Shown: piece after piece, positions 1 to 53,478 of the stretch
Layout of the letters: every line of letters begins with the position of its first letter
Numbering within the stretch: position 1 is the stretch's first letter
Source of the DNA: Paludibacteraceae bacterium
GTDB taxonomy: Bacteria; Bacteroidota; Bacteroidia; Bacteroidales; Paludibacteraceae
Length of the DNA: 53,478 nucleotides
Assembly: GCA_017559385.1 (NCBI GenBank)
Contig: JAFYSK010000048.1
Coordinates: 1 to 53,478, forward strand
Direction of reading: 5' to 3'
Notes under the pieces: model-generated
The model's input: the letters and a program-made list of their open reading frames with translations, nothing else
Database searches by the model: none
What the model was told of the DNA's origin: nothing
Program-made: the position numbers and the translations under genes

Positions 1-19
1 CACTGATCTCACGGATTAT

Positions 20-300
20 CACGGATGTTTTGGATTTGATCTCCTAGCCCTATCGGGCAGAAATCTTATAAATCTTATTTACAAGGTTCACTTGCAATCA
101 AGATTATAAGGTTCTCCGAAACTGATTACCACCGCTCCTCATATCGCCTTGAGCGATACTCGTGCGCTGAATCTTAACTGCAACGACTCTGATTAGACTC
201 TGATTGGTCTCTGAAATGTGTACCGCTACATTCATAAGATTAAGCGGATGAGCGAAGCGAATGCTAGCGGTGGCAATAGATTACGGAGTACATAGAAAAG
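20..300. repeat. Dispersed palindromic intergenic repeat, copy 1
   Basis: Non-coding stretch sharing long blocks with 1968-2350 and shorter blocks with 51548-51700 and 52205-52335. Hallmarks are 'cagaaatcttataaatctt', then 'ttaccaccgctc', then 'cgctgaatctta'. The same motifs recur inverted at about 230-290 (taagattaagcg, then agcggtggcaatag), so the unit forms a large imperfect palindrome like a BIME/REP pair. No gene is seen in 1-387. Confidence 0.75.
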
Positions 301-387
301 AGGGATTAGGCGTGGGAGATAAGATTTATAAGATTTCGTGAGCGCAGCGAGCAGGAGCTAACACCTTTAAAACTCTTTTAACTAGAT

Positions 388-424
388 ACAAAAAAAGACT
401 GCTTTTCGGAGCAGTCTTTTTTGT
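388..424. terminator. Bidirectional intrinsic terminator
   Basis: Hairpin GACTGC/GCAGTC with an A-run before and a T-run after, so it can work on both strands. It lies downstream of the minus-strand gene at 570-1886. An almost identical copy (2413-2448) lies directly downstream of parC; the flanking 'actagatac' and 'tttagaac' are also shared, so a parC-downstream segment appears to have been duplicated. Confidence 0.85.
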
Positions 425-468
425 GTCTTTAGAACTTGATCGGCAAGTTTTTTATCAAAAAACTGCTG

Positions 469-501
469 CAAAGGTAGTGTTTTTTTGCCGATATCGGCAA
501 G
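469..501 (-). promoter_or_regulatory. Orphan leftward promoter with palindrome
   Basis: On the minus strand TACCTTTG (469-476) matches the Bacteroidetes -7 box. About 21 bp upstream lies CTTG inside the perfect palindrome TTGCCGATATCGGCAA (485-500), a candidate operator over the -33 region. A transcript starting near 462 would reach the terminator at 388-424 after only about 70 nt, and no coding sequence fits there. It may drive a small RNA or be the remnant of a deleted gene. Confidence 0.4.
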
Positions 502-569
502 TTTTTTGGTATAAAAAAGGAATTTTTATTGAAGTTTGAATATTCAATCCATGGCGTACTAACTACAAA

Positions 570-1886
570 TCACCTAATAACAATCCATCTTGGTTGGTTG
601 TTTTTGTCCTCTTTGTTATACTGCAAAAGAGTAGGGTCTTCGGCTTCTTTGAGTGTTACCCCAATCAAGTCTGCCCATTTTTGTGCTTTCTTGGTAGTTT
701 TGCGATGTCGCTGAATACTGCGTGTGTTTCTTTCCCAATGCCGTTTTTTTTGTTTTGGTACTTTGGGTTCGTAGGTTACTCCTTGCGCAATAGCCGTTGC
801 CACTTCCGACTCGCTGGCAAAATCAACAGGCTGATAACTAATTTTCCGACACCTCTCAAGCCAATGATTCCACTCATCCGTTGTTTTTCCTATGACAGAT
901 TCCGACCATTTCTCTGTCTTCTCCATCTGCATTACCTTGTCCCATACACGCCATGTGATAGGCTCCTCAGAAATATAATAAGGCTGTTCGCAGGCTACAT
1001 ACACCAATTTTACTTGCGTGTTCTTCAGTTTCACTTTCCTTACCATCGTTGGTTCTTCTTCTACCTGCAAGGTCGGTTCATCGAGCAATGTCAATGCCAA
1101 TCGCAAACCACAATAATTGGTCGTTTTGTTTGGATTAAGATATTCACGACGAGATAGATATAGATTGGCTTCACAATTGTCATAACTGCCCCCTCTGACT
1201 ACTTTCCATTCTCCGCTTTCAGGCCCTTTCGGATTTGGTTCTGTCCCTAAATGATATCGGCCATACCAATCACTACACCATTCGCTCACATTGCCAGTCA
1301 TGTCATACAATGCCAATTCATTAGACCACCTACTCGCTACTTGATGTTGCCGAAAACCTGCATTATTCAGATACCAACTCACACTATCTATGATATTGCT
1401 ACCTGCAAAACGATACCTTAAACTTCTATTGCCTCCTCTAGCTGCAAATTCCCATTCGGATTCTGTTGGCAAGCGAAAAGGCAAACCAGTTATACTATCT
1501 AATCTGCGGATAAATTCTTGGCAGTCATACCAACTGATATATGCCATAGGGTGAGTAGGTGTATAAAAATCATCTAAGAAATTCCATTCAGGCATAACTG
1601 CTTTCCATAAAGCTTGTGTTACTTCTGTTGTACCAATATAATATGTATTTAGGGCAACGGTATGAGTCGGTAAGTCTGTGGATATACTCTCACGATGTTG
1701 CTCGCGTGTACCACCCATGATAAATACGCCTCCTTCTACTCTCTGCATATCAAAGGGTACGCCGTTGACTTCAAAGTGAAGTACTTGTAGTGAGTCGGGG
1801 ATAGATGATTTGGGCTTGGCGCACAAAGAGGCTAGTCCGCCCAAGCAAAGTACTATATATAATAAGGTGTATTTGTGCATAACCAT
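570..1886 (-). CDS. Exported SUMF1/formylglycine-generating-enzyme-like protein
   Basis: A 438-residue protein with an N-terminal hydrophobic export signal (about residues 1-23, likely signal peptidase I cleavage after Leu-Cys-Ala). Residues about 50-265 look like the FGE-sulfatase (SUMF1) fold: the opening GGVFIMGG, 'GTTEVTQALWKAVM', 'LPTESEWEFAARGG', 'YDMTGNVSEWCSDWYG', 'VVRGGSYDN' and 'NYCGLRLAL'. In Bacteroidetes this fold is found in formylglycine enzymes and in gliding/secretion proteins such as GldK, so the fold is clear and the exact role is not. The C-terminal third (about 300-438) is rich in Lys, Arg and Glu and resembles no domain I know. It stands alone between two copies of the same terminator, suggesting a stand-alone unit inserted beside parC. 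Confidence 0.8.
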   Translation of the reverse strand: MVMHKYTLLYIVLCLGGLASLCAKPKSSIPDSLQVLHFEVNGVPFDMQRVEGGVFIMGGTREQHRESISTDLPTHTVALNTYYIGTTEVTQALWKAVMPEWNFLDDFYTPTHPMAYISWYDCQEFIRRLDSITGLPFRLPTESEWEFAARGGNRSLRYRFAGSNIIDSVSWYLNNAGFRQHQVASRWSNELALYDMTGNVSEWCSDWYGRYHLGTEPNPKGPESGEWKVVRGGSYDNCEANLYLSRREYLNPNKTTNYCGLRLALTLLDEPTLQVEEEPTMVRKVKLKNTQVKLVYVACEQPYYISEEPITWRVWDKVMQMEKTEKWSESVIGKTTDEWNHWLERCRKISYQPVDFASESEVATAIAQGVTYEPKVPKQKKRHWERNTRSIQRHRKTTKKAQKWADLIGVTLKEAEDPTLLQYNKEDKNNQPRWIVIR

Positions 1887-1967
1887 ATCTTTTTACACAA
1901 ATATTATGCCAAACAATCGCACCTTCGGTGCTGTTTTATCGCCCTTCGGGCTCTTTTAAGATAAGAT

Positions 1968-2350
1968 AATCTTCCCCCACGGATCTCACGGATTATCACG
2001 GATGTTTTGGATTTGATCTCCTAGCCCTATCAGGCAGAAATCTTATAAATCTTTTTGCCCCAATAACCACCCTAACCAACGTGCTCCGCAATCAATTACC
2101 ACCGCTCCTTGTATCGGGAACATCCGATACAACACCGCTGAATCTTAACTGCACCGACTCTGAAATGGCTTTGATATGCGTACAGCCACATTCATAAGAT
2201 TCAGCGCACGAGTATCGCTCAAGGCGATATGAGGAGCGGTGGCAATAGGTTTCGGAGAACATTGAAAAGAGGGATTAAGCGTGGGAGATGAGATTTATTA
2301 GATTTCTCGAGCAGCTTGCTGCGAGTAGGATCTAACACCTTTAAAACTTT
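1968..2350. repeat. Dispersed palindromic intergenic repeat, copy 2
   Basis: Repeats the text of copy 1: 'cacggattatcacggatg', 'cctagccctatc', 'cagaaatcttataaatct', 'accaccgctcc', 'cgctgaatcttaactgca', followed by the inverted half 'cataagattcagcg' and 'gaggagcggtggcaatagg'. It fills the gap between parC and the SUMF1-like gene; I see no gene in 1887-2412. Confidence 0.8.
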
Positions 2351-2412
2351 AAAAACCTTTAAAACTCCTAAAACAGCACCATAGGTGCGACTAAAACCCT
2401 TAGAACTAGATA

Positions 2413-2448
2413 CAAAAAAAGACTGCTTTTCGGAGCAGTCTTTTTTGT
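2413..2448. terminator. Terminator of parC
   Basis: Hairpin GACTGC/GCAGTC between A7 and T6 runs, five bases beyond the parC stop codon. Near-exact duplicate of 388-424. Confidence 0.9.
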
Positions 2449-2452
2449 ATGT

Positions 2453-5134
2453 TTAGAACAGACTCAGCTGGTCGGCTACGGGTTTGCTATCTTCAGGGAC
2501 CTCGTTGGTGATGGTGAATGGTACATCCACTACTGGAGCCTGAGGGGTAGCTTTTTTGTCTTGGGTAGGAGCCTCGTTAGCTGGCGCTTCGGCAGGAGCC
2601 GATGTGTTGTCTGATTCGTCGTTATCCTCGCTAGCATCGGTATCCGTAGGTTCCTCTTCAGGCTCTGGTTCGGGCTCAGGAGTGATATCCTGGATATTAG
2701 CCACCTCCCATGTAGCGAAGCGTTTTCCCTTGGCCTTGGCCGATTTGACCTCGATGAATTCGGACATGAGTACCTCCATGGTCGCTTTGGTCTCATCCAC
2801 AAAAGTGAGTTGGAAGGTAGCTTCCTCGCGGTCGGTGAGGATAGTCATCTTGCTATCCGTGTTCTCGCCCAACATGTTTTGCGACTTGGCTTGTGCATCC
2901 AGTTGGAAGCGTTTGCCATAGTAATAGCCCAAATCGGCATTCCACATGGCTAGCGACCATACCTTGTCGCGGTCGAACTTCTCGATGCGCCAGATGTTTT
3001 GGTCGAAGTGAGCGGTGAGTTCGAAGGAAGTAGTATAGTAGTCACCTGTGGTGGTGATAACCAAGATACGATCGTCCTCCACGAACTCGCCCAAGTACAT
3101 ACCTTGTCCGTCGTAATTGAGGCGCAAGACATCTGGATCAAACCACACTTTGCGTCCGCCTAGGGTAGAGTGCCCCTTCTGCTTGAGGGTGATAGATTTG
3201 ACATCGTATTTGGTCAGCACATTACCGCGTGCGGTACGGCTCTTGATAGCAAGTTCGCTAAGGTCCTTGATGACCTCGAGCTTCTTGAGGTGTAGGGCAG
3301 GTTTGAGGGTTACGCGTATGATCTCGGCTTCACCATTAGGGTTGGCCGTGAAGTACATGACGCGTGAGCCAGCTTTGCCTTGGGTGAGATCATACTCCTT
3401 GTCGCGTGCAATACCAGTAACGGCAAAGCGCTTCATATAGTAGATTCCGCCCTTGCCATCGCGGTAGATGGCGTTGTAGATGGTACGATGGTCGTTCTTG
3501 CGGAAGATATCGATATGGATGATATCCTTGCCGACATAGATCTTGTCGGCTACCTTGACGATCTTGTACTTGCCATCCTTGTGGAAGATGATGATATCGT
3601 CGATATTAGAGCAGTTGCAGAGGAACTCGTCCTTCTTGAGGGATGTACCGATAAAGCCATCCGCGCGGTTGATGTATAGTTTTTCGTTAGCCTCAACAAC
3701 AGTCTTGATATTGATATTGGCGAAGTTGCGCACCTCTGTGCGGCGTGGGTACTTGGCTCCGTACTTGTCTTTGAGCGACGAGAACCACGCAATCGTATAG
3801 TCGGTTAGATTCTTGAGATTCTTGATAGTAGCCTTGATCTTCTTCTCGAGGTCCTTCATCAATTCATCTGCTTTCTTCGCATCGAAGCGTGTGATACGAA
3901 TCATGCGGATCTCAAAGAGTCGTTCGATATCCTCGCGGCGCACTTCGCGCACGAGTTTAGGTTTCCAAGGCTCCAGGGCTTTGTCCACAAAAGCGATGAG
4001 CTTCTCCTTGTCAGGAGCATTCTCGTAGCCTTCCTCCTTATAGATACGATTCTCGATGAAGATCTTCTCGAGCGAAGTGAAGAAGTATTGTTCTTCGAGT
4101 TCGGCCTTGAGGATCTCTAGCTCCCATTTGAGCAGGGACTTGGTATGTTCCACGGACATACGCAATAGCTCGCTGACGCTGGTGAAAACAGGTTTCTTGT
4201 CTTGTACCACGCAGCAGTTAGGCGAGACATTGACTTCGCAGTCGGTGAATGCATACAATGCATCAATGGTCTTATCGGATGAACTACCCGGCATTAGTTG
4301 CACCTCAATGCGTGCTTCTTTGGCCGTGAAATCCTCTACTTTGCGGATTTTGATTTTGCCTTTTTGAGCCGCGCGTGTGATGGTCTCGATGATCTTGGTA
4401 GTGGTAGTACCGTAAGGAATCTCGGTGATGATGAGGGTCTTGTTGTCGTCGGACTTTTGGATCTTAGCGCGTATGCGGATGGCACCTCCTCGTTCTCCGT
4501 CGTTGTACTTGCTGACATCGATCTCGCCGCCAGTAGGGAAGTCAGGATAGAGGTGAAACTCCTGGCCACGCAGATGTGCGAGTGCGGCATCGCAAATCTC
4601 GCAGAAGTTGTGTGGTAGGATCTTAGAGTTGAGACCCACGGCAATACCTTCGACGCCTTGTGCCAACAGTAGTGGGAACTTGACTGGCAGATTGATAGGC
4701 TCTTTTTTGCGACCATCATAGGACATCATCCAATGAGTAGTCTTAGGATTGAAGACGGTCTCGAGGGCAAACTTGCTGAGTCGTGCCTCGATATAACGAG
4801 GTGCTGCGGCGCCGTCGCCGGTGAGGATATTACCCCAGTTACCTTGGCAATCGATGAGCAGGTTCTTTTGACCTAATTGCACCAGAGCATCACCAATACT
4901 AGCATCGCCGTGAGGGTGATACTGCATGGTTTGACCCACGAGGTTGGCCACCTTGTTGAGTTTGCCGTCGTCCACCGCACGCATGGCATGTAGGATGCGT
5001 CGTTGCACAGGCTTAAGACCATCCTCGATAGCGGGGACGGCACGTTCCAATATGACATACGAGGCATAGTCCAAGAACCAATCTTGGTACATGCCCGTCA
5101 AATGTTGCTTTACGGAGTCGTTAAATTCGGCCAT
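2453..5134 (-). CDS. parC: DNA topoisomerase IV subunit A
   Basis: This 893-residue type IIA topoisomerase A subunit cuts and rejoins DNA with ParE to separate linked daughter chromosomes. Visible hallmarks are 'YASYVILERAVPAIEDGLKP' near residue 23, the 'HPHGDASIGDAL' segment near 73, and the catalytic tyrosine Tyr114 in 'AAPRYIEARLS'. A winged-helix/tower region, a long coiled coil (about 330-450) and a C-terminal DNA-wrapping region without an obvious GyrA box follow. The tail after residue 810 is acidic and Pro/Glu/Thr rich and ends in DQLSLF, which fits the consensus sliding-clamp-binding pentapeptide QLxLF. ParC is favoured over GyrA because of Bacteroidetes-like wording and the missing GyrA box. 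It has its own terminator and lies downstream of a 55-residue membrane protein gene. Confidence 0.9.
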   Translation of the reverse strand: MAEFNDSVKQHLTGMYQDWFLDYASYVILERAVPAIEDGLKPVQRRILHAMRAVDDGKLNKVANLVGQTMQYHPHGDASIGDALVQLGQKNLLIDCQGNWGNILTGDGAAAPRYIEARLSKFALETVFNPKTTHWMMSYDGRKKEPINLPVKFPLLLAQGVEGIAVGLNSKILPHNFCEICDAALAHLRGQEFHLYPDFPTGGEIDVSKYNDGERGGAIRIRAKIQKSDDNKTLIITEIPYGTTTTKIIETITRAAQKGKIKIRKVEDFTAKEARIEVQLMPGSSSDKTIDALYAFTDCEVNVSPNCCVVQDKKPVFTSVSELLRMSVEHTKSLLKWELEILKAELEEQYFFTSLEKIFIENRIYKEEGYENAPDKEKLIAFVDKALEPWKPKLVREVRREDIERLFEIRMIRITRFDAKKADELMKDLEKKIKATIKNLKNLTDYTIAWFSSLKDKYGAKYPRRTEVRNFANINIKTVVEANEKLYINRADGFIGTSLKKDEFLCNCSNIDDIIIFHKDGKYKIVKVADKIYVGKDIIHIDIFRKNDHRTIYNAIYRDGKGGIYYMKRFAVTGIARDKEYDLTQGKAGSRVMYFTANPNGEAEIIRVTLKPALHLKKLEVIKDLSELAIKSRTARGNVLTKYDVKSITLKQKGHSTLGGRKVWFDPDVLRLNYDGQGMYLGEFVEDDRILVITTTGDYYTTSFELTAHFDQNIWRIEKFDRDKVWSLAMWNADLGYYYGKRFQLDAQAKSQNMLGENTDSKMTILTDREEATFQLTFVDETKATMEVLMSEFIEVKSAKAKGKRFATWEVANIQDITPEPEPEPEEEPTDTDASEDNDESDNTSAPAEAPANEAPTQDKKATPQAPVVDVPFTITNEVPEDSKPVADQLSLF

Positions 5135-5177
5135 TGATATTGACGGCAGTAAATCCGATAATTCCTAGGATGGAAAA

Positions 5178-5345
5178 TTAATCAATGAACTTGTTGACAA
5201 TGATATAGGTAGCAATACCTACAACCTCCAACGCCAAAGCGGTAACAAGTAGATAATTTTCTGGCAAACTAAAATAGTAAACAGCCAAGCATGCTACGCC
5301 TAGCAGTACTAGGATTGCGCCTAAATTTTTGAGAAAAGTATTCAT
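5178..5345 (-). CDS. Small two-helix membrane protein
   Basis: A 55-residue reading frame starting MNTFLKNLGAILVLLG and ending KFID. It has two hydrophobic helices (about residues 7-27 and 32-50) joined by a short polar turn, so it should sit in the inner membrane. It lies 43 bp upstream of parC on the same strand and has its own consensus promoter, so it may be co-transcribed with parC. Small proteins of this shape are common in Bacteroidetes and carry no assigned function. The start is the only ATG that keeps both helices. Confidence 0.65.
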   Translation of the reverse strand: MNTFLKNLGAILVLLGVACLAVYYFSLPENYLLVTALALEVVGIATYIIVNKFID

Positions 5346-5385
5346 ATTTTTAGTTTTAATAATTTTACTATATAGTAATTCGCTG

Positions 5386-5417
5386 CAAAGGTAGCACTTT
5401 TTTTTGAAATATGCAAG
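5386..5417 (-). promoter_or_regulatory. Promoter of small membrane protein/parC
   Basis: On the minus strand TACCTTTG (5386-5393) with CTTG 20 bp upstream (5414-5417) matches the Bacteroidetes promoter pattern, 41 bp before the ATG at 5345. It separates parC expression from the disrupted dprA upstream. Confidence 0.65.
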
Positions 5418-6344
5418 CGAAAACTTATTTTTTCACTCGCCACATGCCACCAGGCATTGATTTGACCAGGTCTTGCAGCTCCATCATGACCAGTTCGGAG
5501 GCTACGATATTGTATGCCAATTGTGTTTCAATGACGAGTTGGTTGATGTGTATGCCATCTTCTGCCTCCTGCAAAATTTGATATAAGAGTTCTTGTTGTA
5601 CGCTTAGATCGGCTAGCAAGGTAGGCATCGGTGTTTGTGTGTCATGGTTGGTTTTGCCTTGCCATTGCATGCAAGCAATCAGGTCGTCAGCAGATTCTAT
5701 CATTTGTGCTTTTTGTCGTTTGATCAGATTGTTGCATCCAGTGCTACACTCGTCATCTATGCGTCCTGGTACGGCAAAGACCTCTCTGCCATAATCTATA
5801 GCCATGTCTGCCGTGATTAATGATCCGCCCTTTTGCTTGGATTCCACCACCACTAGCGCATCTGCCAAACCCGCTACAATTCGGTTGCGAGCCACAAAAT
5901 TAAAACGTTCGGGCTCGGTACCGCAGGTGTATTCGGTGACTATACCACCTTGCTCCAAGGCTTTAACTGCCACATTGCGATGCACGGAGGGGTAGATCCT
6001 GTCTAGTCCGTGAGCGGGTACAATGATAGTTGGTATTCCTGCCTCGATGGCTGCCCTATGAGCTACGACATCGATGCCATAAGCTAATCCGCTGACGATG
6101 GTCAGGTCGGGTAGCTGATTGGCCAGGTCCAGTACCAATCGTCGGCACCAGTCCTTGCCGCGTTCAGATGGGTGGCGCGTACCAACCACGCTGACCATAT
6201 GCTTGGCATTCATGTTGACATTACCCTTGCTGTACAACACCAGCGGAGCATCTACGCAACTGGCCAAACGATAGGGGTAATTGTCGTCCTTGTAAAAGTA
6301 GGTGGAAATATGATGTTTGTCAATAAACTGGAGTTCTTGGCGTG

Positions 6345-6349
6345 CATGT
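6345..6349. repeat. Target-site duplication, left copy (CATGT)
   Basis: The 5-bp word CATGT occurs here and at 40099-40103 in direct orientation at the two host/phage junctions. Five base pairs is the duplication length made by phage Mu. Deleting everything between plus one copy restores the dprA frame exactly. Confidence 0.8.
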
Positions 6350-6356
6350 ACGGGCA

Positions 6357-6374
6357 GGAAAATGAAAGGTGCAT
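6357..6374 (+). promoter_or_regulatory. Left end site L1 (putative transposase binding)
   Basis: GGAAAATGAAAGGTGCAT, 7 bp inside the left terminus. Its core AAAATGAAAGGTGCA is repeated exactly at 7246-7260 and, inverted, at 40052-40066 at the right end. Sites near both termini in inverted orientation are what MuA-type transposases bind. Confidence 0.6.
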
Positions 6375-6448
6375 AGCCTAAAATGGTCTTTTGATTGGTT
6401 ATGAGGGAGTTATGCAATATGGCGCGATAAAATGAATTGTGCATAACT

Positions 6449-6531
6449 GTGCATTTACTTGGCATTTACTTGGCATAAGGGAGGTTAAACGCCTCCTTTT
6501 TTTGTGCATTTACTTGGCATTCACTTGGCAT
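6449..6531. repeat. Left-end tandem 11-bp repeats around a terminator
   Basis: On the minus strand the 11-mer ATGCCAAGTRA occurs as two tandem pairs, each ending in ATGCAC (6449-6476 and 6504-6531), with 55 bp between the pairs. Between them (6479-6503) GGAGG...CCTCC followed by T7 forms an intrinsic terminator on the plus strand, which could stop host transcription from entering the phage. The repeats may bind the transposase or repressor. Confidence 0.6.
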
Positions 6532-7245
6532 GGGCTTCACACGCGTAAATAACAACAACCAAAGAACCGACTTGCCGCTGCGGCGATGGTACCATAAAAA
6601 TGCCTCAAATGACACCCAAAACAAACGCTTTTCCTTAAATAAAATAACGCACGCTACATACACATATACACGCGCGCGTAAAAGACCGCTTAAATAGCTC
6701 ATTTTGACGCGTTTAAGGCGGTTTTGTTGTTTGTATGGGTAAACGGTCAGGCGCTGCGGATCAATGTCCAGAGAACGCAATTTCAAAATGTCGCTGGAAA
6801 GGGCGTTACTCAGGGCGAATAACAACCATAATACAGGACATTTATAGGACAATTAGCCCGCTAAAAAAGGCGTTTAATAGGCTATTAAAGGGCAATAAAA
6901 AGGGCGTTAATTGGTCATTTATGCTGCGGTTAAATATACCCAAAAAAAGGCTGATTTTCGCAATGGGTGGACATATTGGATGTACAAATGGGCGGACAAA
7001 TGGGCGGACAAAACTCTGAATTACCCCCCTCTGAATAACCCCCTTTAAGACACCAAAGTTTGGAGTATAGACCCCTTTAATGCACTTTTTGTGCAGGAAC
7101 AAACATACCTTAATGTACCAAAAATAACGCGAATCACCCCCTTTAAGTACCTTTTTTTGCACGAAAAATGTAGTTAATACGCACAAAATCAGCATTTTAA
7201 CGATTTTTACCTACTTGAAAGGTCTAAAAACGGCTAATTCAGGGT
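6532..7245. other. Non-coding left-end region of the prophage
   Basis: No convincing gene; the two minus-strand open frames here are low-complexity. Visible structure includes the inverted repeat ACCGCTTAAA/TTTAAGGCGGT near 6685-6730, a tandem 'gggcggacaaat' repeat near 6985-7010, and three spaced copies of CCCCTTTAA (about 7039, 7072, 7137). In Mu the left end holds transposase and repressor sites, and these repeats may have that role here. Confidence 0.4.
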
Positions 7246-7285
7246 AAAATGAAAGGTGCAACCCTATAAGAGCTGCACCCTATTA
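7244..7285 (-). terminator. Repressor terminator / internal end site L2
   Basis: GGTGCA (7255-7260) and TGCACC (7274-7279) form a hairpin on the minus strand followed by TTTCATTTT, just after the repressor stop. The same sequence contains the 15-bp core AAAATGAAAGGTGCA (7246-7260) shared with the left and right end sites, so it may serve as both terminator and inner transposase site. Confidence 0.55.
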
Positions 7286-7304
7286 TTATATATGGAAATT
7301 TTTC

Positions 7305-7997
7305 CTACTCGAATCGAATTGCACCGAGGACTATAGACAGCGAACGGATCTCAGTTTTGGGCAATTCAAAGGGCGGATAGTTTGGGTTATCCGACTTGCA
7401 AATGACATAATCTGTATCCTCATCACACGGAAAGAGGCGCTTCACCATAGCACCCTGTTCGGAGTCAATCACATAGATCTTGCCCCATTGTATGAAATGG
7501 TATGAGGTCAGCTTACGGCATGCCAGTATGTCGCCACTGGAATACTTAGGGTACATGCTGGAACCACTCACGCGGATCATAAACTCAGCATTAAGCTGCT
7601 GAAATTCGGGTACCAGATAGCGTTGGCAGTCGTGTATCTGTATGGTAGGCGAATCAATTCCGTTGAAGCCAGCCACCGCATCCACCGGAATAAGTGGGAT
7701 ACCCGCCTGCGTAAGGCAGGTGGTAGGTTGGTTCGTCCTTGGTTCGTCCTTGGTTCGTGGTTGGTTTTTTACAGGTATGGTACATAGCATATCCCCCTCA
7801 CCTGTCAGGAGCCATGTTTTACTGAATGTCGGATATTTTTCCAAGATCAACGCAACTAAGTCTGCGCTTAGTTTCTTGGTTTTCCCCCTTTGAAGGTCAT
7901 ACAACTTGGTTAGTGAGTATCCGAGAATATCGGAAAATTCACGTGTGTTAAGCTTTAATTCGGACAAAATTGCCCCTAAAATGTCCTTAGATTCCAT
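7305..7997 (-). CDS. LexA/CI-like phage repressor
   Basis: A 230-residue protein: an N-terminal helix-turn-helix (about 1-60, 'TREFSDILGYSLTKLYDLQRG') that binds operators, a short linker, and a C-terminal S24 self-cleaving domain. The catalytic Ser147 is in 'VSGSSMYP' and Lys186 in 'GAMVKRLF'; the candidate cleavage bond is Ala109-Gly110 in 'VDAVAGF'. By analogy with LexA and lambda CI, activated RecA would trigger cleavage and prophage induction. An upstream in-frame ATG would add seven residues (MYFFVFF), but the start at 7997 matches the usual repressor beginning. The linker is coded by three tandem 11-bp repeats (about 7728-7760), a likely unstable stretch. It is transcribed away from the early operon; its stop codon overlaps a GGA-N6-TCC motif also present in the intergenic region. 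Confidence 0.88.
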   Translation of the reverse strand: MESKDILGAILSELKLNTREFSDILGYSLTKLYDLQRGKTKKLSADLVALILEKYPTFSKTWLLTGEGDMLCTIPVKNQPRTKDEPRTNQPTTCLTQAGIPLIPVDAVAGFNGIDSPTIQIHDCQRYLVPEFQQLNAEFMIRVSGSSMYPKYSSGDILACRKLTSYHFIQWGKIYVIDSEQGAMVKRLFPCDEDTDYVICKSDNPNYPPFELPKTEIRSLSIVLGAIRFE

Positions 7998-8021
7998 AAA
8001 AAACACAAAAAAATACACAAA

Positions 8022-8068
8022 ATAGGAAAAAAATCCTATAAAAATTTTGTTATGTCGGAAATATTTCC
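8022..8068. promoter_or_regulatory. Candidate repressor operators
   Basis: Two palindromes of the form GGA-N6-TCC: ATAGGA-N6-TCCTAT at 8022-8039 and GGAAATATTTCC at 8057-8068. The second sits between the -33 and -7 boxes of the early promoter. A third GGA-N6-TCC lies at 7294-7305, at the repressor stop. Their position between the divergent repressor and early operon makes them likely binding sites of the repressor. Confidence 0.65.
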
Positions 8069-8076
8069 TACCTTTG
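8046..8076 (+). promoter_or_regulatory. Early (lytic) promoter
   Basis: TTTG (8046-8049), exactly 19 bp, then TACCTTTG (8069-8076): a perfect Bacteroidetes housekeeping promoter. It drives the early operon that begins at 8152 and is overlapped by a palindromic operator. Confidence 0.85.
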
Positions 8077-8151
8077 CACAGTTTTTACAAAAACGGTAAA
8101 ATCGCGACAAAGGTAGTAAAAAAAAATGACATATACAAGAAGTTGTAAATT

Positions 8152-8328
8152 ATGAGACGAAAAATTGTTTTGGAGTACGGTGCAAATAAGAAGTTAATCG
8201 CTCGTTTTGGAGTGAGCGTAAAGACCGTGAACAATGCTTTGAACTATCGCCATGAGAGTAAGCTGGCGGAAAAGATCCGATATGTGGCCGTGCGTGACTT
8301 TGGCGGTGTAGAGATAGAGATGAAGTAA
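8152..8328 (+). CDS. Small HTH DNA-binding protein
   Basis: A 58-residue basic protein beginning MRRKIVLEYGANKKLIARFG. 'KKLIARFGVSVKTVNNALN' is a compact helix-turn-helix (about residues 13-31). It is the first gene of the early operon, where Mu has its Ner/Cro-like repressor, so it may turn down the repressor promoter and early transcription. Similar short HTH proteins begin the early operons of other Bacteroides phages. The function is inferred from position and fold only. Confidence 0.65.
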   Translation: MRRKIVLEYGANKKLIARFGVSVKTVNNALNYRHESKLAEKIRYVAVRDFGGVEIEMK

Positions 8329-8364
8329 AGCCCGCGATGGGTCAGGGTGTTTGGTAATACCCAC

Positions 8365-8442
8365 CACCGAGATAAGACAGTGAAGAGGCTGCAAAGTATA
8401 TTTTGTCAAGGCTGGATTTTCGAACTCGCCTCGGTGTTTTTT
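8365..8442 (+). ncRNA. Long stem with T-run before the tRNA-like gene
   Basis: CACCGAG (8365-8371) pairs with CTCGGTG (8430-8436), which is followed by six T; inside lie shorter pairings such as GGC/GCC. It has the outline of a large intrinsic terminator or attenuator, or of a small structured RNA released between the HTH gene and the tRNA-like gene. The first base of the tRNA-like gene follows the T-run directly. Confidence 0.4.
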
Positions 8443-8527
8443 CGGGAGGTAGCTCAGATGGTAGAGCCAGTGGCTAATTTGATTAAGCGCCACCACGTCG
8501 CGGGTTCGAATCCCGCTCTCCTGACCA
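8443..8527 (+). tRNA. tRNA-like gene with a 16-nt anticodon loop
   Basis: All parts of a tRNA are present in the right order: acceptor CGGGAGG with TCTCCTG, T8, D-arm GCTC-AGATGGTA-GAGC with the GG pair, five-base variable loop ACGTC, T-arm GCGGG-TTCGAAT-CCCGC, discriminator A and encoded CCA. The anticodon stem (AGTGG with CCACC, one mismatch) encloses CTAATTTGATTAAGCG, 16 bases instead of 7, so the total is 85 instead of 76. If the extra bases extend the stem imperfectly, the apical loop is ATTTGAT with U33 and anticodon UUG (Gln), but that is a guess. It lies in the early operon, expressed before the transposase. It could be a processed tRNA, a decoy for tRNases, or a decaying gene. Confidence 0.65.
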
Positions 8528-8555
8528 AAGTTAAACTAATAAAATCGTAAGGATT

Positions 8556-8750
8556 ATGAAAGGAAGAATTATCAATGGAGTTTTTTGGGCAGTAATAGCT
8601 GTCAGTTTGATTGTGTATTGTGCAATTGAGTGGCACAATAACGGTTGTGGCTGGGAGAGTCTGGCATGTATGATCGGCATGTATGGTTCATGCCTAACAG
8701 GCGTGTGGTACACCATTGATCAAACCATTAAGGAGCGTAATCAGAAGTAA
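8556..8750 (+). CDS. Small membrane protein, early operon
   Basis: A 64-residue protein with one strong hydrophobic helix (about residues 6-22, 'INGVFWAVIAVSLIVYC') and a second weaker one (about 35-52) before a charged tail ending KERNQK. It lies between the tRNA-like gene and the transposase, which starts 11 bp after its stop. I do not recognise a family. An early membrane protein could act in exclusion of other phages or in the membrane, but nothing in the sequence proves that. Confidence 0.6.
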   Translation: MKGRIINGVFWAVIAVSLIVYCAIEWHNNGCGWESLACMIGMYGSCLTGVWYTIDQTIKERNQK

Positions 8751-8761
8751 ACAACAATTAT

Positions 8762-10798
8762 ATGGAAGCGGTAGTTCATATAAATAACAGAGTCGGCATT
8801 AGCATGCAGTGGTTATTAGACCATGGTGTCGCTACTGTAGGCATTTTGCAGAAGCGCGAGCAACGCGGCAAGTTGGTCGCATTAACACGCGGCGGTCGTG
8901 GCGTACAGAAGGTGTACGAGTACAAGACCATGCCCGAAGATATGAAGCGTATGATAGACGAGCGATTAGATGTGTACCAGGGCGTATGTCGTAACATACT
9001 GGAGCCATGTATCGAGCATAGTGCAGAGATTAGTCAGTATTTCGACGAGTACAAGACCGCGAAAGGTGCTCACTTGCCTAATTCGAAAGAGGCACCTGTT
9101 CGTCAGACCTACTACTACAACGCAATTGTGTTGGATGGTATCATTCGCCTCTTTGAAACATGCAAGCAGAAAGGTCAGAAGGTCAGTTGGTCACAGGTGT
9201 TGGAGGCGTTGTGCGGTTTAGATCGATTGGCATACCCATTCAGTTTGCCAGAGAATGAGCGCAAGCTGAAAGAGCGTGTGAAGGAATACCAGCGTGAGGG
9301 CTTGGAGTGCCTTATCCACAAGAACTACCGCCGTGTGGGTAGTGGCAGCACCAAGGTTCACGCTGGTTTGCAATCGGACATGCTCATCAGCATGATAGCT
9401 GAGCACCGCAATTTTGACTGCGAAGAGATAGCCAAGGTATATAACGAATGGGTGCGCATGCAGAAGGCGCAAGGCGCTGACCATGCAGAGCAATGGAAAG
9501 AGATCACCGGCAGCACCGTTCGCCTATGGCAAAAGAAGAGCCGCTTTATCACAACTGCGAGTAAGCATGGTGGTGCGGCCTACCGTAACAGCCTTGCCTA
9601 TACCGTTCAACGCAGCGCCCCCACCAAAGCCATGTACATGTGGGTGCTCGACGGCTGGGACGCAGAGCTGCTGTATCAGAAAAAGGACGGTAAGGGTCGC
9701 ACCACTTATCATAACCGCGTAACACTGGAGGTGGTATTAGACGCTGCTACCAAATACCCAATCGGCTACGCCATAGGCATCACCGAGAGTGCAGAACTGA
9801 TCCGTGAGGCGCTACGCAATGCTGAGCGTCATGTGGAAGAGTTGACCGGTACCATGCTTCGCCCTCATCAGATCCAATGCGATAACTTCGCCAAGAAGGC
9901 TATGAGTGAGACCTACGAGGGTTTGGCAGCATTGGCAGTTACTCCAGCGGCTGTAGGTAATGCCAAAGCCAAAGTGATTGAGCCTTGGTTCCGTCATTTC
10001 AACGACAAGGTGTGCAAGTATGCGTTCAACTGGTCTGGTCACGGTGTGACTGCCAAGAAAAACGGTCAGCCCAATTTGGATATCACCCTCAAGGACAAAA
10101 GCCAACTGCCAACCTTGGAAGAGTTGGTCACAGAGATTAGCGCGCTGATGTGGCGCTATCGCCAAGAGGCATTGCCAGCGTATGTAGAGGCTATCAACGC
10201 ATTGCCAGCGGGAGAACGCGTGGCATTACCAGTGAAGCAATACCTACAGTTGTTTGGTGAGCAACGCGAAGACAAATATAGCTTGCAGACTACAGGTATC
10301 AACCTGCGTGTATTGGGCGAACGCCACCAATACGACCTGTTGGCAGATCCTGATGATGCAGTTGCCATGGCAGAGGCTATCCGCTTCCGTGAGAACTGCT
10401 GGGAGAAATGGAATGTGAAGTGTGATCCATTCGACTACAGCCATATTTTGGTGTTCAACGACAAAGCTACAGAAGAATATGTCCTGACCGTGAAGGATGT
10501 GCAGCCTATGGCACTCAAAGACCGCAAGCCTGGCGACTACGAGAAACTGGCAGCGGTATGGAAGTTCAACAAGGCATTAGAGGCACATATCGCTAATACC
10601 CTGGGCGGACATCAGGAGCGTGCTATGGCAGCCCTTGAGTCAACCGACAGCCGCGAATATGAAATGCTCAGCAAGGCATTGATTACCGACAGCCATGGTC
10701 AGCACAAAGATAATAAATACCGTGCAGAACGCGCCTTACCCGCTGCACCTGTCAACGCCTTTGAGGTGGTAACAGAGTACACAGAAGACAGATATTAA
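8762..10798 (+). CDS. MuA-type DDE transposase
   Basis: This 678-residue protein should cut the phage ends and join them to target DNA for integration and replicative transposition. The N-terminal part (about 1-260) holds winged-helix/HTH DNA-binding regions, including 'GTMKRMID'-like segments and 'GSGSTKVHAGLQSD'. The integrase-fold core carries the acidic triad: Asp297 in 'MWVLDGWD', Asp374 in 'IQCDNFAKK' and Glu407 in 'AKVIEPWFRHFND', 33 residues after the second Asp. A C-terminal beta-barrel and a tail that would contact the ATPase follow, like the layout of MuA (663 residues). It is followed 34 bp later by the MuB-like gene, as in Mu. Best single marker that the element is a transposable phage. 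Confidence 0.93.
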   Translation: MEAVVHINNRVGISMQWLLDHGVATVGILQKREQRGKLVALTRGGRGVQKVYEYKTMPEDMKRMIDERLDVYQGVCRNILEPCIEHSAEISQYFDEYKTAKGAHLPNSKEAPVRQTYYYNAIVLDGIIRLFETCKQKGQKVSWSQVLEALCGLDRLAYPFSLPENERKLKERVKEYQREGLECLIHKNYRRVGSGSTKVHAGLQSDMLISMIAEHRNFDCEEIAKVYNEWVRMQKAQGADHAEQWKEITGSTVRLWQKKSRFITTASKHGGAAYRNSLAYTVQRSAPTKAMYMWVLDGWDAELLYQKKDGKGRTTYHNRVTLEVVLDAATKYPIGYAIGITESAELIREALRNAERHVEELTGTMLRPHQIQCDNFAKKAMSETYEGLAALAVTPAAVGNAKAKVIEPWFRHFNDKVCKYAFNWSGHGVTAKKNGQPNLDITLKDKSQLPTLEELVTEISALMWRYRQEALPAYVEAINALPAGERVALPVKQYLQLFGEQREDKYSLQTTGINLRVLGERHQYDLLADPDDAVAMAEAIRFRENCWEKWNVKCDPFDYSHILVFNDKATEEYVLTVKDVQPMALKDRKPGDYEKLAAVWKFNKALEAHIANTLGGHQERAMAALESTDSREYEMLSKALITDSHGQHKDNKYRAERALPAAPVNAFEVVTEYTEDRY

Positions 10799-10832
10799 AC
10801 CCCGAATAATAACCATTTAACAAAATATACTT

Positions 10833-11708
10833 ATGGAAAAGAAAATCACTGAAATTCGTAAGCGCGACATTCGCAATGCGCTCGTGGACTTTTGCGATCG
10901 TTTTGGCGGTCAAAGCAAGGCAAGTAAAATCATGGAGGGCGTGAGTAGTGCCACTATTAGCCAAGTTATTAACGAAAACTGGGAACTCATCAGCGACGAC
11001 ATGTGGCGCAAGATTGCCAGCCAAATCGGTTTGCAAGACGAGAAGTGGGAGACTGTAGAGACCACCAACTACAAAGATTTGCACGAGATCCTGGGCGACG
11101 CTCAAGAGAACCAGCTATGGATGGCTATCACCGGCAATGCGGGTACCGGCAAGACCTACGCATGCAAGCAGTACCAACGCATGCACAATGAGGTGTACTT
11201 CTTGAGTTGTGATCCTGATTGGGCTAAGCGTGATTTCTTTGGCGCATTGCTGCGTAAGATGAGTATTCGCCCTGAAGGCTTGAGCCTTATTCAGATGAAG
11301 CAAAAGGTGGTGCTACAAATGCGCACGAAAGAGTGCCCAATCATTATTCTTGACGAGGCAGACAAAATGAGCGATGTGGTACTCAATTCGTTCATTACCC
11401 TATACAACGACCTGCAATATAGCTGCGCGGTGGTAATGATTGCCACGGAGCACCTCACCAAGCGTTTTGACAAGGGCGTGCGCTACAACAAGCGTGGATA
11501 TAACGAGCTTTGGAGCCGTGTGGGTCGCAAGTGCATTGCATTGCGTGGTGTAACCCAAAACGACATTGCAGAGATCTGCCGCCAAAATGGTGTGACAGAC
11601 GCTAAAGCCATTGACCGTATCATCAACGACTGCGAAGGCGACTTGCGCCGCGTGGAGCGTCGTGTATATGCAGAACTCAAGAAAGCAAAACGACAAGCAG
11701 CTAAGTAA
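10833..11708 (+). CDS. MuB-type AAA+ ATPase (target-DNA activator)
   Basis: A 291-residue ATPase. The N-terminus (about 1-65) has a helix-turn-helix ('GGQSKASKIMEGVSSATISQ') like that of MuB. Walker A is 'GNAGTGKT' (101-108) and Walker B 'IIILDEADK' (170-178); a sensor region 'VVMIATEH' and an arginine-rich lid follow. MuB-type proteins coat target DNA, choose sites away from the element itself and stimulate the transposase. It sits directly between the transposase and a second ATPase, and the next start is 5 bp after its stop. Confidence 0.92.
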   Translation: MEKKITEIRKRDIRNALVDFCDRFGGQSKASKIMEGVSSATISQVINENWELISDDMWRKIASQIGLQDEKWETVETTNYKDLHEILGDAQENQLWMAITGNAGTGKTYACKQYQRMHNEVYFLSCDPDWAKRDFFGALLRKMSIRPEGLSLIQMKQKVVLQMRTKECPIIILDEADKMSDVVLNSFITLYNDLQYSCAVVMIATEHLTKRFDKGVRYNKRGYNELWSRVGRKCIALRGVTQNDIAEICRQNGVTDAKAIDRIINDCEGDLRRVERRVYAELKKAKRQAAK

Positions 11709-11713
11709 GCACT

Positions 11714-12328
11714 ATGGGACGCAGAGCATTAAGTATTCAGAACCTAATTGACTACACCCCAAAAACATTGGGCTTTACAGGTCGTTGGTTGGACGCTATG
11801 GGCGACCCTGAGCCATACGGCAGTTGGATCATTTGGGGAGCCAGCGGCAATGGTAAGACCCGATTTGCGGTGCAATTAGTCAAATACTTGATGAGTTTCG
11901 AGGGGCTGCGTATCGCCTACAATGGACTGGAAGAGGGTATGAGCGAAACCTATCGCAGAGCTATCATCGACACAGGACTACAGATGGAGAAGCAAAGCAG
12001 GTATGTGTTTTGGGACGGTTTCGACTACGAAGACATGATGGAGCGACTCAAACGAAAGCGCAGCCCAAATGTGGTGGTGATTGATAGCTTGCAATACCTC
12101 AATATCACCTACGACCAATACAAAGAACTGGTGCGTAAGTACCCTAAGAAACTCTTTATTTGGATCAGTCACGAATCGGGTACCGAACCCAAAGGCGGAA
12201 CCGCACAAAGCATCAAGTATAACAGCAATATCAAAATTCGCGTGCATAACTATTACGCAACAATCATCAGTCGCTACAAAGGCAAAGAGGTGTTCGACAT
12301 CTGGCCTGAGAAGCATATCAACCGCTAA
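11714..12328 (+). CDS. Second P-loop ATPase (RecA-like)
   Basis: A 204-residue P-loop protein with Walker A 'GASGNGKT' (42-49), Walker B-like 'NVVVIDSLQYL' near 115 and a sensor stretch 'KLFIWISHESG'. The single-domain layout is like the RecA/DnaB core used by phage recombination or helicase-loading proteins. It follows the MuB-like gene by 5 bp, so the two are probably co-translated, and it may help replicative transposition. It is not a MuB duplicate: it lacks the N-terminal HTH and has a different core. The exact role is unknown. Confidence 0.7.
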   Translation: MGRRALSIQNLIDYTPKTLGFTGRWLDAMGDPEPYGSWIIWGASGNGKTRFAVQLVKYLMSFEGLRIAYNGLEEGMSETYRRAIIDTGLQMEKQSRYVFWDGFDYEDMMERLKRKRSPNVVVIDSLQYLNITYDQYKELVRKYPKKLFIWISHESGTEPKGGTAQSIKYNSNIKIRVHNYYATIISRYKGKEVFDIWPEKHINR

Positions 12329-12339
12329 AATTATAACCT

Positions 12340-12786
12340 ATGGAGCAAGAATGGATCAAAGCAAATCGCCGCTTCTACGCCTTGGCACGCCAATGCAATC
12401 TGAGCCGCGAGGATGTAGCTGCTACTATTGCAGGTAACTACAAGAACCGTATCAGCACAAGTGAGCTAACCCCACGCGAACTGCATGCACTATGCGAGGC
12501 ACTGCAAAAGCGTGCAGCAAGCGACACTTTCAAAGAGAAAGACCGCTGGCGCAAGCGATTGATAGCTGCCGTGCGTAAGTACTGCGAGAAAATGGGCTAC
12601 CGCACCGATACGGAGTATGTGATTAGCGTTATACAGCGCAATGGGGAGAATATAAATAAACTGCCCTTAGACCGTCTCAGAAGCCTCTACAACGCATTTA
12701 CCAAGCGCGTCAAAGATATTGACCGTGTGAGCGTAAAAGAACCACAAACGATTACCCCATTAGGGACCTGGAACTACAAGAACTAA
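12340..12786 (+). CDS. GemA/gp16-like (DUF1018-like) regulator
   Basis: A 148-residue basic protein. 'NRRFYALARQCNLSREDVAATIAG' followed by 'STSELTPRELHALCEAL' matches the pattern of the Mu GemA/gp16 family (DUF1018), which modulates host gene expression and DNA supercoiling. The second half ('RKRLIAAVRKYCEKMGY') looks like another helical DNA-binding unit. It lies in the early operon directly before the Gam-like gene; in Mu the same two families are early neighbours. Assignment by pattern, not by search. Confidence 0.6.
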   Translation: MEQEWIKANRRFYALARQCNLSREDVAATIAGNYKNRISTSELTPRELHALCEALQKRAASDTFKEKDRWRKRLIAAVRKYCEKMGYRTDTEYVISVIQRNGENINKLPLDRLRSLYNAFTKRVKDIDRVSVKEPQTITPLGTWNYKN

Positions 12787-12822
12787 ATACCGTTTAACAA
12801 CTAATTAAAAACCGATTAAATT

Positions 12823-13338
12823 ATGGCAACAAGACAAAAGAAGACCATTATCCAAGGTGTTACCACCGAGATGGCAAACGAAGCATTTGCGACCTATGCG
12901 AAAGCGGACGCACAGTATCAAAAAATCATGGCGGAGATAGAGCTGCAATGCGCTCGTATCCGCGAGAAGAAACAAGAGGAACTGACGGCATTGGCGGCAG
13001 AGCGCGATGCTGCTTTTGACACACTCCAGACCTTCGCCACCGAGAACCAGGCAGAACTATTCGCCAAGAAGAAAAGCCTTGAGATGGTGCATGGTACCAT
13101 TGGCTTCCGCACGGGTACTCCAAAGCTCAAGACCCTCAAGGGCTTCACATGGGCAAGTGCTAAGAACCTCGTCTGCGAGTTCCTGCCTGCATTCATTCGC
13201 ACCACCGAAGAGATTGCCAAGGACAAACTCTTGGCGGACCGCGATGTGGAAGGCATGACCGAGAAAATGGCTCAATGTGGTATCATGGTGGCGCAAGACG
13301 AAACCTTCTATGTAGAGCCTAAGAAAGAAGATGCGTAA
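12823..13338 (+). CDS. Mu Gam-like host-nuclease inhibitor
   Basis: A 171-residue protein with a long N-terminal coiled coil (about 20-85, rich in Ala, Glu and Lys) and a C-terminal 'KKKSLEMVHGTIGFRTGTPKLKTLKG' region typical of Mu Gam. Gam binds the ends of double-stranded DNA as a Ku-like dimer and protects it from exonucleases such as RecBCD or AddAB. It follows the GemA-like gene, and its stop codon overlaps the ATG of the next small gene. Confidence 0.85.
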   Translation: MATRQKKTIIQGVTTEMANEAFATYAKADAQYQKIMAEIELQCARIREKKQEELTALAAERDAAFDTLQTFATENQAELFAKKKSLEMVHGTIGFRTGTPKLKTLKGFTWASAKNLVCEFLPAFIRTTEEIAKDKLLADRDVEGMTEKMAQCGIMVAQDETFYVEPKKEDA

Positions 13339-13472
13339 TGATTATGGCAAATGCAGCACTATGTGAAACCAAAGATGAGTTTCGCGAGTTTATCGACAAC
13401 TACAACGGCGAACTGCGAGTAGAATCGCGCCGGGCGTGGGACGGAGATAAGTTAGTGGCAGTAATAGTGTAG
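13338..13472 (+). CDS. Small early protein (44 aa)
   Basis: Starts in the overlapping TAATG at the end of the Gam-like gene, a coupling arrangement. The 44-residue product begins MIMANAALCETKDEFREFID and ends KLVAVIV; a second ATG two codons on is an alternative start. No family is recognised. The tight overlap and an uninterrupted frame support it as a real small phage gene. Confidence 0.5.
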   Translation: MIMANAALCETKDEFREFIDNYNGELRVESRRAWDGDKLVAVIV

Positions 13473-13493
13473 GGCATTCAATTCTAAGTAGCG

Positions 13494-13754
13494 ATGGCAT
13501 TCTCACGAAAGAATTTCTTATTACGAGTTAAAGAGGTGAATGAGTTGTACAAGGAGAAACAACGCATTGGCTTGAGTACGGAGTATATCTACCGTACTTT
13601 CATCGAACCTCAATACCATATCAGTCGTTCTACATTGTACGACTGGTTGGCTATTCCGTATGAGAAACAACTCCGTGAGATTGCCGAAGCGGATGCCAGA
13701 GCTATTGAGTGGGAGAAACGCCAACAGACAATCAATTTTGAAGAACAATCCTAA
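13494..13754 (+). CDS. Small early phage protein, HTH-like
   Basis: An 86-residue charged protein; 'YIYRTFIEPQYHISRSTLYDWL' (about 27-50) looks like a helix-turn-helix with a Ser/Thr-rich recognition helix. Rich in Glu and Arg near its end. It follows the Gam-like cluster and precedes a DUF4494-like gene. Short proteins with this 'YR.FI...Y.IS..T...WL' pattern occur in other Bacteroides phages, without known role. Confidence 0.6.
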   Translation: MAFSRKNFLLRVKEVNELYKEKQRIGLSTEYIYRTFIEPQYHISRSTLYDWLAIPYEKQLREIAEADARAIEWEKRQQTINFEEQS

Positions 13755-13766
13755 AATTTACTTCGT

Positions 13767-14180
13767 ATGAACTTTTTTGAAGTGCAAGTCGTTTACACAC
13801 GACAAACAGGCGAGGACAATCCTTGCACAGTGAAAGAATCCTATTTGGTGGAGGCCCTTACTCCGTCCAGCGCAGAGAACAGGGTAATTGAGGAAATCAA
13901 ACCTATTGTCAGTGGTCAGTGCGATGTGCTGCGTATTATCCAGCGCAAGTTCTATGACCTCATTCCTAACTCTGAAGGTGATTATTGGTACAAAGCTCGT
14001 GTGGAGATGATCACCATTGAGGATAGTGGCAGAGAGACGCGCAAGGGTGTGATCGTGTATGTGCAAGCCTCATCCGTCAAGAAAGCAGTCAAGCAGCTAC
14101 AAATGAACCTGGAGCAATGCGATTGTGAGCTGGTCAGCATTGCTAAAACGCAGATCCTCGAATTATATCGGGATGTATAA
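13767..14180 (+). CDS. DUF4494-like protein
   Basis: A 137-residue protein: 'VKESYLVEALTPSSAENRVIEEIKP', 'DYWYKARVEMITIEDSGRETRKG' and 'VQASSVKKAVKQLQMNL' follow the pattern of DUF4494, a family from Bacteroidetes chromosomes and mobile elements. No activity is known. It has a beta-rich first half and a helix-rich end. It starts 12 bp after the preceding gene, so it belongs to the early operon. Confidence 0.65.
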   Translation: MNFFEVQVVYTRQTGEDNPCTVKESYLVEALTPSSAENRVIEEIKPIVSGQCDVLRIIQRKFYDLIPNSEGDYWYKARVEMITIEDSGRETRKGVIVYVQASSVKKAVKQLQMNLEQCDCELVSIAKTQILELYRDV

Positions 14181-14195
14181 TGGGGGGACAAAGCT

Positions 14196-14432
14196 ATGTT
14201 TGAAGTAAGCAAAGTATTCAATGAAGGTTGGTTTAATTGCTTTGTTAGTTTTGTCAATACAGGTGTGCCAACCAGATTCTGCCAAGAAGTCTTGATAAAC
14301 GCAGGTATAACCGAAGACGAAGCCTATGAGTTTATGGAATGCGGAGAGTGTACCAGTCAAGTAAGAAATGAGCTTGAGAACTACATAGAAACTCTGGAAC
14401 AAATCGCCAGCGATGATGAAGACGAAGAGTAA
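14196..14432 (+). CDS. Small acidic phage protein
   Basis: A 78-residue protein, strongly acidic at the end (SDDEDEE). 'FCQEVLINAGITEDEAYEFMECG' predicts paired helices. It lies 15 bp after the DUF4494-like gene. The acidic tail could mimic DNA, as in some phage anti-restriction proteins, but the sequence shows only charge, not a function. I do not recognise a family. Confidence 0.5.
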   Translation: MFEVSKVFNEGWFNCFVSFVNTGVPTRFCQEVLINAGITEDEAYEFMECGECTSQVRNELENYIETLEQIASDDEDEE

Positions 14433-14500
14433 CGCAAATGGGAAGTCATCACAGTGGCTTGCCCATTTTTCTAATAATAGCACATAAAGACAGAATAGTT

Positions 14501-15133
14501 ATGGAAGGTACTTTGAATTTCTCAGTAAGTGGAGAATTTATTACAGATTTTGCGCGCCAAAGGTTTATCGAAACAAAAAGTAGAAAAGTGGGGGTTGATG
14601 TTCTTTGTAAATGTCTAATTGGCTTCCCCGAAGATTTAGCAATGGATGTTGTAAGTGGACGAGCGAAACTCATTGGCATAAACGAAATAAAAGTAGTACC
14701 AGATTGTACTTTTGTAGAACCATATAGTTGGATTCAACCATGCAATATAGAAGATTGTGAGTGTGGTTGGATTGCACCAGATGGGCGTGTGTTTGGTTAC
14801 TCTGAATACAACCAAAATAAAATGCCCCACGAATGTTTGGCAGAACGAATAGTACAGCGTGATGATTGCGGAATCGTAATAGAAGATGATACTCCCCAAA
14901 GGCCTTATTATCATGTAGAGCAAGCAGGTTGGATTAAATTTTGTCCTACAATGGCCATTGCAGACTGCAAAGCATCTGCAATTACCGAGAACCAGCAAAA
15001 AGAACTGGTAAAATTTATGAAGTCACATAATTATGTTTTAACTCTCGGATTCAACTCTACAGCAAACTATATGCAAGTACGCAGTATGAGTACAATAATG
15101 TTAGGAAGATTGCTTAATATACTTCCGCGTTAA
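14501..15133 (+). CDS. Last gene of early operon, unknown
   Basis: A 210-residue protein starting MEGTLNFSVSGEF. An open frame extends 63 bp upstream (to 14438), but the extension would overlap a spacer and reads like non-coding sequence, so the ATG at 14501 is preferred. The middle is Cys-rich ('CNIEDCECGWI'). The family is not recognised. A/T content is higher than in the operon before it, hinting at separate acquisition. It is followed by a strong bidirectional terminator that separates the early operon from the leftward late operon. Confidence 0.55.
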   Translation: MEGTLNFSVSGEFITDFARQRFIETKSRKVGVDVLCKCLIGFPEDLAMDVVSGRAKLIGINEIKVVPDCTFVEPYSWIQPCNIEDCECGWIAPDGRVFGYSEYNQNKMPHECLAERIVQRDDCGIVIEDDTPQRPYYHVEQAGWIKFCPTMAIADCKASAITENQQKELVKFMKSHNYVLTLGFNSTANYMQVRSMSTIMLGRLLNILPR

Positions 15134-15153
15134 AGGTATTAGACCTAACACAA

Positions 15154-15179
15154 AAAAGCACCTTTCGCGAGGTGCTTTT
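15154..15179. terminator. Bidirectional terminator between early and late operons
   Basis: AAAAGCACCT, loop TTCGCG, AGGTGCTTTT: a perfect 10-bp stem flanked by A- and T-runs. It ends the rightward early operon and the leftward late operon, which converge here. Confidence 0.9.
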
Positions 15180-15185
15180 ATTGTG

Positions 15186-15626
15186 TCAATAGCTTTGCTG
15201 TACATGTACCCGATAAACTTCTGTGTTGTCTTGCAACTCATCGTGATCGTGGTCGCTGGTAGAGCTAATCCGTGTGAATGATCCAATGCTATATGTCGGA
15301 GCTATCTTCCGAACGCGTGCCAGAACTGGAGGTATTTTATCGATGATGTCGAACACCTGGAGTGAATCTTTCCACTTGCCCACACGCGAGTCGGTAACAA
15401 TATGCAGCGTAATATCCACCTCTGCATCTAACACGCCCCGCGTCTGTGATTTCCAAGAAATAGGTGCAAACTCTACAAATACAGCTGGAGTACTGAATGG
15501 CTGTTCCTCTTCTGCAAATGCCAGTTGATTATTCCACACATCGATGTGCTGAATAATACTCTGTTCTTCTGCGTCTTTTATCGAGAGTAGGAAACTCTCC
15601 AATAAATGGTAAATTTGACTTCTCAT
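15186..15626 (-). CDS. Putative tail-completion/head-tail protein
   Basis: A 146-residue protein at the end of the leftward late operon. 'YHLLESFLLSIKDAE' at the start and 'PAVFVEFAPISW' and 'DAEVDITLHIVTDSR' in the middle resemble small phage proteins that follow the virion morphogenesis gene (Mu gp37 position; tail terminator or completion proteins). The start overlaps the stop of the preceding gpG-like gene (ATGA), so the two are coupled. A His/Asp-rich segment (about 120-128) is notable. Role inferred from position. Confidence 0.5.
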   Translation of the reverse strand: MRSQIYHLLESFLLSIKDAEEQSIIQHIDVWNNQLAFAEEEQPFSTPAVFVEFAPISWKSQTRGVLDAEVDITLHIVTDSRVGKWKDSLQVFDIIDKIPPVLARVRKIAPTYSIGSFTRISSTSDHDHDELQDNTEVYRVHVQQSY

Positions 15627-16162
15627 TGTTTGAAATGCTTTTTAAGTTGTGTTGGAATGGTGTTTAATTGCTGTTTAATGATACGGCGGACCGCTTGCTT
15701 TACTTCGGGCGCATCGCCTAAGAATTGTCGCTTAGGAATGGTTATATACGAGCCTACAGGCTTTAGAGCCAGTGCGTAGTACATTTCAGCAGCACGACTG
15801 ACACGCATAGAACTGCGTGCGGTGGATCCGTCTTTCTTGTAGTTGATTTTGCCCGATAGTTCATAGTACTTTGCCCAAAAGTATTTTTGCATTTTGCGTG
15901 TGACCATGATCCTGCCACCTTCATTATGCAGAGCTGCGTATGGCTCCGATGACGACCATGTGACAGAGGTGTCCGATTGCCTGGCCCGAATAGAACGACG
16001 GAGTTTGCCTGTTTGTTGCATGAGTGATCCACGCAGGTCTTTGTCATTGCGGCGTGGCTTCCACGGCTGGGAAAAGAACCCCTTTCGCTCAAAGTTACGG
16101 TCGAACTCTTCTGTGAGTTCAACGCGTATATCGGATAGTATTTGCTTGCGAAGTTCGTCCAT
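15623..16162 (-). CDS. gpG-like virion morphogenesis protein
   Basis: A 179-residue protein of the phage virion morphogenesis (Mu gpG) type. Hallmarks: a basic N-terminal region 'RKGFFSQPWKPRRNDKD', 'GSLMQQTGKLRRSIRAR', the conserved 'YAALHNEGGRI' and 'IPKRQFLGDAPEV'. These proteins help join head and tail. It lies downstream of the gpF-like gene in the leftward late operon, separated from it by the oppositely transcribed gene at 16247. Confidence 0.85.
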   Translation of the reverse strand: MDELRKQILSDIRVELTEEFDRNFERKGFFSQPWKPRRNDKDLRGSLMQQTGKLRRSIRARQSDTSVTWSSSEPYAALHNEGGRIMVTRKMQKYFWAKYYELSGKINYKKDGSTARSSMRVSRAAEMYYALALKPVGSYITIPKRQFLGDAPEVKQAVRRIIKQQLNTIPTQLKKHFKQ

Positions 16163-16206
16163 TTGGGTAAAAAATCAATTATATTGATTATTTTTCAGCA
16201 AAAAAG

Positions 16207-16237
16207 TTTGTTATTTCAAAAAAAAGTAGTACTTTTG
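16207..16237 (+). promoter_or_regulatory. Promoter of antisense gene 16247
   Basis: TTTG (16207-16210), exactly 19 bp, TACTTTTG (16230-16237): a perfect consensus promoter pointing right, 9 bp before the ATG at 16247 and opposite to the surrounding late operon. Confidence 0.85.
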
Positions 16238-16246
16238 TAGCGTATT

Positions 16247-16477
16247 ATGAGTAAGATACCAGAACAAATAGTAAATGCCGCTCAGGATCTTGTTGGTCGT
16301 TTCGGCAATAAACTTGCTTTTATTGGGAAGCAAGGGGATAATTCTGTGTATCAATTCCGTTTCCCTAAGAACCTCGACACTGGCTTTCCTTATGTCTATA
16401 TACTGGAGGGTGACACTGTTGTTTCTAAAACAGGTTTCGAGGCATTAGACATCATCAAATCACTTGTCAAAGATTGA
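16247..16477 (+). CDS. Antisense small cargo (moron-type) gene
   Basis: A 76-residue protein, probably soluble and alpha/beta ('GRFGNKLAFIGKQGDN', 'QFRFPKNLDTGFPYVYILEG', 'SKTGFEALDIIKSLVKD'). It is coded on the plus strand between two minus-strand late genes and overlaps the last 18 bp of the gpF-like gene. Its own perfect promoter, not under the late control region, means it is probably transcribed in the lysogen. Genes placed this way often serve the lysogen, for example by excluding other phages or inhibiting host defences. No family recognised. Confidence 0.75.
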   Translation: MSKIPEQIVNAAQDLVGRFGNKLAFIGKQGDNSVYQFRFPKNLDTGFPYVYILEGDTVVSKTGFEALDIIKSLVKD

Positions 16478-17824
16478 TAAAAACTTTGGTACGAAAAGTT
16501 TATTATCTACACGAGCTATTCCCCTCGTGTATATTGGCGTTGTAGATCCTGATGTACAAAGCTCGGTGATTGAGCGTTTTGCTCCTATTCGCTCTACATA
16601 ATGTTGTGGTTCAATGTAGCACAGTTCCCCATTCTCAAATCGTTGCAGAATAGTAGCGTGACCACCTCCGCCCTTCCAACCAATGGTAAGAATATACACA
16701 CCTGTTTCGTTGCAGACCTCTTCGAAGTATTCTTTGTAGCGTAATGGTGTCATGCGCTTGTAGCCTTTTTTCTGCATCCAGTCGTATGTTCGCACTGGCT
16801 GAATAGGGCTGCCGTCTATGTTCGTCCATGCCTCAAAGGATTTTTGTCTTGACAGGTATTCTGATAAGGAGCCAGGCGTGTTGGATTTGGCAGTTATGTC
16901 GAAGCCCATTAGGCGCAAAGCATACGCAGGTGCACATGTTTGGCAATTGATAGTATAGCCATAGGACTTACTATAATTAGGGTTGGCACTCTGTTTGTCT
17001 GCCTCTTCTACGCTCATTGGCTTACCTATGACAATGCCCAATTGCTTTTCAAGCTCACGGTTATGTGCAGCGATCGCATCTTTTTCCTCGTCAGTGAGGT
17101 TAGCAGGCAGCTGCTCTCTTAATGTCGCAATGCGCTGCTGTTCTACCTCTTCTGAGAGTATTGTTTCAATCACCTTTTTCTCTTCCTTTGGCGCTTTGTA
17201 ATATGGGTGTTTAGGAGGGAATATGGTTTCAGTCTTTCCAGGATTAAAACGGAAAATTTTTTGCTTGGGTTGCTCCGTGGCCATATCCCCTAACATGATT
17301 GCATGTTCTGAATTGGAAACAGGATATTTGTCGCGCAGCACCTGTACGGCTGTGCAGCGACAGTTCCAGCCAAGAGGTGGAAGGTAATTTTCCCAAAACG
17401 GATCATTAACAGGCAAAGTGGTGTTGTGCAATGGCGCATGTTCCGCCCGCACTTTATCGTCTCCAGCGGTGCGATATTGTATGAGGTACCTATCACCATC
17501 ACGCTCAAAGTCCTGCCATTTTACGGCCATTTGCGTTGATTGTACGGCAAAGTTATATTCTGCCTGTAGGTAGTTCTTGTTGTAGGTCTGGTGTATGCTC
17601 AGCACATCCTGATAGAACTTCTCAAATGATTTGTAACCGCCATTTTCGTCTTGCAGCAATGCAGACACCTCGCGCAACTGGTGGTAAGTCTTAAAACCTG
17701 AGAAAATAAATGTATCTTGCTCAAGTGCCAGTTTGAGCTTGTCTGGCACATCTTCCGTAATGGCATACGACAATACGCGGAAGGTCTCTTCCGTGAGCTG
17801 GCGTACTGGTTCGTCCGCCATCAT
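16460..17824 (-). CDS. gpF-like minor head protein fused to papain-fold toxin-like domain
   Basis: The N-terminal half (about 1-165) is a Mu gpF/SPP1 gp7-type minor head protein: 'FIFSGFKTYHQLREVS', 'YLQAEYNFAVQS', 'HAPLHNTTLPVNDPFW' and the signature 'PPLGWNCRCTAVQV'. After a charged linker (about 200-270) comes a second domain: 'YTINCQTCAPAYALRLMGFD' with a Cys (Cys294 or 297), 'GGGGHATILQR' with His389, and 'CYIEPQ' (Glu405). This Cys-His-acid/Gln order matches papain-fold deamidase toxin domains (Tox-PL type). It might act on host proteins after injection with phage DNA. The frame stays open upstream to 18025 with family-like sequence ('FHQALVDLYGQ') but no ATG/GTG/TTG, so the true start is uncertain. 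Confidence 0.8.
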   Translation of the reverse strand: MMADEPVRQLTEETFRVLSYAITEDVPDKLKLALEQDTFIFSGFKTYHQLREVSALLQDENGGYKSFEKFYQDVLSIHQTYNKNYLQAEYNFAVQSTQMAVKWQDFERDGDRYLIQYRTAGDDKVRAEHAPLHNTTLPVNDPFWENYLPPLGWNCRCTAVQVLRDKYPVSNSEHAIMLGDMATEQPKQKIFRFNPGKTETIFPPKHPYYKAPKEEKKVIETILSEEVEQQRIATLREQLPANLTDEEKDAIAAHNRELEKQLGIVIGKPMSVEEADKQSANPNYSKSYGYTINCQTCAPAYALRLMGFDITAKSNTPGSLSEYLSRQKSFEAWTNIDGSPIQPVRTYDWMQKKGYKRMTPLRYKEYFEEVCNETGVYILTIGWKGGGGHATILQRFENGELCYIEPQHYVERIGAKRSITELCTSGSTTPIYTRGIARVDNKLFVPKFLSIFDK

Positions 17825-17988
17825 ATCTGCATTGAAGGCGTGCTTATGGTGTACATGTTCCGCTGCCTGACGAAAGGAAGTGTCATTGAATTTTGGTTTG
17901 TCCTTGGCAAGTGTTATGGTTGATTGCCCATACAGGTCAACGAGTGCCTGGTGAAACCGATGGTATTGGTTAGGGGAACCATCACCCC

Positions 17989-19212
17989 TTACTCGAAAAA
18001 ATTCTGTGCGGTCTTGCCTGTGATCTCAATGCCATATTTGTCGGCAAAGTATTTAGGAGAAATATCGTATCCACCATTGATAAGCATGCGTTCCACCTCA
18101 CGAATATGCTCAGGTGTATAGATAATGGTATCGTCCCACTCAAAGGTGTATCCGTCAACAGGGAAGCCATGCTTTACCATGAACGGTATGAGGCGGTTGT
18201 TTACCACATTACGGATTAACTTCTCATCCTCTGCGATGACATTCTCAAATACCTCAAGGTGAACTTCTGACTGTGAAAGAGAGGATCCTGAGTCAATGGT
18301 CATTGTTTGGTTAAGAATACCCTTGGACAGCTCCGAGTTCGCGCGATCAATACGCTTGTCATACACATTGAAGGCATCTCCTCTGGTAGTCTCTTTAATT
18401 TCGATTTCGGTATCTTGAGGGAATACACCCCAGAAGGCAGCGCCCATGCTTCTAAGCATTTTTTCGATTTTAGAGCGTGCAGCTTCATCAGATGAAGTTG
18501 TCTTTGCAATACGAATAGGCATGCCAAATATCTCACCAAAACCGTCCCAGAACGCAAGCATATTCTTTTTGCTGAGTGCAGAAGGGCAACACTTGAGTAG
18601 CAAACCCAAATCATCGTGCTTACCTACTTCGATACACCAATCTGCAAAGTCACCGGTGCGGTATGGAATACCGTTGTGGTGTTGCTCGTTTTGGTCACGG
18701 ACAATCACACCATATTCAGGAATAACATGGCGGCGTGGTACCAATTTCGGTATTGGGAACTGGCGTTTACCATTCGCCTCGAATGGCGCATCAAATTCTA
18801 TGAGGGAGTGACCATAAAAACGGCTATCCAAGGCAAACGAAACGAATTGCTCGAACCACTCTGTTTCAAACAGTGCGGTTATTTCGTCGGAGCGTTTGCC
18901 TGATTTGTCAACGAGCTTGAAGCCTCTCTTATTCACAAACCCTTTGCGCTGACCGATACAACCTGTTATGTGCAGGTCGATTCCAATATCAGTATATATG
19001 TCATAGAGGCCACAACGATTGGGGTTTTGCACATCGATTGCCCTTTGCCATGCCATGCGCCAGGAAGCAAGGTCTTTGCGTGATAGTAGCTCCGTTTTCT
19101 CATGGAGTTCTATCAGCAATTTTTTTGTTTCGCTTTTGCTGCGTTTAGAGAGTGCTTTCCTCATAGCTGGAGCGATGTCATTATTTCGGTTTAAGAAATC
19201 AAAGATAGCCAT
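17989..19212 (-). CDS. Portal protein, DUF935/Mu gp29 type
   Basis: A 407-residue portal, the ring through which DNA is packed and ejected. Visible signature: 'AIDVQNPNRCGLYDIYTDIGIDLHITGCIGQRK', of which the core motif is 'DIYTDIGIDLHI'; later 'ALDSRFYGHSLIEFD', 'LVPRRHVIPEYG', 'AFWDGFGEIFGMPIRI' and 'TIDSGSSLSQSEVH'. Length is shorter than Mu gp29 (512), as usual in Bacteroides relatives. It lies between the endolysin and the gpF-like gene on the leftward late operon; its stop overlaps the open frame upstream of the gpF-like gene. Confidence 0.88.
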   Translation of the reverse strand: MAIFDFLNRNNDIAPAMRKALSKRSKSETKKLLIELHEKTELLSRKDLASWRMAWQRAIDVQNPNRCGLYDIYTDIGIDLHITGCIGQRKGFVNKRGFKLVDKSGKRSDEITALFETEWFEQFVSFALDSRFYGHSLIEFDAPFEANGKRQFPIPKLVPRRHVIPEYGVIVRDQNEQHHNGIPYRTGDFADWCIEVGKHDDLGLLLKCCPSALSKKNMLAFWDGFGEIFGMPIRIAKTTSSDEAARSKIEKMLRSMGAAFWGVFPQDTEIEIKETTRGDAFNVYDKRIDRANSELSKGILNQTMTIDSGSSLSQSEVHLEVFENVIAEDEKLIRNVVNNRLIPFMVKHGFPVDGYTFEWDDTIIYTPEHIREVERMLINGGYDISPKYFADKYGIEITGKTAQNFFE

Positions 19213-19224
19213 ATTATCGGGTTT

Positions 19225-19638
19225 TTAGAGTTTGATTGAACGGAGATATTCGTTTACATTGAAGCATGGGCAGGCTTTATTCGCGAACTCTGAATGTCCG
19301 TGAATAGTTGCCTCTGGGAACTGTTCATGCAGTTGCTCGAGCAATTGTGTCATTGCTCTATACTGAGCTACATTGCGTGTGTCTTTGGGCTGCCTATCTT
19401 GCGAGAGACCGCCGATATAGCAGATGCCTATACTATTGCGGTTGTGACCTTGGCAATGCGCACCTATTTGCTCGATAGGGCGACCTTCCTCTATAGTACC
19501 GTCAAGGCGAATGACATAGTGATAACCTATATCGCTAAAACCGCGTTCTTTGTGCCAACCGCGTATAGTAGTTGCACCTATGTTCCTGCCTTCTGGAGTA
19601 GCAGAACAGTGAATGATGATTTGTTTGATTTGTCGCAT
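19225..19638 (-). CDS. N-acetylmuramoyl-L-alanine amidase (endolysin)
   Basis: A 137-residue single-domain amidase_2 (T7 lysozyme type) that cuts the bond between muramic acid and the peptide stem. Zinc ligands: His10 in 'IIIHCSAT', His115 in 'IHGHSEF' and Cys123 in 'NKACPCFN'. No signal peptide, so release would need a holin or the lysis proteins upstream at 22031-22790. It is placed unusually between the portal and baseplate genes, with only 3 to 13 bp to its neighbours. Confidence 0.9.
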   Translation of the reverse strand: MRQIKQIIIHCSATPEGRNIGATTIRGWHKERGFSDIGYHYVIRLDGTIEEGRPIEQIGAHCQGHNRNSIGICYIGGLSQDRQPKDTRNVAQYRAMTQLLEQLHEQFPEATIHGHSEFANKACPCFNVNEYLRSIKL

Positions 19639-19641
19639 ATT

Positions 19642-19941
19642 CTATTTGTATTCGGCTTCGAGCTCAATGCCAGAAGCGGTTATGTTGATTTTCTTTATTC
19701 GTTGCCCATCGGCTTCTATTTGTTCTACAATACGCCTACGCCACACGCGCACTTCGTGGTCCATGACCATATCTGGCACACCTACACCCATTGCTGGGTA
19801 TTCTTTATATTCACCAGGGCGAGCGGTCAAAAGCATAGCTTGATTTTGAGGTGTAACCTCTGCAAGCGCTATCTTTCCTGTTCGCAGATCCAAATCAAAT
19901 GCGGTACCGTCAGCTGACGCTATTAGTGCTATTCCTATCAT
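19642..19941 (-). CDS. Baseplate wedge protein, gp25/Mu gp46-like
   Basis: A 99-residue protein: 'DLDLRTGKIALAEVTPQNQAMLLTARPGEYKEYP' gives the usual shape of a gpW/gp25 baseplate protein, with the core 'QNQAMLLTARPGE'. It sits one base from the spike gene and three from the amidase. Identification rests on length, the pattern and the position next to the spike. Confidence 0.6.
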   Translation of the reverse strand: MIGIALIASADGTAFDLDLRTGKIALAEVTPQNQAMLLTARPGEYKEYPAMGVGVPDMVMDHEVRVWRRRIVEQIEADGQRIKKINITASGIELEAEYK

Positions 19942-19942
19942 A

Positions 19943-20455
19943 TCAGTGCGTTATTTTGTCGTCTTCGTAGTCAGATTGATTAAAAGCGTTAGGGGCTGTA
20001 ATAGGTTTCCCTGTATTGCCATTGGTACCAACTGCTGGCGCACCACTACCACCGCTAACGGCTGTGATCACTCCGCTGTGGGTGTGGTTCTCGCACCAGT
20101 CCACTAAAGCATTGAGTTTATCTGTGAGATCCTCTATATTGATTAAGCCCTTATTCTTTCCGCCATTGATAGCTATAGTCTCTATTTCAGAGTACATCAT
20201 CACAGCCCAATCATTCATATTGCCGTTGCTTAGGTCGGATATCATCACCATACTACCTACTTTTGGAGTGACTACGATGCCGCTCTCTTCGTCATTCACG
20301 ACAGCGCGCAAGCGTACCCCACGCAATTCCAATTCGTCTATGGTCACGGTGCAAGTGGTACCATCTACTTGCTTGACTTCTGCCAAAATAAGTGCAGACA
20401 ATTTGCTTTGGCACATATTTTGTAGCTTTTGTTTTATATCACTATAAATATCCAT
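19943..20455 (-). CDS. Baseplate spike protein, gpV/Mu gp45-like
   Basis: A 170-residue protein with an N-terminal OB-fold-like domain ('GTTCTVTIDELELRGVRLRAVV', core 'TIDELELRGVRLR'), a middle segment 'VGSMVMISDLSNGNMNDW', and a C-terminal 'NHTHSG' followed by Gly-rich repeats. gpV-type trimers form the membrane-piercing spike; the 'HTH' metal-like motif near the tip is typical. Downstream of the hub gene but separated from it by the plus-strand gene at 20460. Confidence 0.78.
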   Translation of the reverse strand: MDIYSDIKQKLQNMCQSKLSALILAEVKQVDGTTCTVTIDELELRGVRLRAVVNDEESGIVVTPKVGSMVMISDLSNGNMNDWAVMMYSEIETIAINGGKNKGLINIEDLTDKLNALVDWCENHTHSGVITAVSGGSGAPAVGTNGNTGKPITAPNAFNQSDYEDDKITH

Positions 20456-20459
20456 TGTT

Positions 20460-20816
20460 ATGCGCTATTGCTCGTTTTTATTGTTCGTTTTGCTATTCTC
20501 GTTTCCCTCTTTTGCTGATGATTGCGTATTTGTCAAAGACGGAAAAGAAATTCCTTTGTTTGGCAAGGTTCAATTGGTAGAGGCGTTTCCAGATATTAAG
20601 GTGCAAATTGTCGATGCGTTTGCTGACCTCGATGTAAAACTGGTAGAAGCAATGCCAGATGATTGTGGAGAGGTTCAGTTGGTAGAGGCGTTTCCTGATG
20701 TTAAGGTGCAAATAGTTGACGCGTTCCCTGACATAAAAGTGCGGATTGTCAATGCCTTCCCTGGTCCTACATCTTCCGCCCAATCGTCACCTTCCGACGA
20801 CCGCCACCATTACTAA
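20460..20816 (+). CDS. Antisense secreted repeat protein
   Basis: A 118-residue protein with a clear signal peptide (about 1-19, 'MRYCSFLLFVLLFSFPSFA') and then six degenerate 10- to 15-residue repeats of the form V-x-[LIV]-V-[DE]-A-F-[PA]-D, for example 'VQLVEAFPDI' and 'KVQIVDAFPDI', ending in a Ser/Pro tail. The repeats alternate hydrophobic residues and may stack as a beta-solenoid. It is plus-strand inside the leftward late operon, starts 4 bp from the spike start and overlaps the 3' end of the hub gene. It is likely a periplasmic or surface protein made by the lysogen. No exact consensus promoter was found upstream. Confidence 0.7.
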   Translation: MRYCSFLLFVLLFSFPSFADDCVFVKDGKEIPLFGKVQLVEAFPDIKVQIVDAFADLDVKLVEAMPDDCGEVQLVEAFPDVKVQIVDAFPDIKVRIVNAFPGPTSSAQSSPSDDRHHY

Positions 20817-21729
20817 AGTTTACCTCTGTTCCTACAACATAGTAGGTACCATCTTGGTGCTGCGCTGTAGGATCCATTAAGTGCACCATATCTGTTGGAG
20901 CACAATATGGCAATAGCCAACCGGTTAGGCTACCCTCATAGCCATCATAACACCACAAGTTGTATTCATTCTGAGCTACACTACTCAGAGAGGATGTATC
21001 GCTTGCGTTAATGGTTCGCTTTATTGTTTTGCCACCTTCGGAACCTGTACTGGCTTTGTAGGTCTTACCATCTTTGCCTTTATATTCAATCTCTACCTTG
21101 ATTTTCTTATCAGAGGCTTTAATATATTTCAAATCCGCTGATATAACATTCCTGGTCATATCATACTTCACAGTTTTGCCACTCCAGCTACCTTTGCTAT
21201 AAACTGGCGTGATAATGAGGAACTGACCGTCAAAGAAAATGTTTGCTTTCGTTTCGTCTTGTATCTTCTTTAGCACATCCAACCCAGTTGCATTGTTGAT
21301 AGTAAATTTGCTGTAGGTGAAGTTATAGTCACAAAGCACATGGTATTTGGAGTCCACTTGCTGAGCTACCTTATGTAGGAGTGATTGAAGGGAGATATTC
21401 TCCAGTTGCTCGTTCTTGAGGGGTACATCCCACAAGAAGAGTTCGTCTTCACACTCAAGCACAATCTTTGTATTGTCGGTTTTAATGGCTTTTAAGTAGC
21501 CCTTAAACTCCGTTTGAAGACCTGCCTGCTTATATCCTAATTGAATCGTAACTGGGTCGCCACGGTGGATTTTATCTTCTACCTGTAGTGTCTCGTTAAT
21601 CAGCGTTCCTGGCAATTCAATATAAGCGGTGTCGCTGAGCTGCGATACGGACTTTATCACTCGAACGGATTTCAATGTTTGTACTTTGAAATTTCCGATT
21701 TGTATGTCATATTCCATGTGGTATGTCAT
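20767..21729 (-). CDS. Baseplate hub protein, gpD/Mu gp44-like
   Basis: A 320-residue late control D/gp27-type hub protein. Seen: 'AYIELPGTLINETLQVEDKIHRGDPVTIQLGY' in the first domain (core 'EDKIHRGDPVTIQLGY'), 'SLQSLLHKVAQQVDSKY' in the middle, 'LKKIQDETKANIFFDGQFLII' and a C-terminal 'DGTYYVVGTEVNFSNGGGRRKVTIGRKM' strand region. It forms the ring that carries the spike. It lies 14 bp downstream of the LysM-like gene. Confidence 0.82.
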   Translation of the reverse strand: MTYHMEYDIQIGNFKVQTLKSVRVIKSVSQLSDTAYIELPGTLINETLQVEDKIHRGDPVTIQLGYKQAGLQTEFKGYLKAIKTDNTKIVLECEDELFLWDVPLKNEQLENISLQSLLHKVAQQVDSKYHVLCDYNFTYSKFTINNATGLDVLKKIQDETKANIFFDGQFLIITPVYSKGSWSGKTVKYDMTRNVISADLKYIKASDKKIKVEIEYKGKDGKTYKASTGSEGGKTIKRTINASDTSSLSSVAQNEYNLWCYDGYEGSLTGWLLPYCAPTDMVHLMDPTAQHQDGTYYVVGTEVNFSNGGGRRKVTIGRKM

Positions 21730-21743
21730 AGCGTATATGGATT

Positions 21744-22034
21744 TTAAGAAACAACAAAGTCATATTCGATAGCCCAGAACTCTATACCCTCACCAGCGCC
21801 TAACTGTTGATTGATCTCTGCGTTAGTAATACCTGTAGCTGGAGAATGGCGCAAAGTTAGAAAGTTAGTAACGATGCGCTGATTTGTGATGGCGGGTTTG
21901 AGCATAGGCTCTAATTTCAGATCATCAGTAAGGCTAAGGCCATTAGCTTGTGCTATGTCCCACGCCGCCTCTGTGGTACCTGAATGCTCCATAGCTATGT
22001 CGAGCATGCTTTGTCTGTTCTTTGGTAGTATCAT
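21744..22034 (-). CDS. LysM-like baseplate/tail protein
   Basis: A 96-residue protein beginning MILPKNRQSMLDIAMEHSG. 'NRQSMLDIAMEHSGTTEAAWDIAQANGLSLTDDL' (core 'AAWDIAQANGLSLTDDL') is a LysM-type pattern, like tail protein X, which links hub and tube. The open frame begins further upstream (22115), but the ATG at 22034 fits the family and overlaps the stop of the preceding gene (ATGATAC... overlap of 4 bp). Confidence 0.6.
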   Translation of the reverse strand: MILPKNRQSMLDIAMEHSGTTEAAWDIAQANGLSLTDDLKLEPMLKPAITNQRIVTNFLTLRHSPATGITNAEINQQLGAGEGIEFWAIEYDFVVS

Positions 22035-22591
22035 AAAATTTTGTACTTTTTCAATAATGCAAATACAATCAAGCCTATTATACCGAGAATACAAACTATT
22101 GCCACTATCACCCACGAAGGTGTCTTCACCTTTGTTTTACTTTGGCTATTGCTTTCCTCTTCCGTTTCCACTGACTGCGTACTATTATCTTCGGCAGACT
22201 GCTGAATGTCACTTGCTGTTTCCTGTTGGGTTTGTATTTGTGTATCATTCTGCACCCCTTTATGCGTGGTACGCGTTGTTTTTCGCGTTGATGTGGGGTA
22301 TTGTTTGCCGGTGCTATCGGGTTCACTCCAGGTGGTCTCCTCGATAGTCTCTTCTACCGTCTCTTCTGTAGCTGTTTGGTCAGTGGTGTGGGTGGTAGTC
22401 GATGTTTGTTGAGTGACGCTACTCTGGAGCGATACATCATTCTTTTGATCTACTTGTTGCTGCCGAGCAATCTGCTGGGTCGTCTGGGCAGTTTTGCAAC
22501 TCGTTCCGCACAGGGCAAGTAGCAGCATGAGGGCAATCATTGATTTTTTCAATCGCGCGGTTAAGACGGCGCACATCTTTTCGTAAGGCAT
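22031..22591 (-). CDS. Spanin-like lipoprotein with C-terminal membrane helix
   Basis: A 186-residue protein. An N-terminal lipoprotein signal ends in the lipobox-like 'LALCGTSCK' (Cys at about 32). A long Thr/Gln/Glu/Ser-rich periplasmic stretch (about 35-155) follows, then one transmembrane helix 'WVIVAIVCILGIIGLIVFALL' near the end, before KKYKIL. A protein anchored in both outer and inner membranes is the layout of unimolecular spanins (T1 gp11 type), which fuse the two membranes at lysis. The gene overlaps the 3' part of the upstream gene by 155 bp in another frame, as Rz1 does with Rz. The true start may be the ATG at 22540. Confidence 0.65.
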   Translation of the reverse strand: MPYEKMCAVLTARLKKSMIALMLLLALCGTSCKTAQTTQQIARQQQVDQKNDVSLQSSVTQQTSTTTHTTDQTATEETVEETIEETTWSEPDSTGKQYPTSTRKTTRTTHKGVQNDTQIQTQQETASDIQQSAEDNSTQSVETEEESNSQSKTKVKTPSWVIVAIVCILGIIGLIVFALLKKYKIL

Positions 22592-22790
22592 TGACTTCTT
22601 TTTTTATAGGTTCTACAATATATTCATTAAAACTATCCATGAGACTTTTGTTGTTCTCAAGTTCGGCTGCTTTAGCTTCCTCATTGGCTTTTTTTCTCTT
22701 GGCGCGCAATGTCACTAAAGTTACGATTAGCGTACCACCAAGAATAGCATTAGCAACCAGAAGTATTATTTGTTGAGTAAATGAATCCAT
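22437..22790 (-). CDS. Membrane-anchored coiled-coil protein (Rz-like or holin-like)
   Basis: A 117-residue protein with one N-terminal transmembrane helix ('IILLVANAILGGTLIVTLVTL'-like, about 8-28), then a basic/acidic coiled coil (about 32-88, 'KKEVNALRKDVRRLNRAIEK') and a Cys-rich end ('DCPHAATCPVRNELQNCPDDPADC', five Cys; key spacing C-x6-C-x8-C). That is the shape of an inner-membrane spanin (Rz). Its 3' part is overlapped out of frame by the lipoprotein gene. Such proteins also occur widely in Bacteroides prophages without known role. Confidence 0.55.
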   Translation of the reverse strand: MDSFTQQIILLVANAILGGTLIVTLVTLRAKRKKANEEAKAAELENNKSLMDSFNEYIVEPIKKEVNALRKDVRRLNRAIEKINDCPHAATCPVRNELQNCPDDPADCSAATSRSKE

Positions 22791-22805
22791 AGTTCTCTTT
22801 TTTTA

Positions 22806-23234
22806 TTACCACATATATGTCGCTTTATCTAAGCCACCAAAGACAACCGGAGTTCCAATATCTTCACCTTGTTCGTTTGTCTTGACAGGGATATCCGGTG
22901 TAGCATTACCTTTTTGCACATCACGCAACCAATTTATTGCCTGGTTGTAGCGTACTTCTCTAATTTCAAAGCCGATTCGCTTTGGCAACCATGCAACCAG
23001 GTGATAAAGCGCAATATCGCATGTAATCATTACGAGTTGTTGGTTTCGTTCGTCACCAGTACGCGAGTATGCTTGTGCTATGTCATAACGTGAGCGAAGG
23101 TATGAAGATACCTCCTCAATAGCATAGCGTTCTGCACGCGACATGTTGTCATCGTTAGCTTGATTGATGACTTCCAGTGTGGGTTTGTCACACACAGCCT
23201 CGAAGTCGGTTTTACTTAGAAACTCCATTGTCAA
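22806..23234 (-). CDS. DUF1320 protein, Mu gp36-like
   Basis: A 142-residue protein: 'DNMSRAERYAIEEVSSYLRSRYDIAQAY' (core 'AIEEVSSYLRSRYD') and 'ITCDIALYHLVAWLPKR' match the DUF1320/gp36 pattern of head completion proteins. Its N-terminal 'FLSKTDFEAV' is also typical. Start overlaps the end of the small gene upstream by 23 bp. A start two codons later (MEFL) is equally possible. Confidence 0.75.
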   Translation of the reverse strand: MTMEFLSKTDFEAVCDKPTLEVINQANDDNMSRAERYAIEEVSSYLRSRYDIAQAYSRTGDERNQQLVMITCDIALYHLVAWLPKRIGFEIREVRYNQAINWLRDVQKGNATPDIPVKTNEQGEDIGTPVVFGGLDKATYMW

Positions 23235-23466
23235 ATATTTTACGAGTTAAACGTTTTTGGTATATATCTTCCCACTTTGTTGTACGCTTAAACAGTCCTT
23301 TGTAGCGAGCACGAAGGAAACCAACGCGATTGATAACCGTTGGTCTATTTCCCAGGTTAATCACTATACAAAGGTCTTTTTTGCGGTTTTCATTGAGTTT
23401 GTCACATCTATAAAAGGCAAAACGATAGCGCCAATATAGAAATAAATTGCGAATAAATTTTACCAT
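23212..23466 (-). CDS. Small basic phage protein
   Basis: An 84-residue, very basic protein (many Arg and Lys; 'RYRFAFYRCDKLNENRKKD', 'RYKGLFKRTTKWEDIYQKRL'). It overlaps the terminase stop by 7 bp and the next gene by 23 bp, which supports it as a real gene of a tightly packed operon. No family recognised. Confidence 0.5.
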   Translation of the reverse strand: MVKFIRNLFLYWRYRFAFYRCDKLNENRKKDLCIVINLGNRPTVINRVGFLRARYKGLFKRTTKWEDIYQKRLTRKIFDNGVSK

Positions 23467-25001
23467 ATATATTTTGAGTTTGTAACTGTTCCTATTGATG
23501 GTTCCCAGGCGCTTTGTCGTGAGCGTTGTTGTAGTTTGTAAATAGCACCCTCATCCGCGTCTGGAGAGTCGTCGTGTCCGGACATTCCTTTTTCAAATGC
23601 CAAAGTCTGTTCTAACCCAGCAACCATATCAGGATCATTTTTTAGTGCTTCATTGTAGAACACAAAACCACGCTCCCATAATGGGCTAATCGCTACAATA
23701 CGCTGGAACTTATCCGGCTTCTTTCGCTTGTCTGGAAGTATGGGTAATTGATACCCTCTAATTTTCCCCTCAGCGCGAAATTCGTCCAGGATAATATCTT
23801 GCATAAAGTTTGCTTCCATAAAGAATGAAGCCACAGCATTTTTGCTATTGATCCACTCGTGCAAATCATATAGCCAGCGTACCATCTCGACTACAGTAGT
23901 CTGACGACAAAATGCTTTGATAAGATGTAATTCGCCACTTTTGGTTTTTCCCCACAACTTAGCAGCTTTGTAGTCATTTTTAGTAGTAGGCTTGAATGAA
24001 GGGTCAACATACAATACAATGTCTTCATACTCACGCAATGGAAGTGTGCGCTTGTATCGTATCCAATCATGTCGAAAGACTGCACCCTCAGTAATAGGAT
24101 TATTCATATACTCCTTTTGGAATGCACGATAACCCATAAAAGCAGCACGTTCCTCTATTCTCTCACGCGTCCAGTATTCTGGCCATGATGGATTACCGTT
24201 TTTGTCATAGATATTCACTTGACTTACATACACGCTCTGTTTCTTGGAAATAAGCTCTAAGACAGAACATTTAGAGATCAAGTTACCAACCATAATAAAA
24301 CGTCCTCCACTGGCACCGAAAGCGCCAAAAAGGGCGTCAGTAACCCAATCGGCCGTCTTGCGTACTCGTTCCTCGTTTTGGCTTAATTCGTCATCATCCA
24401 GGTCGTCAATGACAATGTAGTCTGGGCGGTAGTTCCTATGGCGTAAACCACGTGGCGACTGACCGCGGCCAAGCGCAAAAAAAGCGCAATCATCTGAGGT
24501 TATAAATGACCCCTCTTTCCAGGTACCAACATTAACCTGCCTACCAAAATCTCGAATATAGCGCTGATTGTATTGGAATTCTGCTTGTAGTGCACCAAGC
24601 AAAGTAATAGCAGCCTCTTCTGACTTACCAACCAAGACCATAAAATGAAATTCGGGTTTCTCTTGGCATTTCAACCACATAGGCATAGTGACATCTATGT
24701 TGGTTGATTTGGCGTGTCCACGTGGCCATTTGAGAACCGCTCTAATGTTTTTCTCGCGTTTGATTTTATTGGCCGTTTCAATATGGAATTTCGCAGATGG
24801 AGTGACTTCACCTGTAACTTGATCCGTACAATAATGTGGGAAATAGTATTGCACAAAGAAGGCATAATCAGTGCGTGCGCGCTTGATACGCTGCATCTTA
24901 TTAGCCTCTGTATCAACTGTAGGTACAGAGGTCATGTTTTGGATAGTAGCACATAGCTCTTTCCATTGTCGAATAGCTTCTTTTTGCGATACTGCTGCCA
25001 T
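23460..25001 (-). CDS. Terminase large subunit, Mu gp28-like
   Basis: A 513-residue packaging motor. ATPase motifs: Walker A-like 'KWPRGHAKST' (91-100) and Walker B 'YIVIDDLDDDE' (about 195-205). The C-terminal nuclease has acidic positions in 'LYVDPSFKPT', 'FFMEANFMQD' and 'GHDDSPDADEGA'. It packs phage DNA into proheads, in Mu by a headful mechanism into host-flanked ends. It follows the small terminase by 2 bp. Confidence 0.93.
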   Translation of the reverse strand: MAAVSQKEAIRQWKELCATIQNMTSVPTVDTEANKMQRIKRARTDYAFFVQYYFPHYCTDQVTGEVTPSAKFHIETANKIKREKNIRAVLKWPRGHAKSTNIDVTMPMWLKCQEKPEFHFMVLVGKSEEAAITLLGALQAEFQYNQRYIRDFGRQVNVGTWKEGSFITSDDCAFFALGRGQSPRGLRHRNYRPDYIVIDDLDDDELSQNEERVRKTADWVTDALFGAFGASGGRFIMVGNLISKCSVLELISKKQSVYVSQVNIYDKNGNPSWPEYWTRERIEERAAFMGYRAFQKEYMNNPITEGAVFRHDWIRYKRTLPLREYEDIVLYVDPSFKPTTKNDYKAAKLWGKTKSGELHLIKAFCRQTTVVEMVRWLYDLHEWINSKNAVASFFMEANFMQDIILDEFRAEGKIRGYQLPILPDKRKKPDKFQRIVAISPLWERGFVFYNEALKNDPDMVAGLEQTLAFEKGMSGHDDSPDADEGAIYKLQQRSRQSAWEPSIGTVTNSKYIW

Positions 25002-25003
25002 AA

Positions 25004-25468
25004 TTAGTCAACTGAGATTTCTATGGTTGTAGAAAGTTTCTCGCCAATGAATAGGTCTTGGTACTTATTCATGATTTTGACAAGTTCTGGGGTGAGATCC
25101 TTATCAATACGCATGCGTGTCACGAGCCATTTATTATAGGCAGAGAATACCTCAATAATGGTGATGACATTTGTTTGCTTGTCAAGCTTCTCGATAGCGG
25201 CTGATACCTTACAAATCTCATCAGGTGACCAATCGTTATTTTGGATCTTCTCGTCCAATCCTCTAAGAAGTTTAGTGACAAGTTCTTTGCGTGAAACAGT
25301 AGTGGCTGCTCTCATGGTGTCCCATGAACCCGCCTTGATCCATGCCGAAATGGTATTTCTTGATACGCCTACCTTATCGGCAATTTCCTGTTGTTTGAGC
25401 CCTTGCATAAAATACATTTTTGCGAGCTCCTGTAATTGGTTTGATTCCAGTGATTTTTTTCGTGTCAT
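25004..25468 (-). CDS. Small terminase subunit
   Basis: A 154-residue protein starting MTRKKSLESNQLQELAKMYF. The helix-turn-helix 'LKQQEIADKVGVSRNTISAW' (about 22-41) is typical of small terminases, which recognise the phage end and recruit the large subunit. The open frame runs upstream to 25558, through the operator palindromes, so the start at 25468 is preferred; it lies 27 bp after the leftward -7 box. Confidence 0.8.
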   Translation of the reverse strand: MTRKKSLESNQLQELAKMYFMQGLKQQEIADKVGVSRNTISAWIKAGSWDTMRAATTVSRKELVTKLLRGLDEKIQNNDWSPDEICKVSAAIEKLDKQTNVITIIEVFSAYNKWLVTRMRIDKDLTPELVKIMNKYQDLFIGEKLSTTIEISVD

Positions 25469-25494
25469 ATACATATAAGCATTAAAAAACGCTG

Positions 25495-25604
25495 CAAAAT
25501 TATGCAAAATATATGTATTAGAAAAGAAAGTGTCCAAGCGTTGGACGGAAGTGTCCAAGCGTTGGACTGTTTTTTTTATCTATGAAATATATGTAGTAAT
25601 TTTG
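25495..25604. promoter_or_regulatory. Divergent late promoters with twin palindromes
   Basis: Two -7 boxes with the same word TAATTTTG: leftward at 25495-25502 for terminase and rightward at 25597-25604 for the protease/capsid operon. Neither has a good -33 TTTG, which suits activator-dependent promoters. Between them lie two identical palindromes GTCCAA-GCG-TTGGAC at 25532-25546 and 25553-25567, 21 bp apart (two helical turns). They are probably bound by the phage late activator (the role of Mu C). The activator gene is not identified. Confidence 0.75.
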
Positions 25605-25630
25605 CGGCGAAATCAGCAAAACAAACAATT

Positions 25631-26575
25631 ATGAGCAAAGAAGTAGTAATTAGTAACAGCAGCTTAAATGCGTATGGGTTCCGCGTATTAACAGAGGGTA
25701 TAGATACCACGCAGTACCAACGCAATCCAATCCTATTGTGGATGCACAATCGTCCATATCGTGGCACGACTGATGAGGTGTTGCCGTTAGGTCGCATAGA
25801 AAATTTGCGAGTTGAGGGTGATTGTCTCATTGGAACTCCAGTCTTTGACGAACAGGATGAGTTCGCAATGCGAATCAAATCGAAGTGGGATCAAGGTATC
25901 TTAAAAATGGTAAGCGCGGGTTTAGAGATTCTGGAGTGGAGCGATGATCCAAGTGTCCTGGTCATAGGGCAACGCAGAGCTACAGTAACCAAGTGTAAAT
26001 TAGAAGAGGTAAGTATCGTGGATATTGGTGCCAATGACGATGCTATTACCTTATATAAAGAAGGACAAGTATTAACCCTCAGTGCAGGTCATGACGACGA
26101 AGCACTGAACTTTATGAACTTAAAAAAACAAGAAAAAGACATGAAACAAATTGCTTTGAAACTCGGTTTGCCAGCAGATGCAACCGAGCAAGAAATCTTG
26201 AGCAAGATTGCAGAATTGCAAAGCGCAGCTCAAGAAGGAGTAACATTGCGCAAAGAGCGTGATGAGATGGCGCTAACGGCTATCGAAAAAGAAGTTAACG
26301 AGGCTATTGCTTTGCGCAAACTGACCGCAGACAAAAAAGATCATTTTGTCACTATGGGCAAAACGATGGGTATTGATAGCCTGCGTGAGACATTGAAGTG
26401 TATGGCTCCTGCTGAACGCCCTTCTGAGGTGATTAAGCCAACGAGTGGAGCAAGTGAGTACGCCAAATTGAGTGATGTCCCTACTGACAAGTTGGAGACT
26501 TTGCGCAAGGATAATCCAGACATGTATGCAGCTCTGTACAAAGCCGAATATGGCGTCGAGTTGCCAAATGTGTAA
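25631..26575 (+). CDS. Prohead protease and scaffold, gpI/Z-like
   Basis: A 314-residue protein. The N-terminal half is a capsid maturation serine protease: 'NPILLWMHNRPYRG' with His39 or nearby, and 'GILKMVSAGLEILEW' with the Ser about residue 95. The second half is a helical scaffold ('LGLPADATEQEILSKIAELQSA' core 'TEQEILSKIAEL', then Glu/Lys-rich coiled coil). An internal ATG at about 26141 (MKQIALKLGLP) could give a free scaffold, as the Mu I/Z pair does. First gene of the rightward late operon. Confidence 0.85.
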   Translation: MSKEVVISNSSLNAYGFRVLTEGIDTTQYQRNPILLWMHNRPYRGTTDEVLPLGRIENLRVEGDCLIGTPVFDEQDEFAMRIKSKWDQGILKMVSAGLEILEWSDDPSVLVIGQRRATVTKCKLEEVSIVDIGANDDAITLYKEGQVLTLSAGHDDEALNFMNLKKQEKDMKQIALKLGLPADATEQEILSKIAELQSAAQEGVTLRKERDEMALTAIEKEVNEAIALRKLTADKKDHFVTMGKTMGIDSLRETLKCMAPAERPSEVIKPTSGASEYAKLSDVPTDKLETLRKDNPDMYAALYKAEYGVELPNV

Positions 26576-26617
26576 CCGTAAAACAACATTTAACAACCAA
26601 TTAAAAACTAATTAAAA

Positions 26618-27664
26618 ATGAAAAAGATTCTATTTTTCGCAATGGCGGTTGTAATCAACTGCTTTATGGGCGGAACGATTACCGCCGCAGTGGGCTTGAG
26701 CCCTGTTATCGGTGCTATTGGCGCAAACGCAATAGCAGCTGTTAGTCCATTGATCGCTCCAGCTGGTAGTGCTTTGCGTGCTGGTTTGTATTCTGAGATT
26801 TGGACAGGAGAGACAATTAAGGCTTTCCGTAATAGCCTTGAAAGTCTTGGGTGGTTGAATAAGATCCGCAGCTTTGATTCACAGGTCGCAAACAACAACA
26901 CAATTAACTTCGTTGACCTGGGCGGTGATCCAACTGTATTGGTAAATAATACTTCTTATCCTATTGGTGTTGAGACCTTGGCAGATGCAAATAAGGCTAT
27001 AACTTTGGACAAATATCAAACTAAGGCAACCAAGGTAACTGATGACGAAGCTCGTGGTCTTAGCTTTGATAAAATCGGCAGCGTGATTGAGCGCCACCGT
27101 GACGTAGTGGACGAAACAAAATATGCTCGTGCGCTGCATGCTTTAGCTCCTGATTCACATGCTGCAAAGCACCCAGTATTGACTACTACAGGTGAGGCAG
27201 ATGGTAATCGCTTGCGTTTGACAGTTGCAGATGTCATCAAGCTTAAAGCTTCCTACGATGCACAGAAGGTGCCAGTACAAGGTCGTGTCCTCGTATTGTG
27301 TCCAGAGCATGTCAATGACCTGTTGTTGCAAGACACTACATTTGCAACTCGTTACAACAATACCAAAGACGGTAAAATTGCCGATATGTACGGTTTTGAG
27401 ATTTACGAGTTTGTAGATGCACCTAAGTACGACAATTCAGGCAAGAAAAAAGCCATTGGTGCTACAGCTGCCGATACGGATCGTAATGCTTCTGTTTCGT
27501 TCTATGCTCCACGCATGATGAAGGCTACTGGTGAGACCAAAGCATATTTGGATGAGCCAGATACTCAAAACCAAGAATGGCGTTATAATGTACGCCACTA
27601 CTTCATCTGCTTGCCATTGAAGAATGAGGCTATTGGAGCACTCGTTAGCGGCGTGAAGGCCTAA
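26618..27664 (+). CDS. Major capsid protein, with signal-like N-terminus
   Basis: A 348-residue capsid protein: 'AGLYSEIWTGETIKAFRNS', 'NNTINFVDLGGDPTVLVNN', 'YQTKATKVTDDEARGLSFDK' (core 'TKVTDDEARGL') and 'QEWRYNVRHYF' fit the Mu-type or HK97-fold capsids of Bacteroides phages. The first 48 residues are very odd for a capsid: 'MKKILFFAMAVVINCFMGG' looks like a signal peptide and is followed by an Ala/Gly/Pro-rich hydrophobic stretch. It follows the scaffold by 42 bp, and the protease would be expected to remove such an N-terminal segment. Confidence 0.82.
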   Translation: MKKILFFAMAVVINCFMGGTITAAVGLSPVIGAIGANAIAAVSPLIAPAGSALRAGLYSEIWTGETIKAFRNSLESLGWLNKIRSFDSQVANNNTINFVDLGGDPTVLVNNTSYPIGVETLADANKAITLDKYQTKATKVTDDEARGLSFDKIGSVIERHRDVVDETKYARALHALAPDSHAAKHPVLTTTGEADGNRLRLTVADVIKLKASYDAQKVPVQGRVLVLCPEHVNDLLLQDTTFATRYNNTKDGKIADMYGFEIYEFVDAPKYDNSGKKKAIGATAADTDRNASVSFYAPRMMKATGETKAYLDEPDTQNQEWRYNVRHYFICLPLKNEAIGALVSGVKA

Positions 27665-27672
27665 TCTTATGC

Positions 27673-27706
27673 CCGGGTGTCCGGTGCGTCCGGACATACC
27701 GGTTTT
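27673..27706 (+). terminator. Hairpin between capsid and sheath genes
   Basis: GTCCGG-TGCGT-CCGGAC (27679-27695) inside a larger CCGG...CCGG frame, followed by TTTT. It probably lowers transcription into the tail genes or marks an RNA end, which would keep capsid mRNA most abundant. Confidence 0.65.
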
Positions 27707-27743
27707 AATTACTCGAACAAATTAACAACTAATTATTTGAAAT

Positions 27744-28871
27744 ATGGCATTACCAAATGTAAATATTGAGTTTGAGAACGGCGCATTAGGTGGCGTGGCT
27801 CAAAGCGCAGATGGTGTAGTAGGTATGCTGATTGGCTTGGCTGATGTCACCTCATTAGCAGAGGGCAAAGCGGTTTGCGTATATTCGACGGATTGCCTGG
27901 CGAAGTATGGCATCACAGAGGGCACACCCGCACACAAAGCCATTTCGGAGTTCTATACCGAAGCTGGCGAAGGTGCTGAGCTATGGCTCATGGCAGTAGA
28001 TGCCACAGATGCAGCTGCTTTATTGGCTGAGGGTAAAAAGCTGTTGAAAGCGGCAAACGGTCGTATTCGTACATTGGGCGTAGTACCAAGCGAAGGTGTA
28101 GCAGCGGACAAAATTACAGAAGTAACATTGGCAGCGCAAGTCTTAGGCGAATGGGCGGCAGAAACAATCTTTGCCCCTGTCATCGTCTTATTGCCAGTTG
28201 TGTATTCCGACACTCTGCCAGTTGTAGTTACCATGACCAATAATCGTGTTGGCCTTGTAGTGGGTGACACCGTTGAGAATAGCAACACAGCAATGATCGG
28301 TGTGGTATTAGGTCGCGTAGCCGAAGTGGATGTGCAAGTGCATATCGGTCGCGTGAAAGACGGCGCATTGAAGGTGGCAGCTGCTTATATCGGTGCAGAG
28401 GACGCATGCGTGAGTGACGCAGTGGAAACCCTCTACAACAACGGATATATTGTACCACGCTGTTTCGTCGGTAAGAGTGGCTATTTCTTTGCCGATGACT
28501 GCTTGGCAACTGCGGATAATGACGATTATCGTTCATTAGCTCGTCGCCGTGTGATTGACAAGGCATATCGCGTAGCATACACAGCTTTGCTGGAGTATGT
28601 GAACGATAACCTGGATGTAACCAACGAGGGTACATTAACGGCTATGTCAGCTAAGGCTATTGAGCAAGAAGTAGAAAGTAAGATCTACAACTCTATGACG
28701 GCTGAGGGCAACCTAAGTACGGATGGAGATGGTGACACAGGTGTAAAAGTATCGGTTGATACCACCAACGATGTTGTGGCAACCAATACCATCAATGTGC
28801 GTATTCAGGTGAAGCCTTATGGCTATGCGAAGTTCATTGAAGTTAAACTTGGATTCTTGAAGGAGGATTAA
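27744..28871 (+). CDS. Tail sheath protein, gpL-like
   Basis: A 375-residue contractile sheath. Seen: 'ALGGVAQSADGVVGMLIGLA' at the start, 'YGITEGTPAHKAISEFYTEAGEGAELWLM' (core 'FYTEAGEGAELWLM'), 'IGRVKDGALKVAAAYIG' and a C-terminal 'INVRIQVKPYGYAKFIEVKLGF' strand. It surrounds the tube and contracts on injection. Ends 2 bp before the tube gene. Confidence 0.85.
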   Translation: MALPNVNIEFENGALGGVAQSADGVVGMLIGLADVTSLAEGKAVCVYSTDCLAKYGITEGTPAHKAISEFYTEAGEGAELWLMAVDATDAAALLAEGKKLLKAANGRIRTLGVVPSEGVAADKITEVTLAAQVLGEWAAETIFAPVIVLLPVVYSDTLPVVVTMTNNRVGLVVGDTVENSNTAMIGVVLGRVAEVDVQVHIGRVKDGALKVAAAYIGAEDACVSDAVETLYNNGYIVPRCFVGKSGYFFADDCLATADNDDYRSLARRRVIDKAYRVAYTALLEYVNDNLDVTNEGTLTAMSAKAIEQEVESKIYNSMTAEGNLSTDGDGDTGVKVSVDTTNDVVATNTINVRIQVKPYGYAKFIEVKLGFLKED

Positions 28872-28873
28872 TT

Positions 28874-29308
28874 ATGCCAACAATTATTAACGGAAGACAA
28901 TACGAGTGGGCAGACATCAGTATCATATTAGGTGGTCGCACGGTGATTGGCGCTCGTGGTATCTCTTACAAAGAGAGCCAAGATAAGGAGTTGCTCTATG
29001 GCAAGGGTAACAAACCATTGAGTATTCAGAAGGGAAATATCAAATACGAGGGCAGTTTGACTTTGCTGCAAAGTGAGTTGGAAACCCTCAAAGAATTGGC
29101 TCGTTCCGTGCGCGGTCGTGCAAGTATCTTGGATTTGAACCTCAATGCTACGGTTTGCTATGGCAACCCTGCACTGGGTGATCTAATGCTTACGGATATG
29201 CTCTACAATATCCAGTTCACAGAATCAGAAAAAAACATGAAACAAGGTGACAAGAACATGGAGATTACTTTGCCATTTATCTGCACCGATATTAAGTACG
29301 CAGTCTAA
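28874..29308 (+). CDS. Tail tube protein, gpM-like
   Basis: A 144-residue protein: 'INGRQYEWADISIILGGR', 'GARGISYKESQDKELLYGKGNKPLSIQKG' (core 'YGKGNKPLSIQKG') and 'YEGSLTLLQSELETL' are the standard pattern of Bacteroides Mu-type tube proteins. It forms the inner tube and is always next to the sheath gene, as here. Confidence 0.85.
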   Translation: MPTIINGRQYEWADISIILGGRTVIGARGISYKESQDKELLYGKGNKPLSIQKGNIKYEGSLTLLQSELETLKELARSVRGRASILDLNLNATVCYGNPALGDLMLTDMLYNIQFTESEKNMKQGDKNMEITLPFICTDIKYAV

Positions 29309-29319
29309 TCTGATGTGTC

Positions 29320-29786
29320 ATGGAAGAAATTACAAAAGAACAAATCGCGCAATTAAAAGCGAAACACGGTGACATCTTTAAGATTACCGTTGAAAGTGGT
29401 GAGAGCTGCATTCTGCGCAAGCCAAACCGTAAGGAACTGAGCTATGCCAGCACCGCAGGACAAAATGATCCGCTGAAGTTCAGCGAGCTAATTCTTAACC
29501 AATGCTGGTTGGTAGGTGACGAACAAATCAAGACAGATGATGAACTGTTCTTGGCTGTGAGTCAATACCTGGGCGAACTGGTCAAGGTCAAGACAGCTGA
29601 GCTGGAAAAGTTGTAGAGGCTGCCGAGGTTCAGGAGTGGGAGTATGTGCGTAAGGTGAATGCGCAGCTGCGCTACTACATGCACATCTCCGACCCCGACA
29701 GCCTAACCGACGAGCAATGGGCAAACGCATTCCGTGACCTGGAATGGGTGAGGAATATGGAAAAGAAAACCAATGAGGGTAGTTAG
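29320..29786 (+). CDS. Tail assembly chaperones, made with a -1 frameshift
   Basis: Frame 0 (29320-29616) codes for a 98-residue chaperone (Mu gp41 position; 'GESCILRKPNRKELSYA'). Just before its stop is G-GAA-AAG (29604-29610); a one-base slip back continues as GTT-GTA-GAG-GCT and stays open for 59 codons to the TAG at 29786 ('NAQLRYYMHISDPDSLTDEQ', 'WANAFRDLEWVRNMEKK'). The extension has no good start of its own. The chaperone/fused-chaperone pair before the tape measure gene is a hallmark of tailed phages. The slip sequence is not a classical X-XXY-YYZ heptamer, so the exact shift point is an inference. Confidence 0.75.
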
Positions 29787-29941
29787 AATATCCCAGTAAT
29801 AGGATTGCTACTACCAGGTCCTAATTTATCTTTATCTTTGCCTGAAAAATGGCGATACATAGCATAGAGAAGTAGAACAAGATAGTAGATGGCTCCTATC
29901 ACTGCCATAAAGAATAATATGACTGATATTGCGAGGATCAT
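29783..29941 (-). CDS. Antisense small membrane protein (moron-type)
   Basis: A 52-residue protein, MILAISVILFFMAVIGAIYY..., with one or two hydrophobic helices (about 1-28) and a charged tail 'HFSGKDKDKLGPGSSNPITG'. It is minus-strand between the chaperone and tape measure genes and overlaps the chaperone stop by 4 bp. An upstream ATG at 30037 would lie inside the tape measure gene, so the ATG at 29941 is preferred. Its own perfect promoter indicates lysogenic expression. Small phage inner-membrane proteins of this kind often block DNA entry by other phages; that role is an inference. Confidence 0.72.
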   Translation of the reverse strand: MILAISVILFFMAVIGAIYYLVLLLYAMYRHFSGKDKDKLGPGSSNPITGIF

Positions 29942-29965
29942 AGTACTACATCTGTAATTCTGCTG

Positions 29966-29996
29966 CAAAGATAGTAAAAAAAACTGAAACTGCAAA
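29966..29996 (-). promoter_or_regulatory. Promoter of antisense gene 29783
   Basis: On the minus strand TTTG (29993-29996), exactly 19 bp, then TATCTTTG (29966-29973): a perfect consensus, 25 bp upstream of the ATG at 29941 and opposite to the late operon. Confidence 0.85.
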
Positions 29997-30011
29997 ATTT
30001 TTTCTAAAAAA

Positions 30012-31829
30012 ATGGCAAATGAGTCTGTAAAATTCACAATTGAACTTGGAGGAAATGCCTATTCGGGTGTCGCCCAATTGGATAGTGCGGTCCAACAAGT
30101 AGTCAAAAGTGTGAATAAAGCAAATGGATTATTCAAACAACTGGGCAACACTGCTTTTATGTTTGAGTCCGTTGTAGGTGCTGTTGAGAAGATTAGTTCT
30201 GGTTTAGATTCTTTAGTTGGCAGTAGTCTGGAGTTCGAGCAATCGCAGGCAAATATGCGCACGCTGATGAACGGCAATGCAGAGGCTGCTGACGCATTGC
30301 TCAGCAAGATTCGCTCTTACGGCAAATCCACGGTCTATGACACCAGTGGACTTGTCAATGCGCAAAAGACGATGATGGCTTTTGGATTGGAGGCAGACAC
30401 TGCGTTTAAGAGCCTGCAACACATAGGCGACATCGCCCTGGGCGATAGCCAGAAGATGCAATCTCTTGCCCTGGCATTCGCACAAGCACAGAGTACTGGA
30501 AAACTCATGGGGCAAGACCTTATGCAGATGATCAATGCGGGTTTTAACCCATTAGAGGTCATCAGCCAACGCACAGGCAAGTCCATTGCCACACTCAAGG
30601 ACGAGATGAGCAAAGGTGCTATCTCCGCACAAATGGTCGCACAGGCATTCCAATGGGCGACAGAGGAAGGCGGTCGGTTCTACCAAGGCGCAGAAACAGC
30701 CGCGCAGACAGTCAGCGGTAGGATTGCTAAAATGCGCGACACAGTGGACGAATGGAAACTATCGCTTTTCGAAGCCACCGGAGGACTGACCGCGTATGTC
30801 GCAGAAGTTGGAAAGATGATAGCTCAATTTGCGCCACTTGGTCCGTTGGTTGGCAAAACCTTTGATTGGATGCGCATTGCTGGCGTCAAAGCGTTTACAG
30901 AACTTAAGATAGGTGGCCACACCTTACAAGTTCGCCTGCGTGCCATCAGCATAGCAGCCGTGCAATCAGGCGGTATGCTTAAACTTATGGGGCACATGGG
31001 TCAAGCAGCTTGCCGACAAATCAGTGTAGCCATTATGAATATCCCTATTATTGGTTGGATTGCTGCCATAATTGCAGTGGTAATTGCTGTGATTGCTGCT
31101 ATTGTGAAGGGCATAAAAACCTTATGGGAAAAATGCTACGAATTTCGAGTGGTTATATTCACAATATGGGAAGCTATCAAAGCTATATTCACTTGGATAG
31201 TAGATGGCTTGAAATCTCTTTGGGCTGGATTCCAAGAAAATATCATTGACCCTATTTGGGGCTTTATTACCAGTATCGCAGGTTGGATAAATGAGCATAT
31301 TTTACAACCTGTTTGGAATGCTATTCTTAATGTTGTAAATTGGATCAACAAACATTTGGTAGAGCCTATTAAAAATGCCTTTGCATCAATTGGAGCATGG
31401 TTTAGTGATATTTTTGGAAGTATCTTTGACTGGTTTGAGAAACAGTTCGTTAACATATATAATAAAATTGCTAAGGTCATTCCAGGCATGAAACAAATTG
31501 CCTATGAGGGTCGTAAACGAGCTGATGAGTCATGGGCAAAAGACCACCCAACCACAACCAATACCACCGACAACCTCATCAACACCGTCAATGCTCCTCT
31601 GCAAACTATGCAAAGTAGCGGAGGTGCAGCTGCTAACGGAACTACAGGTAATGCAACAACCGCTGTAGCTACAGGCGGCACACGTAACACTGAAATACAT
31701 ATCAACATCGGTGATATGATTAAGCAGGTAACCTTTAATGGTACTACTCGTGAAAACCAACAAGAGATTGAGCGTACATTTGCCGAGTGCCTCAATCGTG
31801 TATTAGGAATGGCTCAAGTAAGTATATAG
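30012..31829 (+). CDS. Tape measure protein
   Basis: A 605-residue tail-length ruler. The N-terminal third has the tape-measure domain: 'SSLEFEQSQANMRTLMNG', 'KIRSYGKSTVYDTSGLVNAQKTMMAFG' (core 'YDTSGLVNAQKTMMAFG'), 'GQDLMQMINAGFNPLEVIS' and 'VSGRIAKMRDTVDEWK'. Hydrophobic membrane-like helices in the middle ('IIGWIAAIIAVVIAVIAAIV') may form the DNA channel. The C-terminal part has Trp-rich repeats and an Asn/Thr/Ala-rich linker. It is short for the gene class, suggesting a short tail. Plus-strand start overlaps the promoter region of the antisense gene 29783. Confidence 0.87.
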   Translation: MANESVKFTIELGGNAYSGVAQLDSAVQQVVKSVNKANGLFKQLGNTAFMFESVVGAVEKISSGLDSLVGSSLEFEQSQANMRTLMNGNAEAADALLSKIRSYGKSTVYDTSGLVNAQKTMMAFGLEADTAFKSLQHIGDIALGDSQKMQSLALAFAQAQSTGKLMGQDLMQMINAGFNPLEVISQRTGKSIATLKDEMSKGAISAQMVAQAFQWATEEGGRFYQGAETAAQTVSGRIAKMRDTVDEWKLSLFEATGGLTAYVAEVGKMIAQFAPLGPLVGKTFDWMRIAGVKAFTELKIGGHTLQVRLRAISIAAVQSGGMLKLMGHMGQAACRQISVAIMNIPIIGWIAAIIAVVIAVIAAIVKGIKTLWEKCYEFRVVIFTIWEAIKAIFTWIVDGLKSLWAGFQENIIDPIWGFITSIAGWINEHILQPVWNAILNVVNWINKHLVEPIKNAFASIGAWFSDIFGSIFDWFEKQFVNIYNKIAKVIPGMKQIAYEGRKRADESWAKDHPTTTNTTDNLINTVNAPLQTMQSSGGAAANGTTGNATTAVATGGTRNTEIHINIGDMIKQVTFNGTTRENQQEIERTFAECLNRVLGMAQVSI

Positions 31830-31830
31830 T

Positions 31831-32418
31831 ATGTTTTTTAACTTTGCACAACCCTTTGTATTTCCACCGTATTGGTTAAACAAACCAGTACGCACGATTG
31901 ATAAAGATACACCATTGCCTTCTGCGGCATCTGTACGTACAATTGATAAAGTGCATGACACGGATCTTTATACTTCGGAGTTATTGGGCAACCTCTATCA
32001 ATGTCCATTGGCTATCAAGTGGGAAGACGAGGCAAATTGGTGGCAACTGCCATTTGATCCTATTATCAGCGTTAGTGGTAGCAATAGCATAGTCAGAACC
32101 GATGTGCTGCGTATGGATAATAGTCGCGAAGAACGCCGTGGCACAGTTAAAGAAGTATGGAGCCAACAAGACTACCAAGTCCAGATTGCAGGCATGTTCA
32201 TCGGAAGTAATGGTGATTTCCCTGAAAATGATATGCGCAAACTTCGCGCCTATTGCGAAGAGCGCAAAGTAATAGAAGTTATGTGCTCCTTATTGGATGT
32301 GTTTGGTATCAATCGCCTTGCTATTGAGAGTTTCGATTTCGCCCACACGCCAGGATATGAAAACCAACAATTTGCCATTAAGGCATACAGCGATGAGGAT
32401 TTCTCTTTGCTGATTTAA
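31831..32418 (+). CDS. DUF6046-like tail/baseplate protein
   Basis: A 195-residue protein starting one base after the tape measure stop. 'SNSIVRTDVLRMDNSREERRGTVKEVWSQQDYQVQIAGMFIG' (core 'RGTVKEVWSQQDYQVQI') and 'REYCEER'-type helices resemble a family of Bacteroides phage tail proteins that I know as DUF6046. Position between tape measure and baseplate J suggests that it links tail tube and baseplate (position of Mu gp43). Role inferred. Confidence 0.5.
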   Translation: MFFNFAQPFVFPPYWLNKPVRTIDKDTPLPSAASVRTIDKVHDTDLYTSELLGNLYQCPLAIKWEDEANWWQLPFDPIISVSGSNSIVRTDVLRMDNSREERRGTVKEVWSQQDYQVQIAGMFIGSNGDFPENDMRKLRAYCEERKVIEVMCSLLDVFGINRLAIESFDFAHTPGYENQQFAIKAYSDEDFSLLI

Positions 32419-32429
32419 TAAAATATATT

Positions 32430-33305
32430 ATGCGTACAATCACCGACATTAAAAAAGAACTCACCGACGCTTTCATGGCAAACGAGAATTTGCAAAAGGC
32501 GTATGGTTTTGCACCTGGCACTGCTTTCGACAAGCAGTTTAGCCGTGTTTCACTCGAAAGCTTACTTTTGTATATCGTAGCTTTCGCACAATGGACCTTA
32601 GAAAAACTCTTTGACACCCACACGCAGGAGGTAGAGGAGTATATCTCCACTATGAAGCCACACACGCTGCGCTGGTACCAAGAGAAAGCCAAGGCGTTCT
32701 TGTTTGGCTTGCCACTCATCGCTGGCACAGACCAGTTCGACACTACAGGCAAAAGTGACGAGGATATTGCTGGTGCACAGGTGGTCAAGTTCGCCGCTGT
32801 CACAGAATCAGGCGCAACGCTTTACCTCAAAATTGCAGGCGAGGAGAACGGTCGCCCTAAGAAACTCACCACCGAACAGAAGACAGCCTTTGAGGCATAC
32901 CTACACGAGTTCAAGGACGCAGGTGTGCGTGTGGATGTCACCAGCGAGCAAGGTGACTATTTGCGCCTATCCTTGGATGTGTATTACAACCCGCTACTCT
33001 TGGCGGCAGACGGTCAAAGTAAGAGCGATGGCACTTACCCTGTAGAGGACGCTATCAAGTCCTACATTGAGCAATTGCCTTTCAATGGTGAGTACCGCAA
33101 CAATGCCCTTGTGGACGCAATCCAAGCCACCAAGGGAGTAGCTATGGTGCAACTACATAGTGCAGCTCAGAGTGTGGACAATGTGACCTATAACCCTGTA
33201 ACTGCTTTTTGCACTCCTTTCGAAGGTTACTTCGAGTATGACCGCGACGGAGTGAAGACTATCCAATCTATCAATTACATCCCTTATGGCACAGATGAAA
33301 ATTGA
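32430..33305 (+). CDS. Baseplate protein J/Mu gp47-like
   Basis: A 291-residue baseplate wedge protein. 'RWYQEKAKAFLFG', 'AGAQVVKFAAVTESGATLYLKIAGE' (core 'VKFAAVTESGATLYLKI'), 'DAGVRVDVTSEQGDYLRL' and 'YIEQLPFNGEYRNNALVDAI' match the J-type architecture. It overlaps the next gene (ATGAAAATTGA). Confidence 0.75.
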   Translation: MRTITDIKKELTDAFMANENLQKAYGFAPGTAFDKQFSRVSLESLLLYIVAFAQWTLEKLFDTHTQEVEEYISTMKPHTLRWYQEKAKAFLFGLPLIAGTDQFDTTGKSDEDIAGAQVVKFAAVTESGATLYLKIAGEENGRPKKLTTEQKTAFEAYLHEFKDAGVRVDVTSEQGDYLRLSLDVYYNPLLLAADGQSKSDGTYPVEDAIKSYIEQLPFNGEYRNNALVDAIQATKGVAMVQLHSAAQSVDNVTYNPVTAFCTPFEGYFEYDRDGVKTIQSINYIPYGTDEN

Positions 33306-33807
33306 TTACAATAAACTGGCTGTATTGTTGCTGCCGACATTCCTGCGCCAACCCATTCTAATGTCGTTGGCTCGCATACTCATGGTACCACTACAACGCC
33401 TACACGACGAGCACCATGCTGCGCGTGATGAACGAATGTACCAATTGCGACATACCAGCCAAATATGCCATATCAAGGACGCACTCAATCGTGAGTTTGC
33501 GGTCGGAAACCACGCTCTTACGCCCGACTATGCAGCGGGTTTCGAGATTGAAGACATCAACGCTATAGGTGACTGGGTAATGACATACGACGAGGTACCC
33601 GCGTTCGCAGATGTACATACCATGGCCGAAGACGATGATTATCTTTTAGTCTATGACGAAGCTATCATTACACAAGCCACACAGTCGTTTATTGTGTATG
33701 TGCCTAAAAGTGTTGCGTTCACTCCATCGCTGCCAAAGATTCGTGCTATTGTAGAACTATACCGATTGGGTTCGCGTAAACCTTTGTATATGATTAAAAA
33801 ATCCTAA
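33295..33807 (+). CDS. Baseplate/tail protein, Mu gp48-like
   Basis: A 170-residue protein starting MKIDYNKLAVLLLPTFLRQP; an in-frame ATG three codons earlier (33286) is possible. Family-like parts: 'LPTFLRQPILMSLARILMVPLQRLH' (core 'RQPILMSLARILMVPL') and 'QICHIKDALNREF'. In Mu, gp48 follows gp47 and connects baseplate to fibers. Overlaps the gp47-like stop, so translation is coupled. Confidence 0.6.
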   Translation: MKIDYNKLAVLLLPTFLRQPILMSLARILMVPLQRLHDEHHAARDERMYQLRHTSQICHIKDALNREFAVGNHALTPDYAAGFEIEDINAIGDWVMTYDEVPAFADVHTMAEDDDYLLVYDEAIITQATQSFIVYVPKSVAFTPSLPKIRAIVELYRLGSRKPLYMIKKS

Positions 33808-33811
33808 GAAT

Positions 33812-34741
33812 ATGAATAAACAGAATTTCAAAAATGGCAATGCAATGTTTCCGATCAGCACGGACGCATTGGAATTTATGCAAGAGCAAAATTGCTTGGT
33901 CGCTCGCCTTACTGAGTTGGCAGGTCCTTATGTGATCATATCTCAACCTGCAAATGGCAAAGCAGGTTTGTGCGTCTTTGATGGGGAATTACTACCATTA
34001 TCGGGAGATGCAGCCGCTACGCATATCGGTGTGACAGAAGTTAAAACGGACATTACAGCTCATGGTACCACATATAGGGATGCACGTGTTACGCGCGAAG
34101 CGGTGTATGGTACCAGTGGTGCACCTGCAAGTTCTTTTGTCGTATTAGACAATATGTCTGCACTCAAATCTGCCATTGCAAATCTTACTACAGCACTCAA
34201 TACAGAGGGGACAACCCGCGCAAGGCATGACATTCCCAAAGGAACAGTCATCGATTGGTATGGTACTATTGTTGTTTCAAATATGCCAGATAGCTTCTTG
34301 CCTTGTGGTAAAATTGTTGTTGGCAGTTTAGATCAAGTGCACACCGAACAAACATTGTGGCAAAATAAAATGCACGGAGGGCTTGAATTTGCTGAAGGTT
34401 ACAACGGAAATGGATACTATTACCGCATAAAATCATGGAATGGCTATACTATCCCTGATTTAACAGATCGCTTCATCGTTCAAGCAGGTGGTGAATATTC
34501 TTTAGGTAAGACAGGTGGAGAAAAAGAGCATAAATTGACTGTGAGAGAAATGCCGAGTCACTCACATGAAGTCACTGCGTATGTTTCGGGTAGTAATGGG
34601 TATGATAAATTTGGTATCATATCTGACCGTGATGTGACGACACCTAAAACATATACTCCGTTATCTGAAACGGGAGGAAACATCGCACACGAAAACCGTC
34701 CGCCATTCTTCGCTCTCTACAAACTAATCAAAGTGATTTAA
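33812..34741 (+). CDS. Tail fiber with collar-type tip
   Basis: A 309-residue fiber. The C-terminal part is a phage tail collar domain: 'KGTVIDWYGTIVVSNMPDSFLPC' (core 'GTVIDWYG'), 'GYTIPDLTDRFIVQAGGEYSLGKTGGE' (core 'PDLTDRFIVQAGGEYSLG'), 'LTVREMPSHSHEVTAY' and the end 'HENRPPFFALYKLIKVI'. The HSH motif in the collar domain binds metal at the tip. It may bind the host receptor. No reverse transcriptase or template repeat for diversification was found nearby. Confidence 0.82.
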   Translation: MNKQNFKNGNAMFPISTDALEFMQEQNCLVARLTELAGPYVIISQPANGKAGLCVFDGELLPLSGDAAATHIGVTEVKTDITAHGTTYRDARVTREAVYGTSGAPASSFVVLDNMSALKSAIANLTTALNTEGTTRARHDIPKGTVIDWYGTIVVSNMPDSFLPCGKIVVGSLDQVHTEQTLWQNKMHGGLEFAEGYNGNGYYYRIKSWNGYTIPDLTDRFIVQAGGEYSLGKTGGEKEHKLTVREMPSHSHEVTAYVSGSNGYDKFGIISDRDVTTPKTYTPLSETGGNIAHENRPPFFALYKLIKVI

Positions 34742-34765
34742 TAACCTTTTAATCGGTGTTTAATT

Positions 34766-36649
34766 ATGGATTTATTAACTATCATAACTTGGTTCCAAAA
34801 AGGCTGCAAGCCTACTGCAAAACAATTCGAAGCGGTATTTAGATCATTCTTCCACAAGGATGACAAAATCCCTCAATCGTCTATCGATGGTCTGCCAGCT
34901 GCGTTAGCTGCTAAGGCATCCGCTTCGCACACTCATACACTTAGCGATATCACAAATCTCTCTGATATTAGTAAAAAACAAGATAAGACAGACAACTCCC
35001 TGCTGACCACAGCCAAGAATATTGTCGATGCCATCAATGAGTTATGGGATAAACTCAATGAGTTGTGGAATAAACTTGCGGATTATCTCAAAGGCATTCA
35101 GCATGTCACCCATGAACAACTGGTGACGCTCCGGAACAATGCTGAGCTGAAACCAGGACAATGCTACCGCATTACCGACTATCTGACTACAGTCGCTAAT
35201 GATCCTGAAGCACGCAGTGCTGGTCATCCATTTGACTTGTTGGTTGTAGCTACTGATGTTGATACACTTTCAGAGGAAGCGCGAGTAATCAAAAGTTTGC
35301 GCAAAGACATGACCCCTGCACGTTTTTATTCCCCTTCTATGGGTGCATGGTTTGTTAGGGACGAAACGAATGATGGCATTTATAATGGGGAACAACTCTA
35401 TGCGTGGAGAAGTGCCGGAGAGTATGCTTTTACAAAGAAACTAATCCCAGAAGATAATGCAGATGTCTTTGTTGCTTTTGATACTGATGGTAATGGCTGG
35501 GGGACATTATATTCAATAGAAACCCTTGAGAATTTTAATGAAATTGGTGAGGATTTGGGTGATGTTATCAATTCAAATGAGTATTTTGCAGATGCCAATC
35601 TAAATGCGTGGAAAGTATGGTATTGTTTGGACAATGATGACACTCGATATAAATGGGCCGATACAGAGAACGGGAAAGGTGTTATTTGGCGCATGATTGA
35701 TGAATGGGGTAATGATTGTCCTTATGACTTCAAGAATGTGCAGTTCAAACGATATGCTATTCTTGGTATCACCAGTTCTAAACTCACAGAGGATGCTATT
35801 AGTTATCTTCAATCTGCGCTCTGTTATGACCAAAATGGAGGAAGATGCTTTGCGACCAAGGATGTCTATGGAAACTGGGTTCCAGTAGATGTTGATGGTA
35901 CCAGCTACGAGATAGACGAAACGCTGTTTGAATGGTACTACACTTTCCATAGTTTGAGTAGTCACGATGGCGAAACAATCATGGATAGTTATGACATGAG
36001 TACTCGTCCGTTCAAAATCTTAGATGAGTGTATCAAGTATTACAAGGAAGATGATTGTGGCATGGATAGTAAAGATGAGTGTCACGACAATATCATCAAA
36101 CCTGCTTATCAGGAATACGACCAAGATGATGAGTATTTCAAAGGGCGTTTAGTTCTAAACAACATCGTATTCCTGAACGGTCTTTCCTATTGCTATTACA
36201 ACGATATTGATGAGTATTGGGAGTATTGTAGTGGCTACTGCTATGGCAATGTGTTTGGTGTTGAGTGTAAAAACAACACATTCGGGAACAGTTTCCGAGT
36301 AAACACATTCGGGAACAACTGTTATTACAACACATTCGGGAACAATTGTTGGGGCAATACATTTGGGAGCTATTTCCAAACGAACACATTCGGGAACGGT
36401 TGTGGCAGTAATACATTCGGGAACAACGTTCGCTATCTCACTGTACATGATGGTGTTCAATGTGTTGCCGTGACAGGCGGAAGCAATAATTCCTATGTAC
36501 AATACGCCCAAATTCTAAATGGCACGCGTGGCCAAGACTCAAACAATAGGCTACAAATATCGTTCCAATCGAATGTGAATTATTGCCAATTTGCTGGGCA
36601 GAATAGTAGCGGAATTTTGAAGATTTGGGTCCCTGCTGATACTGCCTAA
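34766..36649 (+). CDS. Large tail fiber/adhesin with NTFGN repeats
   Basis: A 627-residue protein. The N-terminal 60 residues ('ITWFQKGCKPTAKQFEAVFRSFFHKDDKI', core 'KPTAKQFEAVFRSFFHKDD') are the usual virion-attachment part of Bacteroides phage fibers. A coiled segment with tandem 'LWDKLNELWNKL' follows, then a domain 'LKPGQCYRITDYLTT' also seen in such fibers, and then, near the end (about 504-557), six exact 9-residue repeats NTFGNxxxx that predict a right-handed beta-helix. The tip (about 560-627) is Ser/Asn/Gln rich. The variable positions of the repeats differ in every copy, which suits receptor binding. Last gene of the rightward late operon. Confidence 0.8.
   Translation: MDLLTIITWFQKGCKPTAKQFEAVFRSFFHKDDKIPQSSIDGLPAALAAKASASHTHTLSDITNLSDISKKQDKTDNSLLTTAKNIVDAINELWDKLNELWNKLADYLKGIQHVTHEQLVTLRNNAELKPGQCYRITDYLTTVANDPEARSAGHPFDLLVVATDVDTLSEEARVIKSLRKDMTPARFYSPSMGAWFVRDETNDGIYNGEQLYAWRSAGEYAFTKKLIPEDNADVFVAFDTDGNGWGTLYSIETLENFNEIGEDLGDVINSNEYFADANLNAWKVWYCLDNDDTRYKWADTENGKGVIWRMIDEWGNDCPYDFKNVQFKRYAILGITSSKLTEDAISYLQSALCYDQNGGRCFATKDVYGNWVPVDVDGTSYEIDETLFEWYYTFHSLSSHDGETIMDSYDMSTRPFKILDECIKYYKEDDCGMDSKDECHDNIIKPAYQEYDQDDEYFKGRLVLNNIVFLNGLSYCYYNDIDEYWEYCSGYCYGNVFGVECKNNTFGNSFRVNTFGNNCYYNTFGNNCWGNTFGSYFQTNTFGNGCGSNTFGNNVRYLTVHDGVQCVAVTGGSNNSYVQYAQILNGTRGQDSNNRLQISFQSNVNYCQFAGQNSSGILKIWVPADTA
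36275..36436 (+). repeat. 27-bp tandem repeats coding NTFGN
   Basis: Six in-frame 27-bp units, each starting AA(C/T)ACATT(C/T)GGG. DNA of the constant part is nearly identical, whereas the four variable codons differ, so it is a possible place for recombination and repeat-number change. Confidence 0.85.
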
Positions 36650-36661
36650 TTGACATGCACA

Positions 36662-36834
36662 TTTGCATATTTATGCGCCACCATCGCAATAATATGCAAA
36701 GAAAAATCCAACTCACAAAATCAGTTTGTACCATAAATGTATATAAATGAGCATATTGTAAGGGCACGGTATTTGGTTATGTATTAGTTGTTCCCGAACT
36801 AATCCTCATATAATTTGGGGAGTAACCAAATATC
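36662..36834. promoter_or_regulatory. Inverted repeats between fiber and recombinase
   Basis: Three palindromes lie in this 200-bp gap: TTTGCATATT/AATATGCAAA (36662-36700); GGTATTTGGTTA/TAACCAAATATC (36768-36779 and 36823-36834, 11 of 12 matching); and, inside it, TTAGTT-GTTCCCG-AACTAA (36784-36802), shaped like a tyrosine-recombinase core site with a 7-bp spacer. Thirteen bases of the last (AGTTGTTCCCGAA) recur inverted in the fiber repeats (36308-36320). Confidence 0.5.
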
Positions 36835-36857
36835 AACCTTTATAAAAACAAAGTTCT

Positions 36858-38006
36858 ATGCTCAAAAAAATTAGTTACAAATTGGTTTTTAACCGATCGA
36901 GAAGACTCAATCAAAGAGGCGAAGGTCTTATTCAGATTGAGTGTACACAACAAAAACGACGAATTTAGTTTAGTACACACACGTATGTTAAACCAGAAAA
37001 TTTCAGTCATGGGGCAGTTGTTGCGACCCCGAATGCCGACAGTCTAAACTATGTTCTCTATCAGATGATGCAGGAAGTGGAGCTGGTAGAATTGGAGTAC
37101 ATCAAAAAAGGTGTAGAAGTCCAGTTGCCTATGCTACGTGAAGCTGTGCGTTCTCAGATATCGCCAGCTGCTAAACTAACAGACTTTGGGACACAGGTTG
37201 TTGGACAAAGTGAACGCAAAAACCTCACAAAACTCAATTACCAGACATTGCTCAATAACATTGAACGATTCAGAAGAGGGGCACTCATCACTGACATTGA
37301 CTATCAGTTTTTAGTCAGTTATGACAAATGGTTGCGAGAAAGTGGGATTGCACACAACACACGCATTAGCCGACTTCGATTGCTCAGGGCTCTGCTTAAT
37401 GAAGCCCGGAAGCGTGATATTATTCACACAAACCCGTTTGACCGGTTCCGAATCCAACAAATGGTGTCAAAGAAAGGGTTCTTGACAATAGAGCAACTAC
37501 ACAGACTGGAGAAAATGCAGCTAAAAGGCTATGAGGATAAAGTGCGTGATGCGTTCCTTATTGGTTGCTACACTGGATTGCGATTCTCGGATATTGTATC
37601 ACTCCGGAATGAGCACATAGCAAGGGGATGGCTGACTAAGAAGATGGCAAAGACTGGCTTTATTGTCGAAGTCCCAATTGCAGAGTTGTTCGGAGGTAAA
37701 ATGGTACAACTGATTGAAAAGTACAATAGCAACATTGAGCGCCTTACAAAAAACCTCTCAAAAAATTCATCTGTCAATAAGACACTACGAAATATATTGG
37801 ATCGTATCAAAGTAGATCCAAAGATAACATTCCACTCATCACGCCACACATTTGCAACTCATTTAGGGCAAAGTGGCGTACAATTAACAACCATTCAAAA
37901 GCTACTTGGTCACCAAAAGCTACAAACAACACAAATATATAGCGAAGTGGACCGAAAAGCTATAACCAATGATCTCAAAAAAGGTCGCAAACGAATACAA
38001 CAATGA
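36858..38006 (+). pseudogene. Tyrosine recombinase broken by an amber codon
   Basis: The frame from the ATG at 36858 gives a typical Bacteroides integrase N-terminus ('YKLVFNRSRRLNQRGEGLIQ'), then an in-frame TAG at codon 37 (36966-36968), then continues as 'FSTHTYVKPENFSHGAVV' to 38006. Relatives have Tyr where TAG stands (RRIYFST), so one base change explains it. The C-terminal catalytic domain is intact: Arg in 'YTGLRFSDI', 'HSSRHTFATHLGQ' (His-x-x-Arg), 'LLGHQKLQTTQIY' (His and Tyr). A restart at the ATG at 37065 would lack the arm-binding domain. A Mu-like phage does not need an integrase; it may have inverted a nearby segment or may be a passenger. Confidence 0.8.
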
Positions 38007-38428
38007 CAAAGATTTTAGTAGGCAGCCGTGCATTTTTTAGTGGTGTAGATGGTTTTAAGTCTGACAACCGCAATTTTATCAAGTTTGTCTCTAATCGCGC
38101 ACCATTGCGCTTGGAAAGCAAATTGAGCATACATGGTAATATCGTTTATCGTTTATTGCGTGAGCCAACTTCTGTGATGATTCAAAAGGCCATTGAAAGT
38201 GGCAACGGACTATTGTTTGGAAATTTTCTTGTGCCTGCTTTTGCCAAGGAAATAGGTCTAACTATTGATGAACTCAAAAAGTTGCAGCCATTGGCAGCTG
38301 CACTTGATAGCAAACATCACTACCAAACCATAATTTTCAACTATTATCTTGAAAATGGCGCATTCTCTCTAACAGATGAGCAACGCGCAGAGGCCTATGA
38401 TGCCTATCTCTCCGCCCGCTTTGAATAG
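38003..38428 (+). CDS. Unknown protein coupled to the recombinase
   Basis: A 141-residue protein whose ATG overlaps the recombinase stop (ATGA), so the two were made together. Sequence 'KILVGSRAFFSGVDGFKSDNRNF' (core 'FSGVDGFKSDNRNF') begins it; 'REPTSVMIQKAIESGNGLLFGNFL' and 'FAKEIGLTIDELKKLQPLAAALD' are mostly helical. I do not recognise a family. Genes coupled to phage recombinases are often directionality or regulatory factors, but nothing here proves this. Confidence 0.6.
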   Translation: MTKILVGSRAFFSGVDGFKSDNRNFIKFVSNRAPLRLESKLSIHGNIVYRLLREPTSVMIQKAIESGNGLLFGNFLVPAFAKEIGLTIDELKKLQPLAAALDSKHHYQTIIFNYYLENGAFSLTDEQRAEAYDAYLSARFE

Positions 38429-38512
38429 TAACCGGACAATAGAATAGCTAAATAGGGAAACCTATCATAACATATACGAAGCAACGCCGTTAGGTATAAA
38501 AAAGCCCCCGGC

Positions 38513-38675
38513 TGTGGCTGATAAAACGCTCTTACCTTTCTTATCAGACCACATTTGCAAGCGAGTACACCGCTACCGAGGACATTATAATCCTTAGTAA
38601 GCGGTGTACTCGCTTTATATTTGTTGGCAAAGACGCCTATGTCCCTACAATTAGACCCCGTAGGAGGTAAGAGCG
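38513..38675 (+). ncRNA. Structured RNA with predicted pseudoknot
   Basis: Stem 1: TGTGG-CTGATAA (38513-38524) with TTATCAG-A-CCACA (38541-38553), 12 bp with one bulge. Stem 2: GCGAGTACACCGCT (38561-38574) with AGCGGTGTACTCGC (38600-38613), 14 bp perfect. Stem 3: CCTAC with GTAGG (38644-38664). The loop of stem 1, CGCTCTTACCT (38527-38537), is an 11-base perfect match to AGGTAAGAGCG (38665-38675), directly stacked on stem 3, so a large pseudoknot is predicted. It ends 60 bp before the ThyA-like gene. Likely a cis-acting leader or a free phage RNA; it matches no class I know. No other gene fits in 38429-38735. Confidence 0.65.
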
Positions 38676-38735
38676 CACAAAATTACTACATTTTTTTGAC
38701 ATAACCAAATTTTTGAACAGGAAAGGAGAATTTTC

Positions 38736-39374
38736 ATGAATCTTTACTACCAAATGTTGGACAAAATCATGTCCGACGGTCGTACTCAGACCAATAAGAA
38801 GGGCGGAATCAAGTACCTAACCAACGAGGTGCTGCACCTCACTCCAGCCGATTTGCTCGACATCTTCGAGACACACGGCATTGCGCGTAAGAAGCTCAAA
38901 ACGGAGTTGAGCATGTTCCAAGCTGGGATCACCTCTACCGAGCAATATCGCCAGGAGGGCATTACATGGTGGGACTATTGTGGGGAGCAACTCAAAAACA
39001 GTTACCCTACATACTTCAAGCGCTTGCCTAAACTCATCAAGAAGATCAATGCTGAGAAAAAGAACAGCAAGAACTATGTGCTGTTCTTAGGTGAAACGAA
39101 TGTAGAGACTAATCAGCAACCATGTTTGTCTCTGGTGCAATTTCAAATAGAAGATGGCATGTTGGTACTCAGCGCTTACCAACGCAGTTCTGACGCTAAT
39201 TTGGGACTGCCTGCTGACATCTACCATCTCTATTTGATGGCTCGTCAAATAGACTTACCTTTGAAGTCTATCACTTTGTTCCTGGGCAATGTGCATATCT
39301 ATGAATCCAACCTCTTGCGCACTTACGAACTCTTGAACGGTGCACAAGGTGTCAAATTTGAGTTGAACACATGA
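38736..39374 (+). CDS. Thymidylate synthase-family protein, probable dCMP-type
   Basis: A 212-residue, shortened member of the thymidylate synthase/dCMP hydroxymethylase family. The nucleophile is Cys130 in 'QQPCLSLVQFQIEDG'; then 'AYQRSSDANLGLPADIYHLYL' (core 'QRSSDANLGLPADI') and 'LFLGNVHIYESN'. In thymidylate synthases the residue after 'LGLPF/A' is Asn (E. coli Asn177), which reads the uracil; here it is Asp161, as in dCMP hydroxymethylases (T4) and in engineered synthases that switch to dCMP. It should therefore alter cytosine nucleotides for phage DNA. A good Shine-Dalgarno-like 'aaaggag' lies 8 bp upstream, rare in this phylum. The ATG of the methyltransferase overlaps its stop. Confidence 0.72.
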   Translation: MNLYYQMLDKIMSDGRTQTNKKGGIKYLTNEVLHLTPADLLDIFETHGIARKKLKTELSMFQAGITSTEQYRQEGITWWDYCGEQLKNSYPTYFKRLPKLIKKINAEKKNSKNYVLFLGETNVETNQQPCLSLVQFQIEDGMLVLSAYQRSSDANLGLPADIYHLYLMARQIDLPLKSITLFLGNVHIYESNLLRTYELLNGAQGVKFELNT

Positions 39375-39967
39375 AAGACTGGACAGGAAACAAACGCAGT
39401 GCACATGCTATGATAGGCTCGTCTGTAGGCGCATTAGGAGTGCGCCAGGAGCACGACTATTATGCTACTGATCCAAATGCTTTGACGAGCCTGTTACGCA
39501 TGAAAGAACTGCCGAAAGTAGTGTATGAATGTGCGTGTGGTGCAGGTCATTTAGCAGAGGTGTTGGTGGAGAATGGTCACAGTGTTGTGGCGACTGACTT
39601 GGTGCATCGAGGTTATGGTGTTGGAGGTGTGGACTTTCTCAAGGTGGAAAGGCTGCCAGAGGATTGCAATTGCATATTAACTAATCCACCGTACAAGTTC
39701 ACAATGGAGTTTATCGAGCATTCTTTGGAGTTGTTACCCGAAGGCGGAGAAGCTATTTTTCTGTTGAATGTGAATGCGCTTTCAGGTAAAGCGCGATATG
39801 AACGCTTCTACAAGCGTGGAGTACTGAAAGAAGTGTTTGTCTTTCCACGGCGTGTTCAATGCGCCAAGAATGGTGATTTTGCCTCGCAAAATGGTTCTGC
39901 GGTAAATTACGCTTGGTTTGTGTTTGAGAAAGGTTTTTGCGGTTCAACAGTTTTGCATTGGCTTTGA
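39371..39967 (+). CDS. DNA adenine-type methyltransferase
   Basis: A 198-residue protein with SAM-binding 'VYECACGAGHLAEVLVENGH' (core 'ECACGAGHLAEVL') and the catalytic 'ILTNPPYKFTMEF' (NPPY), the motif of N6-adenine or N4-cytosine enzymes. 'YYATDPNALTSLL' at the start is usual in phage adenine methylases. It overlaps the ThyA-like gene (ATGA). No restriction partner is present, so it protects phage DNA or marks it, in the place where Mu has its mom modification gene. Confidence 0.85.
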   Translation: MKDWTGNKRSAHAMIGSSVGALGVRQEHDYYATDPNALTSLLRMKELPKVVYECACGAGHLAEVLVENGHSVVATDLVHRGYGVGGVDFLKVERLPEDCNCILTNPPYKFTMEFIEHSLELLPEGGEAIFLLNVNALSGKARYERFYKRGVLKEVFVFPRRVQCAKNGDFASQNGSAVNYAWFVFEKGFCGSTVLHWL

Positions 39968-40023
39968 TTTGCTGTGTTTAATTAGTTTTCAAAAGGCATT
40001 TGAAACCGCTTCGAATGTAAATT

Positions 40024-40066
40024 AAAAGGTGCACTTTTCAATTTGAAAAAATGCACCTTTCATTTT
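40024..40066 (+). terminator. Right-end hairpin after methyltransferase
   Basis: AAAGGTGCA (40025-40033) pairs with TGCACCTTT (40052-40060), then CATTTT: a terminator for the rightward genes. Its arms are part of the end sites R2 and R3, so the two functions overlap. Confidence 0.55.
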
Positions 40067-40090
40067 GCAAAAGCGGACTTTTTAATTTGC
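40029..40090 (-). promoter_or_regulatory. Right end sites R1-R3 (putative transposase binding)
   Basis: Read inward on the minus strand: GCAAATTAAAAAGTCCGC (40090-40073), GCAAAATGAAAGGTGCAT (40068-40051) and TCAAATTGAAAAGTGCAC (40046-40029). The three related 18-mers start exactly 22 bp apart, and the first is 8 bp from the terminus. Mu also has three end sites at its right end, spaced about one site length. The middle one matches L1 on the left end. Confidence 0.72.
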
Positions 40091-40093
40091 CGA

Positions 40094-40249
40094 TTATACA
40101 TGTTCCATGGCTGCATTAGTGATCATATCGTCATGGTGTTTTATCACTTCGGTGGCACTACCATAGCGATCCAATAGCGTACGCACTAGCCTTGGACGCG
40201 TCTTGTTGCCCCAGGTCAGTGCAATCCTATATAACCATTCCTCACGCAT
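40094..40249 (-). pseudogene. dprA: dprA, 5' part cut off by the prophage
   Basis: Encodes the first 50 residues of DprA, 'MREEWLYRIALTWGNKTRPR' and on to 'NAAMEH', then a codon of phage DNA and a stop. 'YRIALT' and the spaced 'LLDRYGSATEVI' match DprA N-termini. The start overlaps the stop of the vanZ-like gene (ATGCGTGA), so dprA was the last gene of an upp-vanZ-dprA cluster. The remainder is at 5425-6349. Confidence 0.88.
40099..40103. repeat. Target-site duplication, right copy (CATGT)
   Basis: Direct copy of 6345-6349 at the right prophage junction, inside codons 49-51 of dprA. Confidence 0.8.
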
Positions 40250-40619
40250 GTTGTCTGTGGTATAATCGATTGATAATCATTATTGATATGGCACCTATGA
40301 TCACGCCTATGCCATCCGCCAACCAGTCCATCCATTCGCCGCTACGAGGTGCAAACCACTGTTCTTGAACGAGCTCGATGATGCCTCCGAAAAGGATGGG
40401 CAGCAAGGTGGCTACGAGCCACAAGCGCCAGCCTGAGAGCTGGAAGCGGATGCTATCGTAGGTGGCTACTGCGCCTAGCAGGGTGTACATGAGCAGGTGC
40501 ACCCATTTGTCGGCCCCCACAAAGGTGGGCAGATGGATTCCAGGATCACGCACCAGACTGACATAGAGTATCCCTATGCAAACAATAATACTTGTCCAAT
40601 ATGCTCGAATCAATCGCAT
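40242..40619 (-). CDS. VanZ-like membrane protein
   Basis: A 125-residue protein with four membrane helices and the VanZ-family pattern 'DKWVHLLMYTLLGAV' and 'SGEWMDWLADGIGVIIGA'. VanZ proteins affect teicoplanin resistance in enterococci; in Bacteroidetes the role is unknown. It lies 9 bp after upp and overlaps the dprA start by 8 bp. Confidence 0.85.
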   Translation of the reverse strand: MRLIRAYWTSIIVCIGILYVSLVRDPGIHLPTFVGADKWVHLLMYTLLGAVATYDSIRFQLSGWRLWLVATLLPILFGGIIELVQEQWFAPRSGEWMDWLADGIGVIIGAISIMIINRLYHRQHA

Positions 40620-40628
40620 AAATTGCGC

Positions 40629-41291
40629 TTACAGTTTCTCACCAAAGCACAAATCGCCAGCGTCACCCAAACCAGGAACAATATACTTATGTGGGTTGAG
40701 TACAGGGTCGATTACGGCGCACCACAAGGTAACCTCTTCTGGCATTGTGTCTTGCAAGTAATTGATAGCTTGAGGTGTGGCAAACAAGCATGCAATATGT
40801 ACATTTTTAGGTGTGCCATGACTCAATAATGCTTTGTAGCCCACTTCCATGGACAAGCCTGTAGCTAGCATCGGATCTACCAATATCAGTGTTTTAGCCT
40901 CGATGGAAGGTGCTGCCAAATACTCGGATACGATCTCAATCTGCATCTCGCCGCGTCGGCCAATAGTCTCTTTGCGATAGGCGCTGATGAAAGCATTTTC
41001 TGCTTTGTCAAACATATTCAAAAAACCCTGATGCATAGGCAAACCAGCACGCAATAGGGTGCCCAATACCACTTGGTCCTGTGGAATCTCGATATCAGCA
41101 ACAGCCAAAGGAGTCTGTACTTGCTCTACGGCGTAAGTTAGGTGCTTGCTGATCTCAACGGCCATGATCTGGCCAATGCGCTCAATATTGCGGCGGAAAC
41201 GCATGCTATCTTTTTGGATCTCGACAGAGCGTAATTCCTTGAGATACTGATTGAGCAAAGATGGTTGCTCGGATAGATTGATAACTTTCAT
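40629..41291 (-). CDS. upp: Uracil phosphoribosyltransferase
   Basis: A 220-residue salvage enzyme joining uracil and PRPP to UMP. The PRPP loop is 'LILVDPMLATGLSM' and the uracil-binding end 'IDPVLNPHKYIVPGLGDAGD' (core 'YIVPGLGDAGD'). Bacteroidetes form. Clear promoter upstream; followed by vanZ-like and dprA. Confidence 0.95.
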   Translation of the reverse strand: MKVINLSEQPSLLNQYLKELRSVEIQKDSMRFRRNIERIGQIMAVEISKHLTYAVEQVQTPLAVADIEIPQDQVVLGTLLRAGLPMHQGFLNMFDKAENAFISAYRKETIGRRGEMQIEIVSEYLAAPSIEAKTLILVDPMLATGLSMEVGYKALLSHGTPKNVHIACLFATPQAINYLQDTMPEEVTLWCAVIDPVLNPHKYIVPGLGDAGDLCFGEKL

Positions 41292-41316
41292 ATGATATTA
41301 GTTTGCTAAAATTGTG

Positions 41317-41348
41317 CAAAAGTACAATTTTTTTTTGATACGCGCAAA
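41317..41348 (-). promoter_or_regulatory. Promoter of upp cluster
   Basis: Minus strand TACTTTTG (41317-41324) with TTTG 20 bp upstream (41345-41348), 26 bp before the upp start. This promoter still drives upp and vanZ, but transcription now runs into the prophage right end instead of the rest of dprA. Confidence 0.75.
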
Positions 41349-41812
41349 TATTCATTCTATTTTACTTGCGTATGTGTATTTTTTGTCGTACCTTCGAACA
41401 TCTGCCTTGGCTATCATTTGGCTTTCGCCTCCACGCAAACATTTTTTGTCGTACTTCGAGTGCACCTCCCACTGCGTGGGTCCCTCCTCGTAGCTACTTT
41501 CGCTCGTCGCAATCCGCTTGTCATAAGAATTTGCGCCGCAAATTGAGGATGACCGCGTTTGCTCCTCTTCCCACAAAGCCACGAGCTTTGCGGGAGCCCT
41601 ATTGATAGCCCATACTCTCGCTACGCTCCCACTTTTTGTAGAAAAATACGGCTTCGCCTTATCATCTGCTATCCATCACCTCATTCTTAAGCAAGCTTAA
41701 ATGAGTGATGAATACCATTTGAGATAGATAAATCTATCTATTTCTACAAAAGTGCTCGCTTCGCTTGCGTATGTGCATTTTTTGTTGTACCTTTGCAGCA
41801 AAAATAGGTTCT
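41349..41812 (+). other. Intergenic region with a duplicated promoter
   Basis: No gene in this 460-bp stretch. The word cttgcgtatgtg(t/c)att with 'ttttgt(c/t)gtacctt' occurs at 41365-41394 and again at 41764-41793; the second copy forms a promoter (TACCTTTG at 41788-41795, TTGC 19 bp upstream) for the gene at 41813. The first copy has lost the TTTG end (TACCTTCG). Between them are inverted and Cys/Ser-codon-like low-quality repeats. Confidence 0.55.
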
Positions 41813-42337
41813 ATGGGAAACTCTAACACACATTTTGTCTATCAGCAGCCTGCCATTGAGTTTGTAACCGTGGCAGTACAGCTATGCATATATCTTGAAA
41901 AAGTGGCAGAATACGAGAGAGAGGAATTTTTGGATAAGATATTGAGTATCTTGCCATTGCTTTACCTGAAAGCTCGTTTGGTGCCCAAAGCCGAACAAGA
42001 ACTAGATGGCTACACCGAGCGGTTTGTTACAGAACAAGAATATGATGCCGTGCGCGAATCAATAGCTGGACTGCTAGGCTCAGACGATACCTATCTGGAG
42101 GTTTATATGGAAGATATGCGTTATTCCGACGAACCTATTACTGCGTTTGTTTCGGAGAATATTGCCGATATCTACCAAGAGATGAAAGATCTAGCATGCA
42201 ACTACCAAACTCAAAACGAAAGCGTGATGAATGATGCGCTAGTGGCTTGTCTAGAGGCTTTTGAACAACATTGGGGACAAAAACTGCTGAATGTACTTCG
42301 TCCGCTGCATGCTTTATCACTAAGTAACGATGAGTAA
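41813..42337 (+). CDS. DUF5063-like protein
   Basis: A 174-residue acidic protein starting MGNSNTHFVYQQPAIEFVTV. 'FLDKILSILPLLYLKARLVP' and 'EDMRYSDEPITAFVSENIADIYQEMKDL' (core 'TAFVSENIADIYQEMKDL') follow the DUF5063 pattern, a Bacteroidetes family of unknown role. An open frame runs upstream through the promoter, so the ATG at 41813, 18 bp after the -7 box, is preferred. Overlaps the next gene by 8 bp; these genes are usually paired. Confidence 0.75.
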   Translation: MGNSNTHFVYQQPAIEFVTVAVQLCIYLEKVAEYEREEFLDKILSILPLLYLKARLVPKAEQELDGYTERFVTEQEYDAVRESIAGLLGSDDTYLEVYMEDMRYSDEPITAFVSENIADIYQEMKDLACNYQTQNESVMNDALVACLEAFEQHWGQKLLNVLRPLHALSLSNDE

Positions 42338-43034
42338 TCTGAAGCCAAATACTTTTCCCGCTCATATTGCCAAGACAGCCATCCAAGACCTGCCTTTGAC
42401 CTATTTTGAGGGTGAGGTGGTGATGGTGGATCGCCCAGAGCAAGTAGCTGAAGCTGCGGCGTACCTCAATCAGTTTACTATTCTGGGTGTGGACACCGAA
42501 GCCAGGCCTTCGTTTAAGCGTGGGGTGCATTATCCTACTGCCCTTGTGCAGATTTCTACCCAAGAGCGCTGCTATCTGTTTCGTTTGACTCATGTGGGTT
42601 TGCCCGTTGAAATCGCACAAATATTGGCAAATCCAGCTATTTGTAAGGTGGGATTAGCCTTCAAGGATGACATCAATGGACTGCGTCGTCGTCGCGAATT
42701 CAAGCCAGCTAATTGCATCGATCTGCAATCGATCGTTTGCAAATATGGTATCATGGACATGGGCTTGCAGAAGATTTTTGCCATTATCTTTGGCAAAAGG
42801 ATCAGCAAAGCGCAGCAGCTGACCAATTGGGAAAGTTCGCATCTCACACCTGAGCAAGCACGCTATGCATCTACCGATGCTTGGGCGACCCTGTTGATTT
42901 ATCTGGCGCTGAAGCAGACTAAACCGCTCAGCAAAAAGCAGGTTGATGCGCTCAAGCAGGCCGAAAAAGAGGCACAATATCAGCGCCAACAAGAGGCTCT
43001 TGCTCGCAAAGCACAAGCCGCTAACAATGCATAG
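42330..43034 (+). CDS. 3'-5' exonuclease (RNase D/DEDD type)
   Basis: A 234-residue protein with the DEDD nuclease fold: 'GVDTEARPSFKRG' (Asp, Glu), 'KVGLAFKDDINGLRRR' (Asp) and 'HLTPEQARYASTDAWATLLIY' (core 'YASTDAW', Tyr and Asp). It trims RNA or DNA ends. The C-terminal 30 residues are a Lys/Gln/Ala coil. Coupled to the DUF5063-like gene. Confidence 0.87.
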   Translation: MSNLKPNTFPAHIAKTAIQDLPLTYFEGEVVMVDRPEQVAEAAAYLNQFTILGVDTEARPSFKRGVHYPTALVQISTQERCYLFRLTHVGLPVEIAQILANPAICKVGLAFKDDINGLRRRREFKPANCIDLQSIVCKYGIMDMGLQKIFAIIFGKRISKAQQLTNWESSHLTPEQARYASTDAWATLLIYLALKQTKPLSKKQVDALKQAEKEAQYQRQQEALARKAQAANNA

Positions 43035-43962
43035 AATAATCTACATCATTCTGTTTTTTCTTTTTGCTGCTCTGCCGATTATGGCGGAGAATTCTGGCCT
43101 GCGCATTGTCTCCTACAATGTGGAGAACCTCTTTGATACTAAGCATGATACGCTCAAGAATGATTCCTCTTTTCTGCCTGATGGTATGTACCATTGGTCG
43201 TATCGCCGCTACCAAACCAAGATAGATCGTATTGCGAAGGTGATAGTTGATATAGCAGGTTGGGAGACAATCCCACTGGTGGGGTTATGCGAAGTGGAAA
43301 ACCCGCGTTGTCTTCGGAATTTATGCTATACGCTGCGTCGTTTCAACTATAGCTATGTGCATTATGATAGTCCAGACGAGCGAGGGGTGGATGTGGCACT
43401 TTTGTACGATTCCACCCAGATTGCTATCATAAGCGCTCAAGCCTTGGCGCTCTCATTAAATGGTGATGCTACGCGCGATATATTATATGTGTCGGCTTTG
43501 TATCAGCAACGCGATACCATTCATGCAATGGTTTGCCACTTGCCTTCTCAGCTGGGTGGTAGTGCTGAAACAGAATGGAAACGACAGCAAGCAAAGGATT
43601 TGATCCAAACGCAAATAGACAGCATTCTGTGCCAGCAGCCCCAGGCCAAGATAGTAGTGATGGGAGATATGAATACCCGTCCTCAGGATGACTTGAAGGG
43701 AATGGTGAATATGATGGAGCCTATCCAGCAGAAGGGTCAAGGGACGCATAAATACCAAGGTATATGGACTTGTCTAGACCAGTTTTATGTTTCGCCATCT
43801 ATTGCATCTAGGTCTGTTGCTAGTATCTTTTCTCCCCAATGGTTATTGGAGGAAGATACGAAATATTTGGACTATAAACCGCGTCGTACGTATATCGGAT
43901 ATAGGTATAATGATGGTTATTCTGACCACTTGCCAATCGTGTTAACTATTGCAATGGAGTAG
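43027..43962 (+). CDS. Exported endonuclease/exonuclease/phosphatase-family protein
   Basis: A 311-residue protein with a signal peptide (about 1-18, 'IIYIILFFLFAALPIMA') and the EEP fold: 'RIVSYNVENLFDTKHD' (Asn), 'PLVGLCEVENPRCL' (Glu), 'SPDERGVDVALLYD', 'KIVVMGDMNTRPQDD' (Asp, Asn) and 'NDGYSDHLPIVLT' (Asp-His pair). It probably acts in the periplasm or outside the cell on nucleic acid or phosphoesters. It starts at the ATG at 43027, overlapping the exonuclease stop by 8 bp. Confidence 0.85.
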   Translation: MHRIIYIILFFLFAALPIMAENSGLRIVSYNVENLFDTKHDTLKNDSSFLPDGMYHWSYRRYQTKIDRIAKVIVDIAGWETIPLVGLCEVENPRCLRNLCYTLRRFNYSYVHYDSPDERGVDVALLYDSTQIAIISAQALALSLNGDATRDILYVSALYQQRDTIHAMVCHLPSQLGGSAETEWKRQQAKDLIQTQIDSILCQQPQAKIVVMGDMNTRPQDDLKGMVNMMEPIQQKGQGTHKYQGIWTCLDQFYVSPSIASRSVASIFSPQWLLEEDTKYLDYKPRRTYIGYRYNDGYSDHLPIVLTIAME

Positions 43963-43976
43963 GATGGATAATAAAG

Positions 43977-44005
43977 AATGAGACTACCGGTGAGGTAGTC
44001 TCATT
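43977..44005. terminator. Bidirectional terminator
   Basis: AATGAGACTACC, loop GGTGA, GGTAGTCTCATT: perfect 12-bp stem between two convergent genes. Confidence 0.85.
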
Positions 44006-44029
44006 GCTTATGTATGAGCGCAAGCTGGA

Positions 44030-45922
44030 TTAGAGAACAATCTTAGCTTGGTTCTTGCCTTGGATGATGATGAATATGCCATGTTGGTCGGTAGGCAATT
44101 GATTGCCCACGAAGCGACCCATGATGTCATATACCTCGATGGTTCCGTTGAATTGGATGTCTTCCACAGCAGATGAGTTCTTCTTCCAGAATGCATACAA
44201 GGTGCCTTCCCATCCAGCAGGAATCTCGGTGATTTTTTGTCCACGAGTAGTTTTGACACTACGCCAGCAGTCAAAATCATAACCTTGTTTATGAGGGATA
44301 GGCAATACATAGCGCTCGGTCACGTAGGTAGGTAGATCCACATCTACGGTACCACCATCCAGTTCCCAATGGATAGCCACCTTAGGCTCGTATACCTCGT
44401 TACCTTCGTAATATGCAGCAGCATGCTCTACACCAAAGCGGTCGTAGCTGTAGATGGCTATAGTCTTTGTACTCAGGTCACCCCATCCATCCATGCGGCA
44501 GCTTTTGCCGTATACAACCGTCTTCAAGTACTCTGGAGCTGCGGCACTGTCCTTGGCTGTTCCGCGTGGATAAATATATACGGTAAAACGCTCTGCAGTA
44601 GGGTGCTCCCATGACATGACAGTGTCTTTGACCTGAATGTTGGTAGGTGCAGCCAAAGTGGTTTTGGATTTCCAATCCATGGCAGGAGGAAGCGCTTTGT
44701 ATTGGAAGTGGGACTCGCGCAATTCGTTACGCATGAGAATAGCTGAAGAAGTGCTGAAGAATACAGAACCTGTATAACCAGAAGATAAGTTAGCACGGTT
44801 GACATCTATCTGGCGTTGGATCTCGGCTACACCATCGTTGTATCCTTCCATGCCGTCGTTGTCATATACATAGCAAGCACCTTGCGAAGCAAAGAAGTGT
44901 ACTTTTTGACCATTAGGCAGTTTGTTTGAGAAGTGTTCGCACACTTTTTTAGCCCACCATGGAGTGAGGATATCGTAGTCACCTTTTTTAGCGGTTGTGG
45001 ACCAGTAAACTTGTGGGTTGAGGTAGTCTACCCAACCTTTTTTAGCCCATTCTACAGGGTTGCAATAGAGGTAGTCGTATGACTCCATAGCTGTGGTTGC
45101 AGGCAGACTGATGCCGTAGTATGAACCAGCAGTGCCCTTATTGCTCCAGTTGCCTGGGGTTCCCATACCGAAGCGTACCCATGGTTTGGTTTTTTGGAGA
45201 TCACGATAGAGTGTGTGCACCACAGAGTCGACGTTGGCGCGACGCCAGTCATCGATATAGCTATTATCTTTGTCTGCGTCAGTTACCTTGTATAGGTGTT
45301 TAGAACGAGAATCTGCATCCTCGGTATTAGTACCACCATATGCATAGAAATAGTCGTCCATGAGGATACCATCGATGTCGTAGTTATTGACAATCTCCAT
45401 CAATACTTTGTGTACATACTCGCGTGCCTCAGGATAACCTGGGTCGATGATTTGACCAGAGAAGGAGGAGTTGTTGTATTTGATGAGCCATTGACCAGCG
45501 TTTTGAACCACTAGATCTGAATCAGGCAGAACGCTGCTAGCTGTAGCACGGAAGGGGTTGACCCATACGTGGAGCTCAAGACCGCGCTTGTGAGCTTCCT
45601 CAATGGCAAAAGCTAGCGGATCGTAGCCAGGATCTTTGCCTCGAGTACCAGTCAAGCAGTCCGCCCATGGCTCGTAAGATGATTTGTAGATAGCGTCGCA
45701 GAAAGAGCGTACTTGCAAGCAAACGGCATTGTGATTACCTGCAACGAGTGCATCAAGTTTCTGTTGCAATTCTGTTTTTTGTGCTTCTGCAGTTTTTTGA
45801 CGAGGCCAGTCAATACCATAACCAGTAGTCATCCATGATGCACGAAACTCGTACTTAGGATTAGCAAACAGAGAACAGGCGCCTATAGCCAATGTGAAGA
45901 GGAAAAGAAAAATCTTTTTCAT
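44030..45922 (-). CDS. GHL10-type glycosidase with T9SS sorting domain (copy 3)
   Basis: A 630-residue secreted protein: signal peptide (about 1-20), GHL10 (DUF187-type) TIM-barrel domain with 'EFRASWMTTGYGIDWP', 'CLQVRSFCDAIYKSSYEPW', 'LELHVWVNPFRA', 'NNYDIDGILMDDYFYAYGG' and 'VDYLNPQVYWS'. A fibronectin-like segment and an InlB-type repeat ('YDFDCWRSVKTTRGQKITEIPAGWEGTLYAFW', core 'IPAGWEGTLYAFW') follow, then a type IX sorting end 'VYDIMGRFVGN...GKNQAKIVL'. Shortest of three tandem copies. GHL10 proteins likely cut peptidoglycan or other glycans outside the cell. Confidence 0.87.
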   Translation of the reverse strand: MKKIFLFLFTLAIGACSLFANPKYEFRASWMTTGYGIDWPRQKTAEAQKTELQQKLDALVAGNHNAVCLQVRSFCDAIYKSSYEPWADCLTGTRGKDPGYDPLAFAIEEAHKRGLELHVWVNPFRATASSVLPDSDLVVQNAGQWLIKYNNSSFSGQIIDPGYPEAREYVHKVLMEIVNNYDIDGILMDDYFYAYGGTNTEDADSRSKHLYKVTDADKDNSYIDDWRRANVDSVVHTLYRDLQKTKPWVRFGMGTPGNWSNKGTAGSYYGISLPATTAMESYDYLYCNPVEWAKKGWVDYLNPQVYWSTTAKKGDYDILTPWWAKKVCEHFSNKLPNGQKVHFFASQGACYVYDNDGMEGYNDGVAEIQRQIDVNRANLSSGYTGSVFFSTSSAILMRNELRESHFQYKALPPAMDWKSKTTLAAPTNIQVKDTVMSWEHPTAERFTVYIYPRGTAKDSAAAPEYLKTVVYGKSCRMDGWGDLSTKTIAIYSYDRFGVEHAAAYYEGNEVYEPKVAIHWELDGGTVDVDLPTYVTERYVLPIPHKQGYDFDCWRSVKTTRGQKITEIPAGWEGTLYAFWKKNSSAVEDIQFNGTIEVYDIMGRFVGNQLPTDQHGIFIIIQGKNQAKIVL

Positions 45923-45932
45923 GTGTGACAGT

Positions 45933-48260
45933 TTATTTGATAAGCTTGTATGTATTGTTTCCTTGTTTGATGATAACGATGTGATGATTTTTGATAGATT
46001 GCCAATCGCTGCCGATATATCGACCCATGATGTCGTATATTTTGAGCTCTTGATTGGTGTTCTGCAGGTCTTCTACGGATGTGGTAGGAGGGGTGTAGCC
46101 ATCCCATAGCGCATATAGTGTACCCATCCAGTAGGCAGGAATGACGAAGATGGTTTTGCCGGTGTACTGCGCTGTGATGGACCAACCTAGGAAGTCGTAG
46201 CCACCAGGATGAGTAGGAGTAGGTAGCACGTAGGTTTCGGTTACTTGTTTAGGCAACTGCACATCCACCTCTTTCATGTAGGGTGAATAGGGTCCCCATG
46301 CCTGAGGTTGACCTGCTTGGGTGAAATCGGCCGTAGGACCAGGACAGTAGCCATCTACACGATAGGATGCATTATCGCAATTGAAGAAGGCATATAGGTG
46401 ATAGCGCCACTCTTTGTCGCTATCTAGTGTGTAGCCATCTGCCTGAGCAATGGCTAGCATATAGTCGCGCAGCCAAGCCCATTGTGGATCTTGCGTCATG
46501 AACTCCATGGCGTAGCCATCGCCTAGGGAATGTATCCATGTAAAGCCTAGGATGTCGTTGATGGGGCGGTCCTCTGCTGCCACAAACTTACTGCCGTATT
46601 TATTACTATAGAATGTCACATAATCCTTTTTCCACATTTCCCATAGCTCTTCGTTGGTAGGTACTTCAATACCTTTGAATTCGCCGCCATTGAGCACCCA
46701 AGTGATTTCTGTGGCGTTGGGATCGGAGTCAGGAAAGGCTTCTTCGTTCCATACGGCTACACCATGCTCGACTCCATAGCGGTCATAGCTGCATACGGCT
46801 ATGCTATTCAGTAGTTCGTTGGCCTCTAGTGTTATCTCTTTGCCATAGACTATTTGCTTGAGGTATTGTGCTTGCATACCCATAGTAGCATCGTATCCCT
46901 TAGGATAGACATACACGGTAAAGCGCTCTGCATCAGGGTGTTGCCAGCTTAGTTGGGTACCGTCCACCTTCAAATTGGTTGGGGCATCCAAAGTTTCTTT
47001 TACTTTCCAGGTCATAGGTGGAGTGAGTGTCTTGTGGACAAAATGCGTTTGCGCTAGCGTCTGGTACATATTAATGTAGGAAGTAGTATTGTAGAATACC
47101 GAACCGGTGTATCCAGATGATAGATTAGCACGATTGGCATCTATCTGTTTTTGGATCTCGTCCACGCCGAATGCACCATCATCTACTCGGTAGGTGGCTT
47201 GTGAAGAGAAGAAGTGCACTTGTTTGCCATCAGGCAGTAGATTGGTAAAATGTTCGCATACATCTTTCGCCCACCATTTGCATAGCACATCGTAGTCTTG
47301 ACCCGATGAGGTGGTAGGCCAATATAGTTGTGGGTTGATATAATCCACATAGCCATTTTTCACCCATTCCACCGGGTTACATGCTTGCACATCGTAGTCA
47401 TCCAAACCGCTGATGCCGCTAGGCAAGGTGATGCCATAGGCTTGAGCCGCCTTCTTTTGTGTACTCCAAATACCAAAGGTTCCCATACCGAAACGCACCC
47501 ATGGTTTCACAGCTTGGATACTATCGTAGAGCATTTTCATGCAACTATCTACATTGGCGCGACGCCAGTCGTCATCGGTGTCACCATCTTGATTGACATC
47601 CACCACGTTGGCTGGTTTGTGAAGCGCTTTGGAAGCTGCGTCCTCTGTGGTCGTTCCACCGTATGGATAGAAATAGTCGTCCATCAGAATACCATCGACA
47701 TCGTAGTTGTTAACAATCTCCATCATCACTTTCAAGACATATTCTCGTGCTTCAGGATAACCTGGGTCGATGATCTGGCCGCTGAACGAACCATTATCGT
47801 ATTTGATGATCCATTGTCCAGCGTTTTGCCATACCTTGTCGCTAGTGGAGATGGTGCCAGAGCTGGTTACACGGAAAGGGTTAACCCAGATGTGCAACTC
47901 CAATCCTCTTTTGTGTGCTTCCTCGATGGCAAAAGCCAATGGGTCATAACCTGGATCCTTGCCACGTGTTCCGGTCAACAACGATGACCAGTTCTCGTAA
48001 GATGACTTGTACATCGCATCACAGAGTGAGCGAACTTGCATACACACGGCGTTCATATTACCCGCTTTCATCTTGTCGAAGATGGCGGTCATCTCTTGTT
48101 TTTGTTGCTCGCGTTTGCTATCGCTGGTAGCCTTGGTTTTAGGCCAATCAATGCTGTAGTGGGTGGTAAACCATGTAGCACGGAACTCGTGCTTAAGATT
48201 AGCCAACAAACTGGTTGTACTTACCAGTAGGCAAAATAGTATGACAGCGCTTTTTTTCAT
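45933..48260 (-). CDS. GHL10-type glycosidase with T9SS sorting domain (copy 2)
   Basis: A 775-residue paralog of the neighbour genes: signal peptide, GHL10 domain ('EFRATWFTTHYSIDWPKTKA', 'VNNYDVDGILMDDYFYPYGG'), then an extra module of about 140 residues before the InlB-type repeat ('WVLNGGEFKGIEVPTNEELW' to 'AYWMGTLYALWDG'), absent from copy 3, and a type IX end 'IYDIMGRYIGSDW'. Separated from copy 3 by 10 bp and from copy 1 by 1 bp, so it belongs to one operon formed by tandem duplication. Confidence 0.87.
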   Translation of the reverse strand: MKKSAVILFCLLVSTTSLLANLKHEFRATWFTTHYSIDWPKTKATSDSKREQQKQEMTAIFDKMKAGNMNAVCMQVRSLCDAMYKSSYENWSSLLTGTRGKDPGYDPLAFAIEEAHKRGLELHIWVNPFRVTSSGTISTSDKVWQNAGQWIIKYDNGSFSGQIIDPGYPEAREYVLKVMMEIVNNYDVDGILMDDYFYPYGGTTTEDAASKALHKPANVVDVNQDGDTDDDWRRANVDSCMKMLYDSIQAVKPWVRFGMGTFGIWSTQKKAAQAYGITLPSGISGLDDYDVQACNPVEWVKNGYVDYINPQLYWPTTSSGQDYDVLCKWWAKDVCEHFTNLLPDGKQVHFFSSQATYRVDDGAFGVDEIQKQIDANRANLSSGYTGSVFYNTTSYINMYQTLAQTHFVHKTLTPPMTWKVKETLDAPTNLKVDGTQLSWQHPDAERFTVYVYPKGYDATMGMQAQYLKQIVYGKEITLEANELLNSIAVCSYDRYGVEHGVAVWNEEAFPDSDPNATEITWVLNGGEFKGIEVPTNEELWEMWKKDYVTFYSNKYGSKFVAAEDRPINDILGFTWIHSLGDGYAMEFMTQDPQWAWLRDYMLAIAQADGYTLDSDKEWRYHLYAFFNCDNASYRVDGYCPGPTADFTQAGQPQAWGPYSPYMKEVDVQLPKQVTETYVLPTPTHPGGYDFLGWSITAQYTGKTIFVIPAYWMGTLYALWDGYTPPTTSVEDLQNTNQELKIYDIMGRYIGSDWQSIKNHHIVIIKQGNNTYKLIK

Positions 48261-48261
48261 C

Positions 48262-50637
48262 TTATTTTACAAGTTTGAATAGTTTGTTTCCTTGTTTTAC
48301 GATCAGCACATGACCTGGTACAGTATGGATATTACCTTCCATTCTACGACCCATGATGTCATATATCTCTAGTGGCTGGTCCCAATCGATGTTCTCGATA
48401 GAGGTTGGAGGGTTCCATCCTTGCCAGTTGGCGTATAGTGTACCCTTCCAATAGGCTGGGATAGAGTAGAGTCGCTCGCCTGTAAATGTGGCATTATCCC
48501 ACCATCCTAGGAATGGGTATCCCTCTGGGTGAATGAGGTCAGTAGGAAGGGTGTATTCGGCAGTTACTTGTGTAGGTAGGGTAATCATGCCTTTGGCAGC
48601 CTGGTAAGCTGGTCCCCATGCAGATGGTAGACCGGCTTCGATGAAATCGCCACAGCTGACATTGATCACTTGTCCACTTTCGTAGCGTACCTCATCGGTT
48701 GCGTTGAAGAACGCATAGAGGTTGTATCGCCATATCTTAACATCGGTGATCTTGCCGTATACGGATTGGATATATTCGCCTAGCCAAATCCAATCTGGGT
48801 GCTGGGTGATGAACTCGGTGACAAAGCAGTTTTCTGACCATTTGGGCCAGGTGAGCTCTAGCACGGCATGGATAGGGTAGTCTTGGATTTGATAATTAGG
48901 ATAGATAGCTGAGTAGAACTCGTCAAAGTCTGCTTTGAACTCATCCCACAATTGTTGGTTGGTAGGTACTTCTACAGTAGGCAGTTGTCCGCCATTGAGC
49001 ACCCATGTGATATCTATCGTTGGTTCTGGTTCTGGATTAGGGTCTGTGCCAGGATTAGGATTCTCTGGTTCAGGTTCTTCGGTAGCATTTGGATCTGCGT
49101 TGTAGAGTGTCACACCATGCTCTACGCCATAGCGGTCGTAGGTATAGACGGCGATAGTCGTATTGGTAAGTGAACCGAGCGAGCTAGTATTAAATGAGTT
49201 TCCGTATATTACGCCTTGTAGATAAAGTGGATTGCGGGTTGCAGTCTTCACACCGGTGCCTTTAGGGTAGGCGTAAACGGTGAAGCGTGTCTCAGTAGGA
49301 TGTGACCATGTGAGGGTTGTACCAGATAGTTTGAGGTTGCTAGGCGCAGCTAGGCTATCTTGCACTTTCCATTCCATAGGTGGAGTGAGTGCCTCATAGA
49401 TATAGTGCGATTGAGCTAAATCTTCGTACATCTTTAGATACGAGGTGGTATTGTAATGAACGGCACCTGCGTAGCCAGATGATAAGTGTGTGCGGGTAGC
49501 ATCCATCTGGCGCTCCATCTCTTTGACTCCATCCTCAAATCCGTTGGAACCATTATACACCTTATAGGCAGCGGTAGATGGGAAGAAATGTACGCGCTTA
49601 CCGTCGGGTAATTGGTCTGAGAAATGCTCACATACACTCTTTGCCCACCACTCGCAGAGCACATCAAAGTCTTGTGCGGCTACTTGTGTTGACCAGTAGA
49701 TCTGTGGATTGACATAGTCCACATAACCACCTTTAATCCATTCTACGGTGTTGCAATAAAGTGTGTTGTAGATATCACCACCGGTGATTCCTGCAGGCAA
49801 CTTGATGCCGTATGCGCGAGCTGCGCCATTATCGATAGTCCATATACCACCAGGACCCATACCGAAGCGCACCCATGGTTTGACGGCTTGGATACTATCG
49901 TATGTGGCTTTGATGACCTTGTCCACATTGCTGCGGCGCCAGTCGTCAATAGTCTTTCCATTGCCATTTACGTCCACTACCTCAGCTGCGTTGTAATGCA
50001 ATTGTTGCGCTTTGGCATCTTCGGTGGTTGTACCGCCGTAGGCATAGAAATAGTCGTCCATTACCATACCGTCGATGTCGTATTTATTGACAATCTCCAT
50101 CAATACTTTCACCACATAGGCGCGTGACTCTGGGTAGCCAGGGTCAATGAGGTAACCAGAAAACGAGCTGTTGTTATATTTGATGAGCCAGTCTCCTGCA
50201 TTGCTCCATAGTACATCCGAGCTGGCTAGCGTGCTAGTAGATGCACGGAATGGGTTGACCCAAACGTGTAATTCCATACCACGCTTATGTGCTTCGTCTA
50301 TCGCAAATTGAAGAGGGTCATAACCAGGGTCTTTGCCGCGAGTGCCGGTCAGTGCTATAGACCAAGGCTCGTAGGAAGACACATACATCGCATCGCAAAG
50401 TGAGCGTACTTGCATGCAGACGGCATTCATATTGCCGGCTTTCATCTTGTCAAGAATGTCGATGAGTTCTTGCTTTTGTTGTTCGCGTTTGCTATCAGAT
50501 GTAGCTTTGGTTTTAGGCCAATCGATACCAGATACGGTAGCTAGCCAAGTAGCGCGAAATTCATGCTTAGGTTGTTCTGCAAAGATGGATAGGCAGAACA
50601 TCGTTGTTAAAAGGATGAAAGAGATCGTTTTTTTCAT
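48262..50637 (-). CDS. GHL10-type glycosidase with T9SS sorting domain (copy 1)
   Basis: A 791-residue paralog, first of the operon: signal peptide (about 1-20), GHL10 domain ('EFRATWLATVSGIDWPKTKA', 'VNKYDIDGMVMDDYFYAYGG'), a Pro/Glu/Asn linker ('EEPEPENPNPGTDPNPEPEP'), the extra module also found in copy 2 ('WVLNGGQLPTVEVPTNQQLW'), an InlB-type repeat and a type IX end 'IYDIMGRRMEGNI'. A promoter TACCTTTG (50677-50684, minus strand) lies 40 bp upstream. Confidence 0.87.
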   Translation of the reverse strand: MKKTISFILLTTMFCLSIFAEQPKHEFRATWLATVSGIDWPKTKATSDSKREQQKQELIDILDKMKAGNMNAVCMQVRSLCDAMYVSSYEPWSIALTGTRGKDPGYDPLQFAIDEAHKRGMELHVWVNPFRASTSTLASSDVLWSNAGDWLIKYNNSSFSGYLIDPGYPESRAYVVKVLMEIVNKYDIDGMVMDDYFYAYGGTTTEDAKAQQLHYNAAEVVDVNGNGKTIDDWRRSNVDKVIKATYDSIQAVKPWVRFGMGPGGIWTIDNGAARAYGIKLPAGITGGDIYNTLYCNTVEWIKGGYVDYVNPQIYWSTQVAAQDFDVLCEWWAKSVCEHFSDQLPDGKRVHFFPSTAAYKVYNGSNGFEDGVKEMERQMDATRTHLSSGYAGAVHYNTTSYLKMYEDLAQSHYIYEALTPPMEWKVQDSLAAPSNLKLSGTTLTWSHPTETRFTVYAYPKGTGVKTATRNPLYLQGVIYGNSFNTSSLGSLTNTTIAVYTYDRYGVEHGVTLYNADPNATEEPEPENPNPGTDPNPEPEPTIDITWVLNGGQLPTVEVPTNQQLWDEFKADFDEFYSAIYPNYQIQDYPIHAVLELTWPKWSENCFVTEFITQHPDWIWLGEYIQSVYGKITDVKIWRYNLYAFFNATDEVRYESGQVINVSCGDFIEAGLPSAWGPAYQAAKGMITLPTQVTAEYTLPTDLIHPEGYPFLGWWDNATFTGERLYSIPAYWKGTLYANWQGWNPPTSIENIDWDQPLEIYDIMGRRMEGNIHTVPGHVLIVKQGNKLFKLVK

Positions 50638-50796
50638 GATAAATTTGTTTTAGTACGCATAGGCGCATTTTCGGCACAAAGGTACAACAAATCCTGCATA
50701 TACGCAAGCGAAAGGTGTGATTTTATAAAAAATAATAGATTTTTAATCTATTTTGTACAACAAAGGACGATTGCAGGAATGCGTAGATATGAAAAA

Positions 50797-50824
50797 GATA
50801 AGGTACACGAGTGTGCACCTTATC
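50797..50824. terminator. Terminator after hsp20
   Basis: GATAAGGT-CAC and GTG-ACCTTATC arms form an imperfect 12-bp stem between the hsp20 stop and the next promoter. Confidence 0.7.
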
Positions 50825-50871
50825 CATGATGAAAAACTCTTTGTGTAGATCTCCCGGAGGGAGTCTATGGA

Positions 50872-51309
50872 TTATTGAATCTCTATGACTCGAGTAGGTT
50901 TCTTCTCGGGGGTAGTAGCTAGTTTCGGTAGTTCAATGTGAAGCACACCGCTGCATGCCTTGGCTGTAATGGCCGCTTTGTCTATGTGTTCGGGTAGCTG
51001 TAGGGCTTGCTCAAAGTGCATGTAGTTAAACTCGCGACGAAGATACTTGGAGTTTTTGTCCTCCTCTTTGTTTTCGTGTTTTTTCTCTACGGAAATCACC
51101 AATTGATCTTGGTCGTTGACATGTACTCTGAAGTCGTCCTTGGTCATGCCCGGAGCGGCTATTTCTACAAGAAATGCCTTGTCGTTTTCCTTGACATTGA
51201 TGGCAGGTGTGTTAGCCGCTATGCTGCGCATAGGGAACCAATCGTCGTTGAAGAAATCGTTGAAAATGGTTGGCAACCAGTTGTTTTGCCTTTTGGTTGT
51301 AGGTAACAT
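50872..51309 (-). CDS. Small heat shock protein, Hsp20 family
   Basis: A 145-residue chaperone with the alpha-crystallin core: 'PAINVKENDKAFLVEIAAPGM' (core 'DKAFLVEIAAPGM'), 'DQLVISVEKKHENKEED', 'YLRREFNYMHFEQALQLPEHID' and the end 'GVLHIELPKL'. It holds unfolding proteins under heat or oxidative stress. The length is normal. It lies apart from its neighbours, with terminator below and remnants above. Confidence 0.92.
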   Translation of the reverse strand: MLPTTKRQNNWLPTIFNDFFNDDWFPMRSIAANTPAINVKENDKAFLVEIAAPGMTKDDFRVHVNDQDQLVISVEKKHENKEEDKNSKYLRREFNYMHFEQALQLPEHIDKAAITAKACSGVLHIELPKLATTPEKKPTRVIEIQ

Positions 51310-51357
51310 AATAATAAATTTTATAGTTAGGTTTAGGTTAATGGCAACATCCTCTCG

Positions 51358-51492
51358 TTAGGCTGCTTGCCATGTTTGCGTATATGATTGTGTCAAATAG
51401 TGTGCCAAACTATGTGCCTGGCAGAAAAAAGTACCTAATTCGCTCTCTGCGGATACGCCTGCTCCAGTAAAAACAACGATTTTCTTAGTCAT
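51358..51492 (-). pseudogene. sir2-like N-terminal remnant
   Basis: A 44-codon frame starting MTKKIVVFTGAGVSAESELG, which is the NAD-binding start of Sir2-family deacylases (usually KKIVVLTGAGISAESGI.TFR). After 'GTF' it turns into unrelated sequence and stops. The remaining about 190 residues are missing, so this is a decayed fragment, or its start reused for a short peptide. Confidence 0.6.
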
Positions 51493-51547
51493 AATAAATG
51501 GGGTTAATGGTTAATTTTATGATTATATGTATGTGTTGACACTAAAT

Positions 51548-51700
51548 ATCTCCTTGCCTTCGGCAGAAATCTTATAAATCTTGCTTGCCACGCTTGCACC
51601 TCGCTTTTCTCCTAAGTACTCCGTAATCTATTACCACCGCTCTGCATTTTTGGGTACATCCCAAAACGCAACCGCTGAATCTTATAGAATGTGGCGGAAA
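51548..51700. repeat. Dispersed palindromic intergenic repeat, copy 3
   Basis: Contains 'ggcagaaatcttataaatctt', 'ccgtaatctattaccaccgctc' (core 'attaccaccgctc') and 'accgctgaatctta' as in the copies at the left of the window. No gene in 51493-51832 is convincing. Confidence 0.75.
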
Positions 51701-51832
51701 ACGTCTAATAGTGCAACTGGTATATAAATCCCTAATTTTATGATTATTGAGTGCAAAGATACGAAAAAAAATCGCATATGCGCAAGTGCTATGCGATTTT
51801 TGTTTATTGGACGCCCGCAAACAGGCAGCTAT

Positions 51833-52180
51833 TTAGGATTCAGAGGTGTGGATCAATGAGCCGATGATGAAGCCGCGGAAAGTGGTATAGGGATTGGGGT
51901 GCGTATTAGGATAGCGGTCGGCTTTCTTGCGGTAGTCGGCGTACTTCTCTTCCCACTCAGCACGGAGTTCGGGAGTGTTCATGATGACAGAGGTTTGTTT
52001 GACCGCCTCTGCGAAAGAAGAAACAGCCTTCTGGCGAGAGGGCGCAAGAGGACCTTTATACGGATGTTTGACTACATAAGCATGTGTGCGACCGTTGCGG
52101 GTGCGCATGATAATCTTATCGGTGGAACCGAGTTTGCCCGACATGGAGTCGAAGGGATGAGAGAGTGTTGTTCTAGCCAT
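51833..52180 (-). CDS. Hypothetical protein (115 aa)
   Basis: A basic 115-residue protein: 'GKLGSTDKIIMRTRNGRTHAYV', 'SRQKAVSSFAEAVKQTSVIM' and 'RAEWEEKYADYRKKADRYP'. The opening resembles small Bacteroidetes proteins with the word 'GKLG..D.V.....GR......', of unknown role. It is framed by dispersed repeats, suggesting a mobile or accessory origin. An upstream A-rich spacer lacks a clear promoter. Confidence 0.65.
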   Translation of the reverse strand: MARTTLSHPFDSMSGKLGSTDKIIMRTRNGRTHAYVVKHPYKGPLAPSRQKAVSSFAEAVKQTSVIMNTPELRAEWEEKYADYRKKADRYPNTHPNPYTTFRGFIIGSLIHTSES

Positions 52181-52204
52181 AGTTAGGTGATTTTGAATTA
52201 TGAA

Positions 52205-52335
52205 TATCTCCTTGCGCTATGCGCAGAAATCTTAATAAATCTTTTTTACAATGCAACTGATTTTATTGCCACCGCTCTGCTTGTCGATGCGTTTCCCCAT
52301 CGACGACGCTATCGCTGAATCTTAAGTAAATGGCT
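52205..52335. repeat. Dispersed palindromic intergenic repeat, copy 4
   Basis: Contains 'gcagaaatcttaataaatctt', 'ttgccaccgctc' and 'cgctgaatctta'. Shortest copy, without the inverted half. Confidence 0.65.
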
Positions 52336-52877
52336 TCGCTTTGTTTGTAATTATGGGTGCAAAGGTAGTGAAAGTTTTGCAGATTTACAAGTTTTGGAGG
52401 GTAAAATTTTGATTTTATAGTGAAATAGTGAAAGTAGTTGATAGATACGGTATTCCTAGGGTAAAAATAAGGTAATCTATCGTGTATCTAACGTATATCT
52501 ATCGTGTATCTATCGTATATGTAACGTAGTTGATAGCGGAAGGATAGAGGAGGGGGAGCCTCTCCTCTATCCTCCCCTAAAGGGAAGGACTTTTAGAACG
52601 CCAAAGACCGCCCTATATGGTGTAAAGTGTAAGGTGTAAAGACTGGGGATTAGGGAGTCGGGACACGCGAGACGGGACTCTGTCGAGCGCTTGCAGCGCA
52701 GTTTAGAGGCGGGGGTACTCGAATAGTATTCGGGATAACAAACAAAGAAAAAAGAACAAGCGCAGGTTGTGGACTGCGCTTGTGGAAGATTATTGATTCT
52801 TATTAGCAAGGATTAACGCAAAGCCTACCCCCCGACCCCTTCCTAAAAGAAAGGGAGGAGAAGTAAAAGCTAATATC
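52336..52877. other. Intergenic region with short tandem repeats
   Basis: No gene seen. A run of 11- to 12-bp units of the type 'atctatcgtgt' (about 52477-52530) is followed by a GC-rich part. A promoter-like CAAAGGTA at 52371 points left, toward the hypothetical gene at 51833. Confidence 0.5.
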
Positions 52878-53478
52878 TTATCTCACTTGAGTGAGGGAGC
52901 GGACATGAGCGTTGAAAGCATCCTTCTTGAGCAAGTCCTCGAGGGTGAGGTGCATGCGGTAGTTCCAGAAATGCTCTGGGTTAGAAGGCAAGTTGATACG
53001 CTCAGCGTGTTGGTCAGCCAAACGAATATCACCATCAATAGCAAACCAGTCTTGCAATGGAAGAATTACCCACATAGCAGGGCTATACATGTGCTGATTA
53101 ACGATGAATTCGGCAATTTCTGGCGTCATCTCCTGTGGCGCCTCACCCCACCAGCCCATTTGCTCGTTGTAGAACTTCTGAGTGACTTGGCGGTCCTCCT
53201 CCCACCAAGCACGAACAGGGTTCATGTCGTGGGTACCGATGGTACAAACGCTATGATAAGGAGCGTCCGCTGGGTGAGCGAAAGCTACGGTTGGGTCCTT
53301 AGGCATGCGTTGGATCTCGAGCGAGAGGATCTGCAATTGGTTCATTACATCAGGCACACATGTAGGCACCATACCGAGGTCCTCGCCGCAGCAGAGCATG
53401 TCGGTAGAAGCGATGAGTGTAGGCAACTTCTTGAGTGCAGACTCGCGCCAGAAAGAGGTGTGGCGGTGGTAGAAGTAG
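52878..53478 (-). CDS. malQ: 4-alpha-glucanotransferase, C-terminal part (continues beyond window)
   Basis: The last about 200 residues of a GH77 amylomaltase, which moves glucan chains during maltodextrin and starch use. 'CCGEDLGMVPTCVPDVM' holds the conserved Glu-Asp-Leu-Gly, 'GTHDMNPVRAWWEED' the Thr-His-Asp, and the end is 'LTLEDLLKKDAFNAHVRSL'. The frame is open to the right edge, so the start lies outside the window. 'FWRESALKKLP' is visible before the first internal start. Confidence 0.9.
   Translation of the reverse strand, partial: YFYHRHTSFWRESALKKLPTLIASTDMLCCGEDLGMVPTCVPDVMNQLQILSLEIQRMPKDPTVAFAHPADAPYHSVCTIGTHDMNPVRAWWEEDRQVTQKFYNEQMGWWGEAPQEMTPEIAEFIVNQHMYSPAMWVILPLQDWFAIDGDIRLADQHAERINLPSNPEHFWNYRMHLTLEDLLKKDAFNAHVRSLTQVR

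What the first reader, a model, noticed from the sequence alone, without database searches (positions are those of the whole stretch)
6345..40103. Mu-like prophage splits dprA; a 5-bp repeat restores the frame
The 3' part of dprA (5425-6349) and its 5' part (40094-40249) lie 34 kb apart, on either side of the phage. Merging them through the direct repeat CATGT gives one in-frame 356-residue DprA. The host cluster was upp-vanZ-dprA. The lysogen should be impaired in natural transformation unless the phage excises or the fragment suffices.
Basis: partly seen in the sequence, partly recalled or inferred. Interest (0 to 1): 0.75.

Follow-up and report, generated by a model that had tools for sequence, protein, structure and literature searches.

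The report
Transposable prophage interrupts host dprA gene
A virus that copies itself by jumping into bacterial DNA has landed inside a gut bacterium's gene for handling incoming DNA, cutting it in two; the event is real and cleanly delimited, but it is a landing of an ordinary kind for such viruses.

Summary
dprA is split by a 33.75-kb transposable prophage. DprA homology of 29 same-genus genomes starts within two residues of the junction. Joining the host flanks gives a 356-residue DprA that aligns without gap at the junction in 13 of 14 related loci; 13 of 14 keep upp-vanZ-dprA-topoisomerase synteny.

One correction: related phages place the ends at TA[C/T]GGG... and ...GATTATA, so the prophage is 6349-40098 and the target duplication 4 bp (CATG), not 5. 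Six pairs of ends share a 4-mer; in three of them the fifth base differs; four other pairs share nothing. The 5-bp repeat alone is chance-level.

The transformation claim is only partly supported. The Rossmann and winged-helix domains stay open as a 346-aa frame starting in the phage, cut off from the probable upp promoter. Four of 33 same-genus genomes with a DprA hit naturally lack the N-terminal region, so the core may work; in Riemerella, SAM-less DprA restores transformation only weakly. Excision is not expected of a replicative transposer.

A new member of the hankyphage-like transposable phages, in a new gene.

The parts
5425..6348 (-). 3' part of host dprA (Rossmann-fold and winged-helix domains), with the left copy of the 4-bp duplication CATG at its edge (6345-6348)
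   Evidence: PF02481 238.1 bits and PF17782 29.7 bits, both above cut-off; homology to 29 same-genus genomes starts at residue 38-42 of the ORF
5425..6465 (-). 346-aa chimeric open frame: host dprA 3' part plus 39 codons and a start codon from the phage left end
   Evidence: ORF list; outward frame of 39 open codons with ATG at codons 32 and 39; not conserved in the sister phage L042, whose outward frames are 14, 20 and 17 codons
6349..40098 (+). Transposable prophage, 33,750 bp, ends TACGGGCAGG...GCCGATTATA
   Evidence: Left end shared with L042 next to other sequence; T before ATGGGG in 20 of 20 motif matches, 16 distinct flanks, with one exception outside that set, L216, which has A; right end ...GATTATA in 28 motif matches, of which 27 have sequence beyond, all different
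6359..7260 (+). Three left-end copies of the motif AAAATGAAAGGTGCA (6359-6373, 6429-6443, 7246-7260), possible transposase sites
   Evidence: 0, 2 and 0 mismatches
40019..40066 (.). Right-end copies of the same motif (40052-40066 minus, 40030-40044 minus, 40019-40033 plus; the last two overlap)
   Evidence: 0, 2 and 2 mismatches; the two end regions together (4,150 nt) hold 8 hits with up to 4 mismatches against a mean of 0.945 per 4,150 nt of phage interior
7253..7281 (-). Intrinsic-terminator-like hairpin just past the repressor gene, facing dprA
   Evidence: 13 pairs, 6 GC; consensus scan only, and the number of such sites in the stretch (5) is not above shuffles (3.7, sd 2.0)
7305..8018 (-). 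CI-type repressor
   Evidence: phrog_4 1.3e-22, phrog_6201 1.1e-12
8762..10798 (+). MuA-like transposase
   Evidence: phrog_310 1.2e-34; 80% identical to L042/L043, 65% to L044
10833..11708 (+). MuB-like ATPase
   Evidence: phrog_296 9.5e-52
12823..13338 (+). Mu Gam-like end-protection protein
   Evidence: phrog_491 5e-36
15186..36649 (.). Head, packaging and tail genes: head morphogenesis, portal, amidase, terminase large subunit, major head protein, tail sheath, tape measure, baseplate, tail fibres
   Evidence: PHROGs
37065..38006 (+). Tyrosine recombinase beside the tail-fibre gene
   Evidence: PF00589 4.3e-21, PF13102 7.6e-17
38736..39374 (+). Thymidylate-synthase-like protein near the right end
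   Evidence: PF00303 4.9e-19; 70% identical to the p00 hankyphage protein
39371..39967 (+). DNA-methyltransferase-like protein
   Evidence: phrog_799 1.5e-52; no Pfam hit
40099..40249 (-). 5' part of host dprA (SAM-like N-terminal domain, about 50 codons), with the right copy of CATG at 40099-40102; runs into a stop just inside the phage
   Evidence: 'SAM-like' is by analogy with characterised DprA (PMC6533540), not by a domain hit
40242..40619 (-). VanZ-like small protein, overlapping the dprA start by 8 nt
   Evidence: PF04892 24.1 bits, below its cut-off of 30.1; synteny
40629..41291 (-). upp, uracil phosphoribosyltransferase
   Evidence: PF14681 8.2e-37
41317..41348 (-). Bacteroidota-type promoter motif TTTG-N-TAnnTTTG in front of upp, probable promoter of the former upp-vanZ-dprA unit
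   Evidence: 6 matches in the window against 1.69 expected; 2 of 100 shuffles reach 6; motif recalled, function inferred
2453..5134 (-). Type IIA topoisomerase subunit A, found downstream of dprA in all 14 compared loci
   Evidence: PF00521 8.6e-107

Best explanation
A hankyphage-like transposable phage inserted by its MuA-type transposase at about codon 50 of dprA in a Paludibacteraceae bacterium, duplicating the 4 bp CATG (shown by sequence comparison; the transposase's role is inferred from its family). The insertion looks recent, since both dprA parts are free of stops and frameshifts (shown). The site was picked by the phage's usual loose target choice, a 4-bp target often with AT in the middle, and not because it is dprA (inferred). 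Transcription of upp-vanZ-dprA from the upp promoter now runs into the phage right end (inferred), leaving an N-terminal stub of about 50 residues; the Rossmann and winged-helix core can be made only from the chimeric frame, if some transcript reaches it (inferred). The expected result is a lysogen with strongly reduced, perhaps not zero, DprA function (inferred).
For: Homology break at the junction in 29 same-genus genomes; join without gap at the junction in 13 of 14 loci and synteny in 13 of 14; MuA, MuB, Gam, repressor and morphogenesis genes; left end shared with L042 next to other sequence; 27 right ends with sequence beyond them, all different, and 16 distinct left flanks all with T next to ATGGGG; a 4-bp repeat in 6 pairs of ends; target 4-mers with AT at positions 2-3 in 15 of 40 against a 9.1% background (nominal p about 1e-6; noticed and tested on largely the same sites, so post hoc), a symmetry that fits a 4-bp better than a 5-bp cut. 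A study of Porphyromonas phages of the same candidate family reports 4-bp bounding repeats (PMC10367356, passages). SAM-less DprA in Riemerella: 2.4e-8 against 6e-5 for wild type and none detected for the deletion (PMC6533540, passages and section 20).
Against: No conspecific genome or reads with the empty site could be consulted. Four other pairs of ends showed no repeat: G028 (read), L125/L216 and two hankyphage records; they may be rearranged, packaged or mixed, but they are misses. L216 has A, not T, before ATGGGG, so the terminal T is not universal. Of the 13 records a left end was located in 4, and of the 8 records a right end in none, so most could not be tested. The first hankyphage paper reports 5-bp repeats (PMC6199706, passage). 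Reduced DprA function, and even competence of this host, are untested. The pair L238/L141 joins two records of one genome by inference.
Confidence: 0.87

Rival explanations
1. The chimeric 346-aa DprA is expressed and works, so the lysogen is not notably impaired: the lost N-terminal domain is dispensable in this genus, and the phage end supplies the start codon.
For: Both DprA Pfam domains intact. 4 of 33 same-genus genomes with a DprA hit (G003, G006, G022, G034) have upp-dprA-topoisomerase with no vanZ and without the DprA N-terminal region, DprA starting at about the first residues of the Rossmann domain. ATG at codons 32 and 39 of the outward frame.
Against: The probable upp promoter is cut off; a terminator-like hairpin lies past the repressor gene (such hairpins are not more frequent there than in shuffles), and no promoter-like match lies on the minus strand between 6345 and 7310 in either scan, only two -7-like hits. 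In Riemerella the SAM-less protein restored transformation only to a level about 2,500-fold below wild type, from a strong promoter.
Confidence: 0.25
2. The insertion was selected because it stops transformation-mediated removal of the prophage (chromosomal curing), as argued for prophages in comYC and other competence genes.
For: Precedents: comYC, ssbB, comEC, comM disrupted by mobile elements, and a pneumococcal prophage that lowers transformation by raising DprA levels (PMC12637031 and PMC11472951, passages).
Against: The phage group inserts at many sites (27 different right flanks); a search of 193 loci fetched for related phages and their genes found neither dprA nor comEC, though many of them hold little host flank; a single case.
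Confidence: 0.08
3. Misassembly or binning artefact of the metagenome-assembled genome.
For: The genome is a draft (70 contigs, 84.9% complete, 3.5% contaminated).
Against: Both flanks belong to one conserved gene block and complement each other exactly, with a 4-bp repeat at independently defined phage ends; with equal base frequencies that 4-mer match has a chance of 1 in 256.
Confidence: 0.02

Closest known systems
Hankyphage p00 and the candidate family Alisviridae (Bacteroides, Porphyromonas)
   Same: MuA-like transposase near the left end, thymidylate synthase and DNA methyltransferase at the right end, related terminase; a MuB-like ATPase and a CI-like repressor are reported for hankyphage (PMC12135933, passages); p00 ends start with TA, read inward TAAGGGG and TAAATCC; non-site-specific insertion and 4-bp repeats reported for the family (PMC10367356, passages)
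   Different: Terminase 33.7% and MuA 23% identical to p00; a tyrosine recombinase lies between tail fibre and thymidylate synthase, where p00 has its reverse transcriptase; no reverse transcriptase found among 32 phage proteins scanned
Elizabethkingia phage TCUEAP3
   Same: Best MuA match among annotated phage records, 32.3% over 94%
   Different: Only the transposase was compared
Escherichia phage Mu
   Same: Replicative-transposition gene set: repressor, A, B, Gam; several repeated motifs at each end (comparison with Mu recalled)
   Different: Mu duplicates 5 bp (recalled; the title of Allet 1979 is cited in PMC6199706) and has TG...CA ends (recalled); here 4 bp and TA...TA
Mobile elements in competence genes (pneumococcal prophage in comYC, AbaR in comM)
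   Same: Mobile element interrupts a transformation gene
   Different: The comYC prophages use an attB site and AbaR is Tn7-like and targets comM; here the phage group inserts at many sites and dprA is one case

Membership tests
[quoted passage not shown]
   phrog_310 and phrog_296; p00 transposase 23.3% over 83%
Hankyphage-like transposable phages (candidate Alisviridae) | Non-site-specific insertion with conserved termini and 4-bp bounding repeats outside the phage | tested here: met
   27 different right flanks and the window's own CATG pair; 6 of 10 pairs of ends found in this wider group share a 4-mer, 4 do not
Hankyphage-like transposable phages (candidate Alisviridae) | Family-level whole-genome relatedness | tested here: inconclusive
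   single genes only: terminase 33.7%, MuA 23%, thymidylate synthase 70% to p00; no genome-wide distance computed
Hankyphage proper | Diversity-generating retroelement with reverse transcriptase | tested here: not met
   no reverse transcriptase among 32 phage proteins scanned, which include 18 of the 19 listed phage ORFs of 200 aa or more; template repeats were not searched for
Muvirus (phage Mu) | 5-bp target duplication | tested here: not met
   4 bp favoured by the related pairs; the window alone, with CATGT on both sides, would allow 5
DprA | Rossmann-fold domain PF02481 above cut-off | tested here: met
   238.1 bits against 29.6
DprA | N-terminal SAM-like domain (present in many, not all, DprA) | tested here: not met
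   replaced in the chimeric frame by phage-encoded residues; also absent in 4 congeners

The most novel reading that the evidence does not exclude
The phage end acts as an adapter: by donating a start codon and 39 residues it leaves the host with a SAM-less, differently controlled DprA, turning transformation down without abolishing it and so shielding the prophage from being replaced by imported DNA.
Probability: 0.06. Interest if true: 0.6.

Novelty: new member of a known kind. Interest (0 to 1): 0.3.

Why it matters
It gives ends and a 4-bp target duplication for a transposable phage lineage of Paludibacteraceae, a family found in herbivore guts, and offers a simple explanation for the two published values (5 bp and 4 bp) for this phage group: a T that is nearly always the first base of the left end can pass for a fifth repeated base. 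It also shows that congeners keep a DprA without its N-terminal region, which makes the role of that region testable.

Tried and rejected
Statistical weight of the 5-bp repeat alone: rejected, chance-level. TG...CA phage ends with no duplication: considered because 6348 and 40101 allow it; rejected, since near-identical related phages diverge right after GATTATA. A conserved outward-reading frame at the phage end: rejected, not present in L042. A second DprA in the genome: only a 28-bit hit below cut-off on C27, fetched but not studied. Selection on dprA by dN/dS: inconclusive, no usable dS. Left ends in the 13 records: located in 4. Right ends of eight further records (L250-L257): none credible (one chance GGAG match after a partial motif in L253). 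The pattern TTTGCNGATTATA in 16 records: no match. Hankyphage records PQ571285 and PQ571268: both ends found, no shared repeat. MuB as a viral query gave only contigs already found. Literature searches for a prophage in dprA: 0 papers; 4 papers, listing seen; passages of one read; 42 papers, 20 listed; passages of one read; no listed title or abstract and no passage seen reports it, but only open-licence papers are held and I did not read the rest. (transformation in Bacteroidales with dprA): 0 papers.
Full report
Host and setting. The window is contig C57 of a 2.0-Mb draft genome (70 contigs, 84.9% complete). Its DprA is closest to metagenome-assembled genomes titled Paludibacteraceae, most from hindgut or faeces of cattle, buffalo, sheep, deer and horse (best 81% identity, L052). 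The host name rests on these neighbours; the window's own record is not named.

The split. The minus-strand frame 5425-6465 (346 aa) carries both DprA Pfam domains. In a search of 61 genomes, own included, 56 match; 33 of 36 same-genus relatives match, 29 of them starting at residue 38-42, so the first 39 residues are not DprA. The missing N-terminus lies at 40099-40249, next to vanZ and upp. Joining the two host flanks gives a 356-residue frame. Of the 21 loci, I compared 14 closely (11 titled Paludibacteraceae, 3 Bacteroidales): 13 align to both parts with no gap at the junction (L064 has a divergent N-terminus), and 13 keep upp-vanZ-dprA-topoisomerase order (L065 shows no vanZ hit). The 7 more distant loci matched only the dprA 3' part.

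How strong is the repeat. By itself CATGT is weak: 17 shared 5-mers occur among 14,641 nearby position pairs, 6 of them giving an open frame. Independent phage ends were therefore needed. L042, a sister phage fragment (MuA 80% identical), shares the left end after about 190 nt of other sequence. Twenty viral contigs with a left-end motif of more distant relatives give 16 distinct flanks, and in all 20 the base before ATGGGG is T; one further left end, L216, has A there. At the right, 28 matches to the end motif ...GATTATA were found in the 80 loci; 27 have sequence beyond, all different. Hankyphage p00 is deposited with ends TAAGGGG and, read inward, TAAATCC. So the T at 6349 most likely belongs to the phage, and the prophage is 6349-40098.

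The duplication. With these ends, six pairs share the adjacent 4-mer: the window CATG, L209/L086 CCTC, L213/L075 CATC, L217/L091 TTTT, G104 CCTA, L238/L141 CAAA; counting the T as host gives a fifth matching base in only three. L238 and L141 are two records of one genome, paired by inference. Four pairs show no repeat: G028, L216/L125, PQ571285, PQ571268; the last two are induced phage genomes whose flanks may be packaged host DNA. Other records could not be tested because one end was not found. Over 40 target 4-mers, AT stands at positions 2-3 in 15, against 9.1% in the flanks (a post hoc test on sites first seen), a symmetry centred between bases 2 and 3, as a 4-bp stagger predicts. Passages of PMC10367356 report 4-bp bounding repeats for transposable Porphyromonas phages of the candidate family that includes hankyphage; a passage of PMC6199706 reports 5 bp for hankyphage. 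The present data favour 4 bp for this wider group; they do not include a clean hankyphage pair.

The phage. Left to right: repressor, MuA, MuB, an ATPase, Gam, head and packaging block, tail block, tail fibres, tyrosine recombinase, thymidylate-synthase-like and methyltransferase-like proteins. Copies of AAAATGAAAGGTGCA with up to 2 mismatches stand at both ends, three on each side (two on the right overlap); with up to 4 mismatches the ends hold 8 against 0.945 per equal length of interior. They may be transposase sites as in Mu (comparison recalled). The phage looks complete; activity is unknown.

Consequences. The probable upp promoter motif (41317-41348) now feeds a stub of about 50 codons that meets a stop inside the phage. 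The core of DprA remains open as a chimera with phage start codons, but the outward frame is an accident of this phage: L042 has none of that length. A terminator-like hairpin follows the repressor gene, though such hairpins are no commoner there than in shuffles, and no promoter-like match faces dprA between 6345 and 7310. Four of 33 same-genus genomes with a DprA hit lack vanZ and the DprA N-terminus yet keep an open, 52-54% identical core, so that part is dispensable for keeping the gene, though not necessarily for full transformation. In Riemerella anatipestifer, also Bacteroidota, wild type gives 6e-5, SAM-less DprA from a strong promoter 2.4e-8, the deletion nothing above 4.2e-10 (PMC6533540, passages and section 20). 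Best guess: strong reduction, not necessarily loss. ComEC and ComM-type proteins are present, but their families also match 10 and 13 of 14 control genomes, so competence is not shown.

Targeting. Nothing suggests dprA is a preferred site: 193 loci fetched for related phages and their genes hold neither dprA nor comEC, though many have little host flank. Prophages and islands in other competence genes are known, and one pneumococcal prophage acts by raising DprA (passages); the curing-avoidance idea is kept only as a low-probability rival.

Verdict. A real, well-delimited insertion by a new member of a known phage group. Its interest lies in the corrected ends and in the naturally short DprA of congeners, not in the disruption itself.

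Noticed in passing
38736-39374: Thymidylate-synthase-like protein at the phage right end is 70% identical to that of hankyphage p00, far more than terminase (34%) or MuA (23%); of 115 viral loci found, the best 80 were kept, at 69-88% identity. It may serve DNA base modification, or the module may have been exchanged recently.
   Followed up: partly
37065-38006 and 38559-38615: Tyrosine recombinase next to a tail-fibre gene with internal repeats, and a perfect 16-bp inverted repeat 38559-38574 / 38600-38615; possible DNA-inversion switch, or something else.
   Followed up: no
L258, L259, L260, L261: Four same-genus genomes lack both vanZ and the DprA N-terminal region, leaving upp-dprA-topoisomerase; whether this was one event was not tested.
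   Followed up: partly
L048 (G028 contig C1): About 100 nt past the right end of the G028 prophage another left-end-like sequence begins, so two related elements may lie nearly side by side.
   Followed up: no
L222, L225, L233, L235, L236: Five viral contigs share the same sequence left of the phage end (..CCTCTT), so this may be a conserved arrangement and not five insertions; they were counted as one flank.
   Followed up: no
L216: A left-end-like sequence with A instead of T before ATGGGG, possibly a longer TAATGGGG end as in hankyphage TAAGGGG.
   Followed up: no
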